From positions 1 through 64,000 of the forward strand of contig NZ_JARXXA010000018.1 of NCBI RefSeq assembly GCF_029892785.1: a stretch of 64,000 nucleotides of DNA, in the 5' to 3' direction. The translations under genes and the position numbers were made by a program. This stretch comes from Parabacteroides sp. PH5-46 (lineage in GTDB: Bacteria > Bacteroidota > Bacteroidia > Bacteroidales > Tannerellaceae). The number at the start of each line of letters is the position of its first letter. Positions within the stretch are counted from its first letter, which is position 1. The notes below the pieces were generated by a model, which ran no database searches, was not told the origin of the DNA, and saw nothing but the letters and a program-made list of their open reading frames with translations. This document shows positions 1-64,000 of the stretch, piece after piece.

Positions 1-129
1 AAAGATACTAATTCTTGCAGATATAAACAAGAAATAATCAAACTAATATATTGTCAATCAAATAAATGAAATGCTTTTAAGGATAGACTAAATAGCCTGA
101 TAATGTCAACTTTTGCGGATAGGTTTGTA

Positions 130-217
130 TATAAAAACTATCTACCTGCGCAGAGAGGGTACAGGTAGATAAAAAGAGCAGGGATAGTGCTATAATTGTC
201 TTGACATTCGCAATCAT
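130..217 (-). ncRNA. Candidate small RNA with its own promoter and terminator
   Basis: Read on the minus strand, a perfect TATCTTTG minus-7 box (224-231) is followed about 50 bases later by a 10-bp stem (arms 162-171 and 139-148, TATCTACCTG with CAGGTAGATA) and then a run of five T. That is the layout of a short transcript of about 85-90 nt ending at a rho-independent terminator. No reading frame of useful length lies inside it. It could instead be the leader of a gene to the left of the window. The RNA is inferred; only the promoter box and hairpin are seen. Confidence 0.3.
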
Positions 218-223
218 AGGCTA

Positions 224-231
224 CAAAGATA
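224..231 (-). promoter_or_regulatory. Minus-strand TATCTTTG minus-7 box
   Basis: The plus-strand sequence CAAAGATA reads TATCTTTG on the minus strand, an exact match to the Bacteroidetes primary sigma factor minus-7 consensus TAnnTTTG. No TTTG was found at the usual 19-21 bp upstream distance. It points away from the gene at 306 and toward the hairpin at 139-171. Confidence 0.45.
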
Positions 232-305
232 AAACATATATTTTGCAAGTAATGAAAAATAATTACTTTTACTTATTATTCTATATTTCAGAAAAACAAT
301 AAATT

Positions 306-941
306 ATGAAAGTAATAGCGATAAATGGTAGTCCGCATGCAAAAGGCAATACGTATCTGGCCTTGGCGGAAGTGGGAGTTTCATTGAAAGAAGAGGGTAT
401 TGATTATGAAATAATCCATGTGGGACATAAGCAAATACATGGTTGTATAGGTTGTGGTAAATGTCAGGAAAAGCGAAATGGTACTTGTGTAGCATTCAAT
501 GATGTGGTGAATGAGGTACTTCCTAAGTTAAAAGAGGCCGATGCTATTGTGCTTGGCTCACCGGTTTATTATGCAGGGATAGCCGGAACTATGAAATGCT
601 TCCTCGACAGGGCCTTTTATGTAGCAGGTGCTAATGGTGGTTGGTTTCGTCATAAAGTAGGAGCTGCCGTTGTAGCGGTTCGTCGTTCGGGAGGGACCAT
701 GACATTCAATAGTTTGAATCATTATTTCGGTTTGTCGGATATGCTGGTACCTACGTCTGTCTACTGGAATATTATTCACGGACTTATCCCTGGCGAAGCT
801 TCACAAGACCAGGAAGGGATAGAAGTAATGAACACAATAGGCAAGAATATAGCCTGGATGCTGAAAATGAAAGAAGAAACAAAAGATAAACTTACAGAGC
901 CTGCTTCATTCGCAAAAACATTTACCAATTTTATCCGGTAA
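306..941 (+). CDS. Iron-sulfur flavoprotein-like NAD(P)H-dependent reductase
   Basis: A 211-residue flavodoxin-fold protein. The N-terminus carries an FMN phosphate-binding loop (INGSPHAKGNT, residues 6-16), followed by a compact cysteine cluster C47-x2-C50-x2-C53-x7-C61. That spacing resembles the 4Fe-4S ligand motif of archaeal-type iron-sulfur flavoproteins, so an Fe-S centre beside FMN is possible. The GSPVYYAGIAG stretch near residue 85 is the second flavin loop. It likely transfers electrons from NAD(P)H or ferredoxin to a small acceptor in the cytoplasm. One base separates it from the glycerate kinase gene, so the two are probably co-transcribed. The physiological acceptor cannot be told from sequence. 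Confidence 0.82.
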   Translation: MKVIAINGSPHAKGNTYLALAEVGVSLKEEGIDYEIIHVGHKQIHGCIGCGKCQEKRNGTCVAFNDVVNEVLPKLKEADAIVLGSPVYYAGIAGTMKCFLDRAFYVAGANGGWFRHKVGAAVVAVRRSGGTMTFNSLNHYFGLSDMLVPTSVYWNIIHGLIPGEASQDQEGIEVMNTIGKNIAWMLKMKEETKDKLTEPASFAKTFTNFIR

Positions 942-942
942 T

Positions 943-2115
943 ATGAAAAAAATAGTTGTAGCATCTGACTCATTTAAGGGTTCTGTCTCCTCGTTAGAGG
1001 TAGCAGACAGTGTAGAAAAGGCTATTCATAAGGTATTTCCTGAATGTGAAGTTCTGAAGATTCCTGTAGCAGATGGGGGAGAGGGGACAACAGAATCCTT
1101 GGTTTATGCTATGAATGGGAAGATGATTTCCTGCGAAGTCCATGATCCATTGATGAATAAAATACAGGTACAATATGGCATTTTAGGAGATATGCAAACG
1201 GCTGTTATAGAAATGGCATCGGCTAGCGGATTACCTTTAGTGCCGAAGGAAAAGCGGAATCCAATGAAGACTACAACGTATGGCATCGGAGAATTAATAA
1301 AAGATGCATTAACTCGCGGTTGTCGCCATTTCCTGATTGGTATTGGAGGAAGTGCAACGAATGATGCAGGTACAGGTATGTTGCAGGCACTAGGCTTTCG
1401 TTTTCTGGATAAAGAAGGAAGAGAGTTGGGGCAAGGAGGTGAAATCCTTCAGGCAATTCATACAATAGATTGTTCGCAAGCAATGCCTCAATTGAAAGAT
1501 GCTTCTTTTACGATAGCCTGTGACGTAAACAATCCTTTTTCAGGAGAAAATGGAGCAGCTTATATTTATGCACGTCAAAAAGGTGCTGACGATGAAATGA
1601 TCCGTATACTGGATGAGGGATTAAGTCATTTTGCTGATGTTATAAAGAAGGAAATGCAGCAAGACATTAACGCTATCCCGGGAGCCGGAGCGGCTGGCGG
1701 ATTGGGAGGAGGTTTCCTGGCTTTCCTTCCTGCAATACTGAAACCGGGTATTCAAATGGTATTGGAAGCTTTACATTTTGCCGAACGAATCAAAGGAGCA
1801 GACCTGGTTATTACCGGAGAAGGAAAGCTTGATGCACAAACGGCGATGGGAAAAACTCCATCCGGAGTGCTTCAGGTTGCTCAGGCGCAAGGTATACCGG
1901 TGATAGCTATCGGTGGATCGGTAGAAGAAGCTGAATCATTGAATAAGCAAGGTTTTTTGGCTGTTTTTTCCATACTTTCCGGAATAGCAACTCTTCAGCA
2001 AGCCATGGATAAGGCATTTTCCATGCGCAATATTGAACGTATTATAGAACAGTTTTTACGCATTATCCTTTATTATAATGAAAGCGACATTAAAAAAGAT
2101 AGGGGAGGGTACTGA
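943..2115 (+). CDS. Glycerate kinase (GlxK/GarK family)
   Basis: Phosphorylates D-glycerate with ATP (family members usually make 2-phosphoglycerate), feeding glycerate into lower glycolysis. The 390-residue protein shows the family's N-terminal VASDSFKGS motif (about residues 6-14), PVADGGEGTTES (about 41-52), the glycine-rich GIGGSATNDAGTG (about 131-143) and GAGAAGGLGGG near residue 245. Length is normal for the family with a short charged C-terminal extension. It starts one base after the upstream flavoprotein stop, which implies translational coupling. No nearby gene shows where the glycerate comes from. Confidence 0.92.
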   Translation: MKKIVVASDSFKGSVSSLEVADSVEKAIHKVFPECEVLKIPVADGGEGTTESLVYAMNGKMISCEVHDPLMNKIQVQYGILGDMQTAVIEMASASGLPLVPKEKRNPMKTTTYGIGELIKDALTRGCRHFLIGIGGSATNDAGTGMLQALGFRFLDKEGRELGQGGEILQAIHTIDCSQAMPQLKDASFTIACDVNNPFSGENGAAYIYARQKGADDEMIRILDEGLSHFADVIKKEMQQDINAIPGAGAAGGLGGGFLAFLPAILKPGIQMVLEALHFAERIKGADLVITGEGKLDAQTAMGKTPSGVLQVAQAQGIPVIAIGGSVEEAESLNKQGFLAVFSILSGIATLQQAMDKAFSMRNIERIIEQFLRIILYYNESDIKKDRGGY

Positions 2116-2333
2116 TAATATATTTGAAGTACTAATGGAAAACACCACAAATTTCTATCCATGTATTTTTTTAGTTGTGAAAAGTGATAAACCGCTTGTG
2201 AAACTCTTATTTTAACAAGTTGTATAACTTGTGAAAACTGTTCAAAACATACCAAATTTAAGGGTAATTATTAAAGATAGTGTTTTTCGCATTAACTATA
2301 ATTAAATAGTTTTTAAGGATTGTATTTAAGGGC

Positions 2334-2341
2334 TACCTTTG
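2334..2341 (+). promoter_or_regulatory. TACCTTTG minus-7 box of ECF sigma gene
   Basis: TACCTTTG matches TAnnTTTG exactly and lies 61 bp before the sigma gene start. A TTTT run at 2311-2314 stands at the right distance for the weakly conserved minus-33 element. A 7-bp inverted repeat (ACAAGTT, loop GTAT, AACTTGT, 2215-2232) lies further upstream with no T-run, so it is not an obvious terminator. Confidence 0.5.
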
Positions 2342-2402
2342 TTTTGTCATCAGTAAGGAAGATGAATGTAGAAATAAAATAAACCCTATAAATAACAATA
2401 TT

Positions 2403-2912
2403 ATGAATGCGTTGCAATTTCAAAAACAATTATTGAGTTTACAAGACAACATGATGAATTTTGCTCTGATGTTAACAGCTAACAGAGAAGATGCTCAGGA
2501 TTTACTCCAAGACACAACTCTTAAAGTATTAGGTAATCAGGATAAGTTTGTCGATAATGTTAACTTCAAAGGCTGGGTCTTAACAGTTATGCGTAACATC
2601 TTTATCAATGATTACCATAAGGCTGTACGGGCGCAAACTGTAATAGACCAGAATACTGATGTTTATAATGTAGATGTCTATAATGAATCAGGCTTTAGTA
2701 ATCCGGAAGGTTCTTATGAAATACAAGAGATTACAAATGCCATAGGTCATCTGAATGAAGACTTGAAAGTACCGTTTTCTATGTATCTGAGTGGATATAA
2801 ATACAATGAGATTGCGGATAAGTTAAACATTCCTTTGGGAACAGTAAAAAGTCGTATTTTCTTTGCCCGCCAAGAGCTTCAGAAAGAATTAAAAGATTTT
2901 TACCAGAACTAA
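2403..2912 (+). CDS. ECF RNA polymerase sigma factor
   Basis: A 169-residue extracytoplasmic-function sigma-70 factor. Region 2 spans about residues 8-75 (AQDLLQDTTLKVL followed by FKGWVLTVMRNIFINDY), and region 4 covers about 105-165 with a helix-turn-helix at YNEIADKLNIPLGTVKSRI. It redirects RNA polymerase to a small regulon. No anti-sigma factor is encoded beside it, unlike the two sigma genes near 49.5 and 51 kb. It has a consensus primary promoter in front and a strong terminator behind, so it is a monocistronic unit. The signal it answers to is unknown. Confidence 0.9.
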   Translation: MNALQFQKQLLSLQDNMMNFALMLTANREDAQDLLQDTTLKVLGNQDKFVDNVNFKGWVLTVMRNIFINDYHKAVRAQTVIDQNTDVYNVDVYNESGFSNPEGSYEIQEITNAIGHLNEDLKVPFSMYLSGYKYNEIADKLNIPLGTVKSRIFFARQELQKELKDFYQN

Positions 2913-2936
2913 GATTGTGTTCATATATATATAATG

Positions 2937-2965
2937 AAAGCTGCTTTCAAAAGCAGCTTTTTTTA
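2937..2965 (+). terminator. Rho-independent terminator after ECF sigma gene
   Basis: A 10-bp perfect stem (AAAGCTGCTT, loop TCAA, AAGCAGCTTT) runs directly into a stretch of T. It lies 25 bp after the sigma stop codon. Confidence 0.9.
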
Positions 2966-3018
2966 TGCCGTATTCTTTGCTTTTTACAAATAAAACACAC
3001 ATATATTTAATATTTTAC

Positions 3019-3048
3019 TTTGTGAAGTTGTTTTTTTTAATAGCTTTG
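3019..3048 (+). promoter_or_regulatory. Promoter of Gfo/Idh/MocA gene
   Basis: TTTG (3019-3022) and TAGCTTTG (3041-3048) are separated by 18 bp, close to the Bacteroidetes primary promoter spacing. The position makes an in-frame GTG at 3048 impossible as a start because it overlaps the minus-7 box, so the ATG at 3099 is chosen for the downstream gene. Confidence 0.6.
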
Positions 3049-3098
3049 TGCTTTATCCTTCTGTTGTATTGTCTATAAATTATTATAATACTAATACT

Positions 3099-4385
3099 AT
3101 GAATCGACGGAATTTTTTGAAGAATGGCACGTTAGCAACTGCCGCGTTTACTATCTTACCTCGCACTGTTTTGGGAGGAGTGGGGCATTTGGCTCCAAGT
3201 GATCAAATTTCTTTAGGTATTATTGGGTGTGGAGCACAAGGGCGTTGGACTTTGGCGCCCGAATTTGCACGCCGGGCAAACTTAGTTGCGGCAGCTGATT
3301 GTGACTCCATTCGTCTGCAAGCCATGCAGGAAATTGTGGAAGGGGAAACTACTAAAGCAAAAGGGCAGGCTTATAAAGGGTTTAAGCAATATGCTGATTA
3401 CAAAGAACTGTTGGCTCGTAAAGACATAGACGGTGTGATCATTGCTACCCCCGATCATTGGCATGCAGTACAAACAATTGAAGCTTGTCGTGCAGGTAAG
3501 GATGTGTATGTTGAGAAGCCAATGTCGCATAGTATTGCCGAAGGGCGGGCCATGGCAGATGCCGTCGCCAAATATAACCGGGTTTTACAGGTAGGAAATA
3601 TGCAGCGTTCCTGGCGGAATTTCCGGCATGCCTGTGAGTTAGTCCGGAATGGATATATCGGAAAGATAAAAGAAATACAAGTTTCTGTTGGGCCTCCTCC
3701 CATACCGTATGATTTATCAGCTCAGCCGGTACCCAAGCATGTTAATTGGGAAAAATGGATTGGACCGGGACCAATGAAACCTTATAATGAGGAATTACTT
3801 CCTCCGATAGAGAAAAAAGTATTCCCAAACTGGCGTAATTATAAAGAGTTTGGAGGTGGAATGATAACAGACTGGGGGGCTCATATGTTTGATATTGCTC
3901 AATGGGCGATGGGAATGGATGACTCGGGACCGGTAGAATTTATACCTGCCGACGGAAAAGATTATAAAGCACTTACTATGTATTATGCCGATGGTACGGT
4001 AATGACCCATGAGCAATTCAGAAAAGACGAAGGCAATGGAGTTCGTTTCATTGGGGATAATGGCGTGATAGACATCAGCAGGAGCTTTTTAGATACAATT
4101 CCTGCTAAGTTGCAAAACCATGAAATAAAGGACAATGAGATTAAGCTTTATAGGAGTAATGATCATTATAACGACTTCCTTAATTCCATGAAAACACGCA
4201 AACAACCTCTAAGCACAGTAGAAGTAGGACATCGTACGACTTCCTTGTGCATGATTGTAAATCTATGTTACGAGTTGAAGCGGAAACTGACTTGGAATCC
4301 TGAAAAAGAAGAGTTTGCAAATGACAATGAAGCAAACAAATTACGTAGTAACCCAATAAGGGCTCCTTACAATTTGAATGTTTAA
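3099..4385 (+). CDS. Tat-exported Gfo/Idh/MocA family oxidoreductase
   Basis: A NAD(P)-dependent sugar or polyol oxidoreductase-like protein of 428 residues. It begins with a twin-arginine signal (MNRRNFLKNG, then a hydrophobic stretch to about residue 28), so it is predicted to be exported folded with its cofactor. The Rossmann segment LGIIGCGAQG follows, and DHWHAVQTIEAC and the EKPMSHS motif (family EKP) lie in the first half. GGGMITDWGAHMFDIAQWAMG in the C-terminal domain is typical of the secreted Bacteroidetes branch. The substrate is not readable; Bacteroidetes relatives act on glycosides or lie in glycan loci. It stands alone between its own promoter and a bidirectional hairpin. Confidence 0.88.
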   Translation: MNRRNFLKNGTLATAAFTILPRTVLGGVGHLAPSDQISLGIIGCGAQGRWTLAPEFARRANLVAAADCDSIRLQAMQEIVEGETTKAKGQAYKGFKQYADYKELLARKDIDGVIIATPDHWHAVQTIEACRAGKDVYVEKPMSHSIAEGRAMADAVAKYNRVLQVGNMQRSWRNFRHACELVRNGYIGKIKEIQVSVGPPPIPYDLSAQPVPKHVNWEKWIGPGPMKPYNEELLPPIEKKVFPNWRNYKEFGGGMITDWGAHMFDIAQWAMGMDDSGPVEFIPADGKDYKALTMYYADGTVMTHEQFRKDEGNGVRFIGDNGVIDISRSFLDTIPAKLQNHEIKDNEIKLYRSNDHYNDFLNSMKTRKQPLSTVEVGHRTTSLCMIVNLCYELKRKLTWNPEKEEFANDNEANKLRSNPIRAPYNLNV

Positions 4386-4405
4386 TGTAGGATAGTGAAA
4401 ATAAG

Positions 4406-4439
4406 TAAGGGAAAAGTTGATTAATCTTCTTTTCCCTTA
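4406..4439. terminator. Bidirectional terminator between convergent genes
   Basis: An 11-bp perfect inverted repeat (TAAGGGAAAAG and CTTTTCCCTTA) sits between the plus-strand oxidoreductase stop (4385) and the minus-strand bactofilin stop (4446). It is flanked by T-rich sequence on the right and A-rich on the left, so it can end transcripts from both sides. Confidence 0.75.
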
Positions 4440-4445
4440 TTTATT

Positions 4446-4901
4446 TTATTCTTCGTCGTTTAATTCGTTCCCGATAGTATAGCTTTCAATTACGGGAGCT
4501 TTGTTTTCAACAGGAAGGTCCAAATGCTGCATGGTATTTGTTTCACTATCTTCCAATGTCATGTTACAAGTACCAGAGAATTTAGCGCTTGGTTCAACAA
4601 CTAATGCCTGAGTAGTAATTATACCTTTTATAACAGCAGTTGGTTTCAGAACCAAAACTTCGCTGGTAGTAATGCTGCCAACAACTGTTCCCAGTATTTC
4701 AGCATTTACTGAAATGATGTCTCCTTCTACCTGAGCAGTCGGGCCAATCACAATTTTACCACCACAACTAATAGTTCCTTCAATTCTACCGTCTAAACGG
4801 AAGTCACCATCAGTTGTTACATCTCCTTTTACTGTTGTGCCAAAAGCCAACGCATTGTGTAGAACACCACTTGGAGCCTCATCATTATATTTTGTTCCCA
4901 T
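4446..4901 (-). CDS. Bactofilin (polymer-forming cytoskeletal protein)
   Basis: A 151-residue bactofilin. Bactofilins self-assemble into nucleotide-free filaments, usually at the membrane, and help position cell-wall or envelope machinery. Residues about 20-115 form a right-handed beta-helix of hydrophobic/glycine repeats (GTTVKGDVTTDGDFRLDGRIEG and onward), with short disordered ends as is usual. A minus-strand TATATTTG box (4937-4944) lies 36 bp upstream. It does not form an operon with the CARF nuclease gene behind it, since 242 bp separate them. Confidence 0.92.
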   Translation of the reverse strand: MGTKYNDEAPSGVLHNALAFGTTVKGDVTTDGDFRLDGRIEGTISCGGKIVIGPTAQVEGDIISVNAEILGTVVGSITTSEVLVLKPTAVIKGIITTQALVVEPSAKFSGTCNMTLEDSETNTMQHLDLPVENKAPVIESYTIGNELNDEE

Positions 4902-4936
4902 ACAAAAAGATTAATTATAGGTTATTAGATATTCGA

Positions 4937-4944
4937 CAAATATA
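4937..4944 (-). promoter_or_regulatory. TATATTTG minus-7 box of bactofilin gene
   Basis: CAAATATA on the plus strand reads TATATTTG on the minus strand, a full match to TAnnTTTG, 36 bp before the bactofilin ATG. No clear minus-33 element was found at the expected distance. Confidence 0.5.
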
Positions 4945-5143
4945 AGAATATTTTCAAATAATATAGAGTTTTCTCACTTTTTACTTTCAAAAAGACTAAC
5001 TAATTTAATCTTTTTTGAGGAAAACCCTTGTCAGTAATACAGATAAAACGATCTTTTAATAATCGAATTTAAATTGTTTTTAATCGTTCAGGATAAACTC
5101 ATTTTAATAATACTTTAAATCATATGATCGATTACAATTGTAC

Positions 5144-6256
5144 TTATATATGTATCCTGCCAGCCAATTTATCCAACCATTCGGGGAGAGTATCTATATA
5201 GTGTATTCGCTCGGAAGAATGGGATGGAGCAAATAATTCTATTTGCAAATCTCTACATTTTTCATGCAAAGAAGCATCCACCGGATAATAACTGGCCAGT
5301 ATAGCCTGCGAAATATCCCCTCCATAGGTTTCTCTTACGGCATCAACTTTATATACATCATTTTGAGTAACCTGCCCGGATTTACATTCTATGAAAATTA
5401 GTTTTTGTTCATTGTTTAATAAAACATCCACCTCGTTTTTCGTTTGCGGGCGTTCACTATCGGAATGAAAGACAACACTTTGCCATACTTCCGGTATAAT
5501 TGTTTGCCGTTTACTCCATTCACGTGCTTTGGCTGCTACCAAGGTTTCCCACCAACGCCCTTCAAAATATAGCATACAGCCATTTGGAAAAGGTATGTCA
5601 AGTAGTATTTTATCTTTCAATGTGATGAGTAACTCCCCATTGTCTTGTGCGAAACTCAACTGATCTGAAAACGTATGTTTTTCCGGCAATCTGTTCAATA
5701 GGCGATGACAATGTGAATCAAAATATTTCTGTATACGGCTATGTTCCTGTTTGTGTTCTTCAATAAAACGTTTAATATCTTTAGCCGATTTAATTTCTAC
5801 ATCACTAAGATGATCGTCATAAGCGGAAATTTTACTACCGTTTAATAGTAAAATTTCTTCATTTTCCAGGATACTATGAACCGGAAATCTTTCAAAAGTA
5901 TCCAGATTTACTACTTCTCCTCTTTGCGTAATATAAAAGGGAAATGCATTATGCTTTTTGGCAACAGAAAAGGCTGAAAACGCCATTATTTTTGTTCCCT
6001 CAGATAAATTATAAGCAAATTCGCCACTAAAATTCTGATGTATTTTATGACAAACATTCTTTATCCTTTCCGCATCATACGCTCCGATTAAATAAAACTT
6101 ATGACGAATGGAAGCGGGCAGCAATGAAAACATAGGCTGTGCCAAATTCCGGGTTTCATTTGTATAAAGAAGATGTATAAAATCAGGTCCAAACTCCTTT
6201 ACTCCATGGTAAGCAGAAGTTACATCCTTTCCTATTAATATAATATGATGTTTCAT
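5144..6256 (-). CDS. Card1/Can2-like CARF-domain nuclease (DUF1887 family)
   Basis: A 370-residue protein matching the size and layout of Card1/Can2: an N-terminal CARF sensor (about 1-140, with NLSEGTKIMAF at 83-93 in place of the usual GTK ligand-binding loop) and a C-terminal PD-(D/E)xK nuclease domain. Visible catalytic candidates are E237 (RWWETLV), D277 (KNEVDVLL) and E290-C-K292. Known members are activated by cyclic tetra-adenylate from type III CRISPR Cas10 and cut nucleic acids. No cas gene or repeat array occurs in this window, so the source of any signal is unknown. A TATCTTTA sequence (6265-6272, minus) sits almost at the ATG, which implies a nearly leaderless mRNA. Confidence 0.82.
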   Translation of the reverse strand: MKHHIILIGKDVTSAYHGVKEFGPDFIHLLYTNETRNLAQPMFSLLPASIRHKFYLIGAYDAERIKNVCHKIHQNFSGEFAYNLSEGTKIMAFSAFSVAKKHNAFPFYITQRGEVVNLDTFERFPVHSILENEEILLLNGSKISAYDDHLSDVEIKSAKDIKRFIEEHKQEHSRIQKYFDSHCHRLLNRLPEKHTFSDQLSFAQDNGELLITLKDKILLDIPFPNGCMLYFEGRWWETLVAAKAREWSKRQTIIPEVWQSVVFHSDSERPQTKNEVDVLLNNEQKLIFIECKSGQVTQNDVYKVDAVRETYGGDISQAILASYYPVDASLHEKCRDLQIELFAPSHSSERIHYIDTLPEWLDKLAGRIHI

Positions 6257-6317
6257 AATGAGGCTAAAGATACAATTTTATCTTTCAGTTAAATATTTAC
6301 TATAGCATAAAATATTG

Positions 6318-6348
6318 TTGTCCCTTTTGTAAAAAAATCGTACTTTTG
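6318..6348 (+). promoter_or_regulatory. Promoter upstream of HU-like gene
   Basis: TTG (6318-6320) and TACTTTTG (6341-6348, exact TAnnTTTG) are 20 bp apart. Transcription would begin near 6355, placing the whole palindrome array (6366-6447) in the 5' untranslated region of the HU-like mRNA. Confidence 0.5.
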
Positions 6349-6365
6349 TACCGATTTATTAGTCA

Positions 6366-6447
6366 GTTCACTAAGGTGGACGATGCGGCTCACGGAGGTG
6401 AGCCAGGTAGGTCACAAGGGTGAACCGGGTGGTTCATATGGGTGATC
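6366..6447. repeat. Array A: four 16-bp palindromes at 22-bp period
   Basis: Four imperfect 16-bp inverted repeats begin at 6366, 6388, 6410 and 6432, exactly 22 bp apart with 6-bp spacers. They read GTTCACTAAGGTGGAC, GCTCACGGAGGTGAGC, GGTCACAAGGGTGAAC and GTTCATATGGGTGATC. The array and its 3' flank TGCTGAAAAATA are homologous to array C at 51374-51455. Changes in one arm are often matched in the other (GTTCAC/GTGAAC versus GCTCAC/GTGAGC). Confidence 0.85.
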
Positions 6448-6501
6448 TGCTGAAAAATAGGGGGTAAAATTGATAAATAGTTATAAACCAACCAATACAC
6501 T

Positions 6502-7149
6502 ATGGGATTATATTATGATTTTTATGAGAGTCCTTCAGCGAAGGATACTTCCGAACGTACGCGGCTGCACGCACGTGTGGTTACATCAGGTACAACAACT
6601 ACCGACGAGCTTGTAGAGACGATACACAGCAATTCTACGCTTACTACTGCCGATGCCAAAGCGGCGCTTATATCCTTTGTCGAAGTGATGGGTAAGGAGT
6701 TATCGAGAGGGCGGCGCGTCCATCTCGAGGGGCTTGGTTATTTTCAGCTTACGCTTTCTTCGCCACCTGTTCAGTCTGCCAAAGAGGTACGTGCAGAGTC
6801 TGTTCGTGTAAAGTCGGTAGCTTTCCGCGCGGAGACTAGTTTTAAGAAGCGTTTTACAGCGGTTGAACTGGAACGTGCGAAAACAAAGCGCCACTCCAAC
6901 CGCTATTCGGAAACAGAAATAGACGGCCTATTGACCGCCTATTTTCATGATCACCATCACATTACCCGGCGAGAGTTTGCCCGTCTTTGCGGCTTTACCG
7001 AATCAACGGCCAAACGCCGTCTGCAAGCGCTATTAGCTGCCGGCAAATTACGAAACGCCGGCTACAGGAATTTCTCCCTGTATGAGCCGGTGGAAGGTTC
7101 AGTTTTTGATCCAGACATAAGTAGCAGTGGAGCGTCCCGGCAAGACTGA
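6502..7149 (+). CDS. HU-like DNA-binding protein with C-terminal winged helix
   Basis: A 215-residue protein. Residues about 1-125 match the Bacteroidetes HU-related family: an N-terminal helical part, then a beta-arm region with GRRVHLEGLGYFQLTL near 70-85 and FRAETSFKKRF near 110-120. The C-terminal third (about 130-195) has a helix-turn-helix look (ITRREFARLCGFTESTAKRRLQALLAAGKL), so it carries a second DNA-binding module that ordinary 90-residue HU proteins lack. It may act as a nucleoid protein or a regulator. It follows palindrome array A, which makes self-binding an obvious hypothesis but not one shown by sequence. Confidence 0.8.
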   Translation: MGLYYDFYESPSAKDTSERTRLHARVVTSGTTTTDELVETIHSNSTLTTADAKAALISFVEVMGKELSRGRRVHLEGLGYFQLTLSSPPVQSAKEVRAESVRVKSVAFRAETSFKKRFTAVELERAKTKRHSNRYSETEIDGLLTAYFHDHHHITRREFARLCGFTESTAKRRLQALLAAGKLRNAGYRNFSLYEPVEGSVFDPDISSSGASRQD

Positions 7150-7197
7150 ACGGATCGCTTCTTCTTTATCTTGTATCTCGAAGTCTACAAATTGTGC

Positions 7198-9441
7198 TTA
7201 TGGTAGGGTGTCCGGATTTATTTCATAATAATCAAAAGGTTTCCTTTCTTTTGCTACATTAATATATCTTCGGCTGATGACTGGAGTATTCTTGCCTTCC
7301 GGGGAGTACTCGGCAATTAATAGATATCCTCCTTCTTGTTGAGGTAATTCAATCAGACAGGGATGCAGTTTCTTGTTGTAAGCTTCTATTGTAAATGCTA
7401 TATCGGACTGAACTACTGCTTTTCCATTTTTATCCAGCAGTTTTAAAGCCAACTTTCCCTTCGATTGTTCTTTGTTGTCATTTATTCCTATTAGATTGAA
7501 TGCCAATGTGCTGCCTGGAGTGTAGGGTGAGAGGTGTTTGGTGTAGCGTTGATCTACTACATCGACAAATACAGCTTCCGGAGCAAAACAATGTTTGAAC
7601 CATTTGAAAGCGGGAGAAACCTCCAGATCTTTGATGTCGTTAATGAACCAGTCACCGGTAAAGCCATAATTGTTGGTCAGATGGCAGAAGGCGAGTACAC
7701 CGGCAATACCCCTTTCTGCACGTAGCCACTCTGTTTCTAATTGCAACCAATAAGCCTGTAATTCACGGCAGGCATCCGGTGATGAAGCTTTCTCGCCCAA
7801 GTAGTAATTGTAATTATTTACAGTTAGTTTGGATGGTTTGCCGTTCCTCCACAGCCATATCCAGCCGTATTCATTAACCAACTGAGGGACACCTGCATCC
7901 TGGATTGGGCGGAAACCACCTTCCCATGCATTCAGATCACCTAGATTGTAAGGATTGTTTTTGAAATAATCATTCAACTCATCCGAGTGCATCAGTGTTA
8001 AAGCGCGATACGGATGTGGTTCATCCATTTCATCATTGCCCATGTCATCAGAGGTCATATAACCGGTATCCCAGATACGGGTGGGATCTAATTGCTTGAG
8101 TTCCGGTATCAGTGTATTTCCGATAAAGCTATCCCAGTTCTCATTAATAGCATCCCATATCACGATACTTGGGTGGTTACCGTCGCTCCACACCCATTCG
8201 GTATATTCTTTTCGCACCTGATCGTCCCAACCATGATTTTGCCAATAAAACCATTCATTCTGCAATACGATACCATACTCGTCGCACAGGTCATACCAGA
8301 AGTCGGGAACGATACCTACACAAATGCGCATCGCGTTCCAGTCTATTGATTTAGGTAAGTCAACCATCAACTTCTTTACCCATTCTCTGTCCCATACCAA
8401 ATTACGGCAATCCGGGTCTTCAAAGAAACGCTGTAAGGTAATGTTAGATCCCCGCAGATAATATTTATCACCATTAAGCGTAAAGAACTTTCCTCTTTTT
8501 GAGAAATCCCTCATACCAAATCTGGCGGAATATGTATCTATTAACCTGTCTTTTTCGTATACTTCTACTTCCCCTTCGTAAAGGAAAGGAGATTCGGGGG
8601 TCCAGGGTATAGGTTCGTTTAGTTCGATATCCGTTTCAAAATACGTCCGGTTATCTCTTTTAGCTTCACCCTGTATTGTTTTTGTTGCTACAATCCGACC
8701 ACTTGTTTTTTCTTTAATGGTATATTTTATCCGACAGGGATCATACATTACATCAGCATATAACATCTGTGGAGGGTAAGCGCTTAACAAACGGATTTTT
8801 ACCGTTACCTTCTTTTCTGCCAATGAAGGAAGGAACAGTACCTTGTCAACCTTTAGTTTTCCGGTAGCAGTTATAAATACATCATCCCATATCCCCGGCA
8901 GATAATGTATTTTTTCTTTGTCAGTACTTCCGGCGGCTTCACTTGGTAGCCAGGCGCGATCGCCTACCTGAATCAGTATTTCGTTATCTTCACCCCAACG
9001 GACCGCATCGGTAATATTTAGCTCTATTGGTGTGTAACATTCCATATGTCTTCCAATTAGCATACCATTAACGTAAACAACAGTTACGTATTGGCTTTTC
9101 TTTATTGTCAGATATAGCTGCTGCCCTTCCAGTGCTTTGTCAAAACGTACTTTCTTTTTATACCAGCTGTACATTGGAGTATAGTCGCGGTTGAGGAAGT
9201 TGAATTGTTCAACCAGCTCTGTATCTTCCGGCCGTTGAAAGAACTTGTTGTATTGCTCAATACGCGGTGTTGCCAGATGAACTAATCCGGGGACAGGTAT
9301 CTTACGTGTATACTTTTTCGGAGGGAAAGCGGTTTTCGTCTGTTCAAATTCCCATTCACCGTTCAAAGAGATGGTTTTCCTGCCTTCTGCAAAGAGGGTA
9401 AGCGGCAAGACACATAGAAACAATAATATTATCTTTTTCAT
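7198..9441 (-). CDS. Secreted glycoside hydrolase family 2 enzyme
   Basis: A 747-residue GH2-family exo-glycosidase; family activities include beta-galactosidase, beta-glucuronidase and beta-mannosidase. The ATG at 9441 is preferred because it begins a clean signal peptide (MKKIILLFLCVLPLTLFAEG). A sugar-binding jelly-roll (about 20-190), an immunoglobulin-like domain and a TIM barrel follow. The acid/base glutamate is in WDAINENWD and the likely nucleophile in LVNEYGW. It is the last gene of a sugar operon. The neighbouring mannose-6-phosphate isomerase hints at a mannoside, but the two cupin glucose-phosphate isomerases would fit other hexoses, so the substrate is left open. Confidence 0.85.
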   Translation of the reverse strand: MKKIILLFLCVLPLTLFAEGRKTISLNGEWEFEQTKTAFPPKKYTRKIPVPGLVHLATPRIEQYNKFFQRPEDTELVEQFNFLNRDYTPMYSWYKKKVRFDKALEGQQLYLTIKKSQYVTVVYVNGMLIGRHMECYTPIELNITDAVRWGEDNEILIQVGDRAWLPSEAAGSTDKEKIHYLPGIWDDVFITATGKLKVDKVLFLPSLAEKKVTVKIRLLSAYPPQMLYADVMYDPCRIKYTIKEKTSGRIVATKTIQGEAKRDNRTYFETDIELNEPIPWTPESPFLYEGEVEVYEKDRLIDTYSARFGMRDFSKRGKFFTLNGDKYYLRGSNITLQRFFEDPDCRNLVWDREWVKKLMVDLPKSIDWNAMRICVGIVPDFWYDLCDEYGIVLQNEWFYWQNHGWDDQVRKEYTEWVWSDGNHPSIVIWDAINENWDSFIGNTLIPELKQLDPTRIWDTGYMTSDDMGNDEMDEPHPYRALTLMHSDELNDYFKNNPYNLGDLNAWEGGFRPIQDAGVPQLVNEYGWIWLWRNGKPSKLTVNNYNYYLGEKASSPDACRELQAYWLQLETEWLRAERGIAGVLAFCHLTNNYGFTGDWFINDIKDLEVSPAFKWFKHCFAPEAVFVDVVDQRYTKHLSPYTPGSTLAFNLIGINDNKEQSKGKLALKLLDKNGKAVVQSDIAFTIEAYNKKLHPCLIELPQQEGGYLLIAEYSPEGKNTPVISRRYINVAKERKPFDYYEINPDTLP

Positions 9442-9549
9442 GATAGAAGATTTCTTTTTAGAATGATTCGATTTTATCCTATGCAATATTACATTAATAT
9501 ATAGCTTATCCTTTACAGGATTTCAACTAAGAGTTATGTTATTTTATTA

Positions 9550-10983
9550 TTAATCTTTTAATTCTTTGGGCTTTCCGCCATTTTTCCAGTGTTTTTCGAT
9601 CTTTTCAAGCGAAACACCTTTTGTTTCCGGCACAAAATAATATCCCCAAACCAAACCAACTAAGGCAATCAGGCCGTAAAAGAAGAAGGCTCCTGCTGGG
9701 TTTCCAGTTGTTTCGCCCGCAACCGTTAATTCGGTTCCTGGTATGGCTAAAACTTTTACAATCTTGAAAAAAGTAAAAGAGACAATTGTATTGAAAAACC
9801 AGACAGATAGTGATCCTAACGATGATCCTATCCCCCTTACATATTGCGGGAAAACTTCTGAAATGATCAGCCAACCTAACGGACCAATACTTATAGCATA
9901 AAAAGCAACATAGATGAATACCAAACCAATAGCCAGCCATTTGCCTGTTTCACCTAATTGGTTGACGAAGATAAAAGAAGTACTTAGTGCCGCTAATGAA
10001 AGGACGATGCCTGTCATACCTGTAAAGAATAGCTTTCTTCTTCCCAAGCGGTCAACAAAATAAACGGATATAATAGTGGCTAACACATTAACCATTCCGA
10101 CACCAACCGAAGCCCATATTGCTGAAACGGCACCATTGAATCCGGCCATCAGGAAAATTTTTGGGCTGTAATAAATTACGGTATTAATACCGACAAACTG
10201 CTGAAAGAACATAATGCCGATAGCTATAATCAAGGGTGTTCGTAGCCAGGGTTTAAACAACTCTTTCCAGCTGGAGGTGTTTTTTTTGTCTTTTTTCAAC
10301 TCCTCTTCCATTTGTTCTGTGATGATTTCGACAGACTCCTGAGGTTCGATACGCATCAGGATTTTCCGACTTTCTTCAGTTTTACCCTTACTCATCAGCC
10401 AACGTGGGCTTTCAGGCATGAAGCTCATGCCTATAAGTAATATTAACGCAGGAATAACCCCTATATAAAACATCGGACGCCAACACGTAATATCCTGTTC
10501 ATTTGCAAAGAGTAAGTCGGAAAAGTACGAAACCAATATACCGATGGTGATCATCAGCTGGAACATAGACACTAACCTTCCCCGTATTTGTGTCGGAGAT
10601 ATTTCAGCTATATAAAGCGGAACGGCAAAAGAAGAAATACCGATAGCTATACCCAAGAACAGGCGCGAAAGGATGAGGTGATATACATCAGGAGCAAATC
10701 CAGACCACAAAGCGCCGACAGCAAAGATGACCGCTGAGGCCAGTATAACGATTTTCCTACCTAAGAGGTCTGTTACTTTACCACAGAATAAGGCGCCTAG
10801 TATCGCCCCTATCAAACCGGAAGAAGTAACTATTTCTACCATATTATTGTCTATCCCAAAATCTTGCTGAAAGAAAGGGATAGCTCCTGATATGACACCG
10901 GTATCAAAGCCGAAAAGCAATCCACCTGTCGCTGCAATAACGGCAATGACATAGACTAAATTTTTATTGTATGTGTTATTCAT
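9550..10983 (-). CDS. MFS sugar porter
   Basis: A proton-linked monosaccharide transporter of the major facilitator superfamily, about 477 residues with 12 membrane segments. Sugar-porter signatures are visible: GRKIVILASA after helix 2, RGRLVSMFQLMITIG near helix 5, PESPRWL before the central loop, GRRKLF in the second half and PETKGVSLEKIE at the C-terminus. The ATG at 10983 is chosen; the upstream in-frame codon at 11010 is TTG and overlaps the preceding gene. It probably imports the sugar released by the neighbouring GH2 enzyme. No SusC/SusD pair is present, so outer-membrane entry must use something else. Confidence 0.9.
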   Translation of the reverse strand: MNNTYNKNLVYVIAVIAATGGLLFGFDTGVISGAIPFFQQDFGIDNNMVEIVTSSGLIGAILGALFCGKVTDLLGRKIVILASAVIFAVGALWSGFAPDVYHLILSRLFLGIAIGISSFAVPLYIAEISPTQIRGRLVSMFQLMITIGILVSYFSDLLFANEQDITCWRPMFYIGVIPALILLIGMSFMPESPRWLMSKGKTEESRKILMRIEPQESVEIITEQMEEELKKDKKNTSSWKELFKPWLRTPLIIAIGIMFFQQFVGINTVIYYSPKIFLMAGFNGAVSAIWASVGVGMVNVLATIISVYFVDRLGRRKLFFTGMTGIVLSLAALSTSFIFVNQLGETGKWLAIGLVFIYVAFYAISIGPLGWLIISEVFPQYVRGIGSSLGSLSVWFFNTIVSFTFFKIVKVLAIPGTELTVAGETTGNPAGAFFFYGLIALVGLVWGYYFVPETKGVSLEKIEKHWKNGGKPKELKD

Positions 10984-10999
10984 GGATATTGATGGTTTA

Positions 11000-11800
11000 T
11001 TATGGTTCAAAATGTTTCCAAACGTTTTCCTTTAGCTGCGGACGAGCCACATAAAGGAATCGTTCGGGATTCTCTTCAAAGGCCTTATAAATAGGCTGTC
11101 CTTTTGTTATTCCCAATGCCGAATAATCGCCAGGGCGTTTGCGAATTAACGTTGAAGGTTTATAAGCCGGGTTGGCTTTCCAGATCAGCTCTTTTGTTTC
11201 ATCATATATCGGGAACCAAGCAATGCCGTTGTGCTGGCGTACTCCGTCGTAAATAAAACCATAATCCCTGTCGCACCAAGCGCCGAAGGTTAACGGATTT
11301 TCCAGGTCTGCACTGATTGTTGCGTGTACCCAATAAGGAGGAACAATAACTATATCGCCCGGCTTTGCCAGAACAGCATAACATTTTCCCGGATAGTCTT
11401 CGGCTGTTTCCTGCATATATATGATCGCCTTTCCCGTCCATATCTCGTAAATTTCAGGGGTTGACCATCCGCTATATGCCGATATTTTGTGTATATGCCC
11501 TTGGCTGCGTACCGGTTCTTGCCCTAGTGTTCCTGCGGCATACGTAACAACTCCGAATAGTAGATGCAGGGATTCGAGCAACTCTTTATCTTTCTTTTTT
11601 CCAACATCCATGGCGATTGAATAAACTACTTCAGGTCCTGTACAGGAAGGGTTCATAAGGCTTTTTCTGATATCGTCGAGACGGCGGTTTTCCGGTTCAG
11701 GACCAAATACATCTTCCCCATAGATGAAACCGATACCCGAAGAATGTGGCCTAATGTCGATTCCATTATCAAATATTTTTTCAGGCTTCATGGCGGACAT
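11000..11800 (-). CDS. Cupin-type phosphoglucose isomerase-like protein (266 aa)
   Basis: A member of the archaeal-type cupin glucose-6-phosphate isomerase family, which interconverts glucose-6-phosphate and fructose-6-phosphate with a bound metal. The metal-site pattern is visible in the middle: GHIHKISAYSGWSTPEIYEIW supplies His-x-His and Glu, and PPYWVHATIS supplies the last His. It overlaps the upstream mannose-6-phosphate isomerase gene by 20 bp, so translation is coupled. A smaller paralogue is encoded in the same operon at 14500-15057, and having both suggests two different substrates. An alternative start is the ATG at 11791. Confidence 0.8.
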   Translation of the reverse strand: MSAMKPEKIFDNGIDIRPHSSGIGFIYGEDVFGPEPENRRLDDIRKSLMNPSCTGPEVVYSIAMDVGKKKDKELLESLHLLFGVVTYAAGTLGQEPVRSQGHIHKISAYSGWSTPEIYEIWTGKAIIYMQETAEDYPGKCYAVLAKPGDIVIVPPYWVHATISADLENPLTFGAWCDRDYGFIYDGVRQHNGIAWFPIYDETKELIWKANPAYKPSTLIRKRPGDYSALGITKGQPIYKAFEENPERFLYVARPQLKENVWKHFEP

Positions 11801-13541
11801 AGGCTTTTATGGTTGCACATGTTTTTCCTTCTGATTCACCATATGGACGAATCGTATATTGCTCTACTGCTGCAGGTATAATGAATGTTTCTGCATAGTG
11901 GACAATAAAGGGCTCGAAAGCTTCCGTCGGACTTTCTATGATTACCTCTCTTCCTTCTACCAGATTGAGAACATTGACACTATTGTTTGTATGATGAAGT
12001 ACCGGACGCGAGAACCAATGACGCCGTGTTTCGATAAATTCCTGCTCATGCAATCCGGTTTTCTCTTCCAATATGCCTTCTCCTTCCCGGATTAAGGTAA
12101 AGTTATTCACTAACTCCTGCTTCACCCATGATTCTGTACGGCTCCATTGGATTACGTTTTCTCCATGCGCTATATTGATAGGACGGGGTTTTCCATCTAG
12201 GCCAAGTCGTCCCCAGTCCCAAAGTTTGAACGTGAAAATGAAAGGAGTTGCGCTGATTTCCAATACCAAACTGTTTTTTCCCGAACAATGTATCGTACCT
12301 CCCGGGATTAGCAGATGATCATGTTTTTTTACAGGATACACTCCAACATGCTTTTCCGCATCAAAGAATCCGCTATCCTGAGCTTCTTTTAATTCTGTAA
12401 TCATCTTTTCCGGACAAACATCTTCTTTTAAACCGAGATAGACCACAGCATCTTCGCCTGCATCAATCAGATAGTAACTTTCATCTTGCGTATAATGCAT
12501 GCCAAACTTTTCTTGTATGTATTCGGTTAACGGATGTACTTGCAGGCTAAGATTTCCTCCCCCCATTGTATCAAGAAGGTCAAAACGGATCGGAAACTCA
12601 TCGCCAAACCGCCCATACACAGGCGTTCCTAGCAGTTGTTTTGGATAGGCGAAGACCAGATTGATAGAAGGTATTTCAATCGTCGTTTTGCCGAATCCAA
12701 GTAATAAGCTATTTTCTTCCGGTACGCAATCAAAACACCAGGCATAATTGTCAGCAGAGTGATCGAGATTACATACTTCTTTCATCCATTGTCCTCCCCA
12801 AGGTCCCGGATCAAAGAATGGAACAACGCGAAACGGTTGTTTCGAGACTTTTTGTAAACCTTTCCATATGTTTGTAGCCGAGAGCATTTTGGGAGAACCG
12901 GGAATATTGGTATCCAGGACATAATCCCATCGCTTCATCAGTTTTTTCTTGAGGCGGTCGCATACACGCCAGTCAACAAAAAACGCACGTTTATATTGCA
13001 AAGACGGACGTTCCTGCTTGTTCTCTACTCCTATATTGCTTATTTCGTTCCTACGAAAACGTTGTTGTATTTCCCAGCGAGCCATATCTGCATAGATCAG
13101 AACGTCTGCATCTTGGTATACATAACTAGCTCCTGTTCCGTAAACAATAGTTGTTCCATCTTGTGAAGCAATTTGCTGGCGGATATCTGCTGTTTTTCCT
13201 TCATGAAAGAAGCGCTCTATCGTGTGGCGGGTCATATAACCGAATATCTCATCGTCGGTAATGTCTTCATGAAAAAAGGCATTAATCTCCTGTTCAGACA
13301 GCATGGCGCCGGAAGAAAGAATAATTCTTTCCTTTCCAAAGGCATGTTGTAAAGCTGCTATTATTTCATGATCAAGTACACCCTGATAACATTCAATCAC
13401 TACCTTTTTGGCGGATTTATCTATCCGGCTTAACAGTGATTTGATTTCATCCGTGATGGAGTGCCAGCCAGACCAGCATCCTGCTTCATTATCCGATACC
13501 TGTATAATCGGAGTTTTGTCGTAATTAGACAATTGTATCAT
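11781..13541 (-). CDS. Class I mannose-6-phosphate isomerase, long form
   Basis: Converts mannose-6-phosphate to fructose-6-phosphate in the cytoplasm. The protein has 586 residues, well above the usual 310-400 of class I enzymes. The catalytic cupin occupies roughly residues 215-580, with zinc ligands visible in LQVHPLTEYI, HYTQDESYY and PGGTIHCSG. The N-terminal 200 residues are an extra domain of unclear function (IECYQGVLDHEIIAALQ, IVYGTGASYVYQDADVLIYADMARWEIQQRF) faintly like a nucleoside-kinase fold but without a P-loop that I can see. It lies between the ROK kinase and the cupin isomerase. Confidence 0.85.
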   Translation of the reverse strand: MIQLSNYDKTPIIQVSDNEAGCWSGWHSITDEIKSLLSRIDKSAKKVVIECYQGVLDHEIIAALQHAFGKERIILSSGAMLSEQEINAFFHEDITDDEIFGYMTRHTIERFFHEGKTADIRQQIASQDGTTIVYGTGASYVYQDADVLIYADMARWEIQQRFRRNEISNIGVENKQERPSLQYKRAFFVDWRVCDRLKKKLMKRWDYVLDTNIPGSPKMLSATNIWKGLQKVSKQPFRVVPFFDPGPWGGQWMKEVCNLDHSADNYAWCFDCVPEENSLLLGFGKTTIEIPSINLVFAYPKQLLGTPVYGRFGDEFPIRFDLLDTMGGGNLSLQVHPLTEYIQEKFGMHYTQDESYYLIDAGEDAVVYLGLKEDVCPEKMITELKEAQDSGFFDAEKHVGVYPVKKHDHLLIPGGTIHCSGKNSLVLEISATPFIFTFKLWDWGRLGLDGKPRPINIAHGENVIQWSRTESWVKQELVNNFTLIREGEGILEEKTGLHEQEFIETRRHWFSRPVLHHTNNSVNVLNLVEGREVIIESPTEAFEPFIVHYAETFIIPAAVEQYTIRPYGESEGKTCATIKAYVRHEA

Positions 13542-13556
13542 AAACTAATTCTTCTT

Positions 13557-14495
13557 TTATTGATGTGTAAGACGATATTCCAGTCCTAGTAATGCGGCAT
13601 TTTCCGAAAGCTCAGCCGGCACGATCGGGACTTTCTCTGAAGGACACCAAGCTAGCCGGTAGACCTTTTCCTTTATGTAAGGGATTATAACTTCGGCACT
13701 GTTCATAACACCTCCGCCTAAAATTAATACTTCAGGATCATAAGCATGGATATATGTTATGATAGCTGCACTCCAAACATCCATACATTCGTTCCTGAGC
13801 AACAATGCATCATCATCTCCGTCTGTAGCCATTTGAAAAATTTCTTTAAAAGTGATTTGTCCGGCCATTTCTTTGAATGAGTCTGACAGATCCGGATGTT
13901 GTCGGATAATTACAGGCAAGAAAAAGGAAGAGGCAAGTGCTTCCGCACAACCTTTGTTTCCACATGAGCAACTTCGTCCTTTATAATCAAGTACGAAATG
14001 CCCCCCCAAGGAGCCTGCCTGAAAATGTTGGCCGTAAAGTACTTTTCCGTCAATGACTACACCGGTACCTATTCCGGTCCCGATGGTCATCATTACTACA
14101 TTATTCTTCCCTCTCGCTGCCCCCTGGTACCATTCTCCTATAACAGCCAAACGGGCATCATTGTCCATATGAAAGGGAATATCCCAGTTTTCCTTTGCCC
14201 ATTTCTCCAAGTCAAACGAGCAAGCGTCATCGTATTTCTCATTTGTTGAGATAACTCTATTGTTTGTCGGGTCAACTAATCCGGGAAAAGCCAGTCCGAT
14301 TCCACTTATTTGCTCCAATCCTATATTTTTCCTCGACAAGATTACCTCTACTGCTTTTTTAATGCGGGGAAGGTTAGATTTTAAACCCATTGAACGTTCT
14401 GATTCCAGACGAATACAGTCTATAATTCCCCCATTATATAACAGTCCGATTTTTACGACGGTTCCTCCCAAGTCTATTGCTATCGTATATTTCAT
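13557..14495 (-). CDS. ROK-family sugar kinase
   Basis: A 312-residue ROK-family protein that probably phosphorylates the imported hexose. It has the ATP-phosphate motif DLGGTVVKIG at the N-terminus, the second GTGIGTGVVIDG loop near residue 140, and the ROK zinc signature with CSCGNKGCAEA. There is no N-terminal helix-turn-helix, so it is a kinase rather than a ROK repressor. It sits between the two isomerase blocks, consistent with transport, phosphorylation and isomerisation of one sugar. Sugar specificity cannot be read from the sequence. Confidence 0.9.
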   Translation of the reverse strand: MKYTIAIDLGGTVVKIGLLYNGGIIDCIRLESERSMGLKSNLPRIKKAVEVILSRKNIGLEQISGIGLAFPGLVDPTNNRVISTNEKYDDACSFDLEKWAKENWDIPFHMDNDARLAVIGEWYQGAARGKNNVVMMTIGTGIGTGVVIDGKVLYGQHFQAGSLGGHFVLDYKGRSCSCGNKGCAEALASSFFLPVIIRQHPDLSDSFKEMAGQITFKEIFQMATDGDDDALLLRNECMDVWSAAIITYIHAYDPEVLILGGGVMNSAEVIIPYIKEKVYRLAWCPSEKVPIVPAELSENAALLGLEYRLTHQ

Positions 14496-14499
14496 AAGT

Positions 14500-15057
14500 T
14501 TACACCAATTGTGGGATACCTTCTACTTCCATTAGTCGTGCGGAAAAACCGTTTTGGGCAATTTCTTCGTAATTATGTCCGGCATCCGACGGCCAACAGG
14601 CTCCAAATGAAAGGACTGTGTTGCCTGTATTGGCTACTCTGTGTGCCACTCCTCCTGGAATGTAATGGAGGCTGCCGAGAAACATCTTTTCTCCCCACGT
14701 ATTACGCTGGCGATCCATTAGAATCAAAACCCCTTCCCCTTCAATACCCCAGTAATACTCAGCCCGGTCGTCTTGTGCATGGAAATGCCCTTTTGTCATG
14801 AAGTATTCCAGTCCTATCTTTCCGGGATAAATGTGTGTGATACCAAAATTCAGGGCTCCCATTGTTCCTTCCTTCTCCGGGAGATAACAATAGACTTCGT
14901 AGAGTAATGTTTCCGGTGCTATTGTTTCGTACGATTGTTTATCCTGGAAAATATCTTTCAGGTCTGCTAATGTCCGATTGCTTTTTTCCACCTCATCCCC
15001 TATAAGGAGTTCACGGACAAACAGAAGAGGAGGATTTACAATTTCAAGTGTTTTCAT
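14500..15057 (-). CDS. Cupin-type phosphoglucose isomerase-like protein (185 aa)
   Basis: A short cupin of the glucose-6-phosphate isomerase family. The metal site is clear: KGHFHAQDDRAEYYW gives His-x-His and Glu, and PGGVAHRVANTG gives the last His. The ATG at 15057 (MKTLEIVNPP) is chosen because the longer frame would add a cysteine-rich stretch that covers the promoter. It is the first gene of the sugar operon, 107 bp after the AraC gene and 4 bp before the ROK kinase gene. It is a paralogue of the 266-residue cupin at 11000-11800. Confidence 0.8.
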   Translation of the reverse strand: MKTLEIVNPPLLFVRELLIGDEVEKSNRTLADLKDIFQDKQSYETIAPETLLYEVYCYLPEKEGTMGALNFGITHIYPGKIGLEYFMTKGHFHAQDDRAEYYWGIEGEGVLILMDRQRNTWGEKMFLGSLHYIPGGVAHRVANTGNTVLSFGACWPSDAGHNYEEIAQNGFSARLMEVEGIPQLV

Positions 15058-15100
15058 ATATGTTCTTTTTACAATACAAACGATACATTCTTTAGTATTG

Positions 15101-15151
15101 CAAAAATAACAGGATCGGTTATGCAAATAGTTTGTTATTTTTCCGAATAAC
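15101..15151 (-). promoter_or_regulatory. Promoter box and palindrome of sugar operon
   Basis: TATTTTTG (15101-15108, minus) matches TAnnTTTG and lies 43 bp before the first operon gene. Just upstream is the inverted repeat GTTATT-TTTCCG-AATAAC (15134-15151), a possible operator for the adjacent AraC protein or the end of the araC message. The TTTG at 15124-15127 is only 15 bp from the minus-7 box, shorter than usual. Confidence 0.4.
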
Positions 15152-15164
15152 TATGGTATTCTAT

Positions 15165-16049
15165 CTATAAAGCTTGTTTCTTACTAACTCCATATTTCTT
15201 TTGGAACTCTGATGGTAACATATTGGTAGACTTTTTGAATTGGTTGATAAAGTTGGATAAATTGTTGAATCCGGATTCCATACTTATCGTTGAAATTTTC
15301 ATTTTACCTTCAATCAGTAGTTTTTTTGCATGTCCAATCCTCATGTCATTCAGGTATTCAATAAAGGTTTTTTTTGTACGTTCTTTGAAGTAGCGACAGA
15401 ATGCTGTAGGGGTAAGGCCAACAAGGCTTGCTACTTCTTCCAGTTTTATTGTTGTGGTAAAATTGGTTACCATGTATTTATATACTTTATTAAACCGTTC
15501 AAAGTCATCAGAGTTGATTGATTCGGTAAAGCCCACACTGCTTAGAATTTCATACTCGTTTGTTGTTGCCATCATTTCTAGTAATGTAATAAGTTCAATT
15601 ACTTTTTGTGCCCCAGTGCTATTGGCAGATTGTTCAATGAATTGGGCTATTCTTTTTTTTGATTCGCCGATAAACTTTAATCCTCTGCGTGAACGTTCGA
15701 TCAGTTCACGGATATTTGCCATCTCAGGCAAACGTATCAGGTTAGGCTCCAATATCTCCCGCTTGAAGAATAGACAAATACAAGTAGCGCGTAATCCGGA
15801 TTCCTTATTAAAGTAAATGTCATCATTACGCCATTCGTGAGGAAGACGTGGCCCTATCATACAAACATCACCTTCAATATAGCCCTCCAGATGGTCGCCA
15901 ACGAATCTTGTTCCGGCTCCACGCATGATATACATGATCTCAATGGCTGGATGGTAATGCCATGGCACAATGAAATGAGGCAAATCCTCTATATAGTAGT
16001 GGATGTGGCTATCTATAGGAAATGGTAATTCTTGAAATAGGGGTTTCAT
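15165..16049 (-). CDS. AraC-family transcriptional regulator
   Basis: A 294-residue regulator with an N-terminal cupin sensor (HYHPAIEIMYIMRGAGTRFVGDH, about 27-50) and a C-terminal pair of helix-turn-helix motifs (about 190-290: IKLEEVASLVGLTPTAFCRYFKERT, then ISTISMESGFNNLSNFINQFKK). It most likely activates the sugar operon directly downstream on the same strand when its ligand is present. A minus-strand TATTTTTG box lies 67 bp upstream of its ATG, and a short hairpin with T-runs sits in its leader. Confidence 0.9.
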   Translation of the reverse strand: MKPLFQELPFPIDSHIHYYIEDLPHFIVPWHYHPAIEIMYIMRGAGTRFVGDHLEGYIEGDVCMIGPRLPHEWRNDDIYFNKESGLRATCICLFFKREILEPNLIRLPEMANIRELIERSRRGLKFIGESKKRIAQFIEQSANSTGAQKVIELITLLEMMATTNEYEILSSVGFTESINSDDFERFNKVYKYMVTNFTTTIKLEEVASLVGLTPTAFCRYFKERTKKTFIEYLNDMRIGHAKKLLIEGKMKISTISMESGFNNLSNFINQFKKSTNMLPSEFQKKYGVSKKQAL

Positions 16050-16430
16050 GGTTGATAGATCTATGTAATTATGTTATATTGATAAAAAAGACTTAATGAA
16101 GTCGATTTTTTGATACAAAAATATAAATTATATCCAAATATACTCTATGTTCTCTTAATAAACATTGCTAGGGATAAAAAGTCTGCGTGCATTTTTTTGA
16201 CATATTAATATGTGCGAACATGCGAACAGAACTTATCAATAATAACTTTTTATTTGCTTTTTCTTTTGATAGAATTATATGGAAAAATTCTTGGAATAAT
16301 AAAAAAAGGTTAAAAAATTATCTTATATTGCAGAAAATGGACAATTGATTTTGATATATGATGCGAAAAATTATATATTTGCACAGTTGCATATTTTTTA
16401 TAATAAATAACCTTAAAACAGCATTGTTTG
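16050..16430. other. Divergent promoter region between araC and fimbrial operon
   Basis: There is no coding region. It contains the araC minus-7 box TATTTTTG (16116-16123, minus), a 5-bp GACTT-AATG-AAGTC hairpin (16090-16103) with A/T runs on both sides, a long AT-rich tract, and the fimbrial promoter (16350-16381, plus). I looked for inverted repeats flanking the fimbrial promoter that could make it invertible and saw none. Confidence 0.55.
16350..16381 (+). promoter_or_regulatory. Promoter of fimbrial operon
   Basis: TTTG (16350-16353) and TATATTTG (16374-16381) are 20 bp apart, a near-ideal Bacteroidetes primary promoter. The ATG of the first fimbrial gene is 50 bp downstream of the box. 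Confidence 0.7.
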
Positions 16431-17231
16431 ATGTTGGAAAGTAAACTTAGAATACTGATAATAGTATTTATAAGTTTTGGATCTATAAATATATATGCTT
16501 ATTTTGATAATGAAGAAAACTCGAAAGAATCAAAGGTGTTGATTGTAAGTGATATACCGCGTGAGCATGAACGGAGTCGTGTTTGTGTAAATAATTATCT
16601 GAATAAATCAAAAAGATCCAAACAAGAAAAACTATTAAGTGGAATATATAATTCTGCCGAAGATACTAGTGCGGACTATTATTTTATCCCCAAGGTTTTG
16701 GTAAAAACGAATTTGGTCTATCTGGCCGGATTGTTACCGGATTTTTCTCATTATACACCTATACCTAATCTGGAGGCTGAATGGTTTATTACTTCCTGCT
16801 GGTCGGTGACGGGGACAGGTGCTTATGCTAAATGGGGAACCGGGAAAGGACGTGAGTTTGGAATCTCTTCCTGGTCGATAGAGCCGCGCTTTTGGTTTGA
16901 AGGCTTCGATTTTATTGATGGTTTCTATACCGGTATCTATGGTATGGCAGGCGATTTTGATAAAAAAGGCTATGGCAATGATCCGATATACAATAACAGA
17001 ACCGGTGATTTCTGGGGAGGAGGTTTGTCACTTGGCGGACTAGTATTGTTTCACGAGAATTGGGGATTGGAAGTTGGTTTGAGAGTAGGAGTCCGTCGTA
17101 CGGAAACGGACTTGTATTGCGATCAGGAGCCCAATTATTATAAAGATCAAAGGTATACGAAGACGAATTTAAACCTGCAAGGTCTGAAAGTAGCCTTGGT
17201 GTACCGTTTTGGAATCAAAATAAATAAGTAG
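16431..17231 (+). CDS. DUF3575 outer-membrane beta-barrel protein of fimbrial locus
   Basis: A 266-residue protein with an N-terminal signal (ILIIVFISFGSINIYAY) and a C-terminal membrane beta-barrel with alternating aromatic strands (YFIPKVLVKTNLVYLAG onward) ending in VALVYRFGIK. This is the DUF3575 type commonly encoded at the start of Bacteroidales fimbrial loci, probably helping anchor or assemble the pilus in the outer membrane. The ATG at 16431 is preferred over the TTG just before it. It is 2 bp from the FimB-like gene. The exact role is not established. Confidence 0.8.
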   Translation: MLESKLRILIIVFISFGSINIYAYFDNEENSKESKVLIVSDIPREHERSRVCVNNYLNKSKRSKQEKLLSGIYNSAEDTSADYYFIPKVLVKTNLVYLAGLLPDFSHYTPIPNLEAEWFITSCWSVTGTGAYAKWGTGKGREFGISSWSIEPRFWFEGFDFIDGFYTGIYGMAGDFDKKGYGNDPIYNNRTGDFWGGGLSLGGLVLFHENWGLEVGLRVGVRRTETDLYCDQEPNYYKDQRYTKTNLNLQGLKVALVYRFGIKINK

Positions 17232-17233
17232 CT

Positions 17234-18109
17234 ATGAGGAATATATCTATAATATACATATTTATATTACTTATAGGTTGCCTCACTACCTCCTGTACGC
17301 GGCGAAGTCTGTTGGATGAACAACATTCGCATAGCGGTGATGCCTTATTAAAGATTAAGTTGAACTGGAAAGGCTCTTCCAAGCCACAATCTATGGACTT
17401 TTACTTTTATAATCAAAAAGGAGGTGATCCTATCTATCGTGAAGGAACAGTTAATGGCTACGAAGGCTATTTACCTGCAGCCACTTATGATGTGGTGATC
17501 TGTAATCCGGATGTGGTAGGAGTAGACATCAAAGACTATCAAGGCTATGAGGTAGATCTTGTAGAAGCAAATACAGATGCAGAGGATGAATCGTGCATAG
17601 AACATGTTGATAACATATACGGCGCCGGGCTGAAAGGAGTGGTGCTTCCAGCGGATTCGACAGTAGAAAAAACAGCCTATCCCGAGAATCTGGTTAAGAA
17701 GCTAACTGTCATATTAAGAGCAGAAACACGGAAAAAAGTAGAACACATGCAAGTGAATCTTTCAGGTGCCGTACTGCGCAAACGTATTGTAGACCTGGTA
17801 ATGAGTGACGAAACATCGAACATAAAAAGCGATGCCATATATGATGACAGGGAAGATTCCTTCAAAACCGGAATCTCCACTTTAGGATTCAGAGGAAAAT
17901 GTCCTTTTAATGTCCATCTGATGTATGATGATAACGAAACGGTAAGCTGCTTACCGTTAGACCTTACTGAAGTACTGGTATTATTCCCCGAAGAAGAAAA
18001 AACTCTGGAATACACCTTATTCTTACCAGACAGTGATGAAGAAATAAAGATGACCATTCGTGTACACCAATGGACTCCGGGAGGAGGTGGAGAGATCATT
18101 GTCCAATAA
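17234..18109 (+). CDS. FimB/Mfa2-like fimbrial anchor lipoprotein
   Basis: A 291-residue lipoprotein. The signal peptide ends in a lipobox-like LTTSC at about residue 21, and the mature part shows the beta-sandwich pattern of the Mfa2/FimB anchor family (LLKIKLNWKG, then MDFYFYNQKGGDPIYREG and YLPAATYDVVICNPD). In related pili this subunit caps the base, stays in the outer membrane and limits fibre length. It follows the DUF3575 gene and precedes the fimbrillins, the normal operon order. The assignment is by context and pattern. Confidence 0.78.
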   Translation: MRNISIIYIFILLIGCLTTSCTRRSLLDEQHSHSGDALLKIKLNWKGSSKPQSMDFYFYNQKGGDPIYREGTVNGYEGYLPAATYDVVICNPDVVGVDIKDYQGYEVDLVEANTDAEDESCIEHVDNIYGAGLKGVVLPADSTVEKTAYPENLVKKLTVILRAETRKKVEHMQVNLSGAVLRKRIVDLVMSDETSNIKSDAIYDDREDSFKTGISTLGFRGKCPFNVHLMYDDNETVSCLPLDLTEVLVLFPEEEKTLEYTLFLPDSDEEIKMTIRVHQWTPGGGGEIIVQ

Positions 18110-18165
18110 TACTATAAAAAAATTCTATTTTAAGTATAACTAATACTAATTAAATTATTAAGAAC

Positions 18166-19092
18166 ATGAAAAAGTATTTATTAAGCCTTTCAACAGTAGC
18201 ACTGTTAGCAGCCATGAGCAGCTGCTCAAACGAAGAAGTAATCGGTAAAGGAGAACCGAAAGTAATTGATGATGCGTTAATTTCATTTTCCAAACCAGTT
18301 GTGACTATTTCACAAAATGAAGAATCAAAGAGTGCAATTGAAGATGCAACTCTTCCGACAGGGGGGACATTGGGGATATATGCTTATAAAGGAACAGCAC
18401 CTTATTTTACAGCTGTATATACACCGGGAGACTATACGGCTCTTATGGAGAGTGGTTATATGTGGCCAGGAAGTGAAACGGTTAATTTTTATGCGTATTT
18501 TTATAAAGGTACGGGGGTTTCAGTGACTAATTATGAAACGATACCTTATACATTGAATAGTACATGGAATGATCAGGTAGATTTGCTATATGCGCAAAAA
18601 TCCCAAGCTAAAACGGAGTCAACACCGGGTACAGTAGACCCTGTGCCCTTGGTTTTCAATCATGCTATGGCTTGGATACGTTTTAATATCAAATCATCAA
18701 CAAATGCAGGAGTTGAGTTGAATTCAGTTAGTTTTTTGACAAAAACAAAAGCTGCTTTTTCATTGCTGGCTGGTGCTTTTGGAACTGCTTCAGATGAGGC
18801 GACATTAACATTGAATGACGCAGTTCCTGTAACACCGGATGCCACAGGAGGTGTATCGACAGCATGTGTAAATTCATTACTGATACCGACTACGTGGACA
18901 GACAAAGACATAACTGTAACAATTAATGGTGCTGTATTTGCGCCAGTTAAGATAAGTGAAACGTTTGCACCAGGTCTTGTATATACATATACAATTGATT
19001 ATAGCGGAAAAGAAATTCAATTCTCAGCTGATCCTGAGATTACGGAATGGAACAAAACAGCTGTAGGCGCAGTGGATGTTCCTGTAGAATAA
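18166..19092 (+). CDS. Fimbrillin-family major pilin candidate
   Basis: A 308-residue lipoprotein with lipobox AAMSSC (Cys at about 20). It has the fimbrillin-A associated pattern: GGTLGIYAYKGTAPYFTAVY, then YMWPGSETVNFYAYFYKG, then LVFNHAMAWIRFNIKS, ending ITEWNKTAVGAVDVPVE. The tail matches the strand that Bacteroidales pilins donate between subunits after gingipain-like processing. It is the first of three fimbrillins and is followed by a strong hairpin, which would favour its mRNA over the later genes. This fits a major stalk subunit. Confidence 0.82.
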   Translation: MKKYLLSLSTVALLAAMSSCSNEEVIGKGEPKVIDDALISFSKPVVTISQNEESKSAIEDATLPTGGTLGIYAYKGTAPYFTAVYTPGDYTALMESGYMWPGSETVNFYAYFYKGTGVSVTNYETIPYTLNSTWNDQVDLLYAQKSQAKTESTPGTVDPVPLVFNHAMAWIRFNIKSSTNAGVELNSVSFLTKTKAAFSLLAGAFGTASDEATLTLNDAVPVTPDATGGVSTACVNSLLIPTTWTDKDITVTINGAVFAPVKISETFAPGLVYTYTIDYSGKEIQFSADPEITEWNKTAVGAVDVPVE

Positions 19093-19118
19093 TAGTAAGA
19101 AGTAAATAATTTTATAAA

Positions 19119-19160
19119 GGATTGTATCAAAGGTCTAACAACAGATTTTTGATACAATCC
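19119..19160 (+). terminator. Intra-operon 13-bp hairpin after first fimbrillin
   Basis: A perfect 13-bp stem (GGATTGTATCAAA and TTTGATACAATCC, loop 16 nt) lies between the first and second fimbrillin genes. There is no T-run after it, so it may be a partial terminator or an mRNA 3' stabiliser that sets a high ratio of the first pilin to later subunits. Confidence 0.6.
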
Positions 19161-19177
19161 ACTTAAAATAGGAACTA

Positions 19178-20659
19178 ATGAAGAAGTTTGTATTCATATT
19201 ATTACTAATACCCTTATTGTTTGCTTGTGAGAAAGAAGAAATTCTGTATCCAAAGGATAAGGAAATGGAAACAACTCCGTTACTTCTGGGACCTGTAACT
19301 TATTCCAATCCGGAAATTTCCGAAATGCTAAGTTCTATAGGCCTTTATGCGTATGATGTGAATGCTTCTGATATAGTCTACGATCATACAGAGTTTACTT
19401 ACTTAAATGAGTTGCTAAGACCTGCCAATCCCAATGATATAGAATATTGGAAATTTACAGAAACATTAGACGTATATGCTTATGCTCCTTATAATAGCTT
19501 AGTTATTCAGCAGACAACCAATTTTAATACAGCTGTTTTAGATATTTCTATTTTAGCCGAGCAAAGCTCAGGAACGAACTATAAAAACTGTGATTTGCTG
19601 TACGGTTCACAAGCCGGAGTTACTTATGCGAACTGGAATGGTGGAAGTAAGAATATTACTTTTTCTCATCGCCTGTCAAAGATAGATGTAAATCTGAAAG
19701 GAGATGGTATCCTATCCAATACCGAAATAAACAATGTTTCCGTAAAAATTGTAAACACATATACAAACGCCAATTGGGATCTTAAAACAGATGTTTTAGC
19801 TGTAAGCAATAATACAACAAAAGATATTACTCCCAATTTGACAACAACCAAGTCGGGATTTGTTAAAAGCATGCAGGCTATCATTTTGCCTCAAACAATG
19901 ACAGCTTCTACAGCCATATTGAAGATAACCCGTAATAGTCAAGACTATTTCTACAAACTGGAAGATAATTTTACATTTGAAGAAGGCAAAGCCTATGCTT
20001 TTGATATTACACTAACAAGTGATAATGAGATTATTTTTAATGTCAGTGAAACAGCATGGGTAAATAATAACCGGGCAGATACGAACGAAAAAATAAAATA
20101 TAAGGTAGGTGATTATTTCCCAATACCGGATGACCGAAGTTCTGCTGTAGGTGTTGTCTTTCAGGTTGCCAATGGAGGAACTACTGGTAAAGTTGTTTCA
20201 TTGGATCACAATTATTGGTCAACGAAAGTGCGATGGTGGGAGCCTGGTAGTGATGCGTGGGGTGAAGCTTTTGATAATTCGACGAATGGCTTGGTTAATC
20301 AAAATGCAGCAAAAAGTTGGGCTGGAAATAAGTTTAAGGAAAAACTTCCAGCTATGTGGTGGTGCTACAAATATGGTGAGGACATTGGGGAGCCGGATAT
20401 CTGGTACTTACCTGCTATCTATGAGTTAGAAACTCTACGAAATAATTATTATAATAATGTCAACAATATTAAGAATAGAGTTAGTATGTATACAGATGAT
20501 TATTATTACTCGTCAACAAAAGAAAAATATCCTTTAAGAACAAAGGTATTTTATCTTAAATTTGATAATGTAAATGCAGTAGAATCAGTGACGTATATTG
20601 CGATTGATCGCACAGATTATTACTATATCCGTGCTATCCGCTCATTCGATAATAGATAA
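19178..20659 (+). CDS. Fimbrillin with C-terminal lectin-like domain, tip candidate
   Basis: A 493-residue lipoprotein (lipobox PLLFAC, Cys at about 16). The first 295 residues are fimbrillin-like (IGLYAYDVNASD, TLDVYAYAPYNSL, ITFSHRLSKIDVNLKG). The last 200 form a separate domain rich in Trp and Tyr (KVGDYFPIPDD, WSTKVRWWEPGSDAWGEAF, DIWYLPAIYELETLRNNY, YYYIRAIRSF). The WYLPAIYEL and ending pattern resemble the Lcl/DUF1566 and FGE-like C-type-lectin folds found on pilus tips. It is therefore a likely tip adhesin. The ligand is unknown. Confidence 0.78.
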   Translation: MKKFVFILLLIPLLFACEKEEILYPKDKEMETTPLLLGPVTYSNPEISEMLSSIGLYAYDVNASDIVYDHTEFTYLNELLRPANPNDIEYWKFTETLDVYAYAPYNSLVIQQTTNFNTAVLDISILAEQSSGTNYKNCDLLYGSQAGVTYANWNGGSKNITFSHRLSKIDVNLKGDGILSNTEINNVSVKIVNTYTNANWDLKTDVLAVSNNTTKDITPNLTTTKSGFVKSMQAIILPQTMTASTAILKITRNSQDYFYKLEDNFTFEEGKAYAFDITLTSDNEIIFNVSETAWVNNNRADTNEKIKYKVGDYFPIPDDRSSAVGVVFQVANGGTTGKVVSLDHNYWSTKVRWWEPGSDAWGEAFDNSTNGLVNQNAAKSWAGNKFKEKLPAMWWCYKYGEDIGEPDIWYLPAIYELETLRNNYYNNVNNIKNRVSMYTDDYYYSSTKEKYPLRTKVFYLKFDNVNAVESVTYIAIDRTDYYYIRAIRSFDNR

Positions 20660-20670
20660 CTTTTGAGTTT

Positions 20671-21483
20671 ATGAATAAATATATATCACTCATTCTATTT
20701 TCTATCTTCTTCGTTGCTTGTAGCAATGAGAGTGATTTAGATATGAATATCTTGCCTGATGGAAAATATCCTATTACATTTTCGGCTGATAATTTAATCA
20801 TGCCTGTTAGTAAGTCGTTTGATGAAAATGGTATTGCGGGAGTATATATGCATGATATTGATGGTGTCACAATTCCTTTATCGGAAAATAGCAACAGGCA
20901 ATATGTTTATAGTAATAGCCAACTAAGGGCAGCTTTAGATGATTACAGGCGTTATTGGAGCAGAGCAGATCAGGAGGTACTTGTTACCGCATACTATCCA
21001 TATAATTCAACCATGTCTGGTTCTACGTTTGAAATTAACGATCTCTCTAATCAAGATTCGCCTACTAATTATGATAACTTTGATATTTTGCATGTTAGTA
21101 GCTCTGTTCGTTTTTCTGAGCGAAAGACAACGGTTTTAGCGTTTGATCATTTGATGAGCCGTATTGTTATAAACCTTACAGGCAGTAATCTTGCGAATGT
21201 AAATTCAGTAAGAATCGCGAATACATTTACCAAAGGAACAGTGAATATCACTACCGGGACAGTTTCCGGTGGAGCGAATAAAAAAAATATTATAGCTAAT
21301 AAATACCCTGATGATAGTAATACATACAGGGCTGTGGTAATTCCCGGTCAAACAATTACGGCTGGTATGGATTTGATCTATGTTACAACTGGCAAGAATC
21401 AAAAAACATACAAATGTACCCTTGCTTCTGATGTTACATTTGAACCCGGAAAACAGTATACCTTTACTCTTACAATTAACTAA
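20671..21483 (+). CDS. Fimbrillin-family minor pilin
   Basis: A 270-residue lipoprotein with a short signal and lipobox FFVAC (Cys about 16). It carries a fimbrillin N-terminal core (ILPDGKYPITFSADN, VLVTAYYPYNS, TVLAFDHLMSRIVINL) and ends in VTFEPGKQYTFTLTIN. It resembles the N-terminal half of the preceding gene but lacks the lectin-like extension. It is the last gene of the pilus operon, 11 bp after the previous stop, so it is probably a minor or adaptor subunit. Confidence 0.78.
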   Translation: MNKYISLILFSIFFVACSNESDLDMNILPDGKYPITFSADNLIMPVSKSFDENGIAGVYMHDIDGVTIPLSENSNRQYVYSNSQLRAALDDYRRYWSRADQEVLVTAYYPYNSTMSGSTFEINDLSNQDSPTNYDNFDILHVSSSVRFSERKTTVLAFDHLMSRIVINLTGSNLANVNSVRIANTFTKGTVNITTGTVSGGANKKNIIANKYPDDSNTYRAVVIPGQTITAGMDLIYVTTGKNQKTYKCTLASDVTFEPGKQYTFTLTIN

Positions 21484-22098
21484 AGGATATATCCGCCGGC
21501 TGTGTGCACAGGAACGAAAAAGAACGTATTTTCCTCTCCCCAAATTCTTTCTTTATTCATTTTGAGGTACAAAAAGGTACAAAATAAGCTCCCAAAAGAG
21601 GCTTTTTAGTGTCTTTGATGCCCGAAAATGCACATTTTTAGCTCATAGAGGTTCCTGTAGACGAAGTAGAATGCGTAAAAAGGTAGAAAATATGAAGGTG
21701 CTGGTAAAGCATCTGGATATCAAATAAATATTCTATTGTGTAAGCCCGTTTTCAGCGCCTCGAAAGGATAATGATGTGTACCCTTGTGTAGCCTTGTGTA
21801 CCTTTTCCTATATGAGGTATAAAAACATGTTCCTCGTTCCTCTAATGTAATTTATATAGTTTTGAGGAACGAAGAACATATTTTCTATATTATATATGAA
21901 AAAGGTGTGCAAGGGTACACAAGGGTACACGTAAAAAGTGCTCAACTTGCTAGTAAACAGCTTCCTGTGAAATTCCACTAACGTGCTATTTCCTTTCGTT
22001 TACGACCTATTTATGCGCACATATGACTTATGTTGTACGCACACACTATCCGTTTTCGCAGTAGCTAATCGTATCTGGCATGTATCGGATTAAATTTG
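21484..22098. other. Gene-free region between fimbrial and PKS operons
   Basis: No reading frame looks real. The region contains a weak hairpin with T-run near 21588-21612 that may end the fimbrial mRNA, and then a large imperfect inverted repeat (21776-21930). The rest is AT-rich with no recognised feature. Confidence 0.6.
21776..21930. repeat. Long imperfect inverted repeat, arms about 67 bp
   Basis: The left arm (21776-21842) and right arm (21864-21930) are near reverse complements around a 21-nt loop. The outer ends read GTGTACCCTTGTGTA and its complement, and the inner ends read TGTTCCTCGTTCCTC and GAGGAACGAAGAACA. Each arm carries 10-bp sub-repeats (cccttgtgta twice; aagggtacac twice). 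It would form a long hairpin in RNA or a cruciform in DNA. It encodes nothing visible. Confidence 0.75.
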
Positions 22099-22156
22099 TT
22101 TGTCCTAGAATGTTAGTTCTTATATTTGCATATATGCAAAGAATAGATTAGCTTTG
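22099..22156 (+). promoter_or_regulatory. Tandem promoters of PKS operon
   Basis: The first promoter is TTTG (22099-22102), 18 bp, TATATTTG (22121-22128). A second minus-7 box TAGCTTTG (22149-22156) stands 20 bp after the TTTG at 22125-22128, so one box could serve both as the minus-7 of the first promoter and the minus-33 of the second. The start codon of the first PKS gene is about 180 bp downstream. Confidence 0.6.
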
Positions 22157-22189
22157 TGCATATTTTTCTGTGAAAACTGAATATGCAAA
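22125..22189. promoter_or_regulatory. Operator-like palindromes over PKS promoter
   Basis: TTTGCATATATGCAAA (22125-22140) is a perfect 16-bp palindrome overlapping the first minus-7 box. Its half-site returns as TTTG-TG-CATATT (22153-22164) and AATATGCAAA (22180-22189), forming a second inverted pair. The layout is typical of a repressor site, but no cognate regulator gene is adjacent. Confidence 0.5.
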
Positions 22190-22248
22190 GCAAATTGATT
22201 TAAATTATTATATAATATGGTGTAGTATTTATAGATATGAGTATATGC

Positions 22249-22299
22249 GGATCATCTTGTAAGACTAACTACATGATAATGATCTTTGAAGACTAACTA
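22249..22299 (+). promoter_or_regulatory. Direct repeat in PKS mRNA leader
   Basis: AAGACTAACTA occurs at 22261-22271 and again at 22289-22299, each preceded by a GATC-containing segment. This lies 35-85 bp before the PKS start codon and might be a site for an RNA-binding or DNA-binding regulator. No function is known to me. Confidence 0.3.
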
Positions 22300-22333
22300 A
22301 AGAAAAGATAAGAACTTAATCCTATATAAAAGT

Positions 22334-25300
22334 ATGGAATCCTATACAAAAGATGTATTGGTTTTTTCACCTTTTTATATACCGGACGTAAAATTAGCCT
22401 TAAAAACCATTGAAGCAGGCGCGTTTCCGGTATTATACTTAAACCAATGTAAAGAGACATCCGAGAATGCCTTAAAAGAATTATCGGAAAAGACTGATGA
22501 GTCTTTCGGTGTTTATATTTCCCTTGGCTTAGAGGGTATAAAACTACCTAAAAATGTAACCAGAGTTATTTTACCTATCGGCAGCCGGATTTCGGTGGGT
22601 AAAGGTGTTGAAGTATTGTTCCAGGCATATTCGCCGGAAGATGTGTCGACATTAATTAGCCAAGGAGTATCTTCGATTATAATTAAAGGAAACGAAGCTG
22701 GCGGAAAAGTGGCGAATGAGTCTTCCTTCATTCTTTTCCAGAAAGTTGTCGATACATGCAAAAAGAAGAATGTAAAACTATATGTTCAGGGAGGGGTAGG
22801 AGTACATACATCTGCCGCTTTTTTAGCATTAGGGGCTCAGGGGGTTGTACTTGATTCGCAGGTTGCGACTTTCCCTGAATGTAGCGCTCCTATGGAGCTT
22901 AAGAATATTTGCAAGAAGCTGAATGGAAACGAAACAGTTGTAATTGACGGTTTCAGGGTGCTACACAGGACAAACTCGCCCAAACTTCCCGAAAATCCTA
23001 AAGCGGAAGATTTATATCCGTTCCTTGGCGGGTATGATTTATCTGAAAATTATCTTCCCATGGGGCAGGATATTACGTTATCTGTCGATTATCTGAATCA
23101 ATATAAAAACCTAAAGAACCTGATATTTGCTATCCATGAGGCTGCTTACGGGCATCTTCGTCAGGCAAAATCATTGACTATTATTGGCGAGAACAGCGAA
23201 TTTGCGAAAGATTTGGGTGTGAAATATCCTATTACCCAAGGACCGATGGCACGTATCAGCGATACGCCGGAATTTATCAGTAATGTTGCCGATGAAGGTG
23301 CTATGCCTTTTCTTGCCTTAAGCCTTATGACCGGAGAACCTTGCCGGAATCTACTGAAAGAAACGTCTGAACGGTTAAAAGACAGACCCTGGGGCGTTGG
23401 GATTTTAGGCTTTATTTCGCCTCAAATGTTGGAAGAGCAAACCGGATATATAATAGAAAGCAAACCCAAAGTTGTGCTCATTGCCGGAGGACGTCCGTCT
23501 TTAGCTGCTCCTTTTGAAAAAGAAGGAATTAAGGTGCTTTTGCATGTGCCTTCGGTAAGCCTGTTGGATATGTTCTTGAAAGAAGGTGCCAAGCATTTTA
23601 TATTCGAAGGCCGTGAAAGTGGGGGGCATGTAGGGCCCATCATGAGTTTGGTGCTTTGGGAGAAACAGATAAACCGTTTGTTGAAAGAAGACAATCAATC
23701 TCTTATCAGTGTGTTATTCGCCGGAGGAATCCATGATAGCCTGTCGTCTGCGTTTGTAGGCATTATGGCAGCAACATTAGCGGCTAAAGGAGTAAAAGTA
23801 GGCGTTCAGATGGGTACCTCTTATCTCTATACAAAAGAAGCAGTTAAATCCGGCGCTATCCAAAGCGAATACCAGAAGCAAATCATCGAAAAAAATGAAA
23901 CCATTCTGTTGGAAGCAGCTTTAGGGCAAGAAACCCGTGCTGTGGAAACACCCTTTACTGAGTTTTTCCAAAAAGAAAAACAAAAGATGCTTGATGGAGG
24001 TATGGACGCCAAGGAAGCCTGGATGAAGCTGGAAGAGCTGAATCTGGGACGTTCACGCATTGCTGCCAAAGGAATGGAACGGAAGAACGGAAAACTGGTA
24101 AAACTATCCAATGAGGAGCAAATAGAAAAAGGACTATATATGACCGGAGCAGTCACAAGCCTGCTTCACAAGCCGCTCACAATGAAAACGCTTCATAAAC
24201 GTGTGGCGGTTGACAACAACGAATTGATCCGTCAACTGAAAGATATTGAAATCCCTGATTATGCAGCAGACCCTATGGATATTGCCATCGTAGGTATGGA
24301 ATGTATATTCCCGGATGCGAAAAATAAAGACGAATACTGGAAGAATCTTTTCATTGGTAAAGATACAATAACGGAAGTTCCCGATACTCGTTGGAATAAA
24401 GAGGTATTCTATAAACCGGATGTCAGGGATACCGACTATTCTACTTCCAAGTGGGGAGGCTTTATTCCTACCATTGATTTTGACCCGGTAGAGTTTGGTA
24501 TTACTCCGCAATCGTTATCTTCGATAGAACCCGTTCAGTTATTGAGTCTTTATGTAGCCAAACGCGCATTAGAAGACGCCGGGTATTCCGATTTATCAGC
24601 CGTTGATTTAGATAATACTTCTGTTTTCTTCGGAGCAGAGGGCGCTACAGACCTGGCCTATACCTATATGATACGCTCGGGGCTTATGCAACTGTTTGGA
24701 AAGCTACCCGACGAAGTAGACGAAGCCATGCCTAAACTGACGGAAGATTCCTTCCCCGGGGTATTATCTAATGTCATTGCCGGGCGTATAGCTAACAGAC
24801 TGAATCTGGGAGGACGTAACTATACAGTCGATGCAGCTTGTGCTTCATCATTGGCAGCAATGGATGTCGCCTGTCAAGAACTTGTATCTAATCGTTCCGA
24901 TATGGTGATAGCCGGAGGTGCTGACTTCCATAATGGAATCAACGATTACCTGATGTTCTCCTCTACATATGCTTTATCGAAAAAAGGAAAACCCGCTTCT
25001 TTCTCAAATGAAGCCGATGGCATTGTATTAGGTGAAGGTATCGGAGTAGTTGTATTAAAAAGACTCAAGGATGCCAAACGAGACGGTAATAAAATATATG
25101 CTGTAATCAAAGCGATTGAAGGTAGCAGCGACGGAAGAAGCCTTGGACTGACGGCTCCGAACCGTAAAGGACAAATCAATGCCTTGGCAAGAACGTACCG
25201 TCGTGCCGGTATATTACCCTCTCAGGTTGGCTTTGTAGAAGCTCATGGTACCGGAACTGTAGTGGGAGATAAAACGGAACTCTCTGCTCTTACCGATATA

Positions 25301-28300
25301 TTTGTAGATACCGGAGCTCTTACTAAACAAACGTATCTGGGTTCAGTAAAGACGCAAATAGGACATACGAAATGTGCAGCTGGTATTGCCGGATTAATCA
25401 AAGCTACTTTAGCTGTACAGCAAGGGATTATTCCTCCTATTTCGCACATGAACCACCCGAATGGCTATTATAATGAAAACAGCAATCCATTTGTGTTTAA
25501 TACAAACCCGGCCTTATGGAAAAGTGAAAAACGAATAGCCGGAGTTAGTGCTTTTGGTTTCGGAGGTACTAACTTTCATATCGTACTTGAAAACTATCCG
25601 GAAAACAAAGCCAATGAAAAACCGCCATTGGAAGTATGGCCTTCAGAGCTATTCGTCTTCTGGGGAGCAACAATGGATGATGCTAAAGGGCAAATGCAAA
25701 AGATAAAGGATTTGCTGACCCTGAACGATAATATAGCTCTGAAAGATATTGCTTATATGCTGGCAGTTTACAGCAAAGAGAATATTCAGATTTCGATAGT
25801 AGCCGGCAGTGTTGAAGAGCTCTTAAAGAAAATAGATATTGCAAAAGAGAATAAGCGAGACCTTGCTATATTTTATCGAGAAGCAAAGGATGGTAAAGTT
25901 GCTTTCTTATTCTCCGGACAGGGAAGCCAGCGCATTAATATGGGGTTAGACCTGTTTGCTGCTATTCCGTCCATGCGTCGGTTGCTGAAAGAAAACCCAC
26001 AGTATGAAGAGATTCTTTTCCCGCATACGGCCTTTAACGAAGAAGCGAAGAAAAGGCAACAAACAACTATTACCGATACCCGTAATGCGCAACCTTTATT
26101 AGGTATTATTGATTTTGCTATTGCCGAATACTTACAATCGTTGGGTATAAAACCCGATATGGTAGCCGGACATAGTTATGGAGAGGTGGCAGCTTTGTGC
26201 TTTGCCGGTGCTTTTGCCCCCGAAAACTTAGTTTCGCTGAGTCGCGAAAGAGCACAGGCTATATTGGATGCCATAGAAGAAGACAAAGGAAAGATGGCGG
26301 CTATCAGCAATGTACCCGAGGCAGAGCTAAAAGAATTGCTTGCCGGTGAAACAGAGGTATGGGCTGTTAATTACAATTCTCCCAAACAGATTGTGTTGGC
26401 AGGTACTTCCAACGGTATAACTGAATTTGTTAAAAAAGTAACGGAAAAAGGAATTGCATGCAAAGAAATAAATGTAGCATGCGCTTTCCATAGTCCGTTA
26501 TTAGCCAAGTCTAAAGAATTATACGCCGATGTATTAAAGAAGATTACCTTTAAAAAGCCCAAAATACAGGTATGGTCTAATACTACAGCCGAGATATATC
26601 CAACGAAAGGTGCCGAGATAAAAGCACGCCTGTCCGAACATCTGGTACAGCCTGTATTATTCTCGAAACAACTGGAGAATATGTACAACGCGGGAGCCCG
26701 TATCTTTATTGAAACAGGCCCCGGAAGAGTATTGACAGGATTGGCCCAGAATACGCTGGCTGATGATATAGTTGCCATACAGACCGAAAATAAAGGCAGC
26801 GAAGGTATTACCTATCTGCTCAAAGCATTAGGACAGTATCTGGCGACTGGAAAAGAATTTAATCTTGAAAAGCTGTTTGAAAACCGTAACGTTTCGACGA
26901 TTGATATCGACAATATCGAACAGTACAAAAAGAAATCTACTATATGGTTTATTAATGGGCAGAACGCCATTCCTTCCGACAAGAAAATGCTGTCGGGAGA
27001 CATTTATCCGATAACAAAAATATTCAGTAATAACATGGGAAAAGATATATTCAGCGGTAACGCAAACCCCGACAAAGTAATGTTGGAATACTTAGATAGC
27101 CTTAAAAAGATGATCGAAAATCAACGCGAAATGATACAAAATCAGCGCGATGTTATGTTGGGCTATTTTGGTCAGTACGAACCAGTTCAGCGCACAGCTA
27201 TGCCGCGTTATCAAAATCCTATCATCCTGGAAGATGCTCCTCAGGCGGCAATTGAAGAAGGCGAAGCCGTACAACTGTCCGAGAGTACAGTTACTACCTT
27301 GAATATAGCGTCGTTAACCACCGATCAACTGAAAGAAATTGTATTGGAAGTTGTCAGTGATAAAACAGGCTATCCACCGGAAATGCTGGATATGGACATG
27401 GATATGGAAGCTGATTTAAGTATCGACTCAATCAAACGTATGGAAATCATCGGAGGTTTAAGAGAGAAACTTACCTTCCCCGAACGACTTGCTGAAATAG
27501 AAGGCATTGTAGAGAAGATGGCTGCTATTAAGACGTTGAGAAATATGATTGCGTGGATTGAAGAACTCGGACAAATGAGTTTCGATTCAGTTCCAGCCAA
27601 AGCAGAACAAACAACAGACGAAGATAAAACCAAAGAAGTAGAAATAACAGATAGCAACATAATTCCGGTAGATGAAACCGAGTTGGCAAGGCTATGCTTT
27701 GAATTGAAAGAATCTCCTATATCTAAAGAAGATGTTCTTTCTATTGAAGGGAATTATTTTGCCCTGACGGATGACGGAGGAGAGAATCCGTATGCTGTCA
27801 CAGTAAAAGAACTGCTAGAAAAACAGGGGGCTAAAGTTGATTTGATCACAAAAGAAACAACAGATTTATCAGCCTACGACGGATTAATCGTTATGAATAT
27901 TTCTTCGTCTCCAGAGCGTTACACTGTAGAACATTTATTCAAATTCTTAAAGGCTGGCGATATGAATCGACTGAGAAGCATATTCTCTTTCAGTGATTTA
28001 ATGTCAAAAGTGTTAAATGGTAAAAAGATAAAAGACCTATCGGATATTCAGGGATTCCCTGGACTTATCAAGAGTTTGATGCATGAGTATCCCGATATTA
28101 ATTTCAGAGTAGTAGGTTCTCATACTCCTTTCGATATAACAACATTGCCACAGATTATTCTTGATGAGTTATCTGTAAAGGAAAAGTTTCCTGAAGTTAT
28201 CTACAAAAACCAGGAACGTTTTCAATTCGATATAAAAGCCGAGGAAGTAAAGATAAACGGAGAGCCTATCTTGGATATAGATGAAAACTCTGTTGTACTT

Positions 28301-29131
28301 GTCTTAGGAGGAGCACAAGGTATAACTCCCGAATTAGTATCTCAACTATCGCTTGATTATCCCTGCACATATATCTTGGCAGGACGTTCATCCCAACTTG
28401 AAGACTCGGAAAAGTATTCATCGTTACAAACGCGAGATGAGATAAGAAAATATCTCATCTCAGAAGAAAACATGAAAGTACCGGCAGATATTGAAAAAAG
28501 GCTGCAGGTAATATATAAGTCTAACCAGATTGGCCAGGCCATAGAGAAAATAAAAGCAGCAGGAGGAAAAGCTGTTTATAAAACGGTAGATGCAAAAAAC
28601 AGTAAAGAGTTTAAAGCATTTATAAATGCCCTTAAGAAAGAATATGGTAAAATAGACGGAGTAATCCATGCGGCAGGTATATTAGATGATAAATTATTTG
28701 CCGACAAAACATGGGAGTCTTTCGAAAATGTATACCAGACAAAGGTTAATCCGCTGGAAGTGATTGTAAACGCATTATTGCCCAATCTTAAATTTTTGGT
28801 AATGTTCAGTAGCGTATCTTCTGCTTTTGGTAACAGAGGACAGTGTGACTATGCAGCAGGTAATAGCGTATTTGATTTACTGTCTATCATTTTACTTGAA
28901 AAAAAGATTCCTACGCGTGTATTATCTTTTAACTGGGGCCCATGGAAAGGAGCCGGTATGGTTTCTGATTTGCTTGAAAACGAATTCAGAAAAAGAGGTG
29001 TAGGCATGATTCCTCTTAAAGAAGGAGGGGAGTTTTTTGTAAAAGAATTAAAATATGGTAAAGAACCTGCTGTTTTGGCAATGGGAGGTAATGCATCGGT
29101 TATTGAAAATTTCTTGAAAGGACAGGCATAG
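22334..29131 (+). CDS. Iterative type I PKS subunit: ER-like, ER-like, KS-AT-ACP-KR
   Basis: A 2265-residue multidomain synthase. Residues about 1-215 and 285-560 are two TIM-barrel domains of the nitronate monooxygenase/FabK/PfaD flavin family; the second keeps PITQGPMARIS and GGHVGP and probably acts as enoyl reductase. The ketosynthase (about 645-1095) has the triad C836, H971, H1011. The acyltransferase (about 1180-1480) has FLFSGQGSQ and S1281 in GHSYGE. One ACP carries S1699 in DLSIDSIKR, the form seen in PUFA synthases. A ketoreductase closes the chain, with LVLGGAQGIT and Y2173 in DYAAGN. It heads a nine-gene operon. The product is unknown, perhaps a reduced lipid-like polyketide. Confidence 0.9.
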   Translation: MESYTKDVLVFSPFYIPDVKLALKTIEAGAFPVLYLNQCKETSENALKELSEKTDESFGVYISLGLEGIKLPKNVTRVILPIGSRISVGKGVEVLFQAYSPEDVSTLISQGVSSIIIKGNEAGGKVANESSFILFQKVVDTCKKKNVKLYVQGGVGVHTSAAFLALGAQGVVLDSQVATFPECSAPMELKNICKKLNGNETVVIDGFRVLHRTNSPKLPENPKAEDLYPFLGGYDLSENYLPMGQDITLSVDYLNQYKNLKNLIFAIHEAAYGHLRQAKSLTIIGENSEFAKDLGVKYPITQGPMARISDTPEFISNVADEGAMPFLALSLMTGEPCRNLLKETSERLKDRPWGVGILGFISPQMLEEQTGYIIESKPKVVLIAGGRPSLAAPFEKEGIKVLLHVPSVSLLDMFLKEGAKHFIFEGRESGGHVGPIMSLVLWEKQINRLLKEDNQSLISVLFAGGIHDSLSSAFVGIMAATLAAKGVKVGVQMGTSYLYTKEAVKSGAIQSEYQKQIIEKNETILLEAALGQETRAVETPFTEFFQKEKQKMLDGGMDAKEAWMKLEELNLGRSRIAAKGMERKNGKLVKLSNEEQIEKGLYMTGAVTSLLHKPLTMKTLHKRVAVDNNELIRQLKDIEIPDYAADPMDIAIVGMECIFPDAKNKDEYWKNLFIGKDTITEVPDTRWNKEVFYKPDVRDTDYSTSKWGGFIPTIDFDPVEFGITPQSLSSIEPVQLLSLYVAKRALEDAGYSDLSAVDLDNTSVFFGAEGATDLAYTYMIRSGLMQLFGKLPDEVDEAMPKLTEDSFPGVLSNVIAGRIANRLNLGGRNYTVDAACASSLAAMDVACQELVSNRSDMVIAGGADFHNGINDYLMFSSTYALSKKGKPASFSNEADGIVLGEGIGVVVLKRLKDAKRDGNKIYAVIKAIEGSSDGRSLGLTAPNRKGQINALARTYRRAGILPSQVGFVEAHGTGTVVGDKTELSALTDIFVDTGALTKQTYLGSVKTQIGHTKCAAGIAGLIKATLAVQQGIIPPISHMNHPNGYYNENSNPFVFNTNPALWKSEKRIAGVSAFGFGGTNFHIVLENYPENKANEKPPLEVWPSELFVFWGATMDDAKGQMQKIKDLLTLNDNIALKDIAYMLAVYSKENIQISIVAGSVEELLKKIDIAKENKRDLAIFYREAKDGKVAFLFSGQGSQRINMGLDLFAAIPSMRRLLKENPQYEEILFPHTAFNEEAKKRQQTTITDTRNAQPLLGIIDFAIAEYLQSLGIKPDMVAGHSYGEVAALCFAGAFAPENLVSLSRERAQAILDAIEEDKGKMAAISNVPEAELKELLAGETEVWAVNYNSPKQIVLAGTSNGITEFVKKVTEKGIACKEINVACAFHSPLLAKSKELYADVLKKITFKKPKIQVWSNTTAEIYPTKGAEIKARLSEHLVQPVLFSKQLENMYNAGARIFIETGPGRVLTGLAQNTLADDIVAIQTENKGSEGITYLLKALGQYLATGKEFNLEKLFENRNVSTIDIDNIEQYKKKSTIWFINGQNAIPSDKKMLSGDIYPITKIFSNNMGKDIFSGNANPDKVMLEYLDSLKKMIENQREMIQNQRDVMLGYFGQYEPVQRTAMPRYQNPIILEDAPQAAIEEGEAVQLSESTVTTLNIASLTTDQLKEIVLEVVSDKTGYPPEMLDMDMDMEADLSIDSIKRMEIIGGLREKLTFPERLAEIEGIVEKMAAIKTLRNMIAWIEELGQMSFDSVPAKAEQTTDEDKTKEVEITDSNIIPVDETELARLCFELKESPISKEDVLSIEGNYFALTDDGGENPYAVTVKELLEKQGAKVDLITKETTDLSAYDGLIVMNISSSPERYTVEHLFKFLKAGDMNRLRSIFSFSDLMSKVLNGKKIKDLSDIQGFPGLIKSLMHEYPDINFRVVGSHTPFDITTLPQIILDELSVKEKFPEVIYKNQERFQFDIKAEEVKINGEPILDIDENSVVLVLGGAQGITPELVSQLSLDYPCTYILAGRSSQLEDSEKYSSLQTRDEIRKYLISEENMKVPADIEKRLQVIYKSNQIGQAIEKIKAAGGKAVYKTVDAKNSKEFKAFINALKKEYGKIDGVIHAAGILDDKLFADKTWESFENVYQTKVNPLEVIVNALLPNLKFLVMFSSVSSAFGNRGQCDYAAGNSVFDLLSIILLEKKIPTRVLSFNWGPWKGAGMVSDLLENEFRKRGVGMIPLKEGGEFFVKELKYGKEPAVLAMGGNASVIENFLKGQA

Positions 29132-29134
29132 TTA

Positions 29135-32100
29135 ATGACACCAAACAATATAGATATAGACAAAGATATTGCCATCGTTGGTATGTCGTGCCTTTTTCCC
29201 GGCGCACATAATGTAGACCAATACTGGCATAACTTAGTAAACGGAGTCGATTCCATCATTGAAGCTCCTGCTGAGCGTATCGATCCGATGTATTTCCAGA
29301 AAGGCGAAGCTGCCTATGACCGTTTTTATTGTAATAGAGGAGGCTTTCTGGATATCCCGATGATAGACCCCATGAAGTACGGATTTCTCCCCATCGCAGC
29401 CAAAGGTATGGAGCCTGAACAGTTGTTCATGATGAAATTAGCCTTTGAAGCATTGGAAGATGCGGGAGTATTCCAGAAAAATATCTCATTGGAGAACGGC
29501 TGCGTAATCATTGGAAAGGGAAATTTCGGGAACCTGTCTTCCATGCGGAATATGGATATTATCAATACAAGCGTGCAAGTAGCTGAAGTAGTAAAAGCAT
29601 GTATCCCTACTATTTCCGACGAAGACCTGGAAAGAATTCGAAAAGCTTATCAGGCACAAAAAGGAGAAATAAAACCGGATACTGCTATTGCACTAATGCC
29701 TAACCTGATTGCAGCTTTGGTAACGAATAAGTTGAACATGCACGGACCGGCATATACTGTAGACGGAGCATGTGCCAGTTCGGCTATCGCTATTAATCAT
29801 GCCAGCGAGCTGCTTCTTAGCGGACAATGTGATATTGCACTTGCAGCCGGTATACATACCGCTCAAAGTGCGATGTTTCAAGCCTCGTTCAATATGTTGG
29901 GAGCTATATCTTATAAAGGGGTTATTTCGCCTTTTAGTGAAGATGCTGACGGACTATTGCCTAGTGAAGGGGGAGGAGCTCTTGTTCTTAAAACTTTAAA
30001 AAAGGCGATTGAAGATGATGACAGAGTATATGCCGTAATCAAAGCTTCAGCTGTTTTTAGTGATGGTTCAGGGGTAAGTGTGATGGCCCCGAATACAGTG
30101 GGGCAACAGCTAACGATAGCTAAAGCATGGGAAAAAGTAAACCTGAATCCTCAAGATATCGGATTGATTGAAGCCCACGGCACGGCTACTATTGCCGGTG
30201 ATAAGGTGGAAATTAATACATTGAATGAATTTTTCGGGAAAGATCCATCATTGCCTAAAATATGGCTGGGTTCTGTTAAATCAAACATAGGACATACAAT
30301 GCCTGCTGCCGGGATGGCGGGAGTTATGAAAGTAGCACTTGCTTTGTATCATCGCCAGATACCACCAACCTTGCATGCCGAAAGGCCTGCAAAAGCGTTG
30401 GTTGATTCGCGTTTTGAACTTCCTCAAACAGCAGTTGATTGGGATGGAGATAAGTATCCTTTGGTAGCAGGTGTTAATGCTTTCGGTTTTGGGGGGATAA
30501 ACTCCCATGTTATCATGACTGCTTATGACAATAAACCAGAGAATCTTATTCCGGATAATAAGATAGTCATCAAACGTTCATTCAAATACGCATATCTTGT
30601 AGCTGCCAATACAAAAGAAGAAATGCTGGCTAAGATTGATAAAAGGTATTGGATGGGAGCTAAAGGTAAATATAAACTTGTCATATTTGATCCTACTGAT
30701 GAACGAATTGCAAGAGCTCGCTCTATTGTAGAAAAAGATAAGCCTTGGAAAGGTCGGATGGATATATGGTTCTCCAACGAACCTTTGCTTGAAAAGGATG
30801 GCAAATTAGCCTTTCTCTTTTCAGGATTCAACATGGAAATGGATGTGGAAGTCAATACCGTTGCCGACTATTTCGAGTTGGAACGTCCACGTGATATGGC
30901 TGAACAGGGTTTATTGAACCATTCGTTAAAGCTTTACCATATAAACAACTTACTGGATACTTCCCTTAAAAAACTGGGAGTTACTCCTAATATGAATGCA
31001 GGTCATAGTATCGGGGAATGGCATGCAGGAAAGGCATCAGGATTGGTAACAGATGAGAATGTGAAATCCATGATGGAAGCTTGGGTAAAAGACCTAAACC
31101 AGGAGATTGATGAAAACACCCAAGCTCCGAACGACGATTACGACTCTAAGCTTGAAGATGTTTACTTCGTAGCTGTAGGTTGTGGCTATAAAGAATTGGA
31201 ACCCATAATAAAAGATATCCCCGAGTTATATCTGTCAAACGATAATTGCAATACACAAGTGTTGATGTGTGGGAAGCGTGAGGCTGTAGACGAGATGTGC
31301 GAACGTTTGAAAAAGCATCAAATCTTTAATCAGGAACTGCCTTACAAATCGGGTTACCATACCCCGTTTATCGCTAAACATATCGGTATATTAGATTACT
31401 GCCTGAATCAAATAGAAGAACTGAAAGAACCAACTATTCCTATTTGGTCGGCAACGTCTTTGGAGCAATATCCTACTGATATGGGTGAATACAGGAAACT
31501 TACATTTGAGCATCTTACGTCACACGTTCGTTTCAGGGAGTTGATTGACAAATTATACACCCAGGAAAAAGCGCGTGTTTTTATTCAAATAGGAGCGGGT
31601 TCCTTAACAGGTTTTGTAGATGATATTCTGCGTGATGAAAATTATAGTACCATTTCAACCTATAATCCGGGCAAATCGGGTATAGAACAATTACGACGAG
31701 TACTTGCTCTTTTGTATATTGAAGGAAAAGAGGTCGATACACTATTTATCAGAAATGGGGAAATGTCTAAAGTTGTAGGACAGGAGTTGGAAATTGAAGG
31801 TTTTTCTCCTTTCGTGACAGAATTCCCATTAATAAAGGAGGTATTGAAGAAACAAAGCAGATTCGATTTTTCTTCTTATGAAGAAAACACTAATAGCAAT
31901 CAACCTCTGGCGCAAAAAGTAAATGAGAATATCCGTGAGATGTCTTTAGCTCAGAAAGAGATGCTTGATATTATGGATGAAGTAAAATCGTTGGAGCAAA
32001 AATTCAATATAACAAATGGTATTTCTCAAATTCAAACCAAAGAAAAGGTAATTCAGCCAGCTATACAGAAAAAAACTATTGCTAACGTAAAAAAAGCGTT

Positions 32101-33556
32101 CAAAGAGGAAACCAGCATTACTACTAGGGATTATCCTTATATAACAGACCATACAGTTGTGAAACAACCTGATTACTGGACGGTTGTCGAAGATTTCGAT
32201 GTGGTAATCCCTATGACGATGAGTATTGAGCTGATGATGGAAATTGCGGAAAAACATGTTTCTGCCCAAAAGGTTTTAGGATTATCCTCCTTTAGTATTT
32301 TCCAATGGATGAACATTTTTCATGAATTCAGGTTGCAAATCGAAGGTCGTTGGATATCAGACGACCTGATGAAATTGGAAATGAAAAACTTCATCACTAC
32401 AGAGATTATGCTAGGAGACAAATATCCGGATCCGCCACAGAAATATGCAGGCGAGATAGACTTGGGTAAAAAGACGCATGAACCACCTACCCGTCAGTTT
32501 ATATATAAAGAATTGATGTTTCACGGACCTAATTACCAGGGAGTCGTAGAAGTTACAGAAGTGTGCGAAAACGGGATGAAGGCTGTAGTAAAAGATAGTG
32601 GAGGAAAAGCCTCTTTACTTGATACGTTGGGGCAGTTGATTGGTGTATATCTGCGAACAGTGGTTGAAGAAAATAATATTTGTTTTCCGGTAAGTGTAGG
32701 CAAGATTACCTTCTATCAGGATTTCCATGACCAGGGCGGTATCTTTGATTTTACATTGGTAGTTACTGAAATAAACGATGATTTCATCAATGGTGATATG
32801 ATTCTCAAACGTGGTGGTAAAGTATGGTGCATTGCTGAAAACTGGCTGAATAAACGTTTTGAAATGGACAATGCCTTATGGGATATCATCAATACACCAC
32901 TTGAAAATAAGCTGGCGAAACAATTAGAGGGGACTCCCCTTATGTATTTCGATCTTGCTTATCCTAAAACAGGTAGTTGGCCGTTTATTGAGAAAAGGTA
33001 TTTAAACCGAGAAGAAAAGGTTCACTTGAAAGGATTGTTGCTTAACAAGCGCAGACCCTATATCATTAGTCGTATTGCTATTAAAGATGCCATCCGTACT
33101 TACATTAATGAGAAATACGGAAAAAAATCATATCCTATTGAAATAGCAATAGAGCACGACGAAAGAGGTAAACCATTAGCCAAAGGATTGGATGAACTGG
33201 AAGGATTGGAAATCTCTCTCTCTCACAAAGGAAATGAATCTGTTGCACTCGTATCGGAAAAGCCGGTTGGCGTTGATATAGAACAGATAGAAGAGAGAAG
33301 TCTGGACTTCATGGATATGTCTTTCACGGAAAAAGAACTGACTTTGCTAAAGGATAGAGAACAATCGGAATGGTCTACCCGGTTTTGGACAGCCAAAGAA
33401 GCCTATGGAAAAATGTTAGGAGTAGGATTGGAAGGCAATCCTAAAAAATATGAGATTGAAAGAATTGAAGGCGATTCTTTATTTATTGCTCAACAAGAGA
33501 TTTACACGTTTAAACATAAAGAAAAATACATTGTAGCATGGACACAGCAATTATAG
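29135..33556 (+). CDS. Iterative PKS subunit: KS-AT-DH with C-terminal PPTase
   Basis: A 1473-residue synthase. The ketosynthase (about 1-460) keeps C213, H348 and H387, so it is not a chain-length-factor type. The acyltransferase has S625 in GHSIGE and a YHTPF motif, but FLFSGFNM replaces the usual N-terminal GQGSQ. A dehydratase follows with H1006 and D1163 in LLDTLGQ. The last 130 residues are a Sfp-type phosphopantetheinyl transferase with D1381 (GVDIE) and WTAKEAYGK around K1421/E1422, so the system can activate its own carrier proteins. It starts 4 bp after the first subunit. The arrangement resembles enediyne and PUFA synthases split into two chains. Confidence 0.9.
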   Translation: MTPNNIDIDKDIAIVGMSCLFPGAHNVDQYWHNLVNGVDSIIEAPAERIDPMYFQKGEAAYDRFYCNRGGFLDIPMIDPMKYGFLPIAAKGMEPEQLFMMKLAFEALEDAGVFQKNISLENGCVIIGKGNFGNLSSMRNMDIINTSVQVAEVVKACIPTISDEDLERIRKAYQAQKGEIKPDTAIALMPNLIAALVTNKLNMHGPAYTVDGACASSAIAINHASELLLSGQCDIALAAGIHTAQSAMFQASFNMLGAISYKGVISPFSEDADGLLPSEGGGALVLKTLKKAIEDDDRVYAVIKASAVFSDGSGVSVMAPNTVGQQLTIAKAWEKVNLNPQDIGLIEAHGTATIAGDKVEINTLNEFFGKDPSLPKIWLGSVKSNIGHTMPAAGMAGVMKVALALYHRQIPPTLHAERPAKALVDSRFELPQTAVDWDGDKYPLVAGVNAFGFGGINSHVIMTAYDNKPENLIPDNKIVIKRSFKYAYLVAANTKEEMLAKIDKRYWMGAKGKYKLVIFDPTDERIARARSIVEKDKPWKGRMDIWFSNEPLLEKDGKLAFLFSGFNMEMDVEVNTVADYFELERPRDMAEQGLLNHSLKLYHINNLLDTSLKKLGVTPNMNAGHSIGEWHAGKASGLVTDENVKSMMEAWVKDLNQEIDENTQAPNDDYDSKLEDVYFVAVGCGYKELEPIIKDIPELYLSNDNCNTQVLMCGKREAVDEMCERLKKHQIFNQELPYKSGYHTPFIAKHIGILDYCLNQIEELKEPTIPIWSATSLEQYPTDMGEYRKLTFEHLTSHVRFRELIDKLYTQEKARVFIQIGAGSLTGFVDDILRDENYSTISTYNPGKSGIEQLRRVLALLYIEGKEVDTLFIRNGEMSKVVGQELEIEGFSPFVTEFPLIKEVLKKQSRFDFSSYEENTNSNQPLAQKVNENIREMSLAQKEMLDIMDEVKSLEQKFNITNGISQIQTKEKVIQPAIQKKTIANVKKAFKEETSITTRDYPYITDHTVVKQPDYWTVVEDFDVVIPMTMSIELMMEIAEKHVSAQKVLGLSSFSIFQWMNIFHEFRLQIEGRWISDDLMKLEMKNFITTEIMLGDKYPDPPQKYAGEIDLGKKTHEPPTRQFIYKELMFHGPNYQGVVEVTEVCENGMKAVVKDSGGKASLLDTLGQLIGVYLRTVVEENNICFPVSVGKITFYQDFHDQGGIFDFTLVVTEINDDFINGDMILKRGGKVWCIAENWLNKRFEMDNALWDIINTPLENKLAKQLEGTPLMYFDLAYPKTGSWPFIEKRYLNREEKVHLKGLLLNKRRPYIISRIAIKDAIRTYINEKYGKKSYPIEIAIEHDERGKPLAKGLDELEGLEISLSHKGNESVALVSEKPVGVDIEQIEERSLDFMDMSFTEKELTLLKDREQSEWSTRFWTAKEAYGKMLGVGLEGNPKKYEIERIEGDSLFIAQQEIYTFKHKEKYIVAWTQQL

Positions 33557-33846
33557 CCAAAAAGCAACAAAGTGAAATCGTATTCGAACAACTAAAAGAG
33601 TTTGTTGCTGATATCATTGGAAGTGATGTCATTGAAGAAATAGGGATAACCAAGGAAAGTGTTTTTACAAAAAACCTGGAGATGGATAGTATAGAAATTG
33701 TTGCCTTTGCGGAAAAAGTAAAGAAGAAATACGGACATGAAATAGATTTTATTTCATGGATATCTCAAATGAAATTTCAGGATTTGTATAACTTGTCTGT
33801 TGGGCAGGTGGTAGATTACATAGTAAGTGGGCATGATTCGAATTAA
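33538..33846 (+). CDS. Free-standing acyl carrier protein
   Basis: A 102-residue carrier protein with the 4'-phosphopantetheine attachment serine in LEMDSIEIVAFAEKV (about residue 51). It overlaps the end of the preceding PKS gene by 19 bp, so expression is coupled and it is very likely loaded by the PPTase domain just encoded. It may accept the finished chain or a starter unit. Its DSIE motif differs from the DSIKR of the integrated carrier, suggesting it meets a different partner. Confidence 0.88.
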   Translation: MDTAIIAKKQQSEIVFEQLKEFVADIIGSDVIEEIGITKESVFTKNLEMDSIEIVAFAEKVKKKYGHEIDFISWISQMKFQDLYNLSVGQVVDYIVSGHDSN

Positions 33847-34582
33847 TAACAACGATTTTTATATACTGGAAATGAATGAAGGTGCAGCAGAAACTGTTGT
33901 AATGATTCATGGTATATTTACAAATCTGTCTGTTTATTATTTCTCTATTGCACAAGAATTAGCTAAGAAATATCATGTTGTTCTTTATGATTTAAAAGGG
34001 CATGGACTCAGTGAAACAGCCGATTCAGGTTATGATTTGCAGTCGATGTCGAAAGACTTGCTGGGTATTTTATATGAACTTAATTTATCCAAAGTACATA
34101 TAGCAGGGTATAGTTATGGAGGGCTAATTGCTTTGTATATGGCTATACATCATCCTCAAGTGGTTGATAAATTGATTATTATTGAAACCCCGGACTTAAG
34201 TGATGGACAATCAAGGCCTTTACTGGAAGGATATGATAAATCTTTTTTAGACCAATATCTAAAAAGTTTATCTCTATCAACCAGTATAACACCCAGCCAA
34301 AGGAAGATTAGTAAAACACACCGGCAGGTTCAATACTTGTTTGAACATACAACGTTAAAAGAAGATTTAAGACAGGACTTGGATATGTTTGATAAAATAG
34401 CAGCGAATCCACCTGCAAACGAAACTCTTTTATTGTATGCCAAACAAACGGAATGTGCTAATGCCGCTACGTTTTTGCACCGGCATATAGATAAATCTTC
34501 TTTGTATTATGGAGAAGGTGACCATAGCATACCTGTACAGAATCCTGAATGGATTGTTGATAAAATAACAAGATTCCTGTAG
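33833..34582 (+). CDS. Alpha/beta-hydrolase, possible thioesterase of PKS operon
   Basis: A 249-residue alpha/beta-fold hydrolase. The nucleophile elbow is GYSYGG (Ser about 94), the oxyanion loop is MIHGIFTN (about 24-31), and the C-terminal histidine is in GEGDHSIPV. The ATG at 33833 overlaps the carrier-protein gene by 14 bp; an in-frame GTG lies 6 bp earlier. By position it probably releases the chain from the carrier protein as acid, ester or lactone. A role in resistance or in trimming stalled chains is also possible. Confidence 0.8.
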   Translation: MIRINNNDFYILEMNEGAAETVVMIHGIFTNLSVYYFSIAQELAKKYHVVLYDLKGHGLSETADSGYDLQSMSKDLLGILYELNLSKVHIAGYSYGGLIALYMAIHHPQVVDKLIIIETPDLSDGQSRPLLEGYDKSFLDQYLKSLSLSTSITPSQRKISKTHRQVQYLFEHTTLKEDLRQDLDMFDKIAANPPANETLLLYAKQTECANAATFLHRHIDKSSLYYGEGDHSIPVQNPEWIVDKITRFL

Positions 34583-34606
34583 TCTGACATAATATAATTT
34601 GCTTGT

Positions 34607-35860
34607 ATGTTTGATTTTGATAACTGGACAGAAATATTTGCTTCGATAAAAAAGAATAAGTTAAGAACCTTTCTTACCGGATTCTCTATATCGTGGAGTA
34701 TTTTTATGTTCATTATTCTGTTGGCTTCAAGCAATGGTGCGATGAATGGAGTAATGACAACCTTTGGTAGCAGGGATGTCAATAGTATTTCTATTTTCGG
34801 ACGTACCACCTCTATCCCGTTCAAAGGACTTCCCGATAATAGGAAAATAGAGTTGGACGAAAAAGACTTTGAGCTGATAAATAATCAAATACTACAAAAG
34901 GAATTTATCTCTCCTTGTATAAATACGATTGCTACAGCCAGTTATAAAAAAGATTATGCAGCATCTGTTACATTAGTAGGTGTATATCCTGAATATACAC
35001 ATATCAATGGAATAAAAATAAAGGATAAGCAAGGGCGGTTTATCAGTGATTTTGATATAGATAAGCAGCGAAAGGTTGCAGTTATCAATCAACGTCTGAA
35101 GGATGTATTATATCAGGATAAAAACCCTGTCGGGGAAGATATAAATATAAACAATCTTCGATTTACGGTCATAGGTGTTTTCGACGAAACTTCCTCTACC
35201 AATATTGAAAAGGCTTATATTCCCTTCTCTACCTCTCAACTGTTATTTTATGGAGGGTGGGGCTTTACCAGTCTGGCTTTTACTGTAAAGAACCTGGATA
35301 CGAAGAAAAGTAATGAGCAATTTATTAAAGACCTGAGAACCCGTTTGGGGGCTTTGCATCAATTTGATCCTGAGGATGAGCAAGCGGTTACCTTTACGGA
35401 TCGGTTGGATACGTATTTACAAACATTGGGGATATTTAATGCTGTAAATGTTTTTATCTGGGTTATCGGGATTGGAACGCTATTTGCCGGAATTGTAGGT
35501 ATTAGTAATATCATGCTTATTACGGTGAGGGAGCGTACCCGGGAATTCGGAATCAGAAAAGCTTTGGGAGCTAAACCTTACTCTATACTTATAAATATTG
35601 TAGTAGAATCGGTTGTTATAACCTCTATGTTTGGCTATCTGGGCTTATTTGTGGGTATGGGGCTCAGCAAACTATTTGATTGGTTTCTTGATAATAATAC
35701 ACAATTATCATCATTGGCCATATTTGAAAATCCGTCGGTTAATGTTACTACAGCAATAGGAGCAATGATTGTTTTAGTAATAGCTGGCGTATTAGCCGGT
35801 TATTTTCCGGCACGATTAGCTGTGAAAGTACCTGCAGTAGAAGCAATGAGGGCAGAATAA
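34607..35860 (+). CDS. MacB/FtsX-type ABC permease, first copy
   Basis: A 417-residue membrane protein with one N-terminal membrane helix, a large periplasmic MacB-PCD domain (about 45-270) and three C-terminal helices of the FtsX fold (about 285-417). The coupling loop TVRERTREFGIRKALGAKP is typical of MacB. No ATPase domain is fused to it, and no ATPase gene is found in this operon. MacB-type complexes span the periplasm mechanically rather than moving substrate through the inner membrane. It is paired with a second permease, an adaptor and a TolC protein, so it probably handles the PKS product or a related lipid. Confidence 0.87.
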   Translation: MFDFDNWTEIFASIKKNKLRTFLTGFSISWSIFMFIILLASSNGAMNGVMTTFGSRDVNSISIFGRTTSIPFKGLPDNRKIELDEKDFELINNQILQKEFISPCINTIATASYKKDYAASVTLVGVYPEYTHINGIKIKDKQGRFISDFDIDKQRKVAVINQRLKDVLYQDKNPVGEDININNLRFTVIGVFDETSSTNIEKAYIPFSTSQLLFYGGWGFTSLAFTVKNLDTKKSNEQFIKDLRTRLGALHQFDPEDEQAVTFTDRLDTYLQTLGIFNAVNVFIWVIGIGTLFAGIVGISNIMLITVRERTREFGIRKALGAKPYSILINIVVESVVITSMFGYLGLFVGMGLSKLFDWFLDNNTQLSSLAIFENPSVNVTTAIGAMIVLVIAGVLAGYFPARLAVKVPAVEAMRAE

Positions 35861-35861
35861 T

Positions 35862-37115
35862 ATGTTCGATTTAGATAAAATACAGGAAATATGGATCACA
35901 ATTACCCGAAACCGGGTAAGAAGTTTTCTTACTGCATTCGGGGTATTTTGGGGTATTTTTACGTTGGTTGTAATGATTGGTTCGGGAGATGGATTGGAAC
36001 GGGGCGTTATGAAAGGAGTTAAAGGATTTGCGACCAATTCCTGCTTTATAGGTTCTGCGCCTACGGCCATAGCCTATAAGGGATTTCAGAAAGGGAGAGC
36101 CTGGGATATACGGAATAAAGATATTGGTATTCTTATGGATTCGATACCTGAAATAAAGTTTCTGTCTCCTGTATTATGGGGACAAATGATGAATAACAAT
36201 GTTGTATACGAAGAGCAGAGCGGGACTTTCCATGTGAAAGGTTTGTATCCGAACTATGCACAGGTAGAAAGCCAACACCTGTCATACGGACGCTTTATCA
36301 ATGATATAGATATGGAGAAGAAGAGAAAAGTATGTGTCATTGGTAAAAAAGTATTTGAAAGGATGTTCACGCGAAAGGAAAACCCCGTCGGGAAGGATAT
36401 CCGGGTAAATGGTGTTTATTACCAGATCGTAGGAGTAACAAACGGACTATCTGATATTAGTATCGGAGATAAGTTGGAGAGTTCGATACTTCTACCTTTC
36501 ACTACTTTGCAACAGATAAACAATCAAGGAGATATCATTCATTTTATAGCAGCTATATCAAAAGATAATGTCCGGGCAAACTATATAGAAAATAGAGTAA
36601 TACAGGTACTGAAAAGCACCCATTCCATACATCCGGATGACTATAAGGCCATCTGGAGTTTTAATATGGAGAAAGAATATACGATGTATATGAACCTTTT
36701 TAGTGGTGTATCTATTTTAATATGGATTGTAGGGCTGGGAACGCTTGTGGCCGGTATTGTAGGCGTATGCAATATTATGCTGATAACTGTAAAGGAAAGG
36801 ACAAGAGAAATCGGTGTACGGCGGGCTATCGGGGCCAAGCCTCGTAAGATCATCAGCCAGATAATGTGGGAAAGTGTTGTTCTTACGTTACTTGCCGGGA
36901 TTTGCGGACTATGTGCGGGTGTTTATGCCTTGCATATAGCCGATTTGGTTTGGGTACAAAAACAAGAAAACATGTTCATCTTGCATCCTATGATTACATT
37001 CAAGATAGGGGTTTCCTCTCTTCTGATATTGTTAATTAGCGGAGTGCTGGCCGGTATCATACCGGCTATGCGTGCTTTGAACATAAAAGCGATTGATGCA
37101 ATCAGGGAAGAATAA
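35862..37115 (+). CDS. MacB/FtsX-type ABC permease, second copy
   Basis: A second 417-residue MacB-like permease, a paralogue of the one before it and starting 2 bp after its stop. It has the same plan: an N-terminal helix (IWITITRNRVRSFLTAFGVFWGIF), a periplasmic core, and three C-terminal helices with the coupling segment TVKERTREIGVRRAIGAKP. Two half-permeases would form a heterodimer. The missing ATPase is shared with the first copy. Confidence 0.87.
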   Translation: MFDLDKIQEIWITITRNRVRSFLTAFGVFWGIFTLVVMIGSGDGLERGVMKGVKGFATNSCFIGSAPTAIAYKGFQKGRAWDIRNKDIGILMDSIPEIKFLSPVLWGQMMNNNVVYEEQSGTFHVKGLYPNYAQVESQHLSYGRFINDIDMEKKRKVCVIGKKVFERMFTRKENPVGKDIRVNGVYYQIVGVTNGLSDISIGDKLESSILLPFTTLQQINNQGDIIHFIAAISKDNVRANYIENRVIQVLKSTHSIHPDDYKAIWSFNMEKEYTMYMNLFSGVSILIWIVGLGTLVAGIVGVCNIMLITVKERTREIGVRRAIGAKPRKIISQIMWESVVLTLLAGICGLCAGVYALHIADLVWVQKQENMFILHPMITFKIGVSSLLILLISGVLAGIIPAMRALNIKAIDAIREE

Positions 37116-37137
37116 AAATTAAACAGACTTATCGTTT

Positions 37138-38232
37138 ATGAAGAAAGTAGGTCGGATTATAATATTTTCTATTTTAATACTTGTAGTTCTTATGACTTTC
37201 AAGTTTTTGTGGGACGAATCCCGGGAGCAAGTTGCACGCTACGAGATTGTAACACCCAGGATAGGTACTGTGGAAAATACGGTAGTAGCTACCGGCAATA
37301 TCGAACCCCGGAATAAAATATTAATAAAACCCCAGATATCCGGGATTATTAATAATGTAAGAAAGGAAGCCGGAGAAAGTATCCAAAAAGGAGAAATTAT
37401 TGCCAACGTGAAGGTTACAACAGAAATGGGAGAGCTAAATGCGGCAGAATCCAGGTTAAGGGTTGCGGAAATAAACCTGAATCAGATACAAATGGATTTC
37501 AGACGTCAGCAGATGTTGTACAACCGGGAAGTAATATCCAGGAATGAATTTGAAATATCTGAAGCTGCTTACAGGAAAGCAGTTGAAGAACAGCAGAATG
37601 CCAAAGATGCATTGGATATTGTTAAGTATGGTGTAGCCAAAAGGTTTTCCCGGATAAGTAATACGCAAATCCGGTCTACAACTTCAGGTACAGTGTTGAA
37701 CCTTCCTATTAAAGAAGGGGATTATGTTATTCAGTCTAATGTGTTTAACGAAGGGACAACCATAGCTGCCGTAGCCGACATGACTGATCTGATATTCAGA
37801 GGAAGTGTTGATGAAACAGAAGTTCATCTGCTCAAAAACAAAATGCCTGTGAGAATAAAAATAGGAGCTATCAGCGATAAGGTGTTCAGGGCTTATATTG
37901 AATACATTGCACCGGAGGGAAAGAGGGAGAACGGAACCGTCTTATACGAAATCAAGGCCACCTTGCATGTACCCGACTCTGTTCTGATCCGGGCAGATTA
38001 TAGCGCGAATGGTGAAATCCTTATCAGGCGGGCCAGAAATACTATTCTGATTCCTGAAGCATCTGTTGAGTTCAGCGAGGGGCTGACTTATGTTTATGTT
38101 TTGACATCTGAGGGGAAAGAACAGGTTTTTGAAAGAAGACAAGTTAGAGTAGGCTTGTCGGACGGAGTTAATATTCAGATAAGAAAAGGGATATCGTTAG
38201 ATGATAAAGTAAGAGGCCTTCAATTAGATTAA
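37138..38232 (+). CDS. HlyD/MacA-type periplasmic adaptor
   Basis: A 364-residue membrane fusion protein with an N-terminal anchor helix (IIIFSILILVVLMTFKFLW). A lipoyl-like domain (GTVENTVVATGNIEPRNKILIKPQISGII) is followed by a coiled-coil hairpin (about 100-170) and beta-barrel domains. It bridges the two inner-membrane permeases to the outer-membrane channel encoded next (4 bp away). The substrate is presumably the polyketide made by the operon. Confidence 0.88.
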   Translation: MKKVGRIIIFSILILVVLMTFKFLWDESREQVARYEIVTPRIGTVENTVVATGNIEPRNKILIKPQISGIINNVRKEAGESIQKGEIIANVKVTTEMGELNAAESRLRVAEINLNQIQMDFRRQQMLYNREVISRNEFEISEAAYRKAVEEQQNAKDALDIVKYGVAKRFSRISNTQIRSTTSGTVLNLPIKEGDYVIQSNVFNEGTTIAAVADMTDLIFRGSVDETEVHLLKNKMPVRIKIGAISDKVFRAYIEYIAPEGKRENGTVLYEIKATLHVPDSVLIRADYSANGEILIRRARNTILIPEASVEFSEGLTYVYVLTSEGKEQVFERRQVRVGLSDGVNIQIRKGISLDDKVRGLQLD

Positions 38233-38236
38233 TCGT

Positions 38237-39712
38237 ATGAAAACAAAACTATCCATCTATTTTATAATAGCCCTTTTCCTTACATATCCGATGGAAAAAG
38301 CGCTTGCACAAAGAGTGAATAATGATATGTATACTCCTCACAAACAGCAAGTAGCCAGGCGAACAACCGAAAGGGAAACAAGAAGCACCAATACCAGGAA
38401 TCGCAATGTTAAAAGATGGACACTGGAGGAATGTATCCAATATGCTATTGATCATAATATTAGTATACAGCGTTTGAAGCTTCAGCGAGAGGTAGCGGGA
38501 GTTCAGCAGAATACAGCGGAAAACAGCCGTTTGCCGGATCTTAATGCAGGTATTACTCAGGATTGGAGTTTCGGGCGTTCGCAAACGTATCCGGATATGG
38601 ATGAACCTTTGTCCAGGACAGCATTGGGAGGAAGTACTTCTATTCCTATTTTTACAGGCTTTCGTATTCCGAACGAAATAGCACGGACTAAATTAGAGTT
38701 TGAAGCAGCTACGCAGAACCTGGAAAAAGCAAAGGATAATCTATCCATTAATATTACGTCTTTGTTCTTGCAGGTATTATTTAATAAAGAACTTGTAAAG
38801 ATAAACGAAGAGCAATTGGCGCTGACTCAAACCCAGCTGAGGAAAACAGAATACCTCATTGAAGCCGGAAGTGTACCCTCCGTCAACCTATATGATATGG
38901 AGGCACAGTTTGCCAAGGACAAGGTATCGGTCATTGAAGCACAGAATAATCTGGAACTGGCTTTGCTTGATTTGGCGCAGGCACTCGAGTTGGAACAGGA
39001 AACTCAGTTTGATGTAAGGGTTCCTCTGTTCAATGAAAAATTGCTGGGAGATATGTTTCGCAGGATTCAACCGGCACAGTCTATCTTCGAACATGCAGTC
39101 AGCTATAAGCCTGTAATAAAAGAACAAGAGTTCAGAATAGAGAGTGCCGAAAAGGCATTGAAAGTAGCCCAAGCCGATTACATGCCCAACTTGAGCCTTG
39201 TATTTGAATGGGGAACCGGATATCTTTACAAATACAATGCCAAAGATGTAATAAACCCGTCAACCAATCAGCTGATTAGGGCAAATGAAACTTTTTCTAA
39301 TCAATTGAAGAATAATGACTATATGTTGATTGGATTGAAGCTAAGTATCCCAATCTTTAATCGTTATCAAACACGCAATAAAGTTCGTACAGCCAAACTG
39401 GATATACAAGACCGGAAGCTGCTGCTGGAAGATGTAAAGAAAACCCTCTATAAAGAAATCCAGACAGCGCATAAGAATGCTATCGCCGCACATGAAAAAT
39501 ATATGGCATCGAATGATGCTGTAAAGTTTACTTCGGAATCTTTTGAACATGCACAAATCCGCTATGAACTGGCTAAGCTGACTCCATTTGAGTATAATGA
39601 GGTGAAAACAAGATTTTTGCAAAGCCAGTCTGAACAGATACAGGCGAAATATGATTATATCCTGCGGGCAAAAATTCTGGACTTTTATAATGGGATTCCC
39701 ATTAAATTTTAA
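38237..39712 (+). CDS. TolC-family outer-membrane channel
   Basis: A 491-residue outer-membrane efflux protein with a signal peptide ending near KALAQ (residue about 25). It has the duplicated TolC pattern: LEECIQYAIDHNISIQRLKLQREVAGVQQ in the first half and a similar coil around EIQTAHKNAIAAHEKYMAS in the second. A low-complexity basic stretch (RRTTERETRSTNTRNRN, about 40-56) precedes the core. It completes the tripartite machine. A second, separate TolC gene lies at 56608. Confidence 0.88.
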   Translation: MKTKLSIYFIIALFLTYPMEKALAQRVNNDMYTPHKQQVARRTTERETRSTNTRNRNVKRWTLEECIQYAIDHNISIQRLKLQREVAGVQQNTAENSRLPDLNAGITQDWSFGRSQTYPDMDEPLSRTALGGSTSIPIFTGFRIPNEIARTKLEFEAATQNLEKAKDNLSINITSLFLQVLFNKELVKINEEQLALTQTQLRKTEYLIEAGSVPSVNLYDMEAQFAKDKVSVIEAQNNLELALLDLAQALELEQETQFDVRVPLFNEKLLGDMFRRIQPAQSIFEHAVSYKPVIKEQEFRIESAEKALKVAQADYMPNLSLVFEWGTGYLYKYNAKDVINPSTNQLIRANETFSNQLKNNDYMLIGLKLSIPIFNRYQTRNKVRTAKLDIQDRKLLLEDVKKTLYKEIQTAHKNAIAAHEKYMASNDAVKFTSESFEHAQIRYELAKLTPFEYNEVKTRFLQSQSEQIQAKYDYILRAKILDFYNGIPIKF

Positions 39713-39715
39713 TGA

Positions 39716-41059
39716 ATGGAACAAATACTGGAACTACGGGATAAAAAGATCTCCCGGCTTTTTTGGCAATATACGCTGCCGTCTATAGCCGGAACACTTG
39801 CTTTGGCTGTCTATTATATTATAGATAGTATTTTTATAGGATATGGCCCGAACTTAGGAGAGCATGCCCTTGGGGCTCTCGGAGTACTCTTGCCCATTAT
39901 GAACCTGTTGGCTTCGTTGGGCACATTGGTGGGAGTTGGAACTTCGAGTCGTATTTCCATATATTTCGGACTGGGTGATAAAGAAACAGCCATGCAAGTA
40001 ATGGGAACTTCGCTTCTTTTTACTTTCATTATCTCTGTTATCCCGATTGTTGCTATTTACATATGGATGGAACCGATCCTTTACTGGATGGGGGCAACGG
40101 AAGAGACCTATTTCTTTGCGAAAGACTTTCTTAGTTATTATCTTCCGGCCAGCCTTTTCCTGAACATGGGAGCTACACTGACTAATATAATGAAAGCTAC
40201 CGGATTTCCTAAAAAGTCAATGTATGTTGTAGGTGTCAGTGTTATATTCAATCTCATATTGGCTCCTGTTTTTATCTTTGTTTTTAAATGGGGAATGAAA
40301 GGAGCCGGAGGGGCAACTCTTTTATCTACCTTTGTGTCTGCCTGTATAATCATCCCTCATTTTCTGGGGAAAAAGAGTTTTTTCCCTATTAAGCTGTCTT
40401 ATTTGAGGCTACGGCTGAATATACTCTTAAAGATATTGAGTATAGGATTTGCTCCATTCCTGATTACAGCTATGACCTCTTTGATTGTTTTCTTCACAAA
40501 CAAGCAGCTTATTGCCTATAGTAGCCCTGTTTCTTTAGAAGGCTATGTAATTGCAAGCCGTTTCCATTATGTTTTCATCATGATATTTGCGGGAATCTCT
40601 CAAGGGATACAGCCTATTGTCGGATATAATTTCGGAGCAAAAAACTATACGCGGATGTTCCAAACGCTGTATTATGCATTCAGGGTGGCTTTTGGGATTG
40701 GTGTTGTAGCTTTATTATTGGGTATTTTTGCTTCTAAAGAGCTGGTGCAGATGTTTAACCCCGGCCCGGAGCTGATAACAGAAGCTTCTAAAGCGCTTTT
40801 CGTTTTAACCGTAACATTGCCTTTAGCCGGTTGCCAGATGTTGATAAGCGGCTTTTTCCAACATATTGGAAACGCCGTTAAATCGGCAGCTTTAAGTGTA
40901 ATCAGGCAGGCTTTCTTCATTCCGCTGGTTTATTTATTGCCGCTATATTGGGGTGTAAACGGTGTTTGGGCCAGCCTTCCTGTGTCGGAAATACTGGTGT
41001 GTTTGCTGACGTTTCTTATCTTTTACCTTCAATCAAAACATTTCCCTAAGCAAAGGTAG
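39716..41059 (+). CDS. MATE-family efflux transporter, last gene of PKS operon
   Basis: A 447-residue MATE pump with 12 membrane helices, driven by sodium or proton gradients. It begins LFWQYTLPSIAGTLALAVYYIIDSIFIG, typical of the NorM/DinF-like branch. It starts 4 bp after the tolC stop, so it belongs to the same operon and may move the product or an intermediate across the inner membrane, which the MacB-like permeases do not do. Its 3' end overlaps the convergent acyltransferase gene by 27 bp. Confidence 0.88.
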   Translation: MEQILELRDKKISRLFWQYTLPSIAGTLALAVYYIIDSIFIGYGPNLGEHALGALGVLLPIMNLLASLGTLVGVGTSSRISIYFGLGDKETAMQVMGTSLLFTFIISVIPIVAIYIWMEPILYWMGATEETYFFAKDFLSYYLPASLFLNMGATLTNIMKATGFPKKSMYVVGVSVIFNLILAPVFIFVFKWGMKGAGGATLLSTFVSACIIIPHFLGKKSFFPIKLSYLRLRLNILLKILSIGFAPFLITAMTSLIVFFTNKQLIAYSSPVSLEGYVIASRFHYVFIMIFAGISQGIQPIVGYNFGAKNYTRMFQTLYYAFRVAFGIGVVALLLGIFASKELVQMFNPGPELITEASKALFVLTVTLPLAGCQMLISGFFQHIGNAVKSAALSVIRQAFFIPLVYLLPLYWGVNGVWASLPVSEILVCLLTFLIFYLQSKHFPKQR

Positions 41060-42169
41060 TTTCTTTAGTATATATTTACTGATCAGCCAGGATAGGAAAC
41101 AAGTTACGAATATACCCGAAAGCCATTTTATAAAGATCGGAACGTTCAACTCATTTATCAGTTGCAAATATAAAATAGTAAGTGGCATATGTATCCAGTA
41201 TATGCCATACGAATAAGGGGATATATTAACCAGCCATCCGGATACACGGCTTGCCTGGAATTTCATACCTATTAGTAATAAATATAGCAATGTTGTATAA
41301 GAACAAACAGCATCAAAAACAGGTATGAGTTTATCTAATCCCGGAAAATCATAATTGGGCAGGATAAGCAGTCTCAATACTAAATAGCAAGTTACTGTAC
41401 CTATAGCTAATATGCGCCACAGGCTTATAGAGGGCATCCATCCGTCTCTTACAAACCACTTCGTTTGCCAGGCATATACTCCCAGAATAAACAGGGATAA
41501 ATAAGTAATTATTTTTGCCGGTTTCAGATTGAAAACATAAGCAAAATAATACCAGTTATCAAAAGAAGTAATAAATGTAGTAGAAAGAGATGCGCAAATG
41601 ACGGAAAGAACAATACATGCAAGTAAAAATAAACTGTTTCTCTGATTTGATATAGTGGTACGCGTACTGCTTGGAGGTATAAAGCGGGCATACAAAGTAT
41701 AGGCAAGAAGAAAAAGAAAGAGAATGCCTAAATACCATAAATAACCTTGGGAATTGAACAGATAAAAAGGATTTTCCTTCAATAATCCCATCATATCATT
41801 TGTTGATTTCCCTAGAAAGAAAGGATATAAAGGAATAATAACCAGGATACCTAATATCCAGGGTAGGAGGATATGTTTCATCTTATCTTTCAAAAACCCA
41901 TTTGTCCCTTTCTTTATATAGGAGGCCGGTGTAAAATAACCGGAAATAAAAAACAAAACAGGCATCATAAATATATCCAAAAGGTTTACGATGAAGATAA
42001 ATACCGGACTTGTTTTATTACTGATAACATACCACCAAGGAGGACAATCAAGCATATATGTCATACTAACATGTAATACTATGACAAAGAAAATCATCAA
42101 TGACCTCAGGAAGTCAAAAACATCGATTCTTCCTTGTAAGGGTATGGGTGCTAAAATCTGTTTATTCAT
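41033..42169 (-). CDS. Acyltransferase 3 family membrane protein
   Basis: A 378-residue integral membrane O-acyltransferase with about ten helices. The family motif region is at the N-terminus: RIDVFDFLRSLMIFFVIVLHVSMTYM, with an active-site histidine in VLHV. Such enzymes transfer acetyl or longer acyl groups to exported sugars or lipids. The ATG at 42169 is chosen because a minus-strand TAAATTTG box covers 42188-42195. It is convergent with the PKS operon, so a role in decorating the polyketide is only a neighbour-based guess. Confidence 0.82.
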   Translation of the reverse strand: MNKQILAPIPLQGRIDVFDFLRSLMIFFVIVLHVSMTYMLDCPPWWYVISNKTSPVFIFIVNLLDIFMMPVLFFISGYFTPASYIKKGTNGFLKDKMKHILLPWILGILVIIPLYPFFLGKSTNDMMGLLKENPFYLFNSQGYLWYLGILFLFLLAYTLYARFIPPSSTRTTISNQRNSLFLLACIVLSVICASLSTTFITSFDNWYYFAYVFNLKPAKIITYLSLFILGVYAWQTKWFVRDGWMPSISLWRILAIGTVTCYLVLRLLILPNYDFPGLDKLIPVFDAVCSYTTLLYLLLIGMKFQASRVSGWLVNISPYSYGIYWIHMPLTILYLQLINELNVPIFIKWLSGIFVTCFLSWLISKYILKKLPLLREMF

Positions 42170-42187
42170 TGGACATAAAATCAAGCT

Positions 42188-42195
42188 CAAATTTA
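42188..42195 (-). promoter_or_regulatory. TAAATTTG minus-7 box of acyltransferase gene
   Basis: CAAATTTA on the plus strand reads TAAATTTG on the minus strand, matching TAnnTTTG, 19 bp before the chosen ATG at 42169. It argues against the earlier in-frame start at 42190. Confidence 0.5.
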
Positions 42196-42288
42196 TAGAA
42201 TAATATTGTATTTTTCTTCATTTATAAATCAATCTTGCATAAGCTTTGTAAATTATTGTAAATCATCCGCTTGGGATGTGTTAGAAAT

Positions 42289-42366
42289 CGCACGTGTGCG
42301 TTCCCGAAATTGCACACATGCGTTTTTGAAATTGCATGCATGCGATCTGAAAAAGGCATGCGTGCG
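42289..42366. repeat. Array B: four 12-bp palindromic units at 22-bp period
   Basis: Units of form YGCA-NNNN-TGCG begin at 42289, 42311, 42333 and 42355, exactly 22 bp apart: CGCACGTGTGCG, TGCACACATGCG, TGCATGCATGCG, GGCATGCGTGCG. The spacers are A/T-rich (about 10 bp). The array lies 30 bp upstream of the ABC-F promoter in a divergent intergenic region. Its period equals that of arrays A and C, but its sequence is unrelated to theirs. Confidence 0.8.
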
Positions 42367-42395
42367 ATTTTTACTTCGTGTAACATATTGTTGGA

Positions 42396-42429
42396 TTTGG
42401 TAGAAAACGCTAATTTAATCGTATCTTTG
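42396..42429 (+). promoter_or_regulatory. Promoter of ABC-F gene
   Basis: TTTG (42396-42399) and TATCTTTG (42422-42429) are 22 bp apart, one or two bases longer than usual. The start codon is 22 bp after the box. Confidence 0.55.
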
Positions 42430-42451
42430 CAGCTTACTAAAGATTTGGATT

Positions 42452-44398
42452 ATGATTTCGGTTGAAGGACTGACAGTTGAATTTGGTGGGTTTACGCTGT
42501 TTGATGATATTTCATTTGTCGTTAATAAAAAAGACCGTATAGCGCTGGTAGGTAAGAATGGTGCCGGGAAGAGTACCATGCTGAAGATATTTGCCGGTCT
42601 GCAACCTCCCTCGTCGGGTATAGTAGTGGTTCCTAAGGATGTAACGGTGGGATATCTGCCTCAACAGATGAAACTTGCCGACGGACGTACCGTGAAAGAA
42701 GAGGCAGAGCGTGCGTTTGAACACATCCATGAACTGGAGCGCGAAATAGAAAAGCTAAATCTGGAACTGGCCGAACGTACCGATTACGAGTCGGAATCGT
42801 ATCATAACCTGATTGATAAAGTTACCCATAAAACGGAATTGTTTCAGATGCTGGGAGGGAATAACTACCTGTCGGAACTGGAACGTACGCTACTTGGTTT
42901 GGGATTCTCACGCGAAGACTTTAGCCGGCCTACATCCGAGTTCAGCGGGGGCTGGCGTATGCGTATCGAATTGGCTAAATTGTTGTTGAGCCGTCCGGAC
43001 GTTCTGTTGCTTGATGAGCCTACCAACCACCTGGATATCGAATCTATCCAATGGCTTGAAAACTTTATCGCTACGAGGGCGAATGCCGTTATACTGGTAT
43101 CGCACGACCGGGCCTTTATTGATAATACCACTTTTCGCACCATTGAAATTGAACTGGGGAAAATATACGACTACAAGGCGAAGTATTCCGACTATGTAGT
43201 ACTACGTAAAGAACGGCGCGAACAACAGCAACGGGCTTACGAAAACCAACAGAAAAAGATAGCCGATACGGAAGCCTTCATCGAGCGTTTCCGCTATAAA
43301 GCAACGAAAGCCGTACAGGTACAATCACGCATCAAGCAACTGGAAAAAGTAGAACGCATAGAGGTAGACGATGTGGATAACTCGTCGCTTAACCTGAAGT
43401 TTCCGCCTGCTCCCCGCTCCGGTTCCTATCCGGTTATTATAGAAGATGCAGCGAAGCGATATGGCGATCATCAGGTATTTGAGCATGTTACGTTTACCAT
43501 CAACCGGGGCGATAAAGTGGCTTTCGTAGGAAAGAACGGCGAAGGGAAGTCTACACTGGTGAAGTGTATCATGGATGAGATAGACTTTGAAGGCAAGCTG
43601 CAATTGGGACATAACGTGAAGATCGGTTATTTTGCCCAGAATCAGGCACAATTGCTGGATGAGAAGCTGACGGTTTTCGATACCATCGACTATGTTGCAC
43701 AAGGAGATATTCGTACCCGCATCCGTGATATATTAGGTGCTTTTATGTTTGGAGGAGAAGCTTCGGACAAGAAAGTGGGTGTTCTTTCGGGAGGGGAGAG
43801 AAGTCGTTTGGCAATGATCCGCCTGTTGCTCGACCCGGTAAATCTATTGATTCTCGATGAGCCTACCAACCACCTGGATATGCGTTCAAAAGATGTATTG
43901 AAAGCCGCTTTAAGAGAGTTTGACGGAACGGTGATTGTGGTATCACACGACCGCGAATTTCTGGACGGCTTGGTAGACAAGGTATATGAATTCGGCAACA
44001 AGCGGGTGATTGAACATCTGGGAGGAATCTATGCCTTTCTTGAACGGAAGAAGATGGATAGTTTGCGTGAGTTGGAGCGTTCCATCCAACAAAAAGCACT
44101 TTCTGCAGAAGAAGGAGAAGAACAACCTTCGCAAAATAAGCTTTCATACGAAGCCAGGAAAGAACACAGCAAGCTAGTTCGCAAAGCAGAACGGGCAATC
44201 GCCGATGCAGAGAATACAATTGCCCAGCTAGAAGATGCGATTAAGCAACTGGAGGACAAACTAGCAACACCGGAGGGTGCTTCCGATGCTTCGTTATACA
44301 ACGAATATTCGGAACAGAAAAACCGTTTGTCTGCAACCATGGATAAGTGGACAGAGCTGACAATAGAACTGGAAAATTTAAACAGTAAGGATAGTTAA
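42452..44398 (+). CDS. ABC-F family ribosome-associated ATPase
   Basis: A 648-residue soluble protein with two ABC ATPase domains and no membrane helices. Walker A sequences are GKNGAGKST (about 35-43) and GKNGEGKST (about 360). Signature motifs are FSGGWRMRIELAKLLL and LSGGERSRLAM, each followed by DEPTNHLD. The linker between domains and a C-terminal coiled coil (about 565-640) fit the Uup/YheS-like ABC-F class, which acts on stalled ribosomes; some members protect against antibiotics. There is no evidence of a link with the PKS product beyond proximity. Confidence 0.9.
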   Translation: MISVEGLTVEFGGFTLFDDISFVVNKKDRIALVGKNGAGKSTMLKIFAGLQPPSSGIVVVPKDVTVGYLPQQMKLADGRTVKEEAERAFEHIHELEREIEKLNLELAERTDYESESYHNLIDKVTHKTELFQMLGGNNYLSELERTLLGLGFSREDFSRPTSEFSGGWRMRIELAKLLLSRPDVLLLDEPTNHLDIESIQWLENFIATRANAVILVSHDRAFIDNTTFRTIEIELGKIYDYKAKYSDYVVLRKERREQQQRAYENQQKKIADTEAFIERFRYKATKAVQVQSRIKQLEKVERIEVDDVDNSSLNLKFPPAPRSGSYPVIIEDAAKRYGDHQVFEHVTFTINRGDKVAFVGKNGEGKSTLVKCIMDEIDFEGKLQLGHNVKIGYFAQNQAQLLDEKLTVFDTIDYVAQGDIRTRIRDILGAFMFGGEASDKKVGVLSGGERSRLAMIRLLLDPVNLLILDEPTNHLDMRSKDVLKAALREFDGTVIVVSHDREFLDGLVDKVYEFGNKRVIEHLGGIYAFLERKKMDSLRELERSIQQKALSAEEGEEQPSQNKLSYEARKEHSKLVRKAERAIADAENTIAQLEDAIKQLEDKLATPEGASDASLYNEYSEQKNRLSATMDKWTELTIELENLNSKDS

Positions 44399-44418
44399 TT
44401 TGTTATATAATAAATTAC

Positions 44419-44426
44419 TATTTTTG
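44419..44426 (+). promoter_or_regulatory. TATTTTTG minus-7 box of NagB-like gene
   Basis: TATTTTTG matches TAnnTTTG, 46 bp upstream of the ATG. A TTTG at 44399-44402 is 16 bp away, shorter than typical. Confidence 0.45.
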
Positions 44427-44471
44427 CAATTCGCTCTTTATATATTAAAGTACTAAATCGAAAAAATAAAC

Positions 44472-46460
44472 ATGAAGACAAATTTGAGCTCTCAAATTAC
44501 TCTTACGCGTATACCAACCAGGTATTACCGCCCGGAGAATGCTTATGAACAATCTGTATTAACACGTTTTGAAAAGATTCCAACTGTTATTTATGAGTCG
44601 GCAGATGAAGGCTCATTGGCCATTGCTGCAGAAATTGCTGCAGAAATTCGAAAAAAACAAGAAACTGGACAGTCATTTGTTCTGGCGCTACCCGGTGGAC
44701 GATCTCCTCAAAGTATATTTAAAGAATTAATCCGCATACACGAAGAAGAGAAGCTGAGCTTCCATAATGTAATTGTATTTAATCTGTATGAGTTTTATCC
44801 TCTGACATCTCCTGCCTATAGTAATCTTTCTTACCTGAAAGATTATTTCCTGGAGCATGTGGATATAAAACCTGAAAACATTTATTCGCCTGATGGATTC
44901 CTTCCCAAGGAAGAAATTTATGATTTCTGTCTTCGTTATGATCAAAAGATTGAAGAAGTAGGTGGGATTGATTATATGTTACTGGGTATCGGACAGGCTG
45001 GAAACATCAGTTTCAACAGTCCCGGTTCTTCCATCAATTCCAGAACCCGTTTGGTATTGTTAGACAATGATTCGCGCAAAGAAGCAGCTAAGATATTCAA
45101 ATCAATAGACAGTGTACCGGCAGGTGTTGTTACGATGGGGATGTCTACGATCATGAAAGCGAAAGAGATTGTCATGATGGCTTGGGGGGATGGAAAGGCT
45201 CATATTGTAAAAGAAACGGTTGAGGAAAAAATGAGTGAAAGTATCCCGGCAACCTACTTACAGACGTTGAATACCGTAAGGGTAATAACCGACTTGTCGG
45301 CTGCTTATCAGCTTACAAGGATCAGTCATCCTTGGTTGGTTACCAGTTGCGAATGGGATAATAAACTGATCCGGCGTGCGATTGTATGGCTGTGTCAGTT
45401 GACCGGAAAGCCTATCCTGAAATTAACCAACAAAGACTACAGCGAAAATGGCCTGGGCGAGTTGTTGACTAAATTCGGATCGGCTTATGAGGTAAATATC
45501 AAGATATTTAATGATATCCAACATACGATTACCGGATGGCCGGGTGGTAAGTACGGAGCCGATGATTCCAATCGTCCCGAACGGGCTAACCCGCAACACA
45601 AACGAGTGATTATCTTCAGTCCGCATCCTGATGATGATGTGATTTCTATGGGAGGTACGTTCCGCCGTTTGTGTGATCAGGGACATGATGTATACGTGGC
45701 TTATCAAACGTCTGGAAATATAGCAGTTGGCGACGAAGAAGTAATCCGTTACTGTGAATACCTGAAAGATGTTTCTTCAAAGTATTCTCCCAATAATGAT
45801 GCTATAAAGAAAAAAGCCGAAGAAATCATTCATTTCCTGAAATACGAAAAGGTAGCAGGGGAAGCAGAAAAAGAAGACGTTTTGTTCATGAAAGGAACGA
45901 TCCGCAGAGAAGAAGCCCGTGCCGGAGCCCAATATAGTGGCATTAAGCAGGAAGATCATATCCGTTTCCTTGACTTACCATTCTATGAAACAGGCCTGGT
46001 AAAGAAGAATGAATTAAGCGAAGCTGATATCCGTATCATCCGTGATTTCCTGGAAGAAGTAAAACCGCATCAGATATTTGTTGCCGGAGACTTAGCCGAC
46101 CCTCATGGAACACATAAAGTATGTCTGGATGCCGCTTTGGCAGCCATAGACGAAGTGAAAGATACGCAATGGATGAAAGAATGCCGTATCTGGATGTATC
46201 GTGGAGCCTGGGCTGAATGGGAAATGGACCATATCGAAATGGCGGTACCTATGAGTCCGGAACAGCTACGTCAGAAACGGAATGCCATTTTGAAACATCA
46301 GTCTCAAATGGAAAGCGCTCCCTTCCTGGGAGACGACGAACGCCTTTTCTGGCAACGGGCAGAAGATCGTAACCGCGCAACAGCTGATTTGTATAAAGAC
46401 TTAGGATTAGCATCTTACGAAGCCATCGAAGCATTTGTACAATACATTCCGCTTCGATAA
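44472..46460 (+). CDS. NagB-like domain fused to PIG-L deacetylase
   Basis: A 662-residue fusion. The N-terminal half resembles glucosamine-6-phosphate deaminase (LALPGGRSPQ near 71-80, FNLYEFYPL at 103-111, GIGQAGNISFNSPGSS at 172-187). Residues that are catalytic in true NagB are changed: the Asp of the FNxDEY motif is Y106, and the DGH..E set reads A176, N178 and S183. The C-terminal half is a LmbE/PIG-L deacetylase (SPHPDDDV, H385, and later DLADPHGTHKV) that probably removes N-acetyl from a GlcNAc derivative using zinc. Such fusions occur in other Bacteroidetes. Deaminase activity is doubtful; deacetylase is likely. Confidence 0.85.
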   Translation: MKTNLSSQITLTRIPTRYYRPENAYEQSVLTRFEKIPTVIYESADEGSLAIAAEIAAEIRKKQETGQSFVLALPGGRSPQSIFKELIRIHEEEKLSFHNVIVFNLYEFYPLTSPAYSNLSYLKDYFLEHVDIKPENIYSPDGFLPKEEIYDFCLRYDQKIEEVGGIDYMLLGIGQAGNISFNSPGSSINSRTRLVLLDNDSRKEAAKIFKSIDSVPAGVVTMGMSTIMKAKEIVMMAWGDGKAHIVKETVEEKMSESIPATYLQTLNTVRVITDLSAAYQLTRISHPWLVTSCEWDNKLIRRAIVWLCQLTGKPILKLTNKDYSENGLGELLTKFGSAYEVNIKIFNDIQHTITGWPGGKYGADDSNRPERANPQHKRVIIFSPHPDDDVISMGGTFRRLCDQGHDVYVAYQTSGNIAVGDEEVIRYCEYLKDVSSKYSPNNDAIKKKAEEIIHFLKYEKVAGEAEKEDVLFMKGTIRREEARAGAQYSGIKQEDHIRFLDLPFYETGLVKKNELSEADIRIIRDFLEEVKPHQIFVAGDLADPHGTHKVCLDAALAAIDEVKDTQWMKECRIWMYRGAWAEWEMDHIEMAVPMSPEQLRQKRNAILKHQSQMESAPFLGDDERLFWQRAEDRNRATADLYKDLGLASYEAIEAFVQYIPLR

Positions 46461-46476
46461 TTCTAACTCATCATAT

Positions 46477-46527
46477 AAAGCCGGACAAAGGAGGAATGCT
46501 TAAACCCTCCTTTGTCTGGCTTTTTTT
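46477..46527 (+). terminator. Rho-independent terminator after NagB-like/PIG-L gene
   Basis: A long stem of about 18 bp (AAAGCCGGACAAAGGAGG pairing with CCTCCTTTGTCTGGCTTT, one G-T pair, loop about 10 nt) is followed by seven T. It lies 17 bp after the stop codon. Confidence 0.92.
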
Positions 46528-46560
46528 ATGAAATATCCTTACGTATCAAAACATATTCGT

Positions 46561-46568
46561 TATTTTTG
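46561..46568 (+). promoter_or_regulatory. TATTTTTG minus-7 box of acetyltransferase gene
   Basis: TATTTTTG matches TAnnTTTG, 47 bp before the ATG at 46615. No convincing minus-33 element is seen at 19-21 bp. Confidence 0.45.
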
Positions 46569-46614
46569 TATTTAGAAGCAATATGTGCTTGATGAGTAAA
46601 AACAGATTAGCGGC

Positions 46615-47202
46615 ATGATACGTACTGAAAGAGAAAAAATGCTTGCCGGAGAGCCTTATGATTGTGGCGATCCGGACTTGCTTGACAGATGGCATAAAGC
46701 AAAAGAACTTCAAAAACAATATTTTCTGGCTGATACGAGAGACCGGATACTTATTGATCGTATTTTGGATGAGTTGATCGGTTCACGTGGTGAGCATTGC
46801 TGGATTGCTCCGCCTTTTTATGTTGATTATGGCGAGAATATTCACCTGGGAAATAGTGTTGAAATCAATATGAATTGTGTATTTCTCGATTGTAATACGA
46901 TTACCATTGGCGATCATTCCGGTATCGGCCCGGGTACACATATTTATGCAGTTACGCATCCTACTGTTCCGGACGAACGACTATCGGTACCTAATGATCC
47001 GGATGAATTTCCGTTCTGGAAATCTCATACAGCTCCTGTAACGATAGGTAGAAATGTGTGGATAGCGGGCGGGTGTATTATTTTGCCTGGTGTTACTATT
47101 GGTGATAATACGACAGTAGGAGCCGGGAGTGTTGTAACGAAATCTTTACCATCTAATTGCCTTGCCGCCGGAAACCCTTGTAAGATTATTCGTAACTTTT
47201 AA
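46615..47202 (+). CDS. Maltose/galactoside O-acetyltransferase-like enzyme
   Basis: A 195-residue left-handed beta-helix acetyltransferase of the Maa/LacA type, using acetyl-CoA. The N-terminal helical part is EKMLAGEPYDCGDPDLLDRWHKAK. The hexapeptide repeats follow (IAPPFYVDYGENIHLGNSVEINMNCVFLD), and the catalytic histidine is in IYAVTHPT. It ends TIGDNTTVGAGSVVTKSLPSNCLAAGNP, the family signature. Its sugar acceptor is unknown. It sits 31 bp from the DUF5009 gene and is probably co-transcribed. Confidence 0.92.
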   Translation: MIRTEREKMLAGEPYDCGDPDLLDRWHKAKELQKQYFLADTRDRILIDRILDELIGSRGEHCWIAPPFYVDYGENIHLGNSVEINMNCVFLDCNTITIGDHSGIGPGTHIYAVTHPTVPDERLSVPNDPDEFPFWKSHTAPVTIGRNVWIAGGCIILPGVTIGDNTTVGAGSVVTKSLPSNCLAAGNPCKIIRNF

Positions 47203-47232
47203 ACCCTAAAAACATACTAAACTCAATTTACC

Positions 47233-48414
47233 ATGGAGACCAAGAAAACAATTCGCATCGAAGCTTTGGATATCTTTCGCGCGCTTACGATGTTTTTTAT
47301 GCTTTTTGTGAATGATATTTCCGGAATGAAAGAAATCCCTCACTGGCTGTTGCATGCTACCCGGGAGGAGGATATGCTCGGCTTTTCGGACACTATTTTC
47401 CCCGCTTTCCTGTTTGCTATGGGGATGGCTATTCCTTATGCAATCCAAAACAGAATAAAGAAAGGTGATACTATGTGGAATATTTGTAAACACATCTTCT
47501 GGCGGACACTTGCTTTAGTGCTTATGGGCGTTTTTACGGTAAACCGGGATTCACTGGATGCCGAAGCAACAGGCATGCTGTATCCTATCTTTTCTATCTT
47601 AATGGTGATAGGCTTTTTCCTGATATGGAGTGTTTATCCAAAGGCAGACGACTGGAAGAAGTACCTCTTTATCGGGATGAAAGTAGTAGGTATTATCCTG
47701 TTGGCTTATCTGTTTTATATCTTTGAAGGAAGGGGAGGTTCCTCTTTTGCTGCCAGATGGTGGGGTATTTTAGGACTCATTGGTTGGACGTATCTGCTAA
47801 GTTCTGTAATCTATCTCTTTACCCGTGAGAATCTGCTCTATAATGGTCTTGTATTTGGTGTTTTAATGCTTTTCTCCATTCTTTCCGCTGCCGGAGTCTT
47901 TGCCGGATGGAGCATTCTTGGTTATATTCCTGCTTCGGCTACATTATATGCCTTTGCAATGGCCGGCTTATGTGGCGGTCTTATCTTACAGCAATATGCC
48001 AGTATTACCGAGCCGAAACGATTCTACCTGATAATGTGTTCTATCGGTGTTGTTATGCTGATAGCTGCCATTGTATCTCATCAGTTTTGGATTATTTCTA
48101 AACTTCAGTCTACACCTACCTGGTTGTTCTATTGCTGCGCTATATTCTTCCCTCTGTTTGCTTTAGTTTACTGGCTGACGGATATAAAGAAAAAGAGTCA
48201 TTGGTTTGATGTTATCAAACCGGCAGGGACTGTAACACTAACCTGCTACATTATCCCGTACGCCTTGTACAGTATATTAACGCTGTTACCTATTGACTAT
48301 CCCCAATGGATGTTTACAGGTGCTACCGGATTAATAAAAGCAATCGTCTTTTCTTTCTTGGTGATAGGCATTGCCTGGGGCTTGATGAAGGCCAAGATTC
48401 GGTTGAAAGTATAA
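47233..48414 (+). CDS. DUF5009/HGSNAT-like membrane protein
   Basis: A 393-residue integral membrane protein with about ten helices, like the heparan-alpha-glucosaminide N-acetyltransferase-like/DUF5009 family of Bacteroidetes. It starts IRIEALDIFRALTMFFMLFVNDISG, the family's first-helix signature, followed by a loop before FSDTIFPAFLFAMGMAIPYA. Relatives move acetyl groups across the membrane onto amino sugars. Beside a sugar O-acetyltransferase this fits envelope or glycan acetylation. The catalytic role is inferred. Confidence 0.78.
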   Translation: METKKTIRIEALDIFRALTMFFMLFVNDISGMKEIPHWLLHATREEDMLGFSDTIFPAFLFAMGMAIPYAIQNRIKKGDTMWNICKHIFWRTLALVLMGVFTVNRDSLDAEATGMLYPIFSILMVIGFFLIWSVYPKADDWKKYLFIGMKVVGIILLAYLFYIFEGRGGSSFAARWWGILGLIGWTYLLSSVIYLFTRENLLYNGLVFGVLMLFSILSAAGVFAGWSILGYIPASATLYAFAMAGLCGGLILQQYASITEPKRFYLIMCSIGVVMLIAAIVSHQFWIISKLQSTPTWLFYCCAIFFPLFALVYWLTDIKKKSHWFDVIKPAGTVTLTCYIIPYALYSILTLLPIDYPQWMFTGATGLIKAIVFSFLVIGIAWGLMKAKIRLKV

Positions 48415-48415
48415 A

Positions 48416-48443
48416 AATATCCGACCTTCACAGGCCGGATATT
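48416..48443. terminator. Hairpin between convergent DUF5009 and small secreted gene
   Basis: AATATCCGACCT and AGGCCGGATATT pair with one mismatch around the loop TCAC, directly after the DUF5009 stop. The T-run is weak, so it may be an inefficient terminator on either strand. Confidence 0.6.
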
Positions 48444-48522
48444 CTAATGTCTAAACTTAAATATAATAATCTTTGATATGTGTCTCTGAAAAGTTATTTG
48501 CTAAACTTTAAACTTATTTCAA

Positions 48523-48930
48523 TTATTCTACATCCTTTTTGTTGTCGCTTCTTTCAATAATGGATATGGAGCCACTTCCTTCTTCTCCTTGTGTGAAGGA
48601 ATAAGAGGTATTGCCGAAGCGGTAAAAGATATTGTTTACCTTGCCGTTGGAGCGGTTTTCAATCTCTTGGTCGGTCATCTCTTTATCTTTATTGAAAGCA
48701 GCGATGAACTCATTGACTAATGCTTCGTTGTTACTGAAGCTGATACTGGTGATCGTACGTTCCACTTTCCGGGTTTCCTTATTCCTGTTGCGAACGATAT
48801 TTACATTCACATTTTCCATATTTTCGCATTTCTGAACCAAAGCCTTTATGGCATCCTGCGCAAATAGTTCAGTTGATAAACTTCCGGCAATCAATAGGAT
48901 TGCTACTACAATTAAACGTTTTGTTTTCAT
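48523..48930 (-). CDS. Small secreted protein of sigma/anti-sigma operon
   Basis: A 135-residue protein with a signal peptide (MKTKRLIVVAILLIAGSLSTELFAQ) and a short alpha/beta domain (IKALVQKCENMENVNVNIVRNRNKETRKVERTI). It ends in a glutamate- and serine-rich tail. It looks like the small DUF4252/DUF5024-type proteins that follow ECF sigma/anti-sigma pairs in Bacteroidetes, but I do not recognise the exact family. It is the third gene of the operon, 20 bp after the anti-sigma gene. No function is assigned. Confidence 0.7.
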   Translation of the reverse strand: MKTKRLIVVAILLIAGSLSTELFAQDAIKALVQKCENMENVNVNIVRNRNKETRKVERTITSISFSNNEALVNEFIAAFNKDKEMTDQEIENRSNGKVNNIFYRFGNTSYSFTQGEEGSGSISIIERSDNKKDVE

Positions 48931-48950
48931 ACTCTTTCTGTTATTAATGA

Positions 48951-49535
48951 TTATTCCATTTTTAATATTCTTTTTACTTCTTCTCTTAATCCTTTGTCTG
49001 AAAAGCTATTCAGTATTTCTTCTTGTTGTTGTTCAATTTGTTGTTCAATCAGGTCATATTGTTGTTCCTGTTCAGACAAGCATGTGAATAGCCGGCTGGC
49101 TTCTTTTTCTTCCTGTAAAGCCTGCCTTACGGTTGCTTCCAGTTCGGATCGTATGACTTCCGGGTTGGTAATGCGTTTGCCATTCCTTACAATATAGCTG
49201 CCTTCGTAGGGATTGAAACTTGTTTCTTTCATGAACAGCGGGCTTAGCATCAGTAGTATCAATAAAGAAGCAGCGACTCCTATAGCCAATGCCAGCCAAT
49301 GTTTTTTAGGTTTCTGTTCTGTCCGGAAATCTGTTTGAGGAGCTTCTGTTACCTGTCTAAGTTCTTCTTCCAGCTCGCTCTCGAAATAGTGGAATACTTG
49401 TTTGTAAGGTAGCAGATGCTCGGGAATATCCTCCCGGCTAAAGAAGCGGTATAGCTCCTTTTCTTCCTCGTTTGATGTTTCTCCGTCAAAGAAACGCTCC
49501 AGCAAATCTTCTATGTATTTGTAATCCTTTGTCAT
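48951..49535 (-). CDS. Putative anti-sigma factor, single-pass membrane protein
   Basis: A 194-residue protein with a cytoplasmic N-terminal part (about 1-78) that begins like anti-sigma zinc-finger/FecR-related regulators (YIEDLLERFFDGETSNEEEKELYRFF). One membrane helix follows (LALAIGVAASLLILLMLSPLFM, about 79-101), then a periplasmic glutamine- and glutamate-rich coiled coil. Its start overlaps the sigma stop as TAATG, the usual coupling for a sigma/anti-sigma pair. It probably sequesters the adjacent sigma factor until an envelope signal is received. Confidence 0.82.
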   Translation of the reverse strand: MTKDYKYIEDLLERFFDGETSNEEEKELYRFFSREDIPEHLLPYKQVFHYFESELEEELRQVTEAPQTDFRTEQKPKKHWLALAIGVAASLLILLMLSPLFMKETSFNPYEGSYIVRNGKRITNPEVIRSELEATVRQALQEEKEASRLFTCLSEQEQQYDLIEQQIEQQQEEILNSFSDKGLREEVKRILKME

Positions 49536-50032
49536 TACGCCTCTATTTTGAAAAACATTTCTTTTACTTTCTTTCTGGCACGGGAGAGATTCATGCGCAC
49601 GGCTTCGGGCTTACTACCTGTCAGTTCTGCTATCTCTTCTACTTCAAAACCGTCTACATGTCTCATCCGTAGGATGGTTTGCTGTAGTCCCGGTAGTTGG
49701 TCGATAATCTGCATCACCTGTGCTACCTGATCTTTCTGTTCCAGTTGTACTTCGGGAGTAAGCGTTTGGCTTGTCAAAACTACTGTATCCAAGCCTTCCC
49801 GGCTACGCTGCCGAACCTTTATCCGGTTTAAGCAGAGGTGTTTTGTAATCTGTACCGAAAGAGCAGGGATGCTGTTATAACTGCCCAGGTCGTCACGCAT
49901 ATACCATAGCTTTAAAAAGACCTCCTGAATTACATCTTCGGCATCTTCCAAGTCTTCCAGCAATCGTTGCGCGTAGTAAAATAACTGCTCACGCAACGGC
50001 AACACCTCTTGTTTAAACTGCTCTTGTCCCAT
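49535..50032 (-). CDS. ECF sigma factor, second in window
   Basis: A 165-residue ECF sigma factor. Region 2 contains DLEDAEDVIQEVFLKLWY and region 4 has VEEIAELTGSKPEAVRMNLSRARKKVKEMF. The ATG at 50032 is preferred over the TTG 18 bp upstream. It is the first gene of a three-gene unit (sigma, anti-sigma, small secreted protein), each overlapping or nearly so. It probably controls its own operon. Confidence 0.9.
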   Translation of the reverse strand: MGQEQFKQEVLPLREQLFYYAQRLLEDLEDAEDVIQEVFLKLWYMRDDLGSYNSIPALSVQITKHLCLNRIKVRQRSREGLDTVVLTSQTLTPEVQLEQKDQVAQVMQIIDQLPGLQQTILRMRHVDGFEVEEIAELTGSKPEAVRMNLSRARKKVKEMFFKIEA

Positions 50033-50088
50033 AATCTGCAATAATGACAATTAAGATTGAAAAACGTAACATGAGAAATCATTTTTTT

Positions 50089-50130
50089 TAAAAAAAAGAT
50101 GAAGGATGCATCCTTCGACACATCCTTCAC
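50089..50130 (-). terminator. Terminator between two sigma operons
   Basis: Read on the minus strand, GAAGGATG (50128-50121) pairs with CATCCTTC (50108-50101) and is followed by ATC and a run of eight T. A perfect 16-bp palindrome GAAGGATGCATCCTTC lies inside it. It ends the operon at 50166-51244 before the next sigma gene. Confidence 0.75.
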
Positions 50131-50165
50131 CCGGCCAGACAATAACTATTTATTGATTAGCTGGT

Positions 50166-50744
50166 CTAATTTTCCTCTATTTCTTCAAGGGCTTGTTCTA
50201 CTTTTTTTATGTTTCCCCAATAATACCGGCGGTAAATATAGGCACCTATCCCTATACTAAAAAGCATTAATAAAGGGAAACATATAATAGCCATAAGACC
50301 TCCCTCTACAAAAAAATCGTATCTGGTATAGACAAAAGTCGCAATAATTAAAAAGACAAAAAACGCTTTTGCCACCCATTCCCATTTCTCCCATGAACGA
50401 AACCTAAGGAAGTAGCGGGAAAAGGTTGTAATATCCATTCTCCCTAAATCTATTTTCTGCAAGTAGCGATAACAATAATAGCTCCAAAGACCACCAATAA
50501 TGAGAATGAGTTGACACATGACTATAAATGGCAGAAAGCCGGGTATATCTTCTGCTAAAAGGTAAAAAATCATAAGGAATAAACTGTATACCAAACAGAT
50601 AATAACTCCTCTTAATATGTAACGCTTCATCTTTATGAATGCGCTTTGTCCATCTTTGTTCATAATATGTTCTATTTTATCTTTGTTTATAGAAGGTTGG
50701 AAAGAATTATTCATCCATGCCTTTTTTGCTTTATCCAGATCCAT
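50166..50744 (-). CDS. Four-helix membrane protein, putative anti-sigma partner
   Basis: A 192-residue protein with a cytoplasmic N-terminus of about 38 residues (MDLDKAKKAWMNNSFQPSI) and four predicted membrane helices (about 42-65, 70-90, 122-140, 147-170). It lies 8 bp behind the third ECF sigma gene. Position suggests an anti-sigma-type regulator, but it lacks the single-pass zinc-finger or FecR layout. I do not recognise a family. Confidence 0.6.
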   Translation of the reverse strand: MDLDKAKKAWMNNSFQPSINKDKIEHIMNKDGQSAFIKMKRYILRGVIICLVYSLFLMIFYLLAEDIPGFLPFIVMCQLILIIGGLWSYYCYRYLQKIDLGRMDITTFSRYFLRFRSWEKWEWVAKAFFVFLIIATFVYTRYDFFVEGGLMAIICFPLLMLFSIGIGAYIYRRYYWGNIKKVEQALEEIEEN

Positions 50745-50752
50745 ATCCCTAA

Positions 50753-51244
50753 TTATAAATTATTAGTATTCATTTGTTTTAGCTTTTCTTTTATCCGCGA
50801 AAGCTTGGTTGCTACGTTCGTAACCGATAGCCCTGTGATATCCGAAATTTCCTTATACGATTTATCCTCCAGGTAAAGGAGAACTAACGCACGTTCTACC
50901 CTTTGCAGGCGGTTGATCAATACATACAGTTCATTAATTATCTCATTATCTTCATCCGGTATAGGAATGTCCCAGTTCATTTCAACAAAAGAAAGCTTTC
51001 GTTTTTTCCTACGATAAATAGCCAGACAAGTATTGAGCGCAACCCTGTATATCCAGGTTGATAGTTTACATTCGTTCCGGAAAGACGGATACCCTTTCCA
51101 AAGATTGATAATGATATCCTGATAAAGGTCTCCCACCGGATTGTCCTCATCCGTATAAAATGTTGCTACTCGATAAATAACACCATTGTTTTGCTCAATA
51201 AGTGCTATAAATTCATTTTCTAAATCGTTGTTCTCCATCTCCAC
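50753..51244 (-). CDS. ECF sigma factor, third in window
   Basis: A 163-residue ECF sigma factor. Region 2 includes NPVGDLYQDIIINLWKGY and LSTWIYRVALNTCLAIYRR; region 4 ends with YKEISDITGLSVTNVATKLSRIKEKL. It is followed directly by a four-helix membrane protein and has no consensus TAnnTTTG box in front that I could find, so it may depend on its own or another ECF factor. The divergent array C lies 130 bp upstream. Confidence 0.9.
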   Translation of the reverse strand: MEMENNDLENEFIALIEQNNGVIYRVATFYTDEDNPVGDLYQDIIINLWKGYPSFRNECKLSTWIYRVALNTCLAIYRRKKRKLSFVEMNWDIPIPDEDNEIINELYVLINRLQRVERALVLLYLEDKSYKEISDITGLSVTNVATKLSRIKEKLKQMNTNNL

Positions 51245-51373
51245 TTATTATGTAAGCATTACCGCTTAATCCATTCTTTATAAGTATTAGATGCAAGTTA
51301 ACATTAAAAATCACAGCATAAATAAATTTTTTTAAACTCTTGCTTTCGCCCTTTAATGCCGATATATTAATCG

Positions 51374-51455
51374 GTTCACAAGGGTGAACGATGCAGCTCA
51401 CCTTGGTGAGCCAACCAGTTCACCAAGGTGAGCCGCTCCGATCATATAGGTGAGC
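51374..51455. repeat. Array C: four 16-bp palindromes at 22-bp period
   Basis: Units start at 51374, 51396, 51418 and 51440, exactly 22 bp apart: GTTCACAAGGGTGAAC (imperfect), GCTCACCTTGGTGAGC, GTTCACCAAGGTGAGC, GATCATATAGGTGAGC. The 5' flank (CCGATATATTA) and 3' flank (TGCTGAAAAATA) match those of array A. It ends 36 bp upstream of the MATE minus-7 box. Confidence 0.87.
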
Positions 51456-51491
51456 TGCTGAAAAATAAGCAAGGTTTTTCAATAATATACT

Positions 51492-51499
51492 TATCTTTG
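51492..51499 (+). promoter_or_regulatory. TATCTTTG minus-7 box of MATE gene
   Basis: TATCTTTG matches TAnnTTTG exactly. The MATE start codon is 149 bp downstream, leaving a leader of about 140 nt. No clear minus-33 element is seen; a T-run at 51475-51479 is the nearest. Confidence 0.55.
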
Positions 51500-51528
51500 C
51501 AGATGTAATTCAATTGATTGTCTAATTT

Positions 51529-51625
51529 ATGAAGTGGCAACTCTGTATATAGCTATTCAGCTTCAGGTTTGTCGGGGAGTTTCTCTCCGGCATTAACTTG
51601 CTATGCTTGTATTTCCCACAGAGTT
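51529..51625 (+). promoter_or_regulatory. Structured mRNA leader of MATE gene
   Basis: Three nested pairings are visible: AACTCTGT (51539-51546) with ACAGAGTT (51618-51625), ATAGC (51549-51553) with GCTAT (51600-51604), and a 9-bp hairpin GTCGGGGAG (51571-51579) with CTCTCCGGC (51583-51591, with G-T pairs). A tiny reading frame (ATG at 51529, seven codons, M-K-W-Q-L-C-I) overlaps the outer stem. This looks like a cis-regulatory RNA, but I could not match it to a named riboswitch. Confidence 0.4.
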
Positions 51626-51647
51626 TAATTAATTTCATAAAAGACAA

Positions 51648-52967
51648 ATGAATTATACATATAAACAGATATGGTTCATCAACCTGCCCATTATGGTGAG
51701 CCTACTCATGGAACAGTTGATTAATTTGACGGATTCCATTTTCCTGGGGCGTGTCAGCCAAATAGATTTAGGAGCGTCTGCATTGGCAGCTATGTATTAC
51801 TCCGCCATTTATATGCTCGGATTTGGGTTCAGTCTTGGAGCACAAGTTGTTATTGCCAGACGGAACGGGGAGGAGAGGTATGCGGAAGTCGGCAGGGTAT
51901 TCTATCAGGCTTTAATCTTTTTATCCCTATTTTCTATTGTTGTTTTCGCATTATCAAAGCTGTTTTCTCCCGCTTTGCTTCGTTTGCTGATTACTTCTGA
52001 CAATGTATATCAGGCAACTGTGCGCTATATCGAGTGGCGGGATTACAGCTTCCTGTTTGCTTTCCCTTTGTTGGCAATCCGCGCCTTTTTTATCGGGACT
52101 ACCTACACCAAAATTCTTACAGCCAACTCCATCGTGATGGTAGTGTGCAACATTGTGTTCAACTATCTGCTGATTTTCGGCAAGGCAGGGTTTCCCCGAT
52201 TGGAAATCAGCGGAGCTGCTATCGCTTCTTCCCTTGCAGGATTGATTGGCTTAGTATTCCTCCTTATTTATATGTGGAAATACGTAGATAAAAAGCGATA
52301 CGGAATACGTGCGGTGTTCGACTTGAAGCTATCCTTGCATCTGCTTAGTATATCCGTTTGGACGATGATCAGGCAATTCTTCTGTATCGCTCCCTGGTTC
52401 CTGTTCTTTGTAGCAATTGAGCATTTAGGGGAATGCGAACTGGCCTCTGCAAATGTAGTCAGAAGTATTTCCATGCTTTTCTTTGTGATTGTTAGTTCGT
52501 TTGCAACCACTACTATCTCATTGGTAAGTAATCTTATCGGAGCAAAGAAATCGGAACAAGTTATGCAGACCTGTCGGCGTGTCATCAATCTGGATTATGC
52601 GATAGGGATTCCGCTTCTATTACTGGCTTTTATCTTTTCGGATAGCCTGTTGGGGCTATTTACGAATGACATAGCAGTAATTCAGACAGCGTTTTATCCA
52701 TTCTGCGTAATGCTATCCACGTTTATTATTTCCGTTCCTGCCTACACCTATTGCAATACGATGATCGGCACGGGTAATACGAAGATAGCATTCCTGTTTC
52801 AGATGATAAATATAACGGTCTATCTGCTCTATCTGTTCATATTATCCCGCTCTCCCAATATTCCACTTGCGGTATATTGGACTGCCGAACAATTATATGT
52901 ACTCGTACTGCTATTATTGTCATTAGCATATCTCAGACGGAACTCTTCATTCCTTATTCGCTTTTAA
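51648..52967 (+). CDS. MATE-family efflux transporter, stand-alone
   Basis: A 439-residue MATE transporter with 12 predicted helices. It starts IWFINLPIMVSLLMEQLINLTDSIFLGRVSQIDLGASALAAMYY, the family N-terminal signature. It exports cationic drugs, dyes or metabolites using an ion gradient. It is a single-gene unit with a long structured leader and an upstream palindrome array, so its expression is likely tightly controlled. Its end overlaps the convergent ABC permease gene by 14 bp. It is not closely similar to the PKS-operon MATE in the N-terminal 40 residues. Confidence 0.9.
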   Translation: MNYTYKQIWFINLPIMVSLLMEQLINLTDSIFLGRVSQIDLGASALAAMYYSAIYMLGFGFSLGAQVVIARRNGEERYAEVGRVFYQALIFLSLFSIVVFALSKLFSPALLRLLITSDNVYQATVRYIEWRDYSFLFAFPLLAIRAFFIGTTYTKILTANSIVMVVCNIVFNYLLIFGKAGFPRLEISGAAIASSLAGLIGLVFLLIYMWKYVDKKRYGIRAVFDLKLSLHLLSISVWTMIRQFFCIAPWFLFFVAIEHLGECELASANVVRSISMLFFVIVSSFATTTISLVSNLIGAKKSEQVMQTCRRVINLDYAIGIPLLLLAFIFSDSLLGLFTNDIAVIQTAFYPFCVMLSTFIISVPAYTYCNTMIGTGNTKIAFLFQMINITVYLLYLFILSRSPNIPLAVYWTAEQLYVLVLLLLSLAYLRRNSSFLIRF

Positions 52968-55329
52968 CGCTCTCGGCCGGGTTTTCATTGGCTGCTTGGT
53001 AGCAGTTGATGATAACGGCAGCCAGGATGATGATGAATACAGCAATGGCACAGCCTACGAAGAGGAAGATTGTTAGCTCTGCCTTATCGGCAAAATTATC
53101 CAACCAGGTGTTTGCAATGAAGTAGGCAATCATACATCCCAGAGTGATAGCGGGGACGGCCATCCAGCTAATGTCTTTGATGAACAGTCGCAGGATATCA
53201 ACTGTTGTAGCTCCATTTACTTTGCGGATGGCAGTTTCTTTCTTGCGGCGGTTCATCTCGTCGTTGGTATAGCCTATCAGTCCTATCAGGCAGATCAGTA
53301 AGGTAACGATGCCACCTATCAGTACAGAATCCCTGAATTTCTCCGAATCGCTGTATTTGCCTCTCATTTCTCCGGCATACGAATAGACTTGAATATCTTT
53401 GTCGGGGAGTAATGCTGTCAGCATATCAGACACTTTTTCAAGGGCTTCCGCTGTTTGTTCGTGAAATTTGATTATCAGATACGAAGAAGGCTTTTCATTG
53501 TAAAACATAACAGAAGCCCGAGTATCTTGGTGTCCGATGATCCCCATACACACCTCTTCGTACACACCACAGATGGTGTAGGTGTCGTTCAAGCCTCGGC
53601 TATGTTCGGAGATATAGATGTTCTTACCTACCACGCCATCCGGCCAGTCTACATGCTTTGAGATTTTATCAATAAAGCTACGGCTTACCATCACTTCTTT
53701 GGAAGAAGGGGTGTTCTCGATGAAGGAGCGGCCTTCGATAATGGGTACTTCCATCAGTTTGAGGTAGCCATTTCCTACCGCATACTGGTCGGCAATATTA
53801 AATAACTCCTGTTCACCATTGGGCAGGCGTATATTATTGCCCGAAGCAAAATCAAAGAATAGCTGGCTACAACTAGATACTTCCGCTACTTCCGACAGGC
53901 GGAGGGTTTCGTCCAAGGCTTTCTGCCTCAGTTCCGAATCTACGCCCGACAGGCTGCAATAGGCCAGGTTATTGTATGTGTATCCGGGATTTTTATTCAG
54001 CATGAAGTCGTACTGACGACCTATAATAACCAGCAAAGTAACAAACAGCCCCGCCGCTATAAACTGAATAAACAACAAACCCAGCTTCCAATACCGCTTG
54101 CTTTCCGTAAAGTTGCGGAAGGCTACAGCTACCGGTATCCGGGCATACAGATGCCCCGGGATAAGTGCTGCCACGAAAAATACAAATACACAGACACCTA
54201 TCAGTAGAAGGATGCTTTTGAGCGTAAATAAGTCGCTTACAGTCGTATTTAACAAAGACAATATCGTACCCCGGAAAACGAAGATAAGAAGAATCGCCAC
54301 TGCTGACGAGACCACAATATCCAGCAATGTTTCGGACAGCATCCGGAGATAGATATTCTTCTCGGAAGCTCCGTAGCATTTGTTTACGGCCATCTCTTTC
54401 GAGCGGTTTACCAAGGATGAGATAACGATCAACACATAGTTCATCACGGCTGTAAACAATAGGGCGATAGCCAGAAGAGACAATATCAGCGTCATACGCT
54501 TGGTTTCTTCATCGCCAACATGAATTTCCAATAAAGGCTTAAAGTCCCAGCCTATATCGATTCCCGATTTCTCCAGTTCTTCCAGTGGCAGGTATTTCTC
54601 TTTCATCTTTTCAATCCCAGGTTCCAAGACTTCCGGTTTCACCCCCGGCAATAGCTTTACATAGGCCATATAGCGGTCGTTCCCCAGCCAGTTCATCGTA
54701 CCGTCCCACATAAATTGGCTGATAGATGGCATGGATACAATTACGTCATAACTCAGATGGGAGTTGTTCGGCATATCTTCGAACACGCCCCCAACGGTTA
54801 CAGGTTTTCCCGGCCTGCTGTCAAAAGTGAACGTTTGTCCTATCGCCTGGTTAATTCCTCCCATTTTCTCGGCTATCTTCCGGGATATCATTATATACAT
54901 GGGGCGGGACAGTACCTCTTTTACGTCTCCGGCCAGTACCGGGCGCGGAAATACGTCAAACAAGCAGGAATCGCCTAATATAACATTGCCGGTATATTTC
55001 TTCTTGTCGGGTGTAACCATCACGGTTTCAAATGCCAACCAGGTATAACGTGTGGCTACTTCTATTTCCGGCAATTCCGTTTTCATACCTACGGCAACTG
55101 CTCCCGGTGTCTGAGGATACGCCTTGTTTCCTTCTGTTGTAGAATAGTTAGAAATAACCTGATAGATCCTGTCATTATCCGGAAAGAAATCGTTGTACGA
55201 TTGTTCAAAATAAACCTTGGCAATGAGTACCAGCCCCAAAGCCAGCCCAATACTCAAGGATATGATTTTTATCAGATTGTTCTTCCCTCTCTTAAAGAAA
55301 GAACGGAATAATCGTTTTAAGTTCATCAT
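52954..55329 (-). CDS. Double-length MacB/FtsX-type ABC permease
   Basis: A 791-residue permease carrying two tandem MacB-PCD plus FtsX units. Each unit has a periplasmic domain, with membrane clusters around 275-400 (SLLAIALLFTAVMNYVLIVISSLVNRSKEMAVNKCYGASE) and the last 130 residues (GGIVTLLICLIGLIGYTNDEMNRRKKETAIRKVNGATT). No ATPase domain or ATPase gene lies beside it. It is the third gene of the TolC-HlyD-permease operon, 7 bp after the adaptor gene. It likely works in antimicrobial, peptide or lipid efflux, a common role for this Bacteroidetes family. Confidence 0.85.
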   Translation of the reverse strand: MMNLKRLFRSFFKRGKNNLIKIISLSIGLALGLVLIAKVYFEQSYNDFFPDNDRIYQVISNYSTTEGNKAYPQTPGAVAVGMKTELPEIEVATRYTWLAFETVMVTPDKKKYTGNVILGDSCLFDVFPRPVLAGDVKEVLSRPMYIMISRKIAEKMGGINQAIGQTFTFDSRPGKPVTVGGVFEDMPNNSHLSYDVIVSMPSISQFMWDGTMNWLGNDRYMAYVKLLPGVKPEVLEPGIEKMKEKYLPLEELEKSGIDIGWDFKPLLEIHVGDEETKRMTLILSLLAIALLFTAVMNYVLIVISSLVNRSKEMAVNKCYGASEKNIYLRMLSETLLDIVVSSAVAILLIFVFRGTILSLLNTTVSDLFTLKSILLLIGVCVFVFFVAALIPGHLYARIPVAVAFRNFTESKRYWKLGLLFIQFIAAGLFVTLLVIIGRQYDFMLNKNPGYTYNNLAYCSLSGVDSELRQKALDETLRLSEVAEVSSCSQLFFDFASGNNIRLPNGEQELFNIADQYAVGNGYLKLMEVPIIEGRSFIENTPSSKEVMVSRSFIDKISKHVDWPDGVVGKNIYISEHSRGLNDTYTICGVYEEVCMGIIGHQDTRASVMFYNEKPSSYLIIKFHEQTAEALEKVSDMLTALLPDKDIQVYSYAGEMRGKYSDSEKFRDSVLIGGIVTLLICLIGLIGYTNDEMNRRKKETAIRKVNGATTVDILRLFIKDISWMAVPAITLGCMIAYFIANTWLDNFADKAELTIFLFVGCAIAVFIIILAAVIINCYQAANENPAESVKSE

Positions 55330-55336
55330 AATTCAG

Positions 55337-56587
55337 TTATTCAAGAATCAATACTTGGTTATCTTTATAGCTTTCGTAGCTGGAAACAATTACTTTTTCT
55401 CCGGCTTCCAGGCCTTCCAATACTTCGTAGTACTGCGGGTTCTGGCGTCCGATGCGGATATTGCGGCGATAGGCCTTCTTTCCGTCGGCATCCAGTACGA
55501 AGATCCAGCTTCCACCTGTGCTCTGGAAGAATGTACCCTTCGGTATGAGGATACCCTCGGCAGGCTGTCCCAGTTCCAGATTGATGTAGTAGGTCTGTCC
55601 GCTACGGATGTTTTCCGGACGTTCGCCGGTAAATACAAATTCGGTACGGAACTTGCCTTCGCGCACTTCGGGGAATACCTTCCTGACGATAAGCCCATAG
55701 CTGGCTCCCTGACGTTCGAATGTGGCGCTTAGCCCCGTGCGTACCCGGTCGATGTAGTGCTCGTCTATCAGCGCTTCTATTTTATAATCGGAAAGGTCGT
55801 TTACTTGTCCTATCTTCTGTCCGGGAGAGATGTTCTGTCCCAGAACAACATCCAGCAGACCCAGCTCGCCGTTAATCTGTGAGCGGATATTCAGGTTCTC
55901 TTTCCGCTGACGTACCAATAGCACGTTTTTGCGCATATTGGCCAGGTTGTCTTCCATCTGGTCTATCTGCACGGTTCTCATAATAGAGTCCTGGAGCAGG
56001 CGCGCGCTGATTAATTCATATTTTTTGATGGCCAGGTCATAGTCTTCTTTTGCCTGAAGATATTCTTCTTTTGCGATGAGGTTTTCTTTGTAGAGCTGCT
56101 CCTGTTGCTGGAACGCGCGGCGCTTGCGGGTGGTTTCCAGCTCAAGCGATAGTTGCTCGTTCTGGTTGTTCAACTTATCTTGTTCCATAGCTACTTGCGT
56201 ATTACGTAAGAAGTTCTGCTTTTCGGCCAGTTCGGCTTCTGCCGAGAGGATTTGCAAGTCTAATTGCGAATTACTCAGTCGTACAATTACATCGCCTTTG
56301 CTTACTTGCGAGCCTTCTTCTATCACCTTTTCCTCTACGATACCTCCCTCTTGGGGGCTTAGCTGTACAACGGTAATCGGTTGCACTTGCCCGTCTACAC
56401 GTACAAAGTCATGAAATAAGTCCTGCTTAGCAGCACCAATACTGATTCCCCGTGCATCTATCTTCAGGGTAGACGAGTGGTCGCCAAAGATAATCCAGCC
56501 AAGCAGCAGCAGAAACAACGCGCCTCCCGCGATATAAGGAATATGTTTTTTACGAATCCCTTTCTTCTTTTCTAATTGTATGTCCAT
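55337..56587 (-). CDS. HlyD/MacA-type periplasmic adaptor, second system
   Basis: A 416-residue membrane-fusion protein. The N-terminal anchor is IPYIAGGALFLLLLGWIIFG, then a lipoyl half-domain (FVRVDGQVQPITVVQLSPQEGGIVEEK) and a long coiled-coil hairpin (about 105-225) rich in Q and E. The beta-barrel and proximal domain end with YKDNQVLILE. It links the double permease to the TolC channel 20 bp upstream in the operon. Confidence 0.9.
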   Translation of the reverse strand: MDIQLEKKKGIRKKHIPYIAGGALFLLLLGWIIFGDHSSTLKIDARGISIGAAKQDLFHDFVRVDGQVQPITVVQLSPQEGGIVEEKVIEEGSQVSKGDVIVRLSNSQLDLQILSAEAELAEKQNFLRNTQVAMEQDKLNNQNEQLSLELETTRKRRAFQQQEQLYKENLIAKEEYLQAKEDYDLAIKKYELISARLLQDSIMRTVQIDQMEDNLANMRKNVLLVRQRKENLNIRSQINGELGLLDVVLGQNISPGQKIGQVNDLSDYKIEALIDEHYIDRVRTGLSATFERQGASYGLIVRKVFPEVREGKFRTEFVFTGERPENIRSGQTYYINLELGQPAEGILIPKGTFFQSTGGSWIFVLDADGKKAYRRNIRIGRQNPQYYEVLEGLEAGEKVIVSSYESYKDNQVLILE

Positions 56588-56607
56588 CTTATATTAATTT
56601 TTAACGA

Positions 56608-57942
56608 TTAACGATTGATCAAAGGTTGGCCTTTGTAGTAGTCTACTTGTTTGCATTTGAGTAGGTACATCAGCCTTCTTTGCAGAAGGTTGGCCTTTGA
56701 TTCTATCAAGGTGTTGGAGCTGGTTTGTAAGTCCAGCGGACTCATCAGGCCTTCTTCAAATTTGCGGACTGTTACCTGATAGGCTATTTCGTCCGATTTC
56801 AGTTTCTTTTCCATCTGGATGCTCTCTTTGGCAAAGCCTTCCCGGTCTGCTACCGATTGCTCGATGGCGGTTTGAAGCTGTCTTAATACTTCCGTCTGTT
56901 GTTCCTGGGCAATGCGCATATTGTTGCGGGCGCGGCGTACCTCTGTAAGCTTAGACAAGCCATTGAAGAGCGGGAGTCTCAGGTTGAAGGAGATATACTC
57001 CCCCCGGTTGTTCTTGAACTGGGAGCGGAAGGCTACCGGAGCTGTTTCCGACTTCAGATTCTCATAGTAACTAGTATAAATACCGGCTGAAACAGAGATC
57101 GTAGGAAATAGCTTTCCTTTCTGTATCAAGAGGTTTAGCTTGGAAGCCTTTAGCTGATACTCTGCCTGCAGAGCCGTAGGATTGCTTTCCTGGGCAGAGG
57201 TAAATATATCGTCTATAGATTCAAACTCAAACAGATAATCCGTTACAAGAGCTGTAGTATCTATCTTCAGTTCCTCGTCGTATGGATAGTTCATATATTC
57301 TTTCAGTTTGAGCAAGGCTGTGGTGTAGAGGTTCTGCTGACGAGTCAGGTTGTAGTCGTCTCCGGCAGTTTGTGCTTCTATCTGAGCTACATCGGCTTTT
57401 CCTTTCAGACCCAGCTCTTCTTCGCGTTTTGCTTTATAAAGTACCCGTTTGCTTTCTTCCAGTTTTTCGCTGGCATATTGCACGGTTCCCTGGTAGTACA
57501 CTACATTTACGTAAGCTTCCAGAGTGTTTAAAGCCAGGTCGTCTTTGGCTTTTTGTATGTCGTTCATTCCCATCTGGCGGTTCGATTTGGCCAGGCGGAA
57601 TTGGTTCACTAATTGTCCCCCGTTAAAGATAGGTAAGGAGGCATATCCTTCGTAGTAGTTATTAAAGGTAGTGGTATTGGTATAGATATTCGTTTCCGGG
57701 TCAAGGGCACGACCGAAGTTGTACTGGCCGGAAACACCCGCTGTCAGCGAAGGGAAGAACGAACCGATAGACGAGTTGTACTCTGCCTTGTAGGTATCAT
57801 GCGTATGTATTTGTTTTCTTACGGTCGGGCTGTTATCAACGGCATATTGCATGCACTCTTCCATCGTCCATAACTTTTCCTGGGCGATTGCTGACGAAGC
57901 CAGCCCCAGGAAGAGTGTTGTGTATAAAAGTATCTTTTTCAT
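56608..57942 (-). CDS. TolC-family outer-membrane channel, second system
   Basis: A 444-residue outer-membrane channel. The ATG at 57942 begins a proper signal peptide (MKKILLYTTLFLGLASSAIAQ). The earlier in-frame ATG at 57963 is unlikely because the sigma-54-type promoter predicts a transcript start near 57959. Two coiled-coil repeats are visible (LAKSNRQMGMNDIQKAKDDLALNTLEAYVNVVYY and LREVRRARNNMRIAQEQQTEVLRQLQTAIEQ-like stretches). It is the first gene of the operon. Confidence 0.88.
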   Translation of the reverse strand: MKKILLYTTLFLGLASSAIAQEKLWTMEECMQYAVDNSPTVRKQIHTHDTYKAEYNSSIGSFFPSLTAGVSGQYNFGRALDPETNIYTNTTTFNNYYEGYASLPIFNGGQLVNQFRLAKSNRQMGMNDIQKAKDDLALNTLEAYVNVVYYQGTVQYASEKLEESKRVLYKAKREEELGLKGKADVAQIEAQTAGDDYNLTRQQNLYTTALLKLKEYMNYPYDEELKIDTTALVTDYLFEFESIDDIFTSAQESNPTALQAEYQLKASKLNLLIQKGKLFPTISVSAGIYTSYYENLKSETAPVAFRSQFKNNRGEYISFNLRLPLFNGLSKLTEVRRARNNMRIAQEQQTEVLRQLQTAIEQSVADREGFAKESIQMEKKLKSDEIAYQVTVRKFEEGLMSPLDLQTSSNTLIESKANLLQRRLMYLLKCKQVDYYKGQPLINR

Positions 57943-57969
57943 TGTCCTGTAATTTTCTGTCAATACCGG

Positions 57970-57986
57970 TACAAACGGTATGCCAA
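57970..57986 (-). promoter_or_regulatory. Sigma-54-type promoter of TolC operon
   Basis: The minus-strand sequence TTGGCATACCGTTTGTA matches the sigma-54 pattern YTGGCACGRNNNTTGCW in its GG core and in the 10-bp GG-to-G(C/T) spacing; the minus-12 GC reads GT. A transcript from it would start near 57959, 17 bp before the TolC ATG at 57942. Confidence 0.6.
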
Positions 57987-58038
57987 ACGAAAAAAATATT
58001 TGTTTGTCAATGGTTTATGAAAAACAGCTAAAGATAGA

Positions 58039-58078
58039 GTGTCAAATATTTAGACACCCCTGTAAAATATTTAGACAC
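58039..58078. promoter_or_regulatory. Two upstream activator sites, GTGTC-N9-GACAC type
   Basis: GTGTCAAATATTTAGACAC (58039-58057) is an inverted repeat, and CTGTAAAATATTTAGACAC (58060-58078) is a close second copy 21 bp away. They lie 53-92 bp upstream of the sigma-54-type promoter, where bacterial enhancer-binding proteins usually bind. The likely binder is the response regulator at 62047-63399. Confidence 0.6.
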
Positions 58079-58138
58079 AACAAACCTTAAATCCACTTTT
58101 ATATGAAGAAAATCGTAAGTTCCATCTTTTTTATCTTC

Positions 58139-58247
58139 GTGAAACTGAAAGTTTCACTCGAGTGATCTTAAAAGATCACTGCGGTGATACTTGAAGATCA
58201 TCGCAGTGATCCTTGAGGATCACCCTGAGTGAAACTTTTAGTTTCAC
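58139..58247. repeat. Array D: five 18-19-bp palindromes at about 22-bp period
   Basis: Units: GTGAAACTGAAAGTTTCAC (58139-58157), GTGATCTTAAAAGATCAC (58162-58179), GTGATACTTGAAGATCAT (58184-58201), GTGATCCTTGAGGATCAC (58206-58223), GTGAAACTTTTAGTTTCAC (58229-58247). Start-to-start steps are 23, 22, 22 and 23. The four-base spacers TGCG and CGCA between inner units are complementary to one another, so the block is symmetric as a whole. It could also act as a terminator for the gene at 58282, but no T-run is present. Confidence 0.85.
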
Positions 58248-58281
58248 ACTATGAAAAACAGTGAAACTCGCAAGTGTCTGA

Positions 58282-58716
58282 CTACCAATCGTATTTGTAA
58301 ACGAGTTCGTCGAAGACGGGTTCCTCCTTTATCCCTTCTTTCCGAAATATATCACGAATAAGTGACTGTTCTTCAGGATGTATATAACGCTTCTTTGTTT
58401 TGATGCGGTAATAGGTACTCCGGTGCAAATAGAATTGTAACATTCTTCTGATTTTAAGTACTTTTACATACGGGATTGCATCATAAAGCTGTGTAATACC
58501 AAGCGCGAAACACTCTAAACGGTCTTCCTGGAAATGTGGGCATTCTTTTTCCTTGCCTGCAATGTAGATTGGATTTACCACAAAAAAGGAGGTAGTTTTG
58601 ACGCTTGCATGGCTGGCAGCCTGAAAACGTAAACACTCGGCAGCACGTGGACACTGCGCCTGCAGGCAGCGGAGGTAGCTATACGGCGCCTGCTGATAGT
58701 TAGAATCTTTTTCCAT
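58282..58716 (-). CDS. DUF6078-like small protein
   Basis: A 144-residue protein with a cysteine-rich N-terminus (YSYLRCLQAQCPRAAECLRF, then KECPHF) suggestive of a metal-binding site. A basic C-terminal half follows (VKVLKIRRMLQFYLHRSTYYRIKTKKRYIHPEEQSLIRDIF). It resembles the DUF6078 type common in Bacteroides and Parabacteroides, whose function is unknown to me. No partner gene is obvious; the DUF4143 ATPase gene lies 86 bp upstream. Confidence 0.6.
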   Translation of the reverse strand: MEKDSNYQQAPYSYLRCLQAQCPRAAECLRFQAASHASVKTTSFFVVNPIYIAGKEKECPHFQEDRLECFALGITQLYDAIPYVKVLKIRRMLQFYLHRSTYYRIKTKKRYIHPEEQSLIRDIFRKEGIKEEPVFDELVYKYDW

Positions 58717-58801
58717 AACTTTAAGTCTTTGATTGTGAGAGTCTCTTTCCCTACAAATATACGTTTTTTTTAGGTAGAAAACATAGGATATACCGGATTA
58801 A

Positions 58802-60073
58802 TTAATCCTTCAAACATCCTAAAGGGATGATCAAAACTCCATCTTCGCGACGGTATGCAAACTGTCCGCCTGTTATCACCATCAAGAAAGAGGGTTCGCC
58901 CATTTTTTTCGTATCTATCTTATTTTTCAATTTCAACAGGTTTTCAGCCGCAATTTCTGTTTGTTTATTACCCAATTTCACTTCTATAGCTCCCCAACGG
59001 CCATCACGTAAAACTACGACCATGTCAGCCTCTAATCCGCTTTTATCATGATAGTGAAATACATCTCCATCGTTTATTTGGGCATAAATACGCATATCCC
59101 GGACACAGAGGGACTCAAAGAGAAATCCAAATGTTTCGAAATCTTTTAATATTCTTTCTGGGTTGATCCTCATAACGGCAGTTGCAATCGAAGGATCGAC
59201 AAATTGCCGTTTCGCGGAAGTCCGGATGGTCGTTTTTGAACGCAAGGAAGGAGACCATGCCTGTAAATCTTCAACTACGTAAATACGTCGTAGCGCATTC
59301 AGGTAAGAGTATATTGTTCTGTCAGATATGATGTCGTCTGTCGCCTCTATATCATCACGAATAGTCTGATTGGTAGCCATCGTGGAAATATTCCTGGCCA
59401 ATGAACGTAATAAAAGGCGAACCCTGTTTGGGTCTTTATCTACATTGTCTACACGAGAGACATCATGATTGATAACCGCTTCCACATAATCCGTTGCCAT
59501 CCTCAAAGCTGTTTGAGCATTCCTATTCACTGAAGCAGGCCAACCTCCCCGGCAAAGAGCGAAAGCTATTTTCTCGATTGTTAATTCAGAAACAGCTTCA
59601 ATATCGTATTTTCCTGCAAAAATATCGGCTAAAGACACACTTCCGTTAGACTCTAAAGATTCATACAGACTCATAGGGCGCATTAACATCCGCGATATGC
59701 GACCGGTTCCTGTGTGGGCTGTTACATTATCAGAAGGAACAGCAGAACCGGTCAATATAAATTGTCCGACATCATTTCGTTTATCTACCTCAAAGCGTAT
59801 CGCATCCCACAGCACAGGAGCCATTTGCCATTCGTCAATCAATCGGGGTGTTTCTCCTTTAAGTAGTAGGGATGGCTTTGTGTCTGCCATTGCTTGGTAT
59901 GAAGCTGCATTGTCCGGATCTTGCATATACAGAGTGCTCTTTGCCGCATTGGATGCTGTGCGGGTTTTTCCACACCATTTCGCTCCTTCTACCAGAACCG
60001 CTCCGGAGGATTCGAGTGCCTTGCGCAATTCGATATCGCAAAGTCGAGGTAAATATTCTTTGGCATTGTCCAT
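58802..60073 (-). CDS. ATP-binding protein of the AAA/DUF4143 family
   Basis: A 423-residue protein: an N-terminal AAA-type ATPase with Walker A in VEGAKWCGKTRTA (about 27-39) and an acidic Walker B-like LIDEWQ, then a C-terminal DUF4143 region with nuclease-fold look (LEADMVVVLRDGRWGAIEVKLG). The ATG at 60073 is chosen over a TTG at 60100 because the promoter box CAAAGATA (60103-60110) would overlap the latter's leader. The physiological role of this large family is unclear; some relatives are archaeal and bacterial ATPases linked with mobile elements. It has array E directly upstream. Confidence 0.85.
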   Translation of the reverse strand: MDNAKEYLPRLCDIELRKALESSGAVLVEGAKWCGKTRTASNAAKSTLYMQDPDNAASYQAMADTKPSLLLKGETPRLIDEWQMAPVLWDAIRFEVDKRNDVGQFILTGSAVPSDNVTAHTGTGRISRMLMRPMSLYESLESNGSVSLADIFAGKYDIEAVSELTIEKIAFALCRGGWPASVNRNAQTALRMATDYVEAVINHDVSRVDNVDKDPNRVRLLLRSLARNISTMATNQTIRDDIEATDDIISDRTIYSYLNALRRIYVVEDLQAWSPSLRSKTTIRTSAKRQFVDPSIATAVMRINPERILKDFETFGFLFESLCVRDMRIYAQINDGDVFHYHDKSGLEADMVVVLRDGRWGAIEVKLGNKQTEIAAENLLKLKNKIDTKKMGEPSFLMVITGGQFAYRREDGVLIIPLGCLKD

Positions 60074-60102
60074 AATCGATATCTTAACTTGATTTGACAA
60101 GA

Positions 60103-60132
60103 CAAAGATACTGTTATTTCCGATTTTGGCAA
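60103..60132 (-). promoter_or_regulatory. Promoter of DUF4143 ATPase gene
   Basis: On the minus strand, TTG (60132-60130) and TATCTTTG (60110-60103) are 19 bp apart, a good match to the primary consensus. The minus-33 element lies inside repeat array E, so any protein bound to the array would probably affect this promoter. Confidence 0.6.
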
Positions 60133-60207
60133 GTTTTTATTTCCGACTTTGTCGAACTTTTATTTCCGACTTTGGCAGGTTTTTGTTTCCGACTTTGGCA
60201 ATTCTTG
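60117..60207. repeat. Array E: four 23-bp tandem repeats
   Basis: Units start at 60117, 60140, 60163 and 60186, exactly 23 bp apart, each reading close to TTTCCGACTTTGGCAA plus a T-rich spacer. The unit is itself an imperfect inverted repeat (TTTCC with GGCAA; CGACTTTGTCG in the second). The array overlaps the minus-33 element of the ATPase promoter and extends about 75 bp further upstream. Confidence 0.85.
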
Positions 60208-60228
60208 ATATCAAGACTAAGCCTGTTT

Positions 60229-61961
60229 TTACTTTTTCCAGATTTTGAGGGATTGCTTGCTGTTTTTGCTTTCCAGGAGGAGGAGGTAGGCTCCGGATGG
60301 CCATTGACTGCTGTTTAGTTCGTTTAGTTCTTGGGTTAAAGGGGCTTTTGTAATGAGGCTGCCGGATAGTGAATAAACGGAGGCACGTGTGAAGGCCTTA
60401 TTGTTCAGTAGGTATAGGTGGCTTTGATCGGGGCTGAAATAGTGGGTTATAGCTTCTGCTTTGGCGGCTTTTTCTGTTCCTACGGGATTGATTTGTAGTT
60501 TTTCCAGTTTGATGTCGCTTAGCGAGAGGGTTGCGGAGACGCTTATCGTCCCCAGGTCGAAGGCAAGGCGGGCTGCCGGATCGCCGCTTCCATTCATGGT
60601 AAAAACGTATGTAAAGGTAGTTTCTTCTGCTGTTACAGATGCCTGGTTGTAGCCGCTGTAGGCATCCCAGGGATCAGCATTTCGTCCGATATAATTAGTG
60701 ACTTCGTATGGCTTGGTAGAGGAGGCTTTGAAAGAGAAGCGGTATAGCTGGTTTTTTTCCAGTGGAATGTCATTTTTCACCAGTTGGATATGCCAGCCAT
60801 CGGTACCGGCTGTTGATACTTCTGTAAGCAGTTTATTATTGGCAATACTCTGTGTTGCAGTGGTATTGGACTGGGTTTGGAGTACCCAGCCATCTGTGTT
60901 ATTCTGGAAATTGCTTTCGTAAACGGAGCTTACTTCTGTGGTTGCAGGTTCGGGCATGGGATTGTGTAACAGGGCATTTACCAAAGGAGTGAGATAGGTT
61001 TTGCCTACAGGGTCGTAAATACCGAAACCGGCACTGAATTCCCAGTAAGCCCAACTGAAGCCTTGTTCTTCAAACCAACGCGCCAGATAGGTGGTCCAAC
61101 GGGCTCGGGAGTCGATATCAGCCGCACTGTAAGCCCCGAATTCACCTATATGGACAGGAACCTTGTTGTCTGCCGCAAATGTTTGTACCATATGGAAATC
61201 CTGCTGAACGGTTTCACGTTCCGACTCAGAATCATTCCATTTCACACCTTTTACATCTTTCATATCAGACCAATCGGCTCCCTGATGCGTGAATTCAAAG
61301 GGGTTGTAATAATGAATTGTAACATAATATTTTCATCATTAGGTAATTGTAGCTGACTTAATCCGCCGATTCCGCCCCATTCGGCAGTCCCAATCAGCAC
61401 TACTCTGTCCGGATTGGTTTGTCTGATAACGCCTAATGCATCAGCCGCATACTGATTCCACAAGGCAGGAGTCATAGCGGCATTCGGTTCATTCAATACC
61501 TCAAACAATAAGCTGTCGGGATACGCTTTAAAGTAGTCGGAAATCTGCTCCCATTGCGACAGGAAGCGCTCTTTTTGTCCGGCAGGATTAGCGATCAGCG
61601 CCTCGTGATGATGCATGTTGATGATGATGTGTAATTTGTTTTTAAGGGCTTCGTCTACAACCGTTTTAATCCGCTCCATAAAGGTGTCGGAGATGGTATA
61701 GGGAGCGTTTGCCATACTCCGGTCTGCCGGTTCCCAGCGAATGGGTATACGTACATGCGTAAATCCCAAATCGGCCATCATTTTGAAATATTCAGCTTTC
61801 CAGGGGTTGCCCCAGGCGTTCTCGGACGGAGCCTCAAAAGCATTTCCCATATTGATACCTCTGCCTAAGCGCTGATTTAGCTCAAAAGCATGTTTTCTCT
61901 CTTGTGAGAATGCTGAAATACTGAGTATTAGGCTAAGACAAATACATGTGATTTTTCTCAT
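60229..61961 (-). pseudogene. GH5 endoglycanase with type IX secretion tail, frameshifted
   Basis: Two overlapping frames make one GH5 protein of about 577 residues. The first part (61260-61961) has a signal peptide (MRKITCICLSLILSISAFSQ), GINMGNAFE and the acid/base motif LNEPN. The second part (60229-61263) has the nucleophile in VHIGEFGAYS, a carbohydrate-binding beta-sandwich, and a C-terminal tail with SLSGSLITKAPL and WPSGAYLLLLESKNSKQSLKIWKK. That tail is like a type IX secretion sorting domain. The break is at about 61323, where the frame would be restored by one extra G (ATGTTACA to ATGGTTACA). It is either a real pseudogene or a sequencing error. Confidence 0.82.
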
Positions 61962-62046
61962 AACTGATAAAATTAAAGTAATATTAGTGGTTCGTAGGTT
62001 CAAATATATGTATAATTCTCATACATTTGTAAAAAGAATTATATAC

Positions 62047-63399
62047 ATGGCAAAAAAGGGAACCATTTTAGTGGTAGATGACAATAAGGCAATATTAGCG
62101 GCTGTGCGTATGCTGCTGGAAGCTTATTTTCAAAAGGTTATAACTCTAACTTCTCCCAATCAGATCAAGACTACCCTGCATGAAGAAACGGTAGATGTTG
62201 TCTTGCTTGATATGAACTTCTCGGCAGGGATCAACACCGGAAACGAGGGATTATTCTGGCTGGCGGAAATAAAGAAGACAGATCCCTCCATGCAAGTAGT
62301 CCTTTTTACGGCTTATGCAGATATAGATCTGGCCGTTCGCGGAATAAAGGAAGGAGCGGCAGACTTTATCGTAAAGCCCTGGGATAATACAAAGTTGCTT
62401 GAAACCATACAGCATGCCTATGAACTAACAATTGCCAAAAAGAAAGGAACAACGATTCCCACTTCAAAGCAGGTTGTATCCAAGGAAAGCGGTATGTTCT
62501 GGGGAGAAAGCAATGCTATGCAGCAACTCCGTTCGCTGATAGAGAAAGTTGCCCAGACAGATGCTAATATCCTGATAACCGGTGAGAACGGTACAGGAAA
62601 AGAAATGCTGGCAAGGGAGATTCATTTACTGTCTAACAGAAAGAAGGAAGCCCTGGTGCCGGTTGACATGGGAGCGATCACCGAAACACTGTTTGAAAGC
62701 GAGCTGTTCGGCCATGTGAAAGGAGCGTTTACCGATGCGCGGGCAGACCGTCCGGGTAAATTTGAAGCTGCCAACAATGGTACGCTCTTCCTTGATGAAA
62801 TAGGAAACCTGCCATACCATCTTCAGTCCAAACTCCTAACAGCCTTGCAGAGCCGCAGTATCGTGCGGGTGGGTAGTAATACGCCCATACCTGTTAATAT
62901 CCGCCTGATATCGGCTACCAACCGGGATTTACAGGATATGGTTCTGAAAGAGCAGTTCAGGGAAGACCTACTATACCGTATGAATACGATACATGTAGAG
63001 ATTCCGCCCTTGCGCGAACGCTCGGAAGACATCGTTCCTCTTACGGAGATATTCTTTGTCCATTATGCCAATATGTACACCAAACCGACTTTGCAACTGA
63101 CAAGTAATGCCAAAGAGAAACTAAAAGCTCAGCCTTGGTTTGGTAATATTCGCGAATTGCAACATACGGTGGAAAAAGCCGTGATTATCAGCGATGGCAA
63201 TACCTTGGATGCTGATAGCTTTGATTTCCCTCGTAAGAAAGAATTACAGACAAAAGAAGCAACTACTCTGGAAGAAATGGAGTACAATATGATAAAGCAT
63301 GCTCTTGATAAGCATAATGGCAACCTTTCGCTGGTAGCCAGCCAACTGGGCATTTCTCGCCAGACATTATATAATAAGATTAAACGATACGAATTGTAA
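62047..63399 (+). CDS. Sigma-54-dependent NtrC-type response regulator
   Basis: A 450-residue enhancer-binding protein: receiver domain (about 1-125, phosphoacceptor D55 in VLLDMNF), AAA+ domain (about 150-375, Walker A GENGTGKE, Walker B LFLDEIGN) and a Fis-type helix-turn-helix at the C-terminus ([18 protein letters not shown]). The sigma-54 contact loop reads GAFTDA (226-231) instead of the classic GAFTGA. The ATG at 62047 ([13 protein letters not shown]) is preferred because the upstream in-frame sequence has no domain. It overlaps the histidine kinase start as TAATG. It probably activates the TolC operon promoter at 57970. Confidence 0.9.
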
Positions 63400-64000
63400 T
63401 GATTAAAGGGTTTATCGACAGTCTTACGTTCCGCCTTTCTTCCTTGCTGATACTTACGGTAACTGCTACCTACCTGGCATTGGCTGAAGAATGGGTATGG
63501 TTTGCTGTTGTCCTGACCTTCTGGCTGTTCTTTCTGCAACTCATGCGCAGACTCTACAGGCGGAATGCACAAAAGGTTGCCTTTATGTTTGATGCCATCG
63601 ATAATGCCGATTATGCCTTCAAATATGCCACCAGCGGGCGCTTTTCCAATGATAAACTGGTCAATAAGTCCTTAAACCGCATTACCAAAATACTATTCCA
63701 GGCCAAAGCAGATGCTGCCCAGAAAGAGAAATACTACGAGTTGATCATGAATAGTATTACCACCGGTATTATTGTTGTAGACGATAATGGCTATATCTAT
63801 CAGACAAATAACGAAGCCTTGCGGCTGCTGGGACTTGCTGTCTTTACTCATGCCAAACAACTCCGGAAGATCGATGAAGGGCTGGCGGAGCTGATTACAA
63901 ATATTCAGCCCGGAACGAAGCAACAGATATCATTTACCAACGAGCGGGGCATGGTACATCTTTCCATCCGGGTATCGGAGATGACCTTGCAGGACAAGCA
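63399..64000 (+). CDS. Sensor histidine kinase, partial (runs off window end)
   Basis: Only the first 200 residues are inside the window. The frame begins ATG at 63399, overlapping the regulator stop. There are two membrane helices in the first 50 residues (LSSLLILTVTATYLAL and VWFAVVLTFWLFFLQLM), then a short linker and a PAS domain (YELIMNSITTGIIVVDDNGYIYQTNNEALRLLG). The kinase core must lie beyond 64000. It is the likely partner of the NtrC-type regulator. Confidence 0.8.
   Translation, partial: MIKGFIDSLTFRLSSLLILTVTATYLALAEEWVWFAVVLTFWLFFLQLMRRLYRRNAQKVAFMFDAIDNADYAFKYATSGRFSNDKLVNKSLNRITKILFQAKADAAQKEKYYELIMNSITTGIIVVDDNGYIYQTNNEALRLLGLAVFTHAKQLRKIDEGLAELITNIQPGTKQQISFTNERGMVHLSIRVSEMTLQDK

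Follow-up and report, generated by a model that had tools for sequence, protein, structure and literature searches.

The arrays of short palindromes described here, together with the genes beside them, suggest a little-noticed set of protein-and-repeat partnerships in Parabacteroides sp. PH5-46. The window, that is, the whole stretch of 64,000 nucleotides analyzed, belongs to contig 18 of a 4.42-Mb draft genome and contains four such arrays (A–D), which are real and lie far beyond chance. Arrays A, C, and D, and probably B, are likely to form part of a genome-wide system of protein–repeat pairs, in which putative DNA-binding proteins possess private families of dispersed arrays. The computational evidence for this reading comprises the linkage between arrays and genes, the co-variation of palindromes and proteins, the match of solitary arrays to a home array of their own genome, lineage-specific dispersal, and presence or absence between close species.

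Array A (6366..6447, plus strand; family F1) is composed of four GNTCACnnnnGTGANC units with a 22 bp step and is presumed to lie in the 5' leader of a HU-HIG gene, for which reason it is termed a 'home' array. Array C (51374..51455, plus strand; F1) is a solitary copy, and flanks resembling CGATnTATTAnTCgG and GCTGAAAAATA are common to A and C. Array B (42287..42370, no strand assigned; family F2) is also solitary and contains GCATGCATGC-type units at 22 bp. Array D (58139..58248, minus strand; family F3a), with GTGAAACT..AGTTTCAC ends and TGATCTT..AAGATCA inside, is the home array located directly 3' of a DUF6078 gene. A fifth feature, E (60114..60201, no strand assigned), consists of four direct repeats of 23 bp ahead of the promoter of an AAA_14/DUF4143 gene (58802-60100, minus strand). 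Inspection of the sequence located all five at the positions given by an earlier, sequence-only reading of this DNA. The shared period of 22 or 23 bp that it claimed was borne out, since the best self-match at lag 21–23 had p = 0.001 in all five (1000 dinucleotide shuffles of each own spacer), the best lag being 22 in A–D and 23 in E. It was likewise right in stating that A/C, B, D, and E have different motifs. Its further claim of palindromic units stood for A, C, and D by a palindrome-chain score (p = 0.002, 0.002, and 0.001, respectively; 1000 dinucleotide shuffles per spacer) and failed for B (p = 0.72), whereas the units of E (p = 0.04) are near-identical direct repeats, not palindromic by eye. 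Array B, not palindromic beyond chance on its own by this score, is nevertheless one of 13 arrays of its family in the DNA sampled. E was rejected as a member of the system on account of its direct repeats and since no second DUF4143 relative was found at E 1e-6 in the DNA searched, and it was judged a separate feature.

The 22-bp comb is genome-wide and stronger than the earlier reading claimed. A total of 1,195,041 bases was examined as stretches, in addition to searches, and the least biased sample comprises contigs C2, C4, and C18 (the last being that of the window), about 0.83 Mb or a fifth of the genome; C2 and C4 were chosen since a search with array A matched them, and other stretches for holding arrays. 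In the 50,953 bp of non-ORF DNA of these three contigs, palindrome centres lie 11, 22, 33, 44, and 55 bp apart 43, 31, 26, 19, and 14 times, against means of 0.45–1.8 in 20 shuffles (1.8 at 11 bp and 1.5 at 22 bp), and pairs at 21, 23, and 24 bp number 3, 4, and 1. Centres at multiples of 11 bp are the expected product of tandem 22-bp palindromes. A distance of 13 bp is also in excess (9 vs. 1.6 in shuffles). The question raised earlier of whether shuffled intergenic sequence yields such arrays at the same rate is answered by 21 non-ORF arrays scoring at least 8, plus 2 in ORFs, vs. 0.03 per shuffle set.

About ten sequence families are found genome-wide, many with four units: F1 (A and C), F2 (B), F3 in two forms (D), F4–F8, and more. 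Among the neighbors nearest to the 13 F2 arrays, no relative common between arrays was found that could be a partner gene. Family F5, viewed in detail, has 26 copies in the DNA sampled, 23 of them with identical core length, TCCCACA-NN-(TGTWGAAC-WYRW-GTTCWACA-NN)x3-TGTGGGA, in which TCCCACA..TGTGGGA forms the inverted ends without a long leader or tail. These 23 copies comprise 69 units, in which eight positions are invariant while others accept either of two bases. Complementary arms at the variable arm position were counted in 11 of the 69 units vs. 30.4 expected; thus, base pairing is not what is conserved, and the unit looks like a protein site. This also runs against the earlier claim that changes in one arm are usually matched in the other, which found no backing in F1 (12/35 vs. 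12.6 expected) or F2 (none beyond chance) and held for the centre of F4 (9/12 vs. 5.0). Among 123 genomes of the family, 1 contains the F5 pattern, as do 0 of 17 congeners. Four places emerged when public genomes were scanned: arrays were found in Bacteroides sp. GM023 and in a bin of Phocaeicola, and a single coding stretch was seen in two bins.

The genes involved were recognized through a DUF6078 gene within an insert in a genome of a second genus (G046, see below), from which the gene beside array D was identified as DUF6078 and the gene after array A as HU-HIG. The latter (6502..7149, plus strand), the proposed partner of F1, encodes a protein of 215 aa with a HU domain and a C-terminal winged-helix-like domain, which scores 123.4 bits (7e-36) vs. 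a Pfam cut-off of 26.2 (PF18291). Pfam describes HU-HIG as HU fused to wHTH, Ig, or a glycine-rich motif, and a profile search matched HU and IHF structures over the HU part only. There are 18 HU-HIG matches in the genome, seven of them extended by a C-terminal domain of ~70 residues, and these seven long genes have seven different leader arrays: F1, F4, an F4 relative, F5, F6, F8, and GGGTCACAACTGTGACCC. In addition, an F7 array precedes a shorter HU-HIG gene (L277) and one array of the Phocaeicola bin precedes a HU-HIG gene.

Linkage was counted in 49 HU-HIG loci (18 of the own genome, 30 of the second genus, and 1 of Phocaeicola), 47 of which yielded a gene; the linkage test, therefore, covers the genome of the window, a second genus of the same family, and a single gene of the Phocaeicola bin, and orthologues recur among the genes counted. 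For HU-HIG proteins of at least 185 aa, an upstream array was detected at p < 0.01 within 220 bp in 20 of 24 genes, vs. 4 of 23 shorter HU-HIG genes and 7 of 128 controls. Four of the shorter set are plain-HU-sized. Under a fixed criterion (lag 22, up to 330 bp), the counts are 23/24, 4/23, and 33/558, and 21/22 for the long genes without L178 and L266, which were met through or picked for their arrays. The lag test took the place of a stricter palindrome score, by which arrays were found in 3/26 HU-HIG leaders and 18/23 DUF6078 trailers of the second genus, these low counts being due to the degeneracy of many arrays and to some misread reading frames. The HU-HIG home arrays are palindromic (p < 0.05) in 23/23. 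Moreover, TAnnTTTG, which we take to be the Bacteroides -7 element, is found no more than 70 bp ahead of the array in 18 of 23 HU-HIG leaders, and at 8–17 bp in 15 of them; in the window, this putative promoter element lies at 6341..6348 (plus strand), 17 bp ahead of the first unit of array A.

The DUF6078 gene (58282..58716, minus strand), the proposed partner of F3a, encodes 144 aa with four conserved cysteines and scores 132.7 bits (1.6e-38) vs. a Pfam cut-off of 27 (PF19555). Two DUF6078 genes are present in the genome, and a different form of F3 follows each of them. The second genus contains 77 places in 37 genomes, 50 of which were examined, and L343 gave no gene. An array was detected no more than 200 bp after the stop (p < 0.01) in 50 of 51 genes (30/31 plus 20/20, the two own genes included), the sole exception being a truncated copy of 101 aa, and in 45/46 once L265, L327, L360, L361, and L363, met through or picked for their arrays, are set aside. 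An upstream array was present in 1 of 29 genes. Matched controls gave 25/278 downstream and 17/278 upstream, so that the 22-bp lag test fires at 6–9% of control genes. The DUF6078 home arrays are palindromic (p < 0.05) in 24/26. A profile search with DUF6078 matched no structure, single-sequence structure models were uninformative (pLDDT 47 and 48), and a search of viral contigs gave no DUF6078 relative and one weak HU match. DUF6261 was rejected as a third partner, being a single example without a 22-bp comb.

Paralogues carry different palindromes, and palindrome similarity tracks protein similarity in both families. In HU-HIG (Mantel, n = 23, shared ancestry included), r is 0.36 for the whole protein and 0.41 for the C-terminal part; this part given the HU part retains a partial r of 0.33 (p 2e-4), and the HU part given the C-terminal part has an r of -0.03. 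In DUF6078, r is 0.48 (p 3e-4; n = 26, shared ancestry likewise included). Solitary arrays also resemble a home array of their own genome. In C2, C4, and C18, 18 of 23 match one of the genome's own homes at 0.6 or more and 17 match such a home better than all 40 foreign homes, although 8 also match a foreign home at this level; the misses consist of four F2 arrays and one doubtful array assignment, plus one tie. Similarly, the solitary arrays of G032 and G043, two genomes of the second genus, resemble a DUF6078 home of their own genome by eye and by similarity.

The solitary arrays are specific to lineages and vary from one close species to the next. A TGTCnAAT..GACA-like site pair is present in the array D spacer in 9 of 10 congeners with a match, the tenth having too little sequence; one of these spacers (G005) has two other arrays and another (G001) a degenerate one recognized by eye, and the other seven have none at the detection score. 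A spacer in the second genus is empty in five species; in G032 it is occupied by a GAAACTTTAGTTTC array and in G033 by a GGATCACnnnnGTGATCC array; it is longer without a detected array in two species, and in four the neighborhood is not comparable. In about 200 kb each of G043 and G046, whose flanks are mostly 88–92% identical, one of four G043 arrays is identical in G046, one is absent there, one is replaced by other DNA, and one has no counterpart in the DNA compared. Of two arrays in G046, one is common to G043 and the other lies within an insert of ~540 bp that also holds the DUF6078 gene mentioned above; here, a DUF6078 gene and its array are a single insert. At the site where G046 lacks the array, the bases between the aligned flanks number 140 vs. 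20 and also differ in sequence, and neither a clean target duplication nor exact ends were found at the sites compared between these two genomes. Finally, one orthologous array, which lies between convergent genes and is degenerate in both G043 and G046, shows 48–55% identity to G032, vs. 80–83% for the genes.

From these patterns we infer binding, a dimer geometry, autorepression, a spreading step, and any benefit to the cell. A small DNA-binding protein, either HU-HIG with a C-terminal winged helix or DUF6078, would have its gene next to a home array, composed of some four 22-bp palindromes. The HU part would form a dimer whose two winged helices read one palindrome, while the 22-bp step would set successive dimers on one face of the DNA. 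Since the HU-HIG home array begins near the transcription start, the protein probably represses its own gene. Arrays of the same family that lack a gene, dispersed in intergenic DNA, would be bound by the same protein, and the different palindromes of paralogues would keep the families private. The DNA-binding system guessed at in the earlier reading would fit such a scheme, with arrays tied to HU-HIG and DUF6078 genes and a palindrome that tracks the protein. Solitary arrays would be gained and lost like small mobile elements; however, we know of no catalytic domain in HU-HIG or DUF6078 that would explain their spread.

The arrays could instead be multi-site operators of ordinary autoregulating transcription factors, with solitary arrays marking a regulon. 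The 8–17 bp that separate HU-HIG home arrays from TAnnTTTG in most leaders, as well as the near-fixed number and spacing of sites, would agree with this, but it is made unlikely by solitary arrays that differ between close species, by DUF6078 arrays that lie 3' of the gene, and by the lack of a tie to promoters. In this last respect, 20 arrays of the sample, three home arrays among them, have a gene on either side and are distributed over 8 co-directional, 8 divergent, and 4 convergent spacers, the latter vs. about 1.4 expected by base pairs. Among the 26 F5 copies, TAnnTTTG is oriented toward the array in 4 cases and in the opposite direction in 5 (one being the home copy), which is near background. 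A promoter-bound regulon was, hence, rejected, since both the sample arrays and the F5 copies lack promoter bias. An RNA-hairpin system was also envisaged in the sequence-only reading; the hairpins would be transcribed in the HU-HIG leader or the DUF6078 trailer and bound or processed as RNA. HU proteins can bind RNA, home arrays lie within probable UTRs of their own genes, and a hairpin role keeps some room because the HU-HIG leader arrays are probably transcribed. Nevertheless, the missing paired changes in F1, F2, and F5 (with F5 anti-complementary and the F4 centre excepted) argue against base pairing as the main constraint, in which capacity RNA hairpins were rejected; 8 of the 20 sample arrays lie between divergent genes, and Rfam 15 gave 0 matches in the window at the gathering score. 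An RNA-level element is, on this evidence, quite improbable. Intrinsic terminators were discarded as well, as arrays also occur between divergent genes and the F1 copies L005 and L007 are framed 5'-T..A-3', the wrong way round.

Plain miniature transposons of the MITE or BrickBuilt kind, moved by an unrelated transposase, would account for dispersed copies of fixed length (as in F5) with inverted ends, for presence or absence between species, and for the 25-bp inverted-repeat frame in L150, the linkage to genes being then mere hitch-hiking. This is very unlikely given a linkage to two protein families that is nearly obligate and palindromes that co-vary with them, and none of three genes for Y1 transposases, the sole transposase family checked, is framed by arrays. 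A functionless by-product of mutation, in which tandem palindromes would arise and be perfected through slippage and template switching, could be seen in one arm of G046 that is the exact reverse complement of the flank where G043 differs; such an origin is, however, highly improbable for a 22-bp step common to unrelated motifs, for invariant and free positions side by side in F5, and for linkage to two gene families.

If the preferred reading of protein–repeat pairs is correct, two uncharacterized families, HU-HIG with a winged helix and DUF6078, acquire a testable role, and a structured portion of the intergenic sequence in these bacteria is accounted for. Should binding be confirmed, each genome would offer a naturally occurring set of paralogues that differ in their palindromic targets, from which the winged-helix recognition code could be read. 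The reading would also raise the question of how a repeat spreads with a partner that is no known transposase. A literature search found no paper on these arrays, although most subscription papers lie outside its coverage and a prior description is possible. Of DUF6078, DUF6261, PF19555, and PF19775, only DUF6261 turned up, as a word in a single paper, and PF18291 was not found among the matches. The HU-HIG query was swamped by 'Bacteroidetes' and is no proof that this family is absent from print.

Among known systems, the layout is REP/RAYT-like, although the partners are not known transposases. As far as the accessible text of two papers describes them, REP/BIME elements and their RAYT genes (REPtrons) likewise combine palindromes dispersed between genes, a cognate gene adjacent to the repeat, co-evolution of repeat and protein, and species-specific families (PMC2817692, PMC3733652). 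Unlike REPtrons, whose partners are HUH/Y1 transposases and in which two inverted REPs frame the gene, the partners here are HU-HIG or DUF6078, with a single array, of some four phased palindromes, to one side of the gene. RAYT itself was rejected, since the Y1 genes carry other ends: of the 3 PF01797 genes in the genome, no array was detected at L211 and L213, and at L212 an F2 array lies upstream, but the inverted ends beside the gene are different ones. No GTAG or CGTC tag, a REPtron trait, was seen by eye in F1–F8 units. The BrickBuilt elements of Porphyromonas gingivalis, also intergenic, contain 23-nt tandem repeats and, in the part of the source available, a leader and a tail ending in IS5-family terminal inverted repeats (PMC4596501). 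Their repeat number is variable, whereas here F5 length is near-constant and a partner gene is present. The kinship with BrickBuilt proposed in the earlier reading was not upheld, as inspection here revealed no leader/tail frame with IS5-family terminal inverted repeats.

MatP/matS and Noc are chromosome-organizing proteins with dispersed palindromic sites and share with this system a sequence-specific protein (putative here) and scattered cognate sites off promoters, but here there are many paralogous pairs per genome, the sites form arrays, and turnover is fast. A tentative proposal is that HU-winged-helix proteins and DUF6078, unrelated and without a known transposase, have converged on private phased 22-bp palindromes (about four), spread copies of them, and diversify specificity as REP/RAYT do, which would make them a new kind of protein–repeat element. 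In that case, DUF6078 would represent a new class of palindrome-binding, possibly mobilizing, zinc-type protein. The window protein is itself a member of the HU-HIG family (PF18291), whose one-line Pfam description contains no array partner, whereas here arrays accompany the members with the C-terminal domain.

The step of the palindrome combs is not always 22 bp, since combs in two stretches from other genomes (L081 and L135) run at 23 bp (CTTAAGAG..CTCTTAAG) and 21 bp (TTTGTC..GACAAA). A 13-bp distance between palindrome centres is also in excess in the non-ORF DNA of contigs C2, C4 and C18 of the source genome, where it occurs 9 times vs 1.6 in shuffles.

In the array of L183, located in a spacer between convergent genes of G046, one arm is the exact reverse complement of the flank, and the closely related G043 differs at this place; this identity of arm and flank is probably the mark of a template switch. 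A three-unit array resembling family F5 (TCCCACA..TGTGGGA inverted ends) lies in Bacteroides sp. GM023 (L150, 5559-5620) within a near-perfect 25-bp inverted repeat, a frame that is MITE-like.

Further protein–repeat pairs may exist besides those proposed for HU-HIG and DUF6078. One may be formed by a DUF6261 gene near 1.279 Mb of G046:C1 and the more widely spaced TTTCAAGAAATCTTGAAA palindromes upstream of it. Five short HU-HIG genes (L271, L272, L277, L296 and L313) passed one or both leader-repeat tests, and other HU subfamilies may have repeat partners too.

In the window, two TGTCnAATATTnGACA-like palindromes at a distance of about 21 bp (58039-58078) precede an outer-membrane efflux gene (56608-57963, minus strand) and together are likely a real operator, because similar pairs occupy the equivalent place in 9 of 10 congeners. 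The four 23-bp direct repeats of E (60114-60201) stand immediately upstream of the promoter that serves an AAA_14/DUF4143 gene; this gene corresponds to the PADLOC candidate defence entry PDC-S01. The gene adjoining array A (5144-6256) shows likeness to Card1-like endonucleases (Pfam, 1.9e-9).
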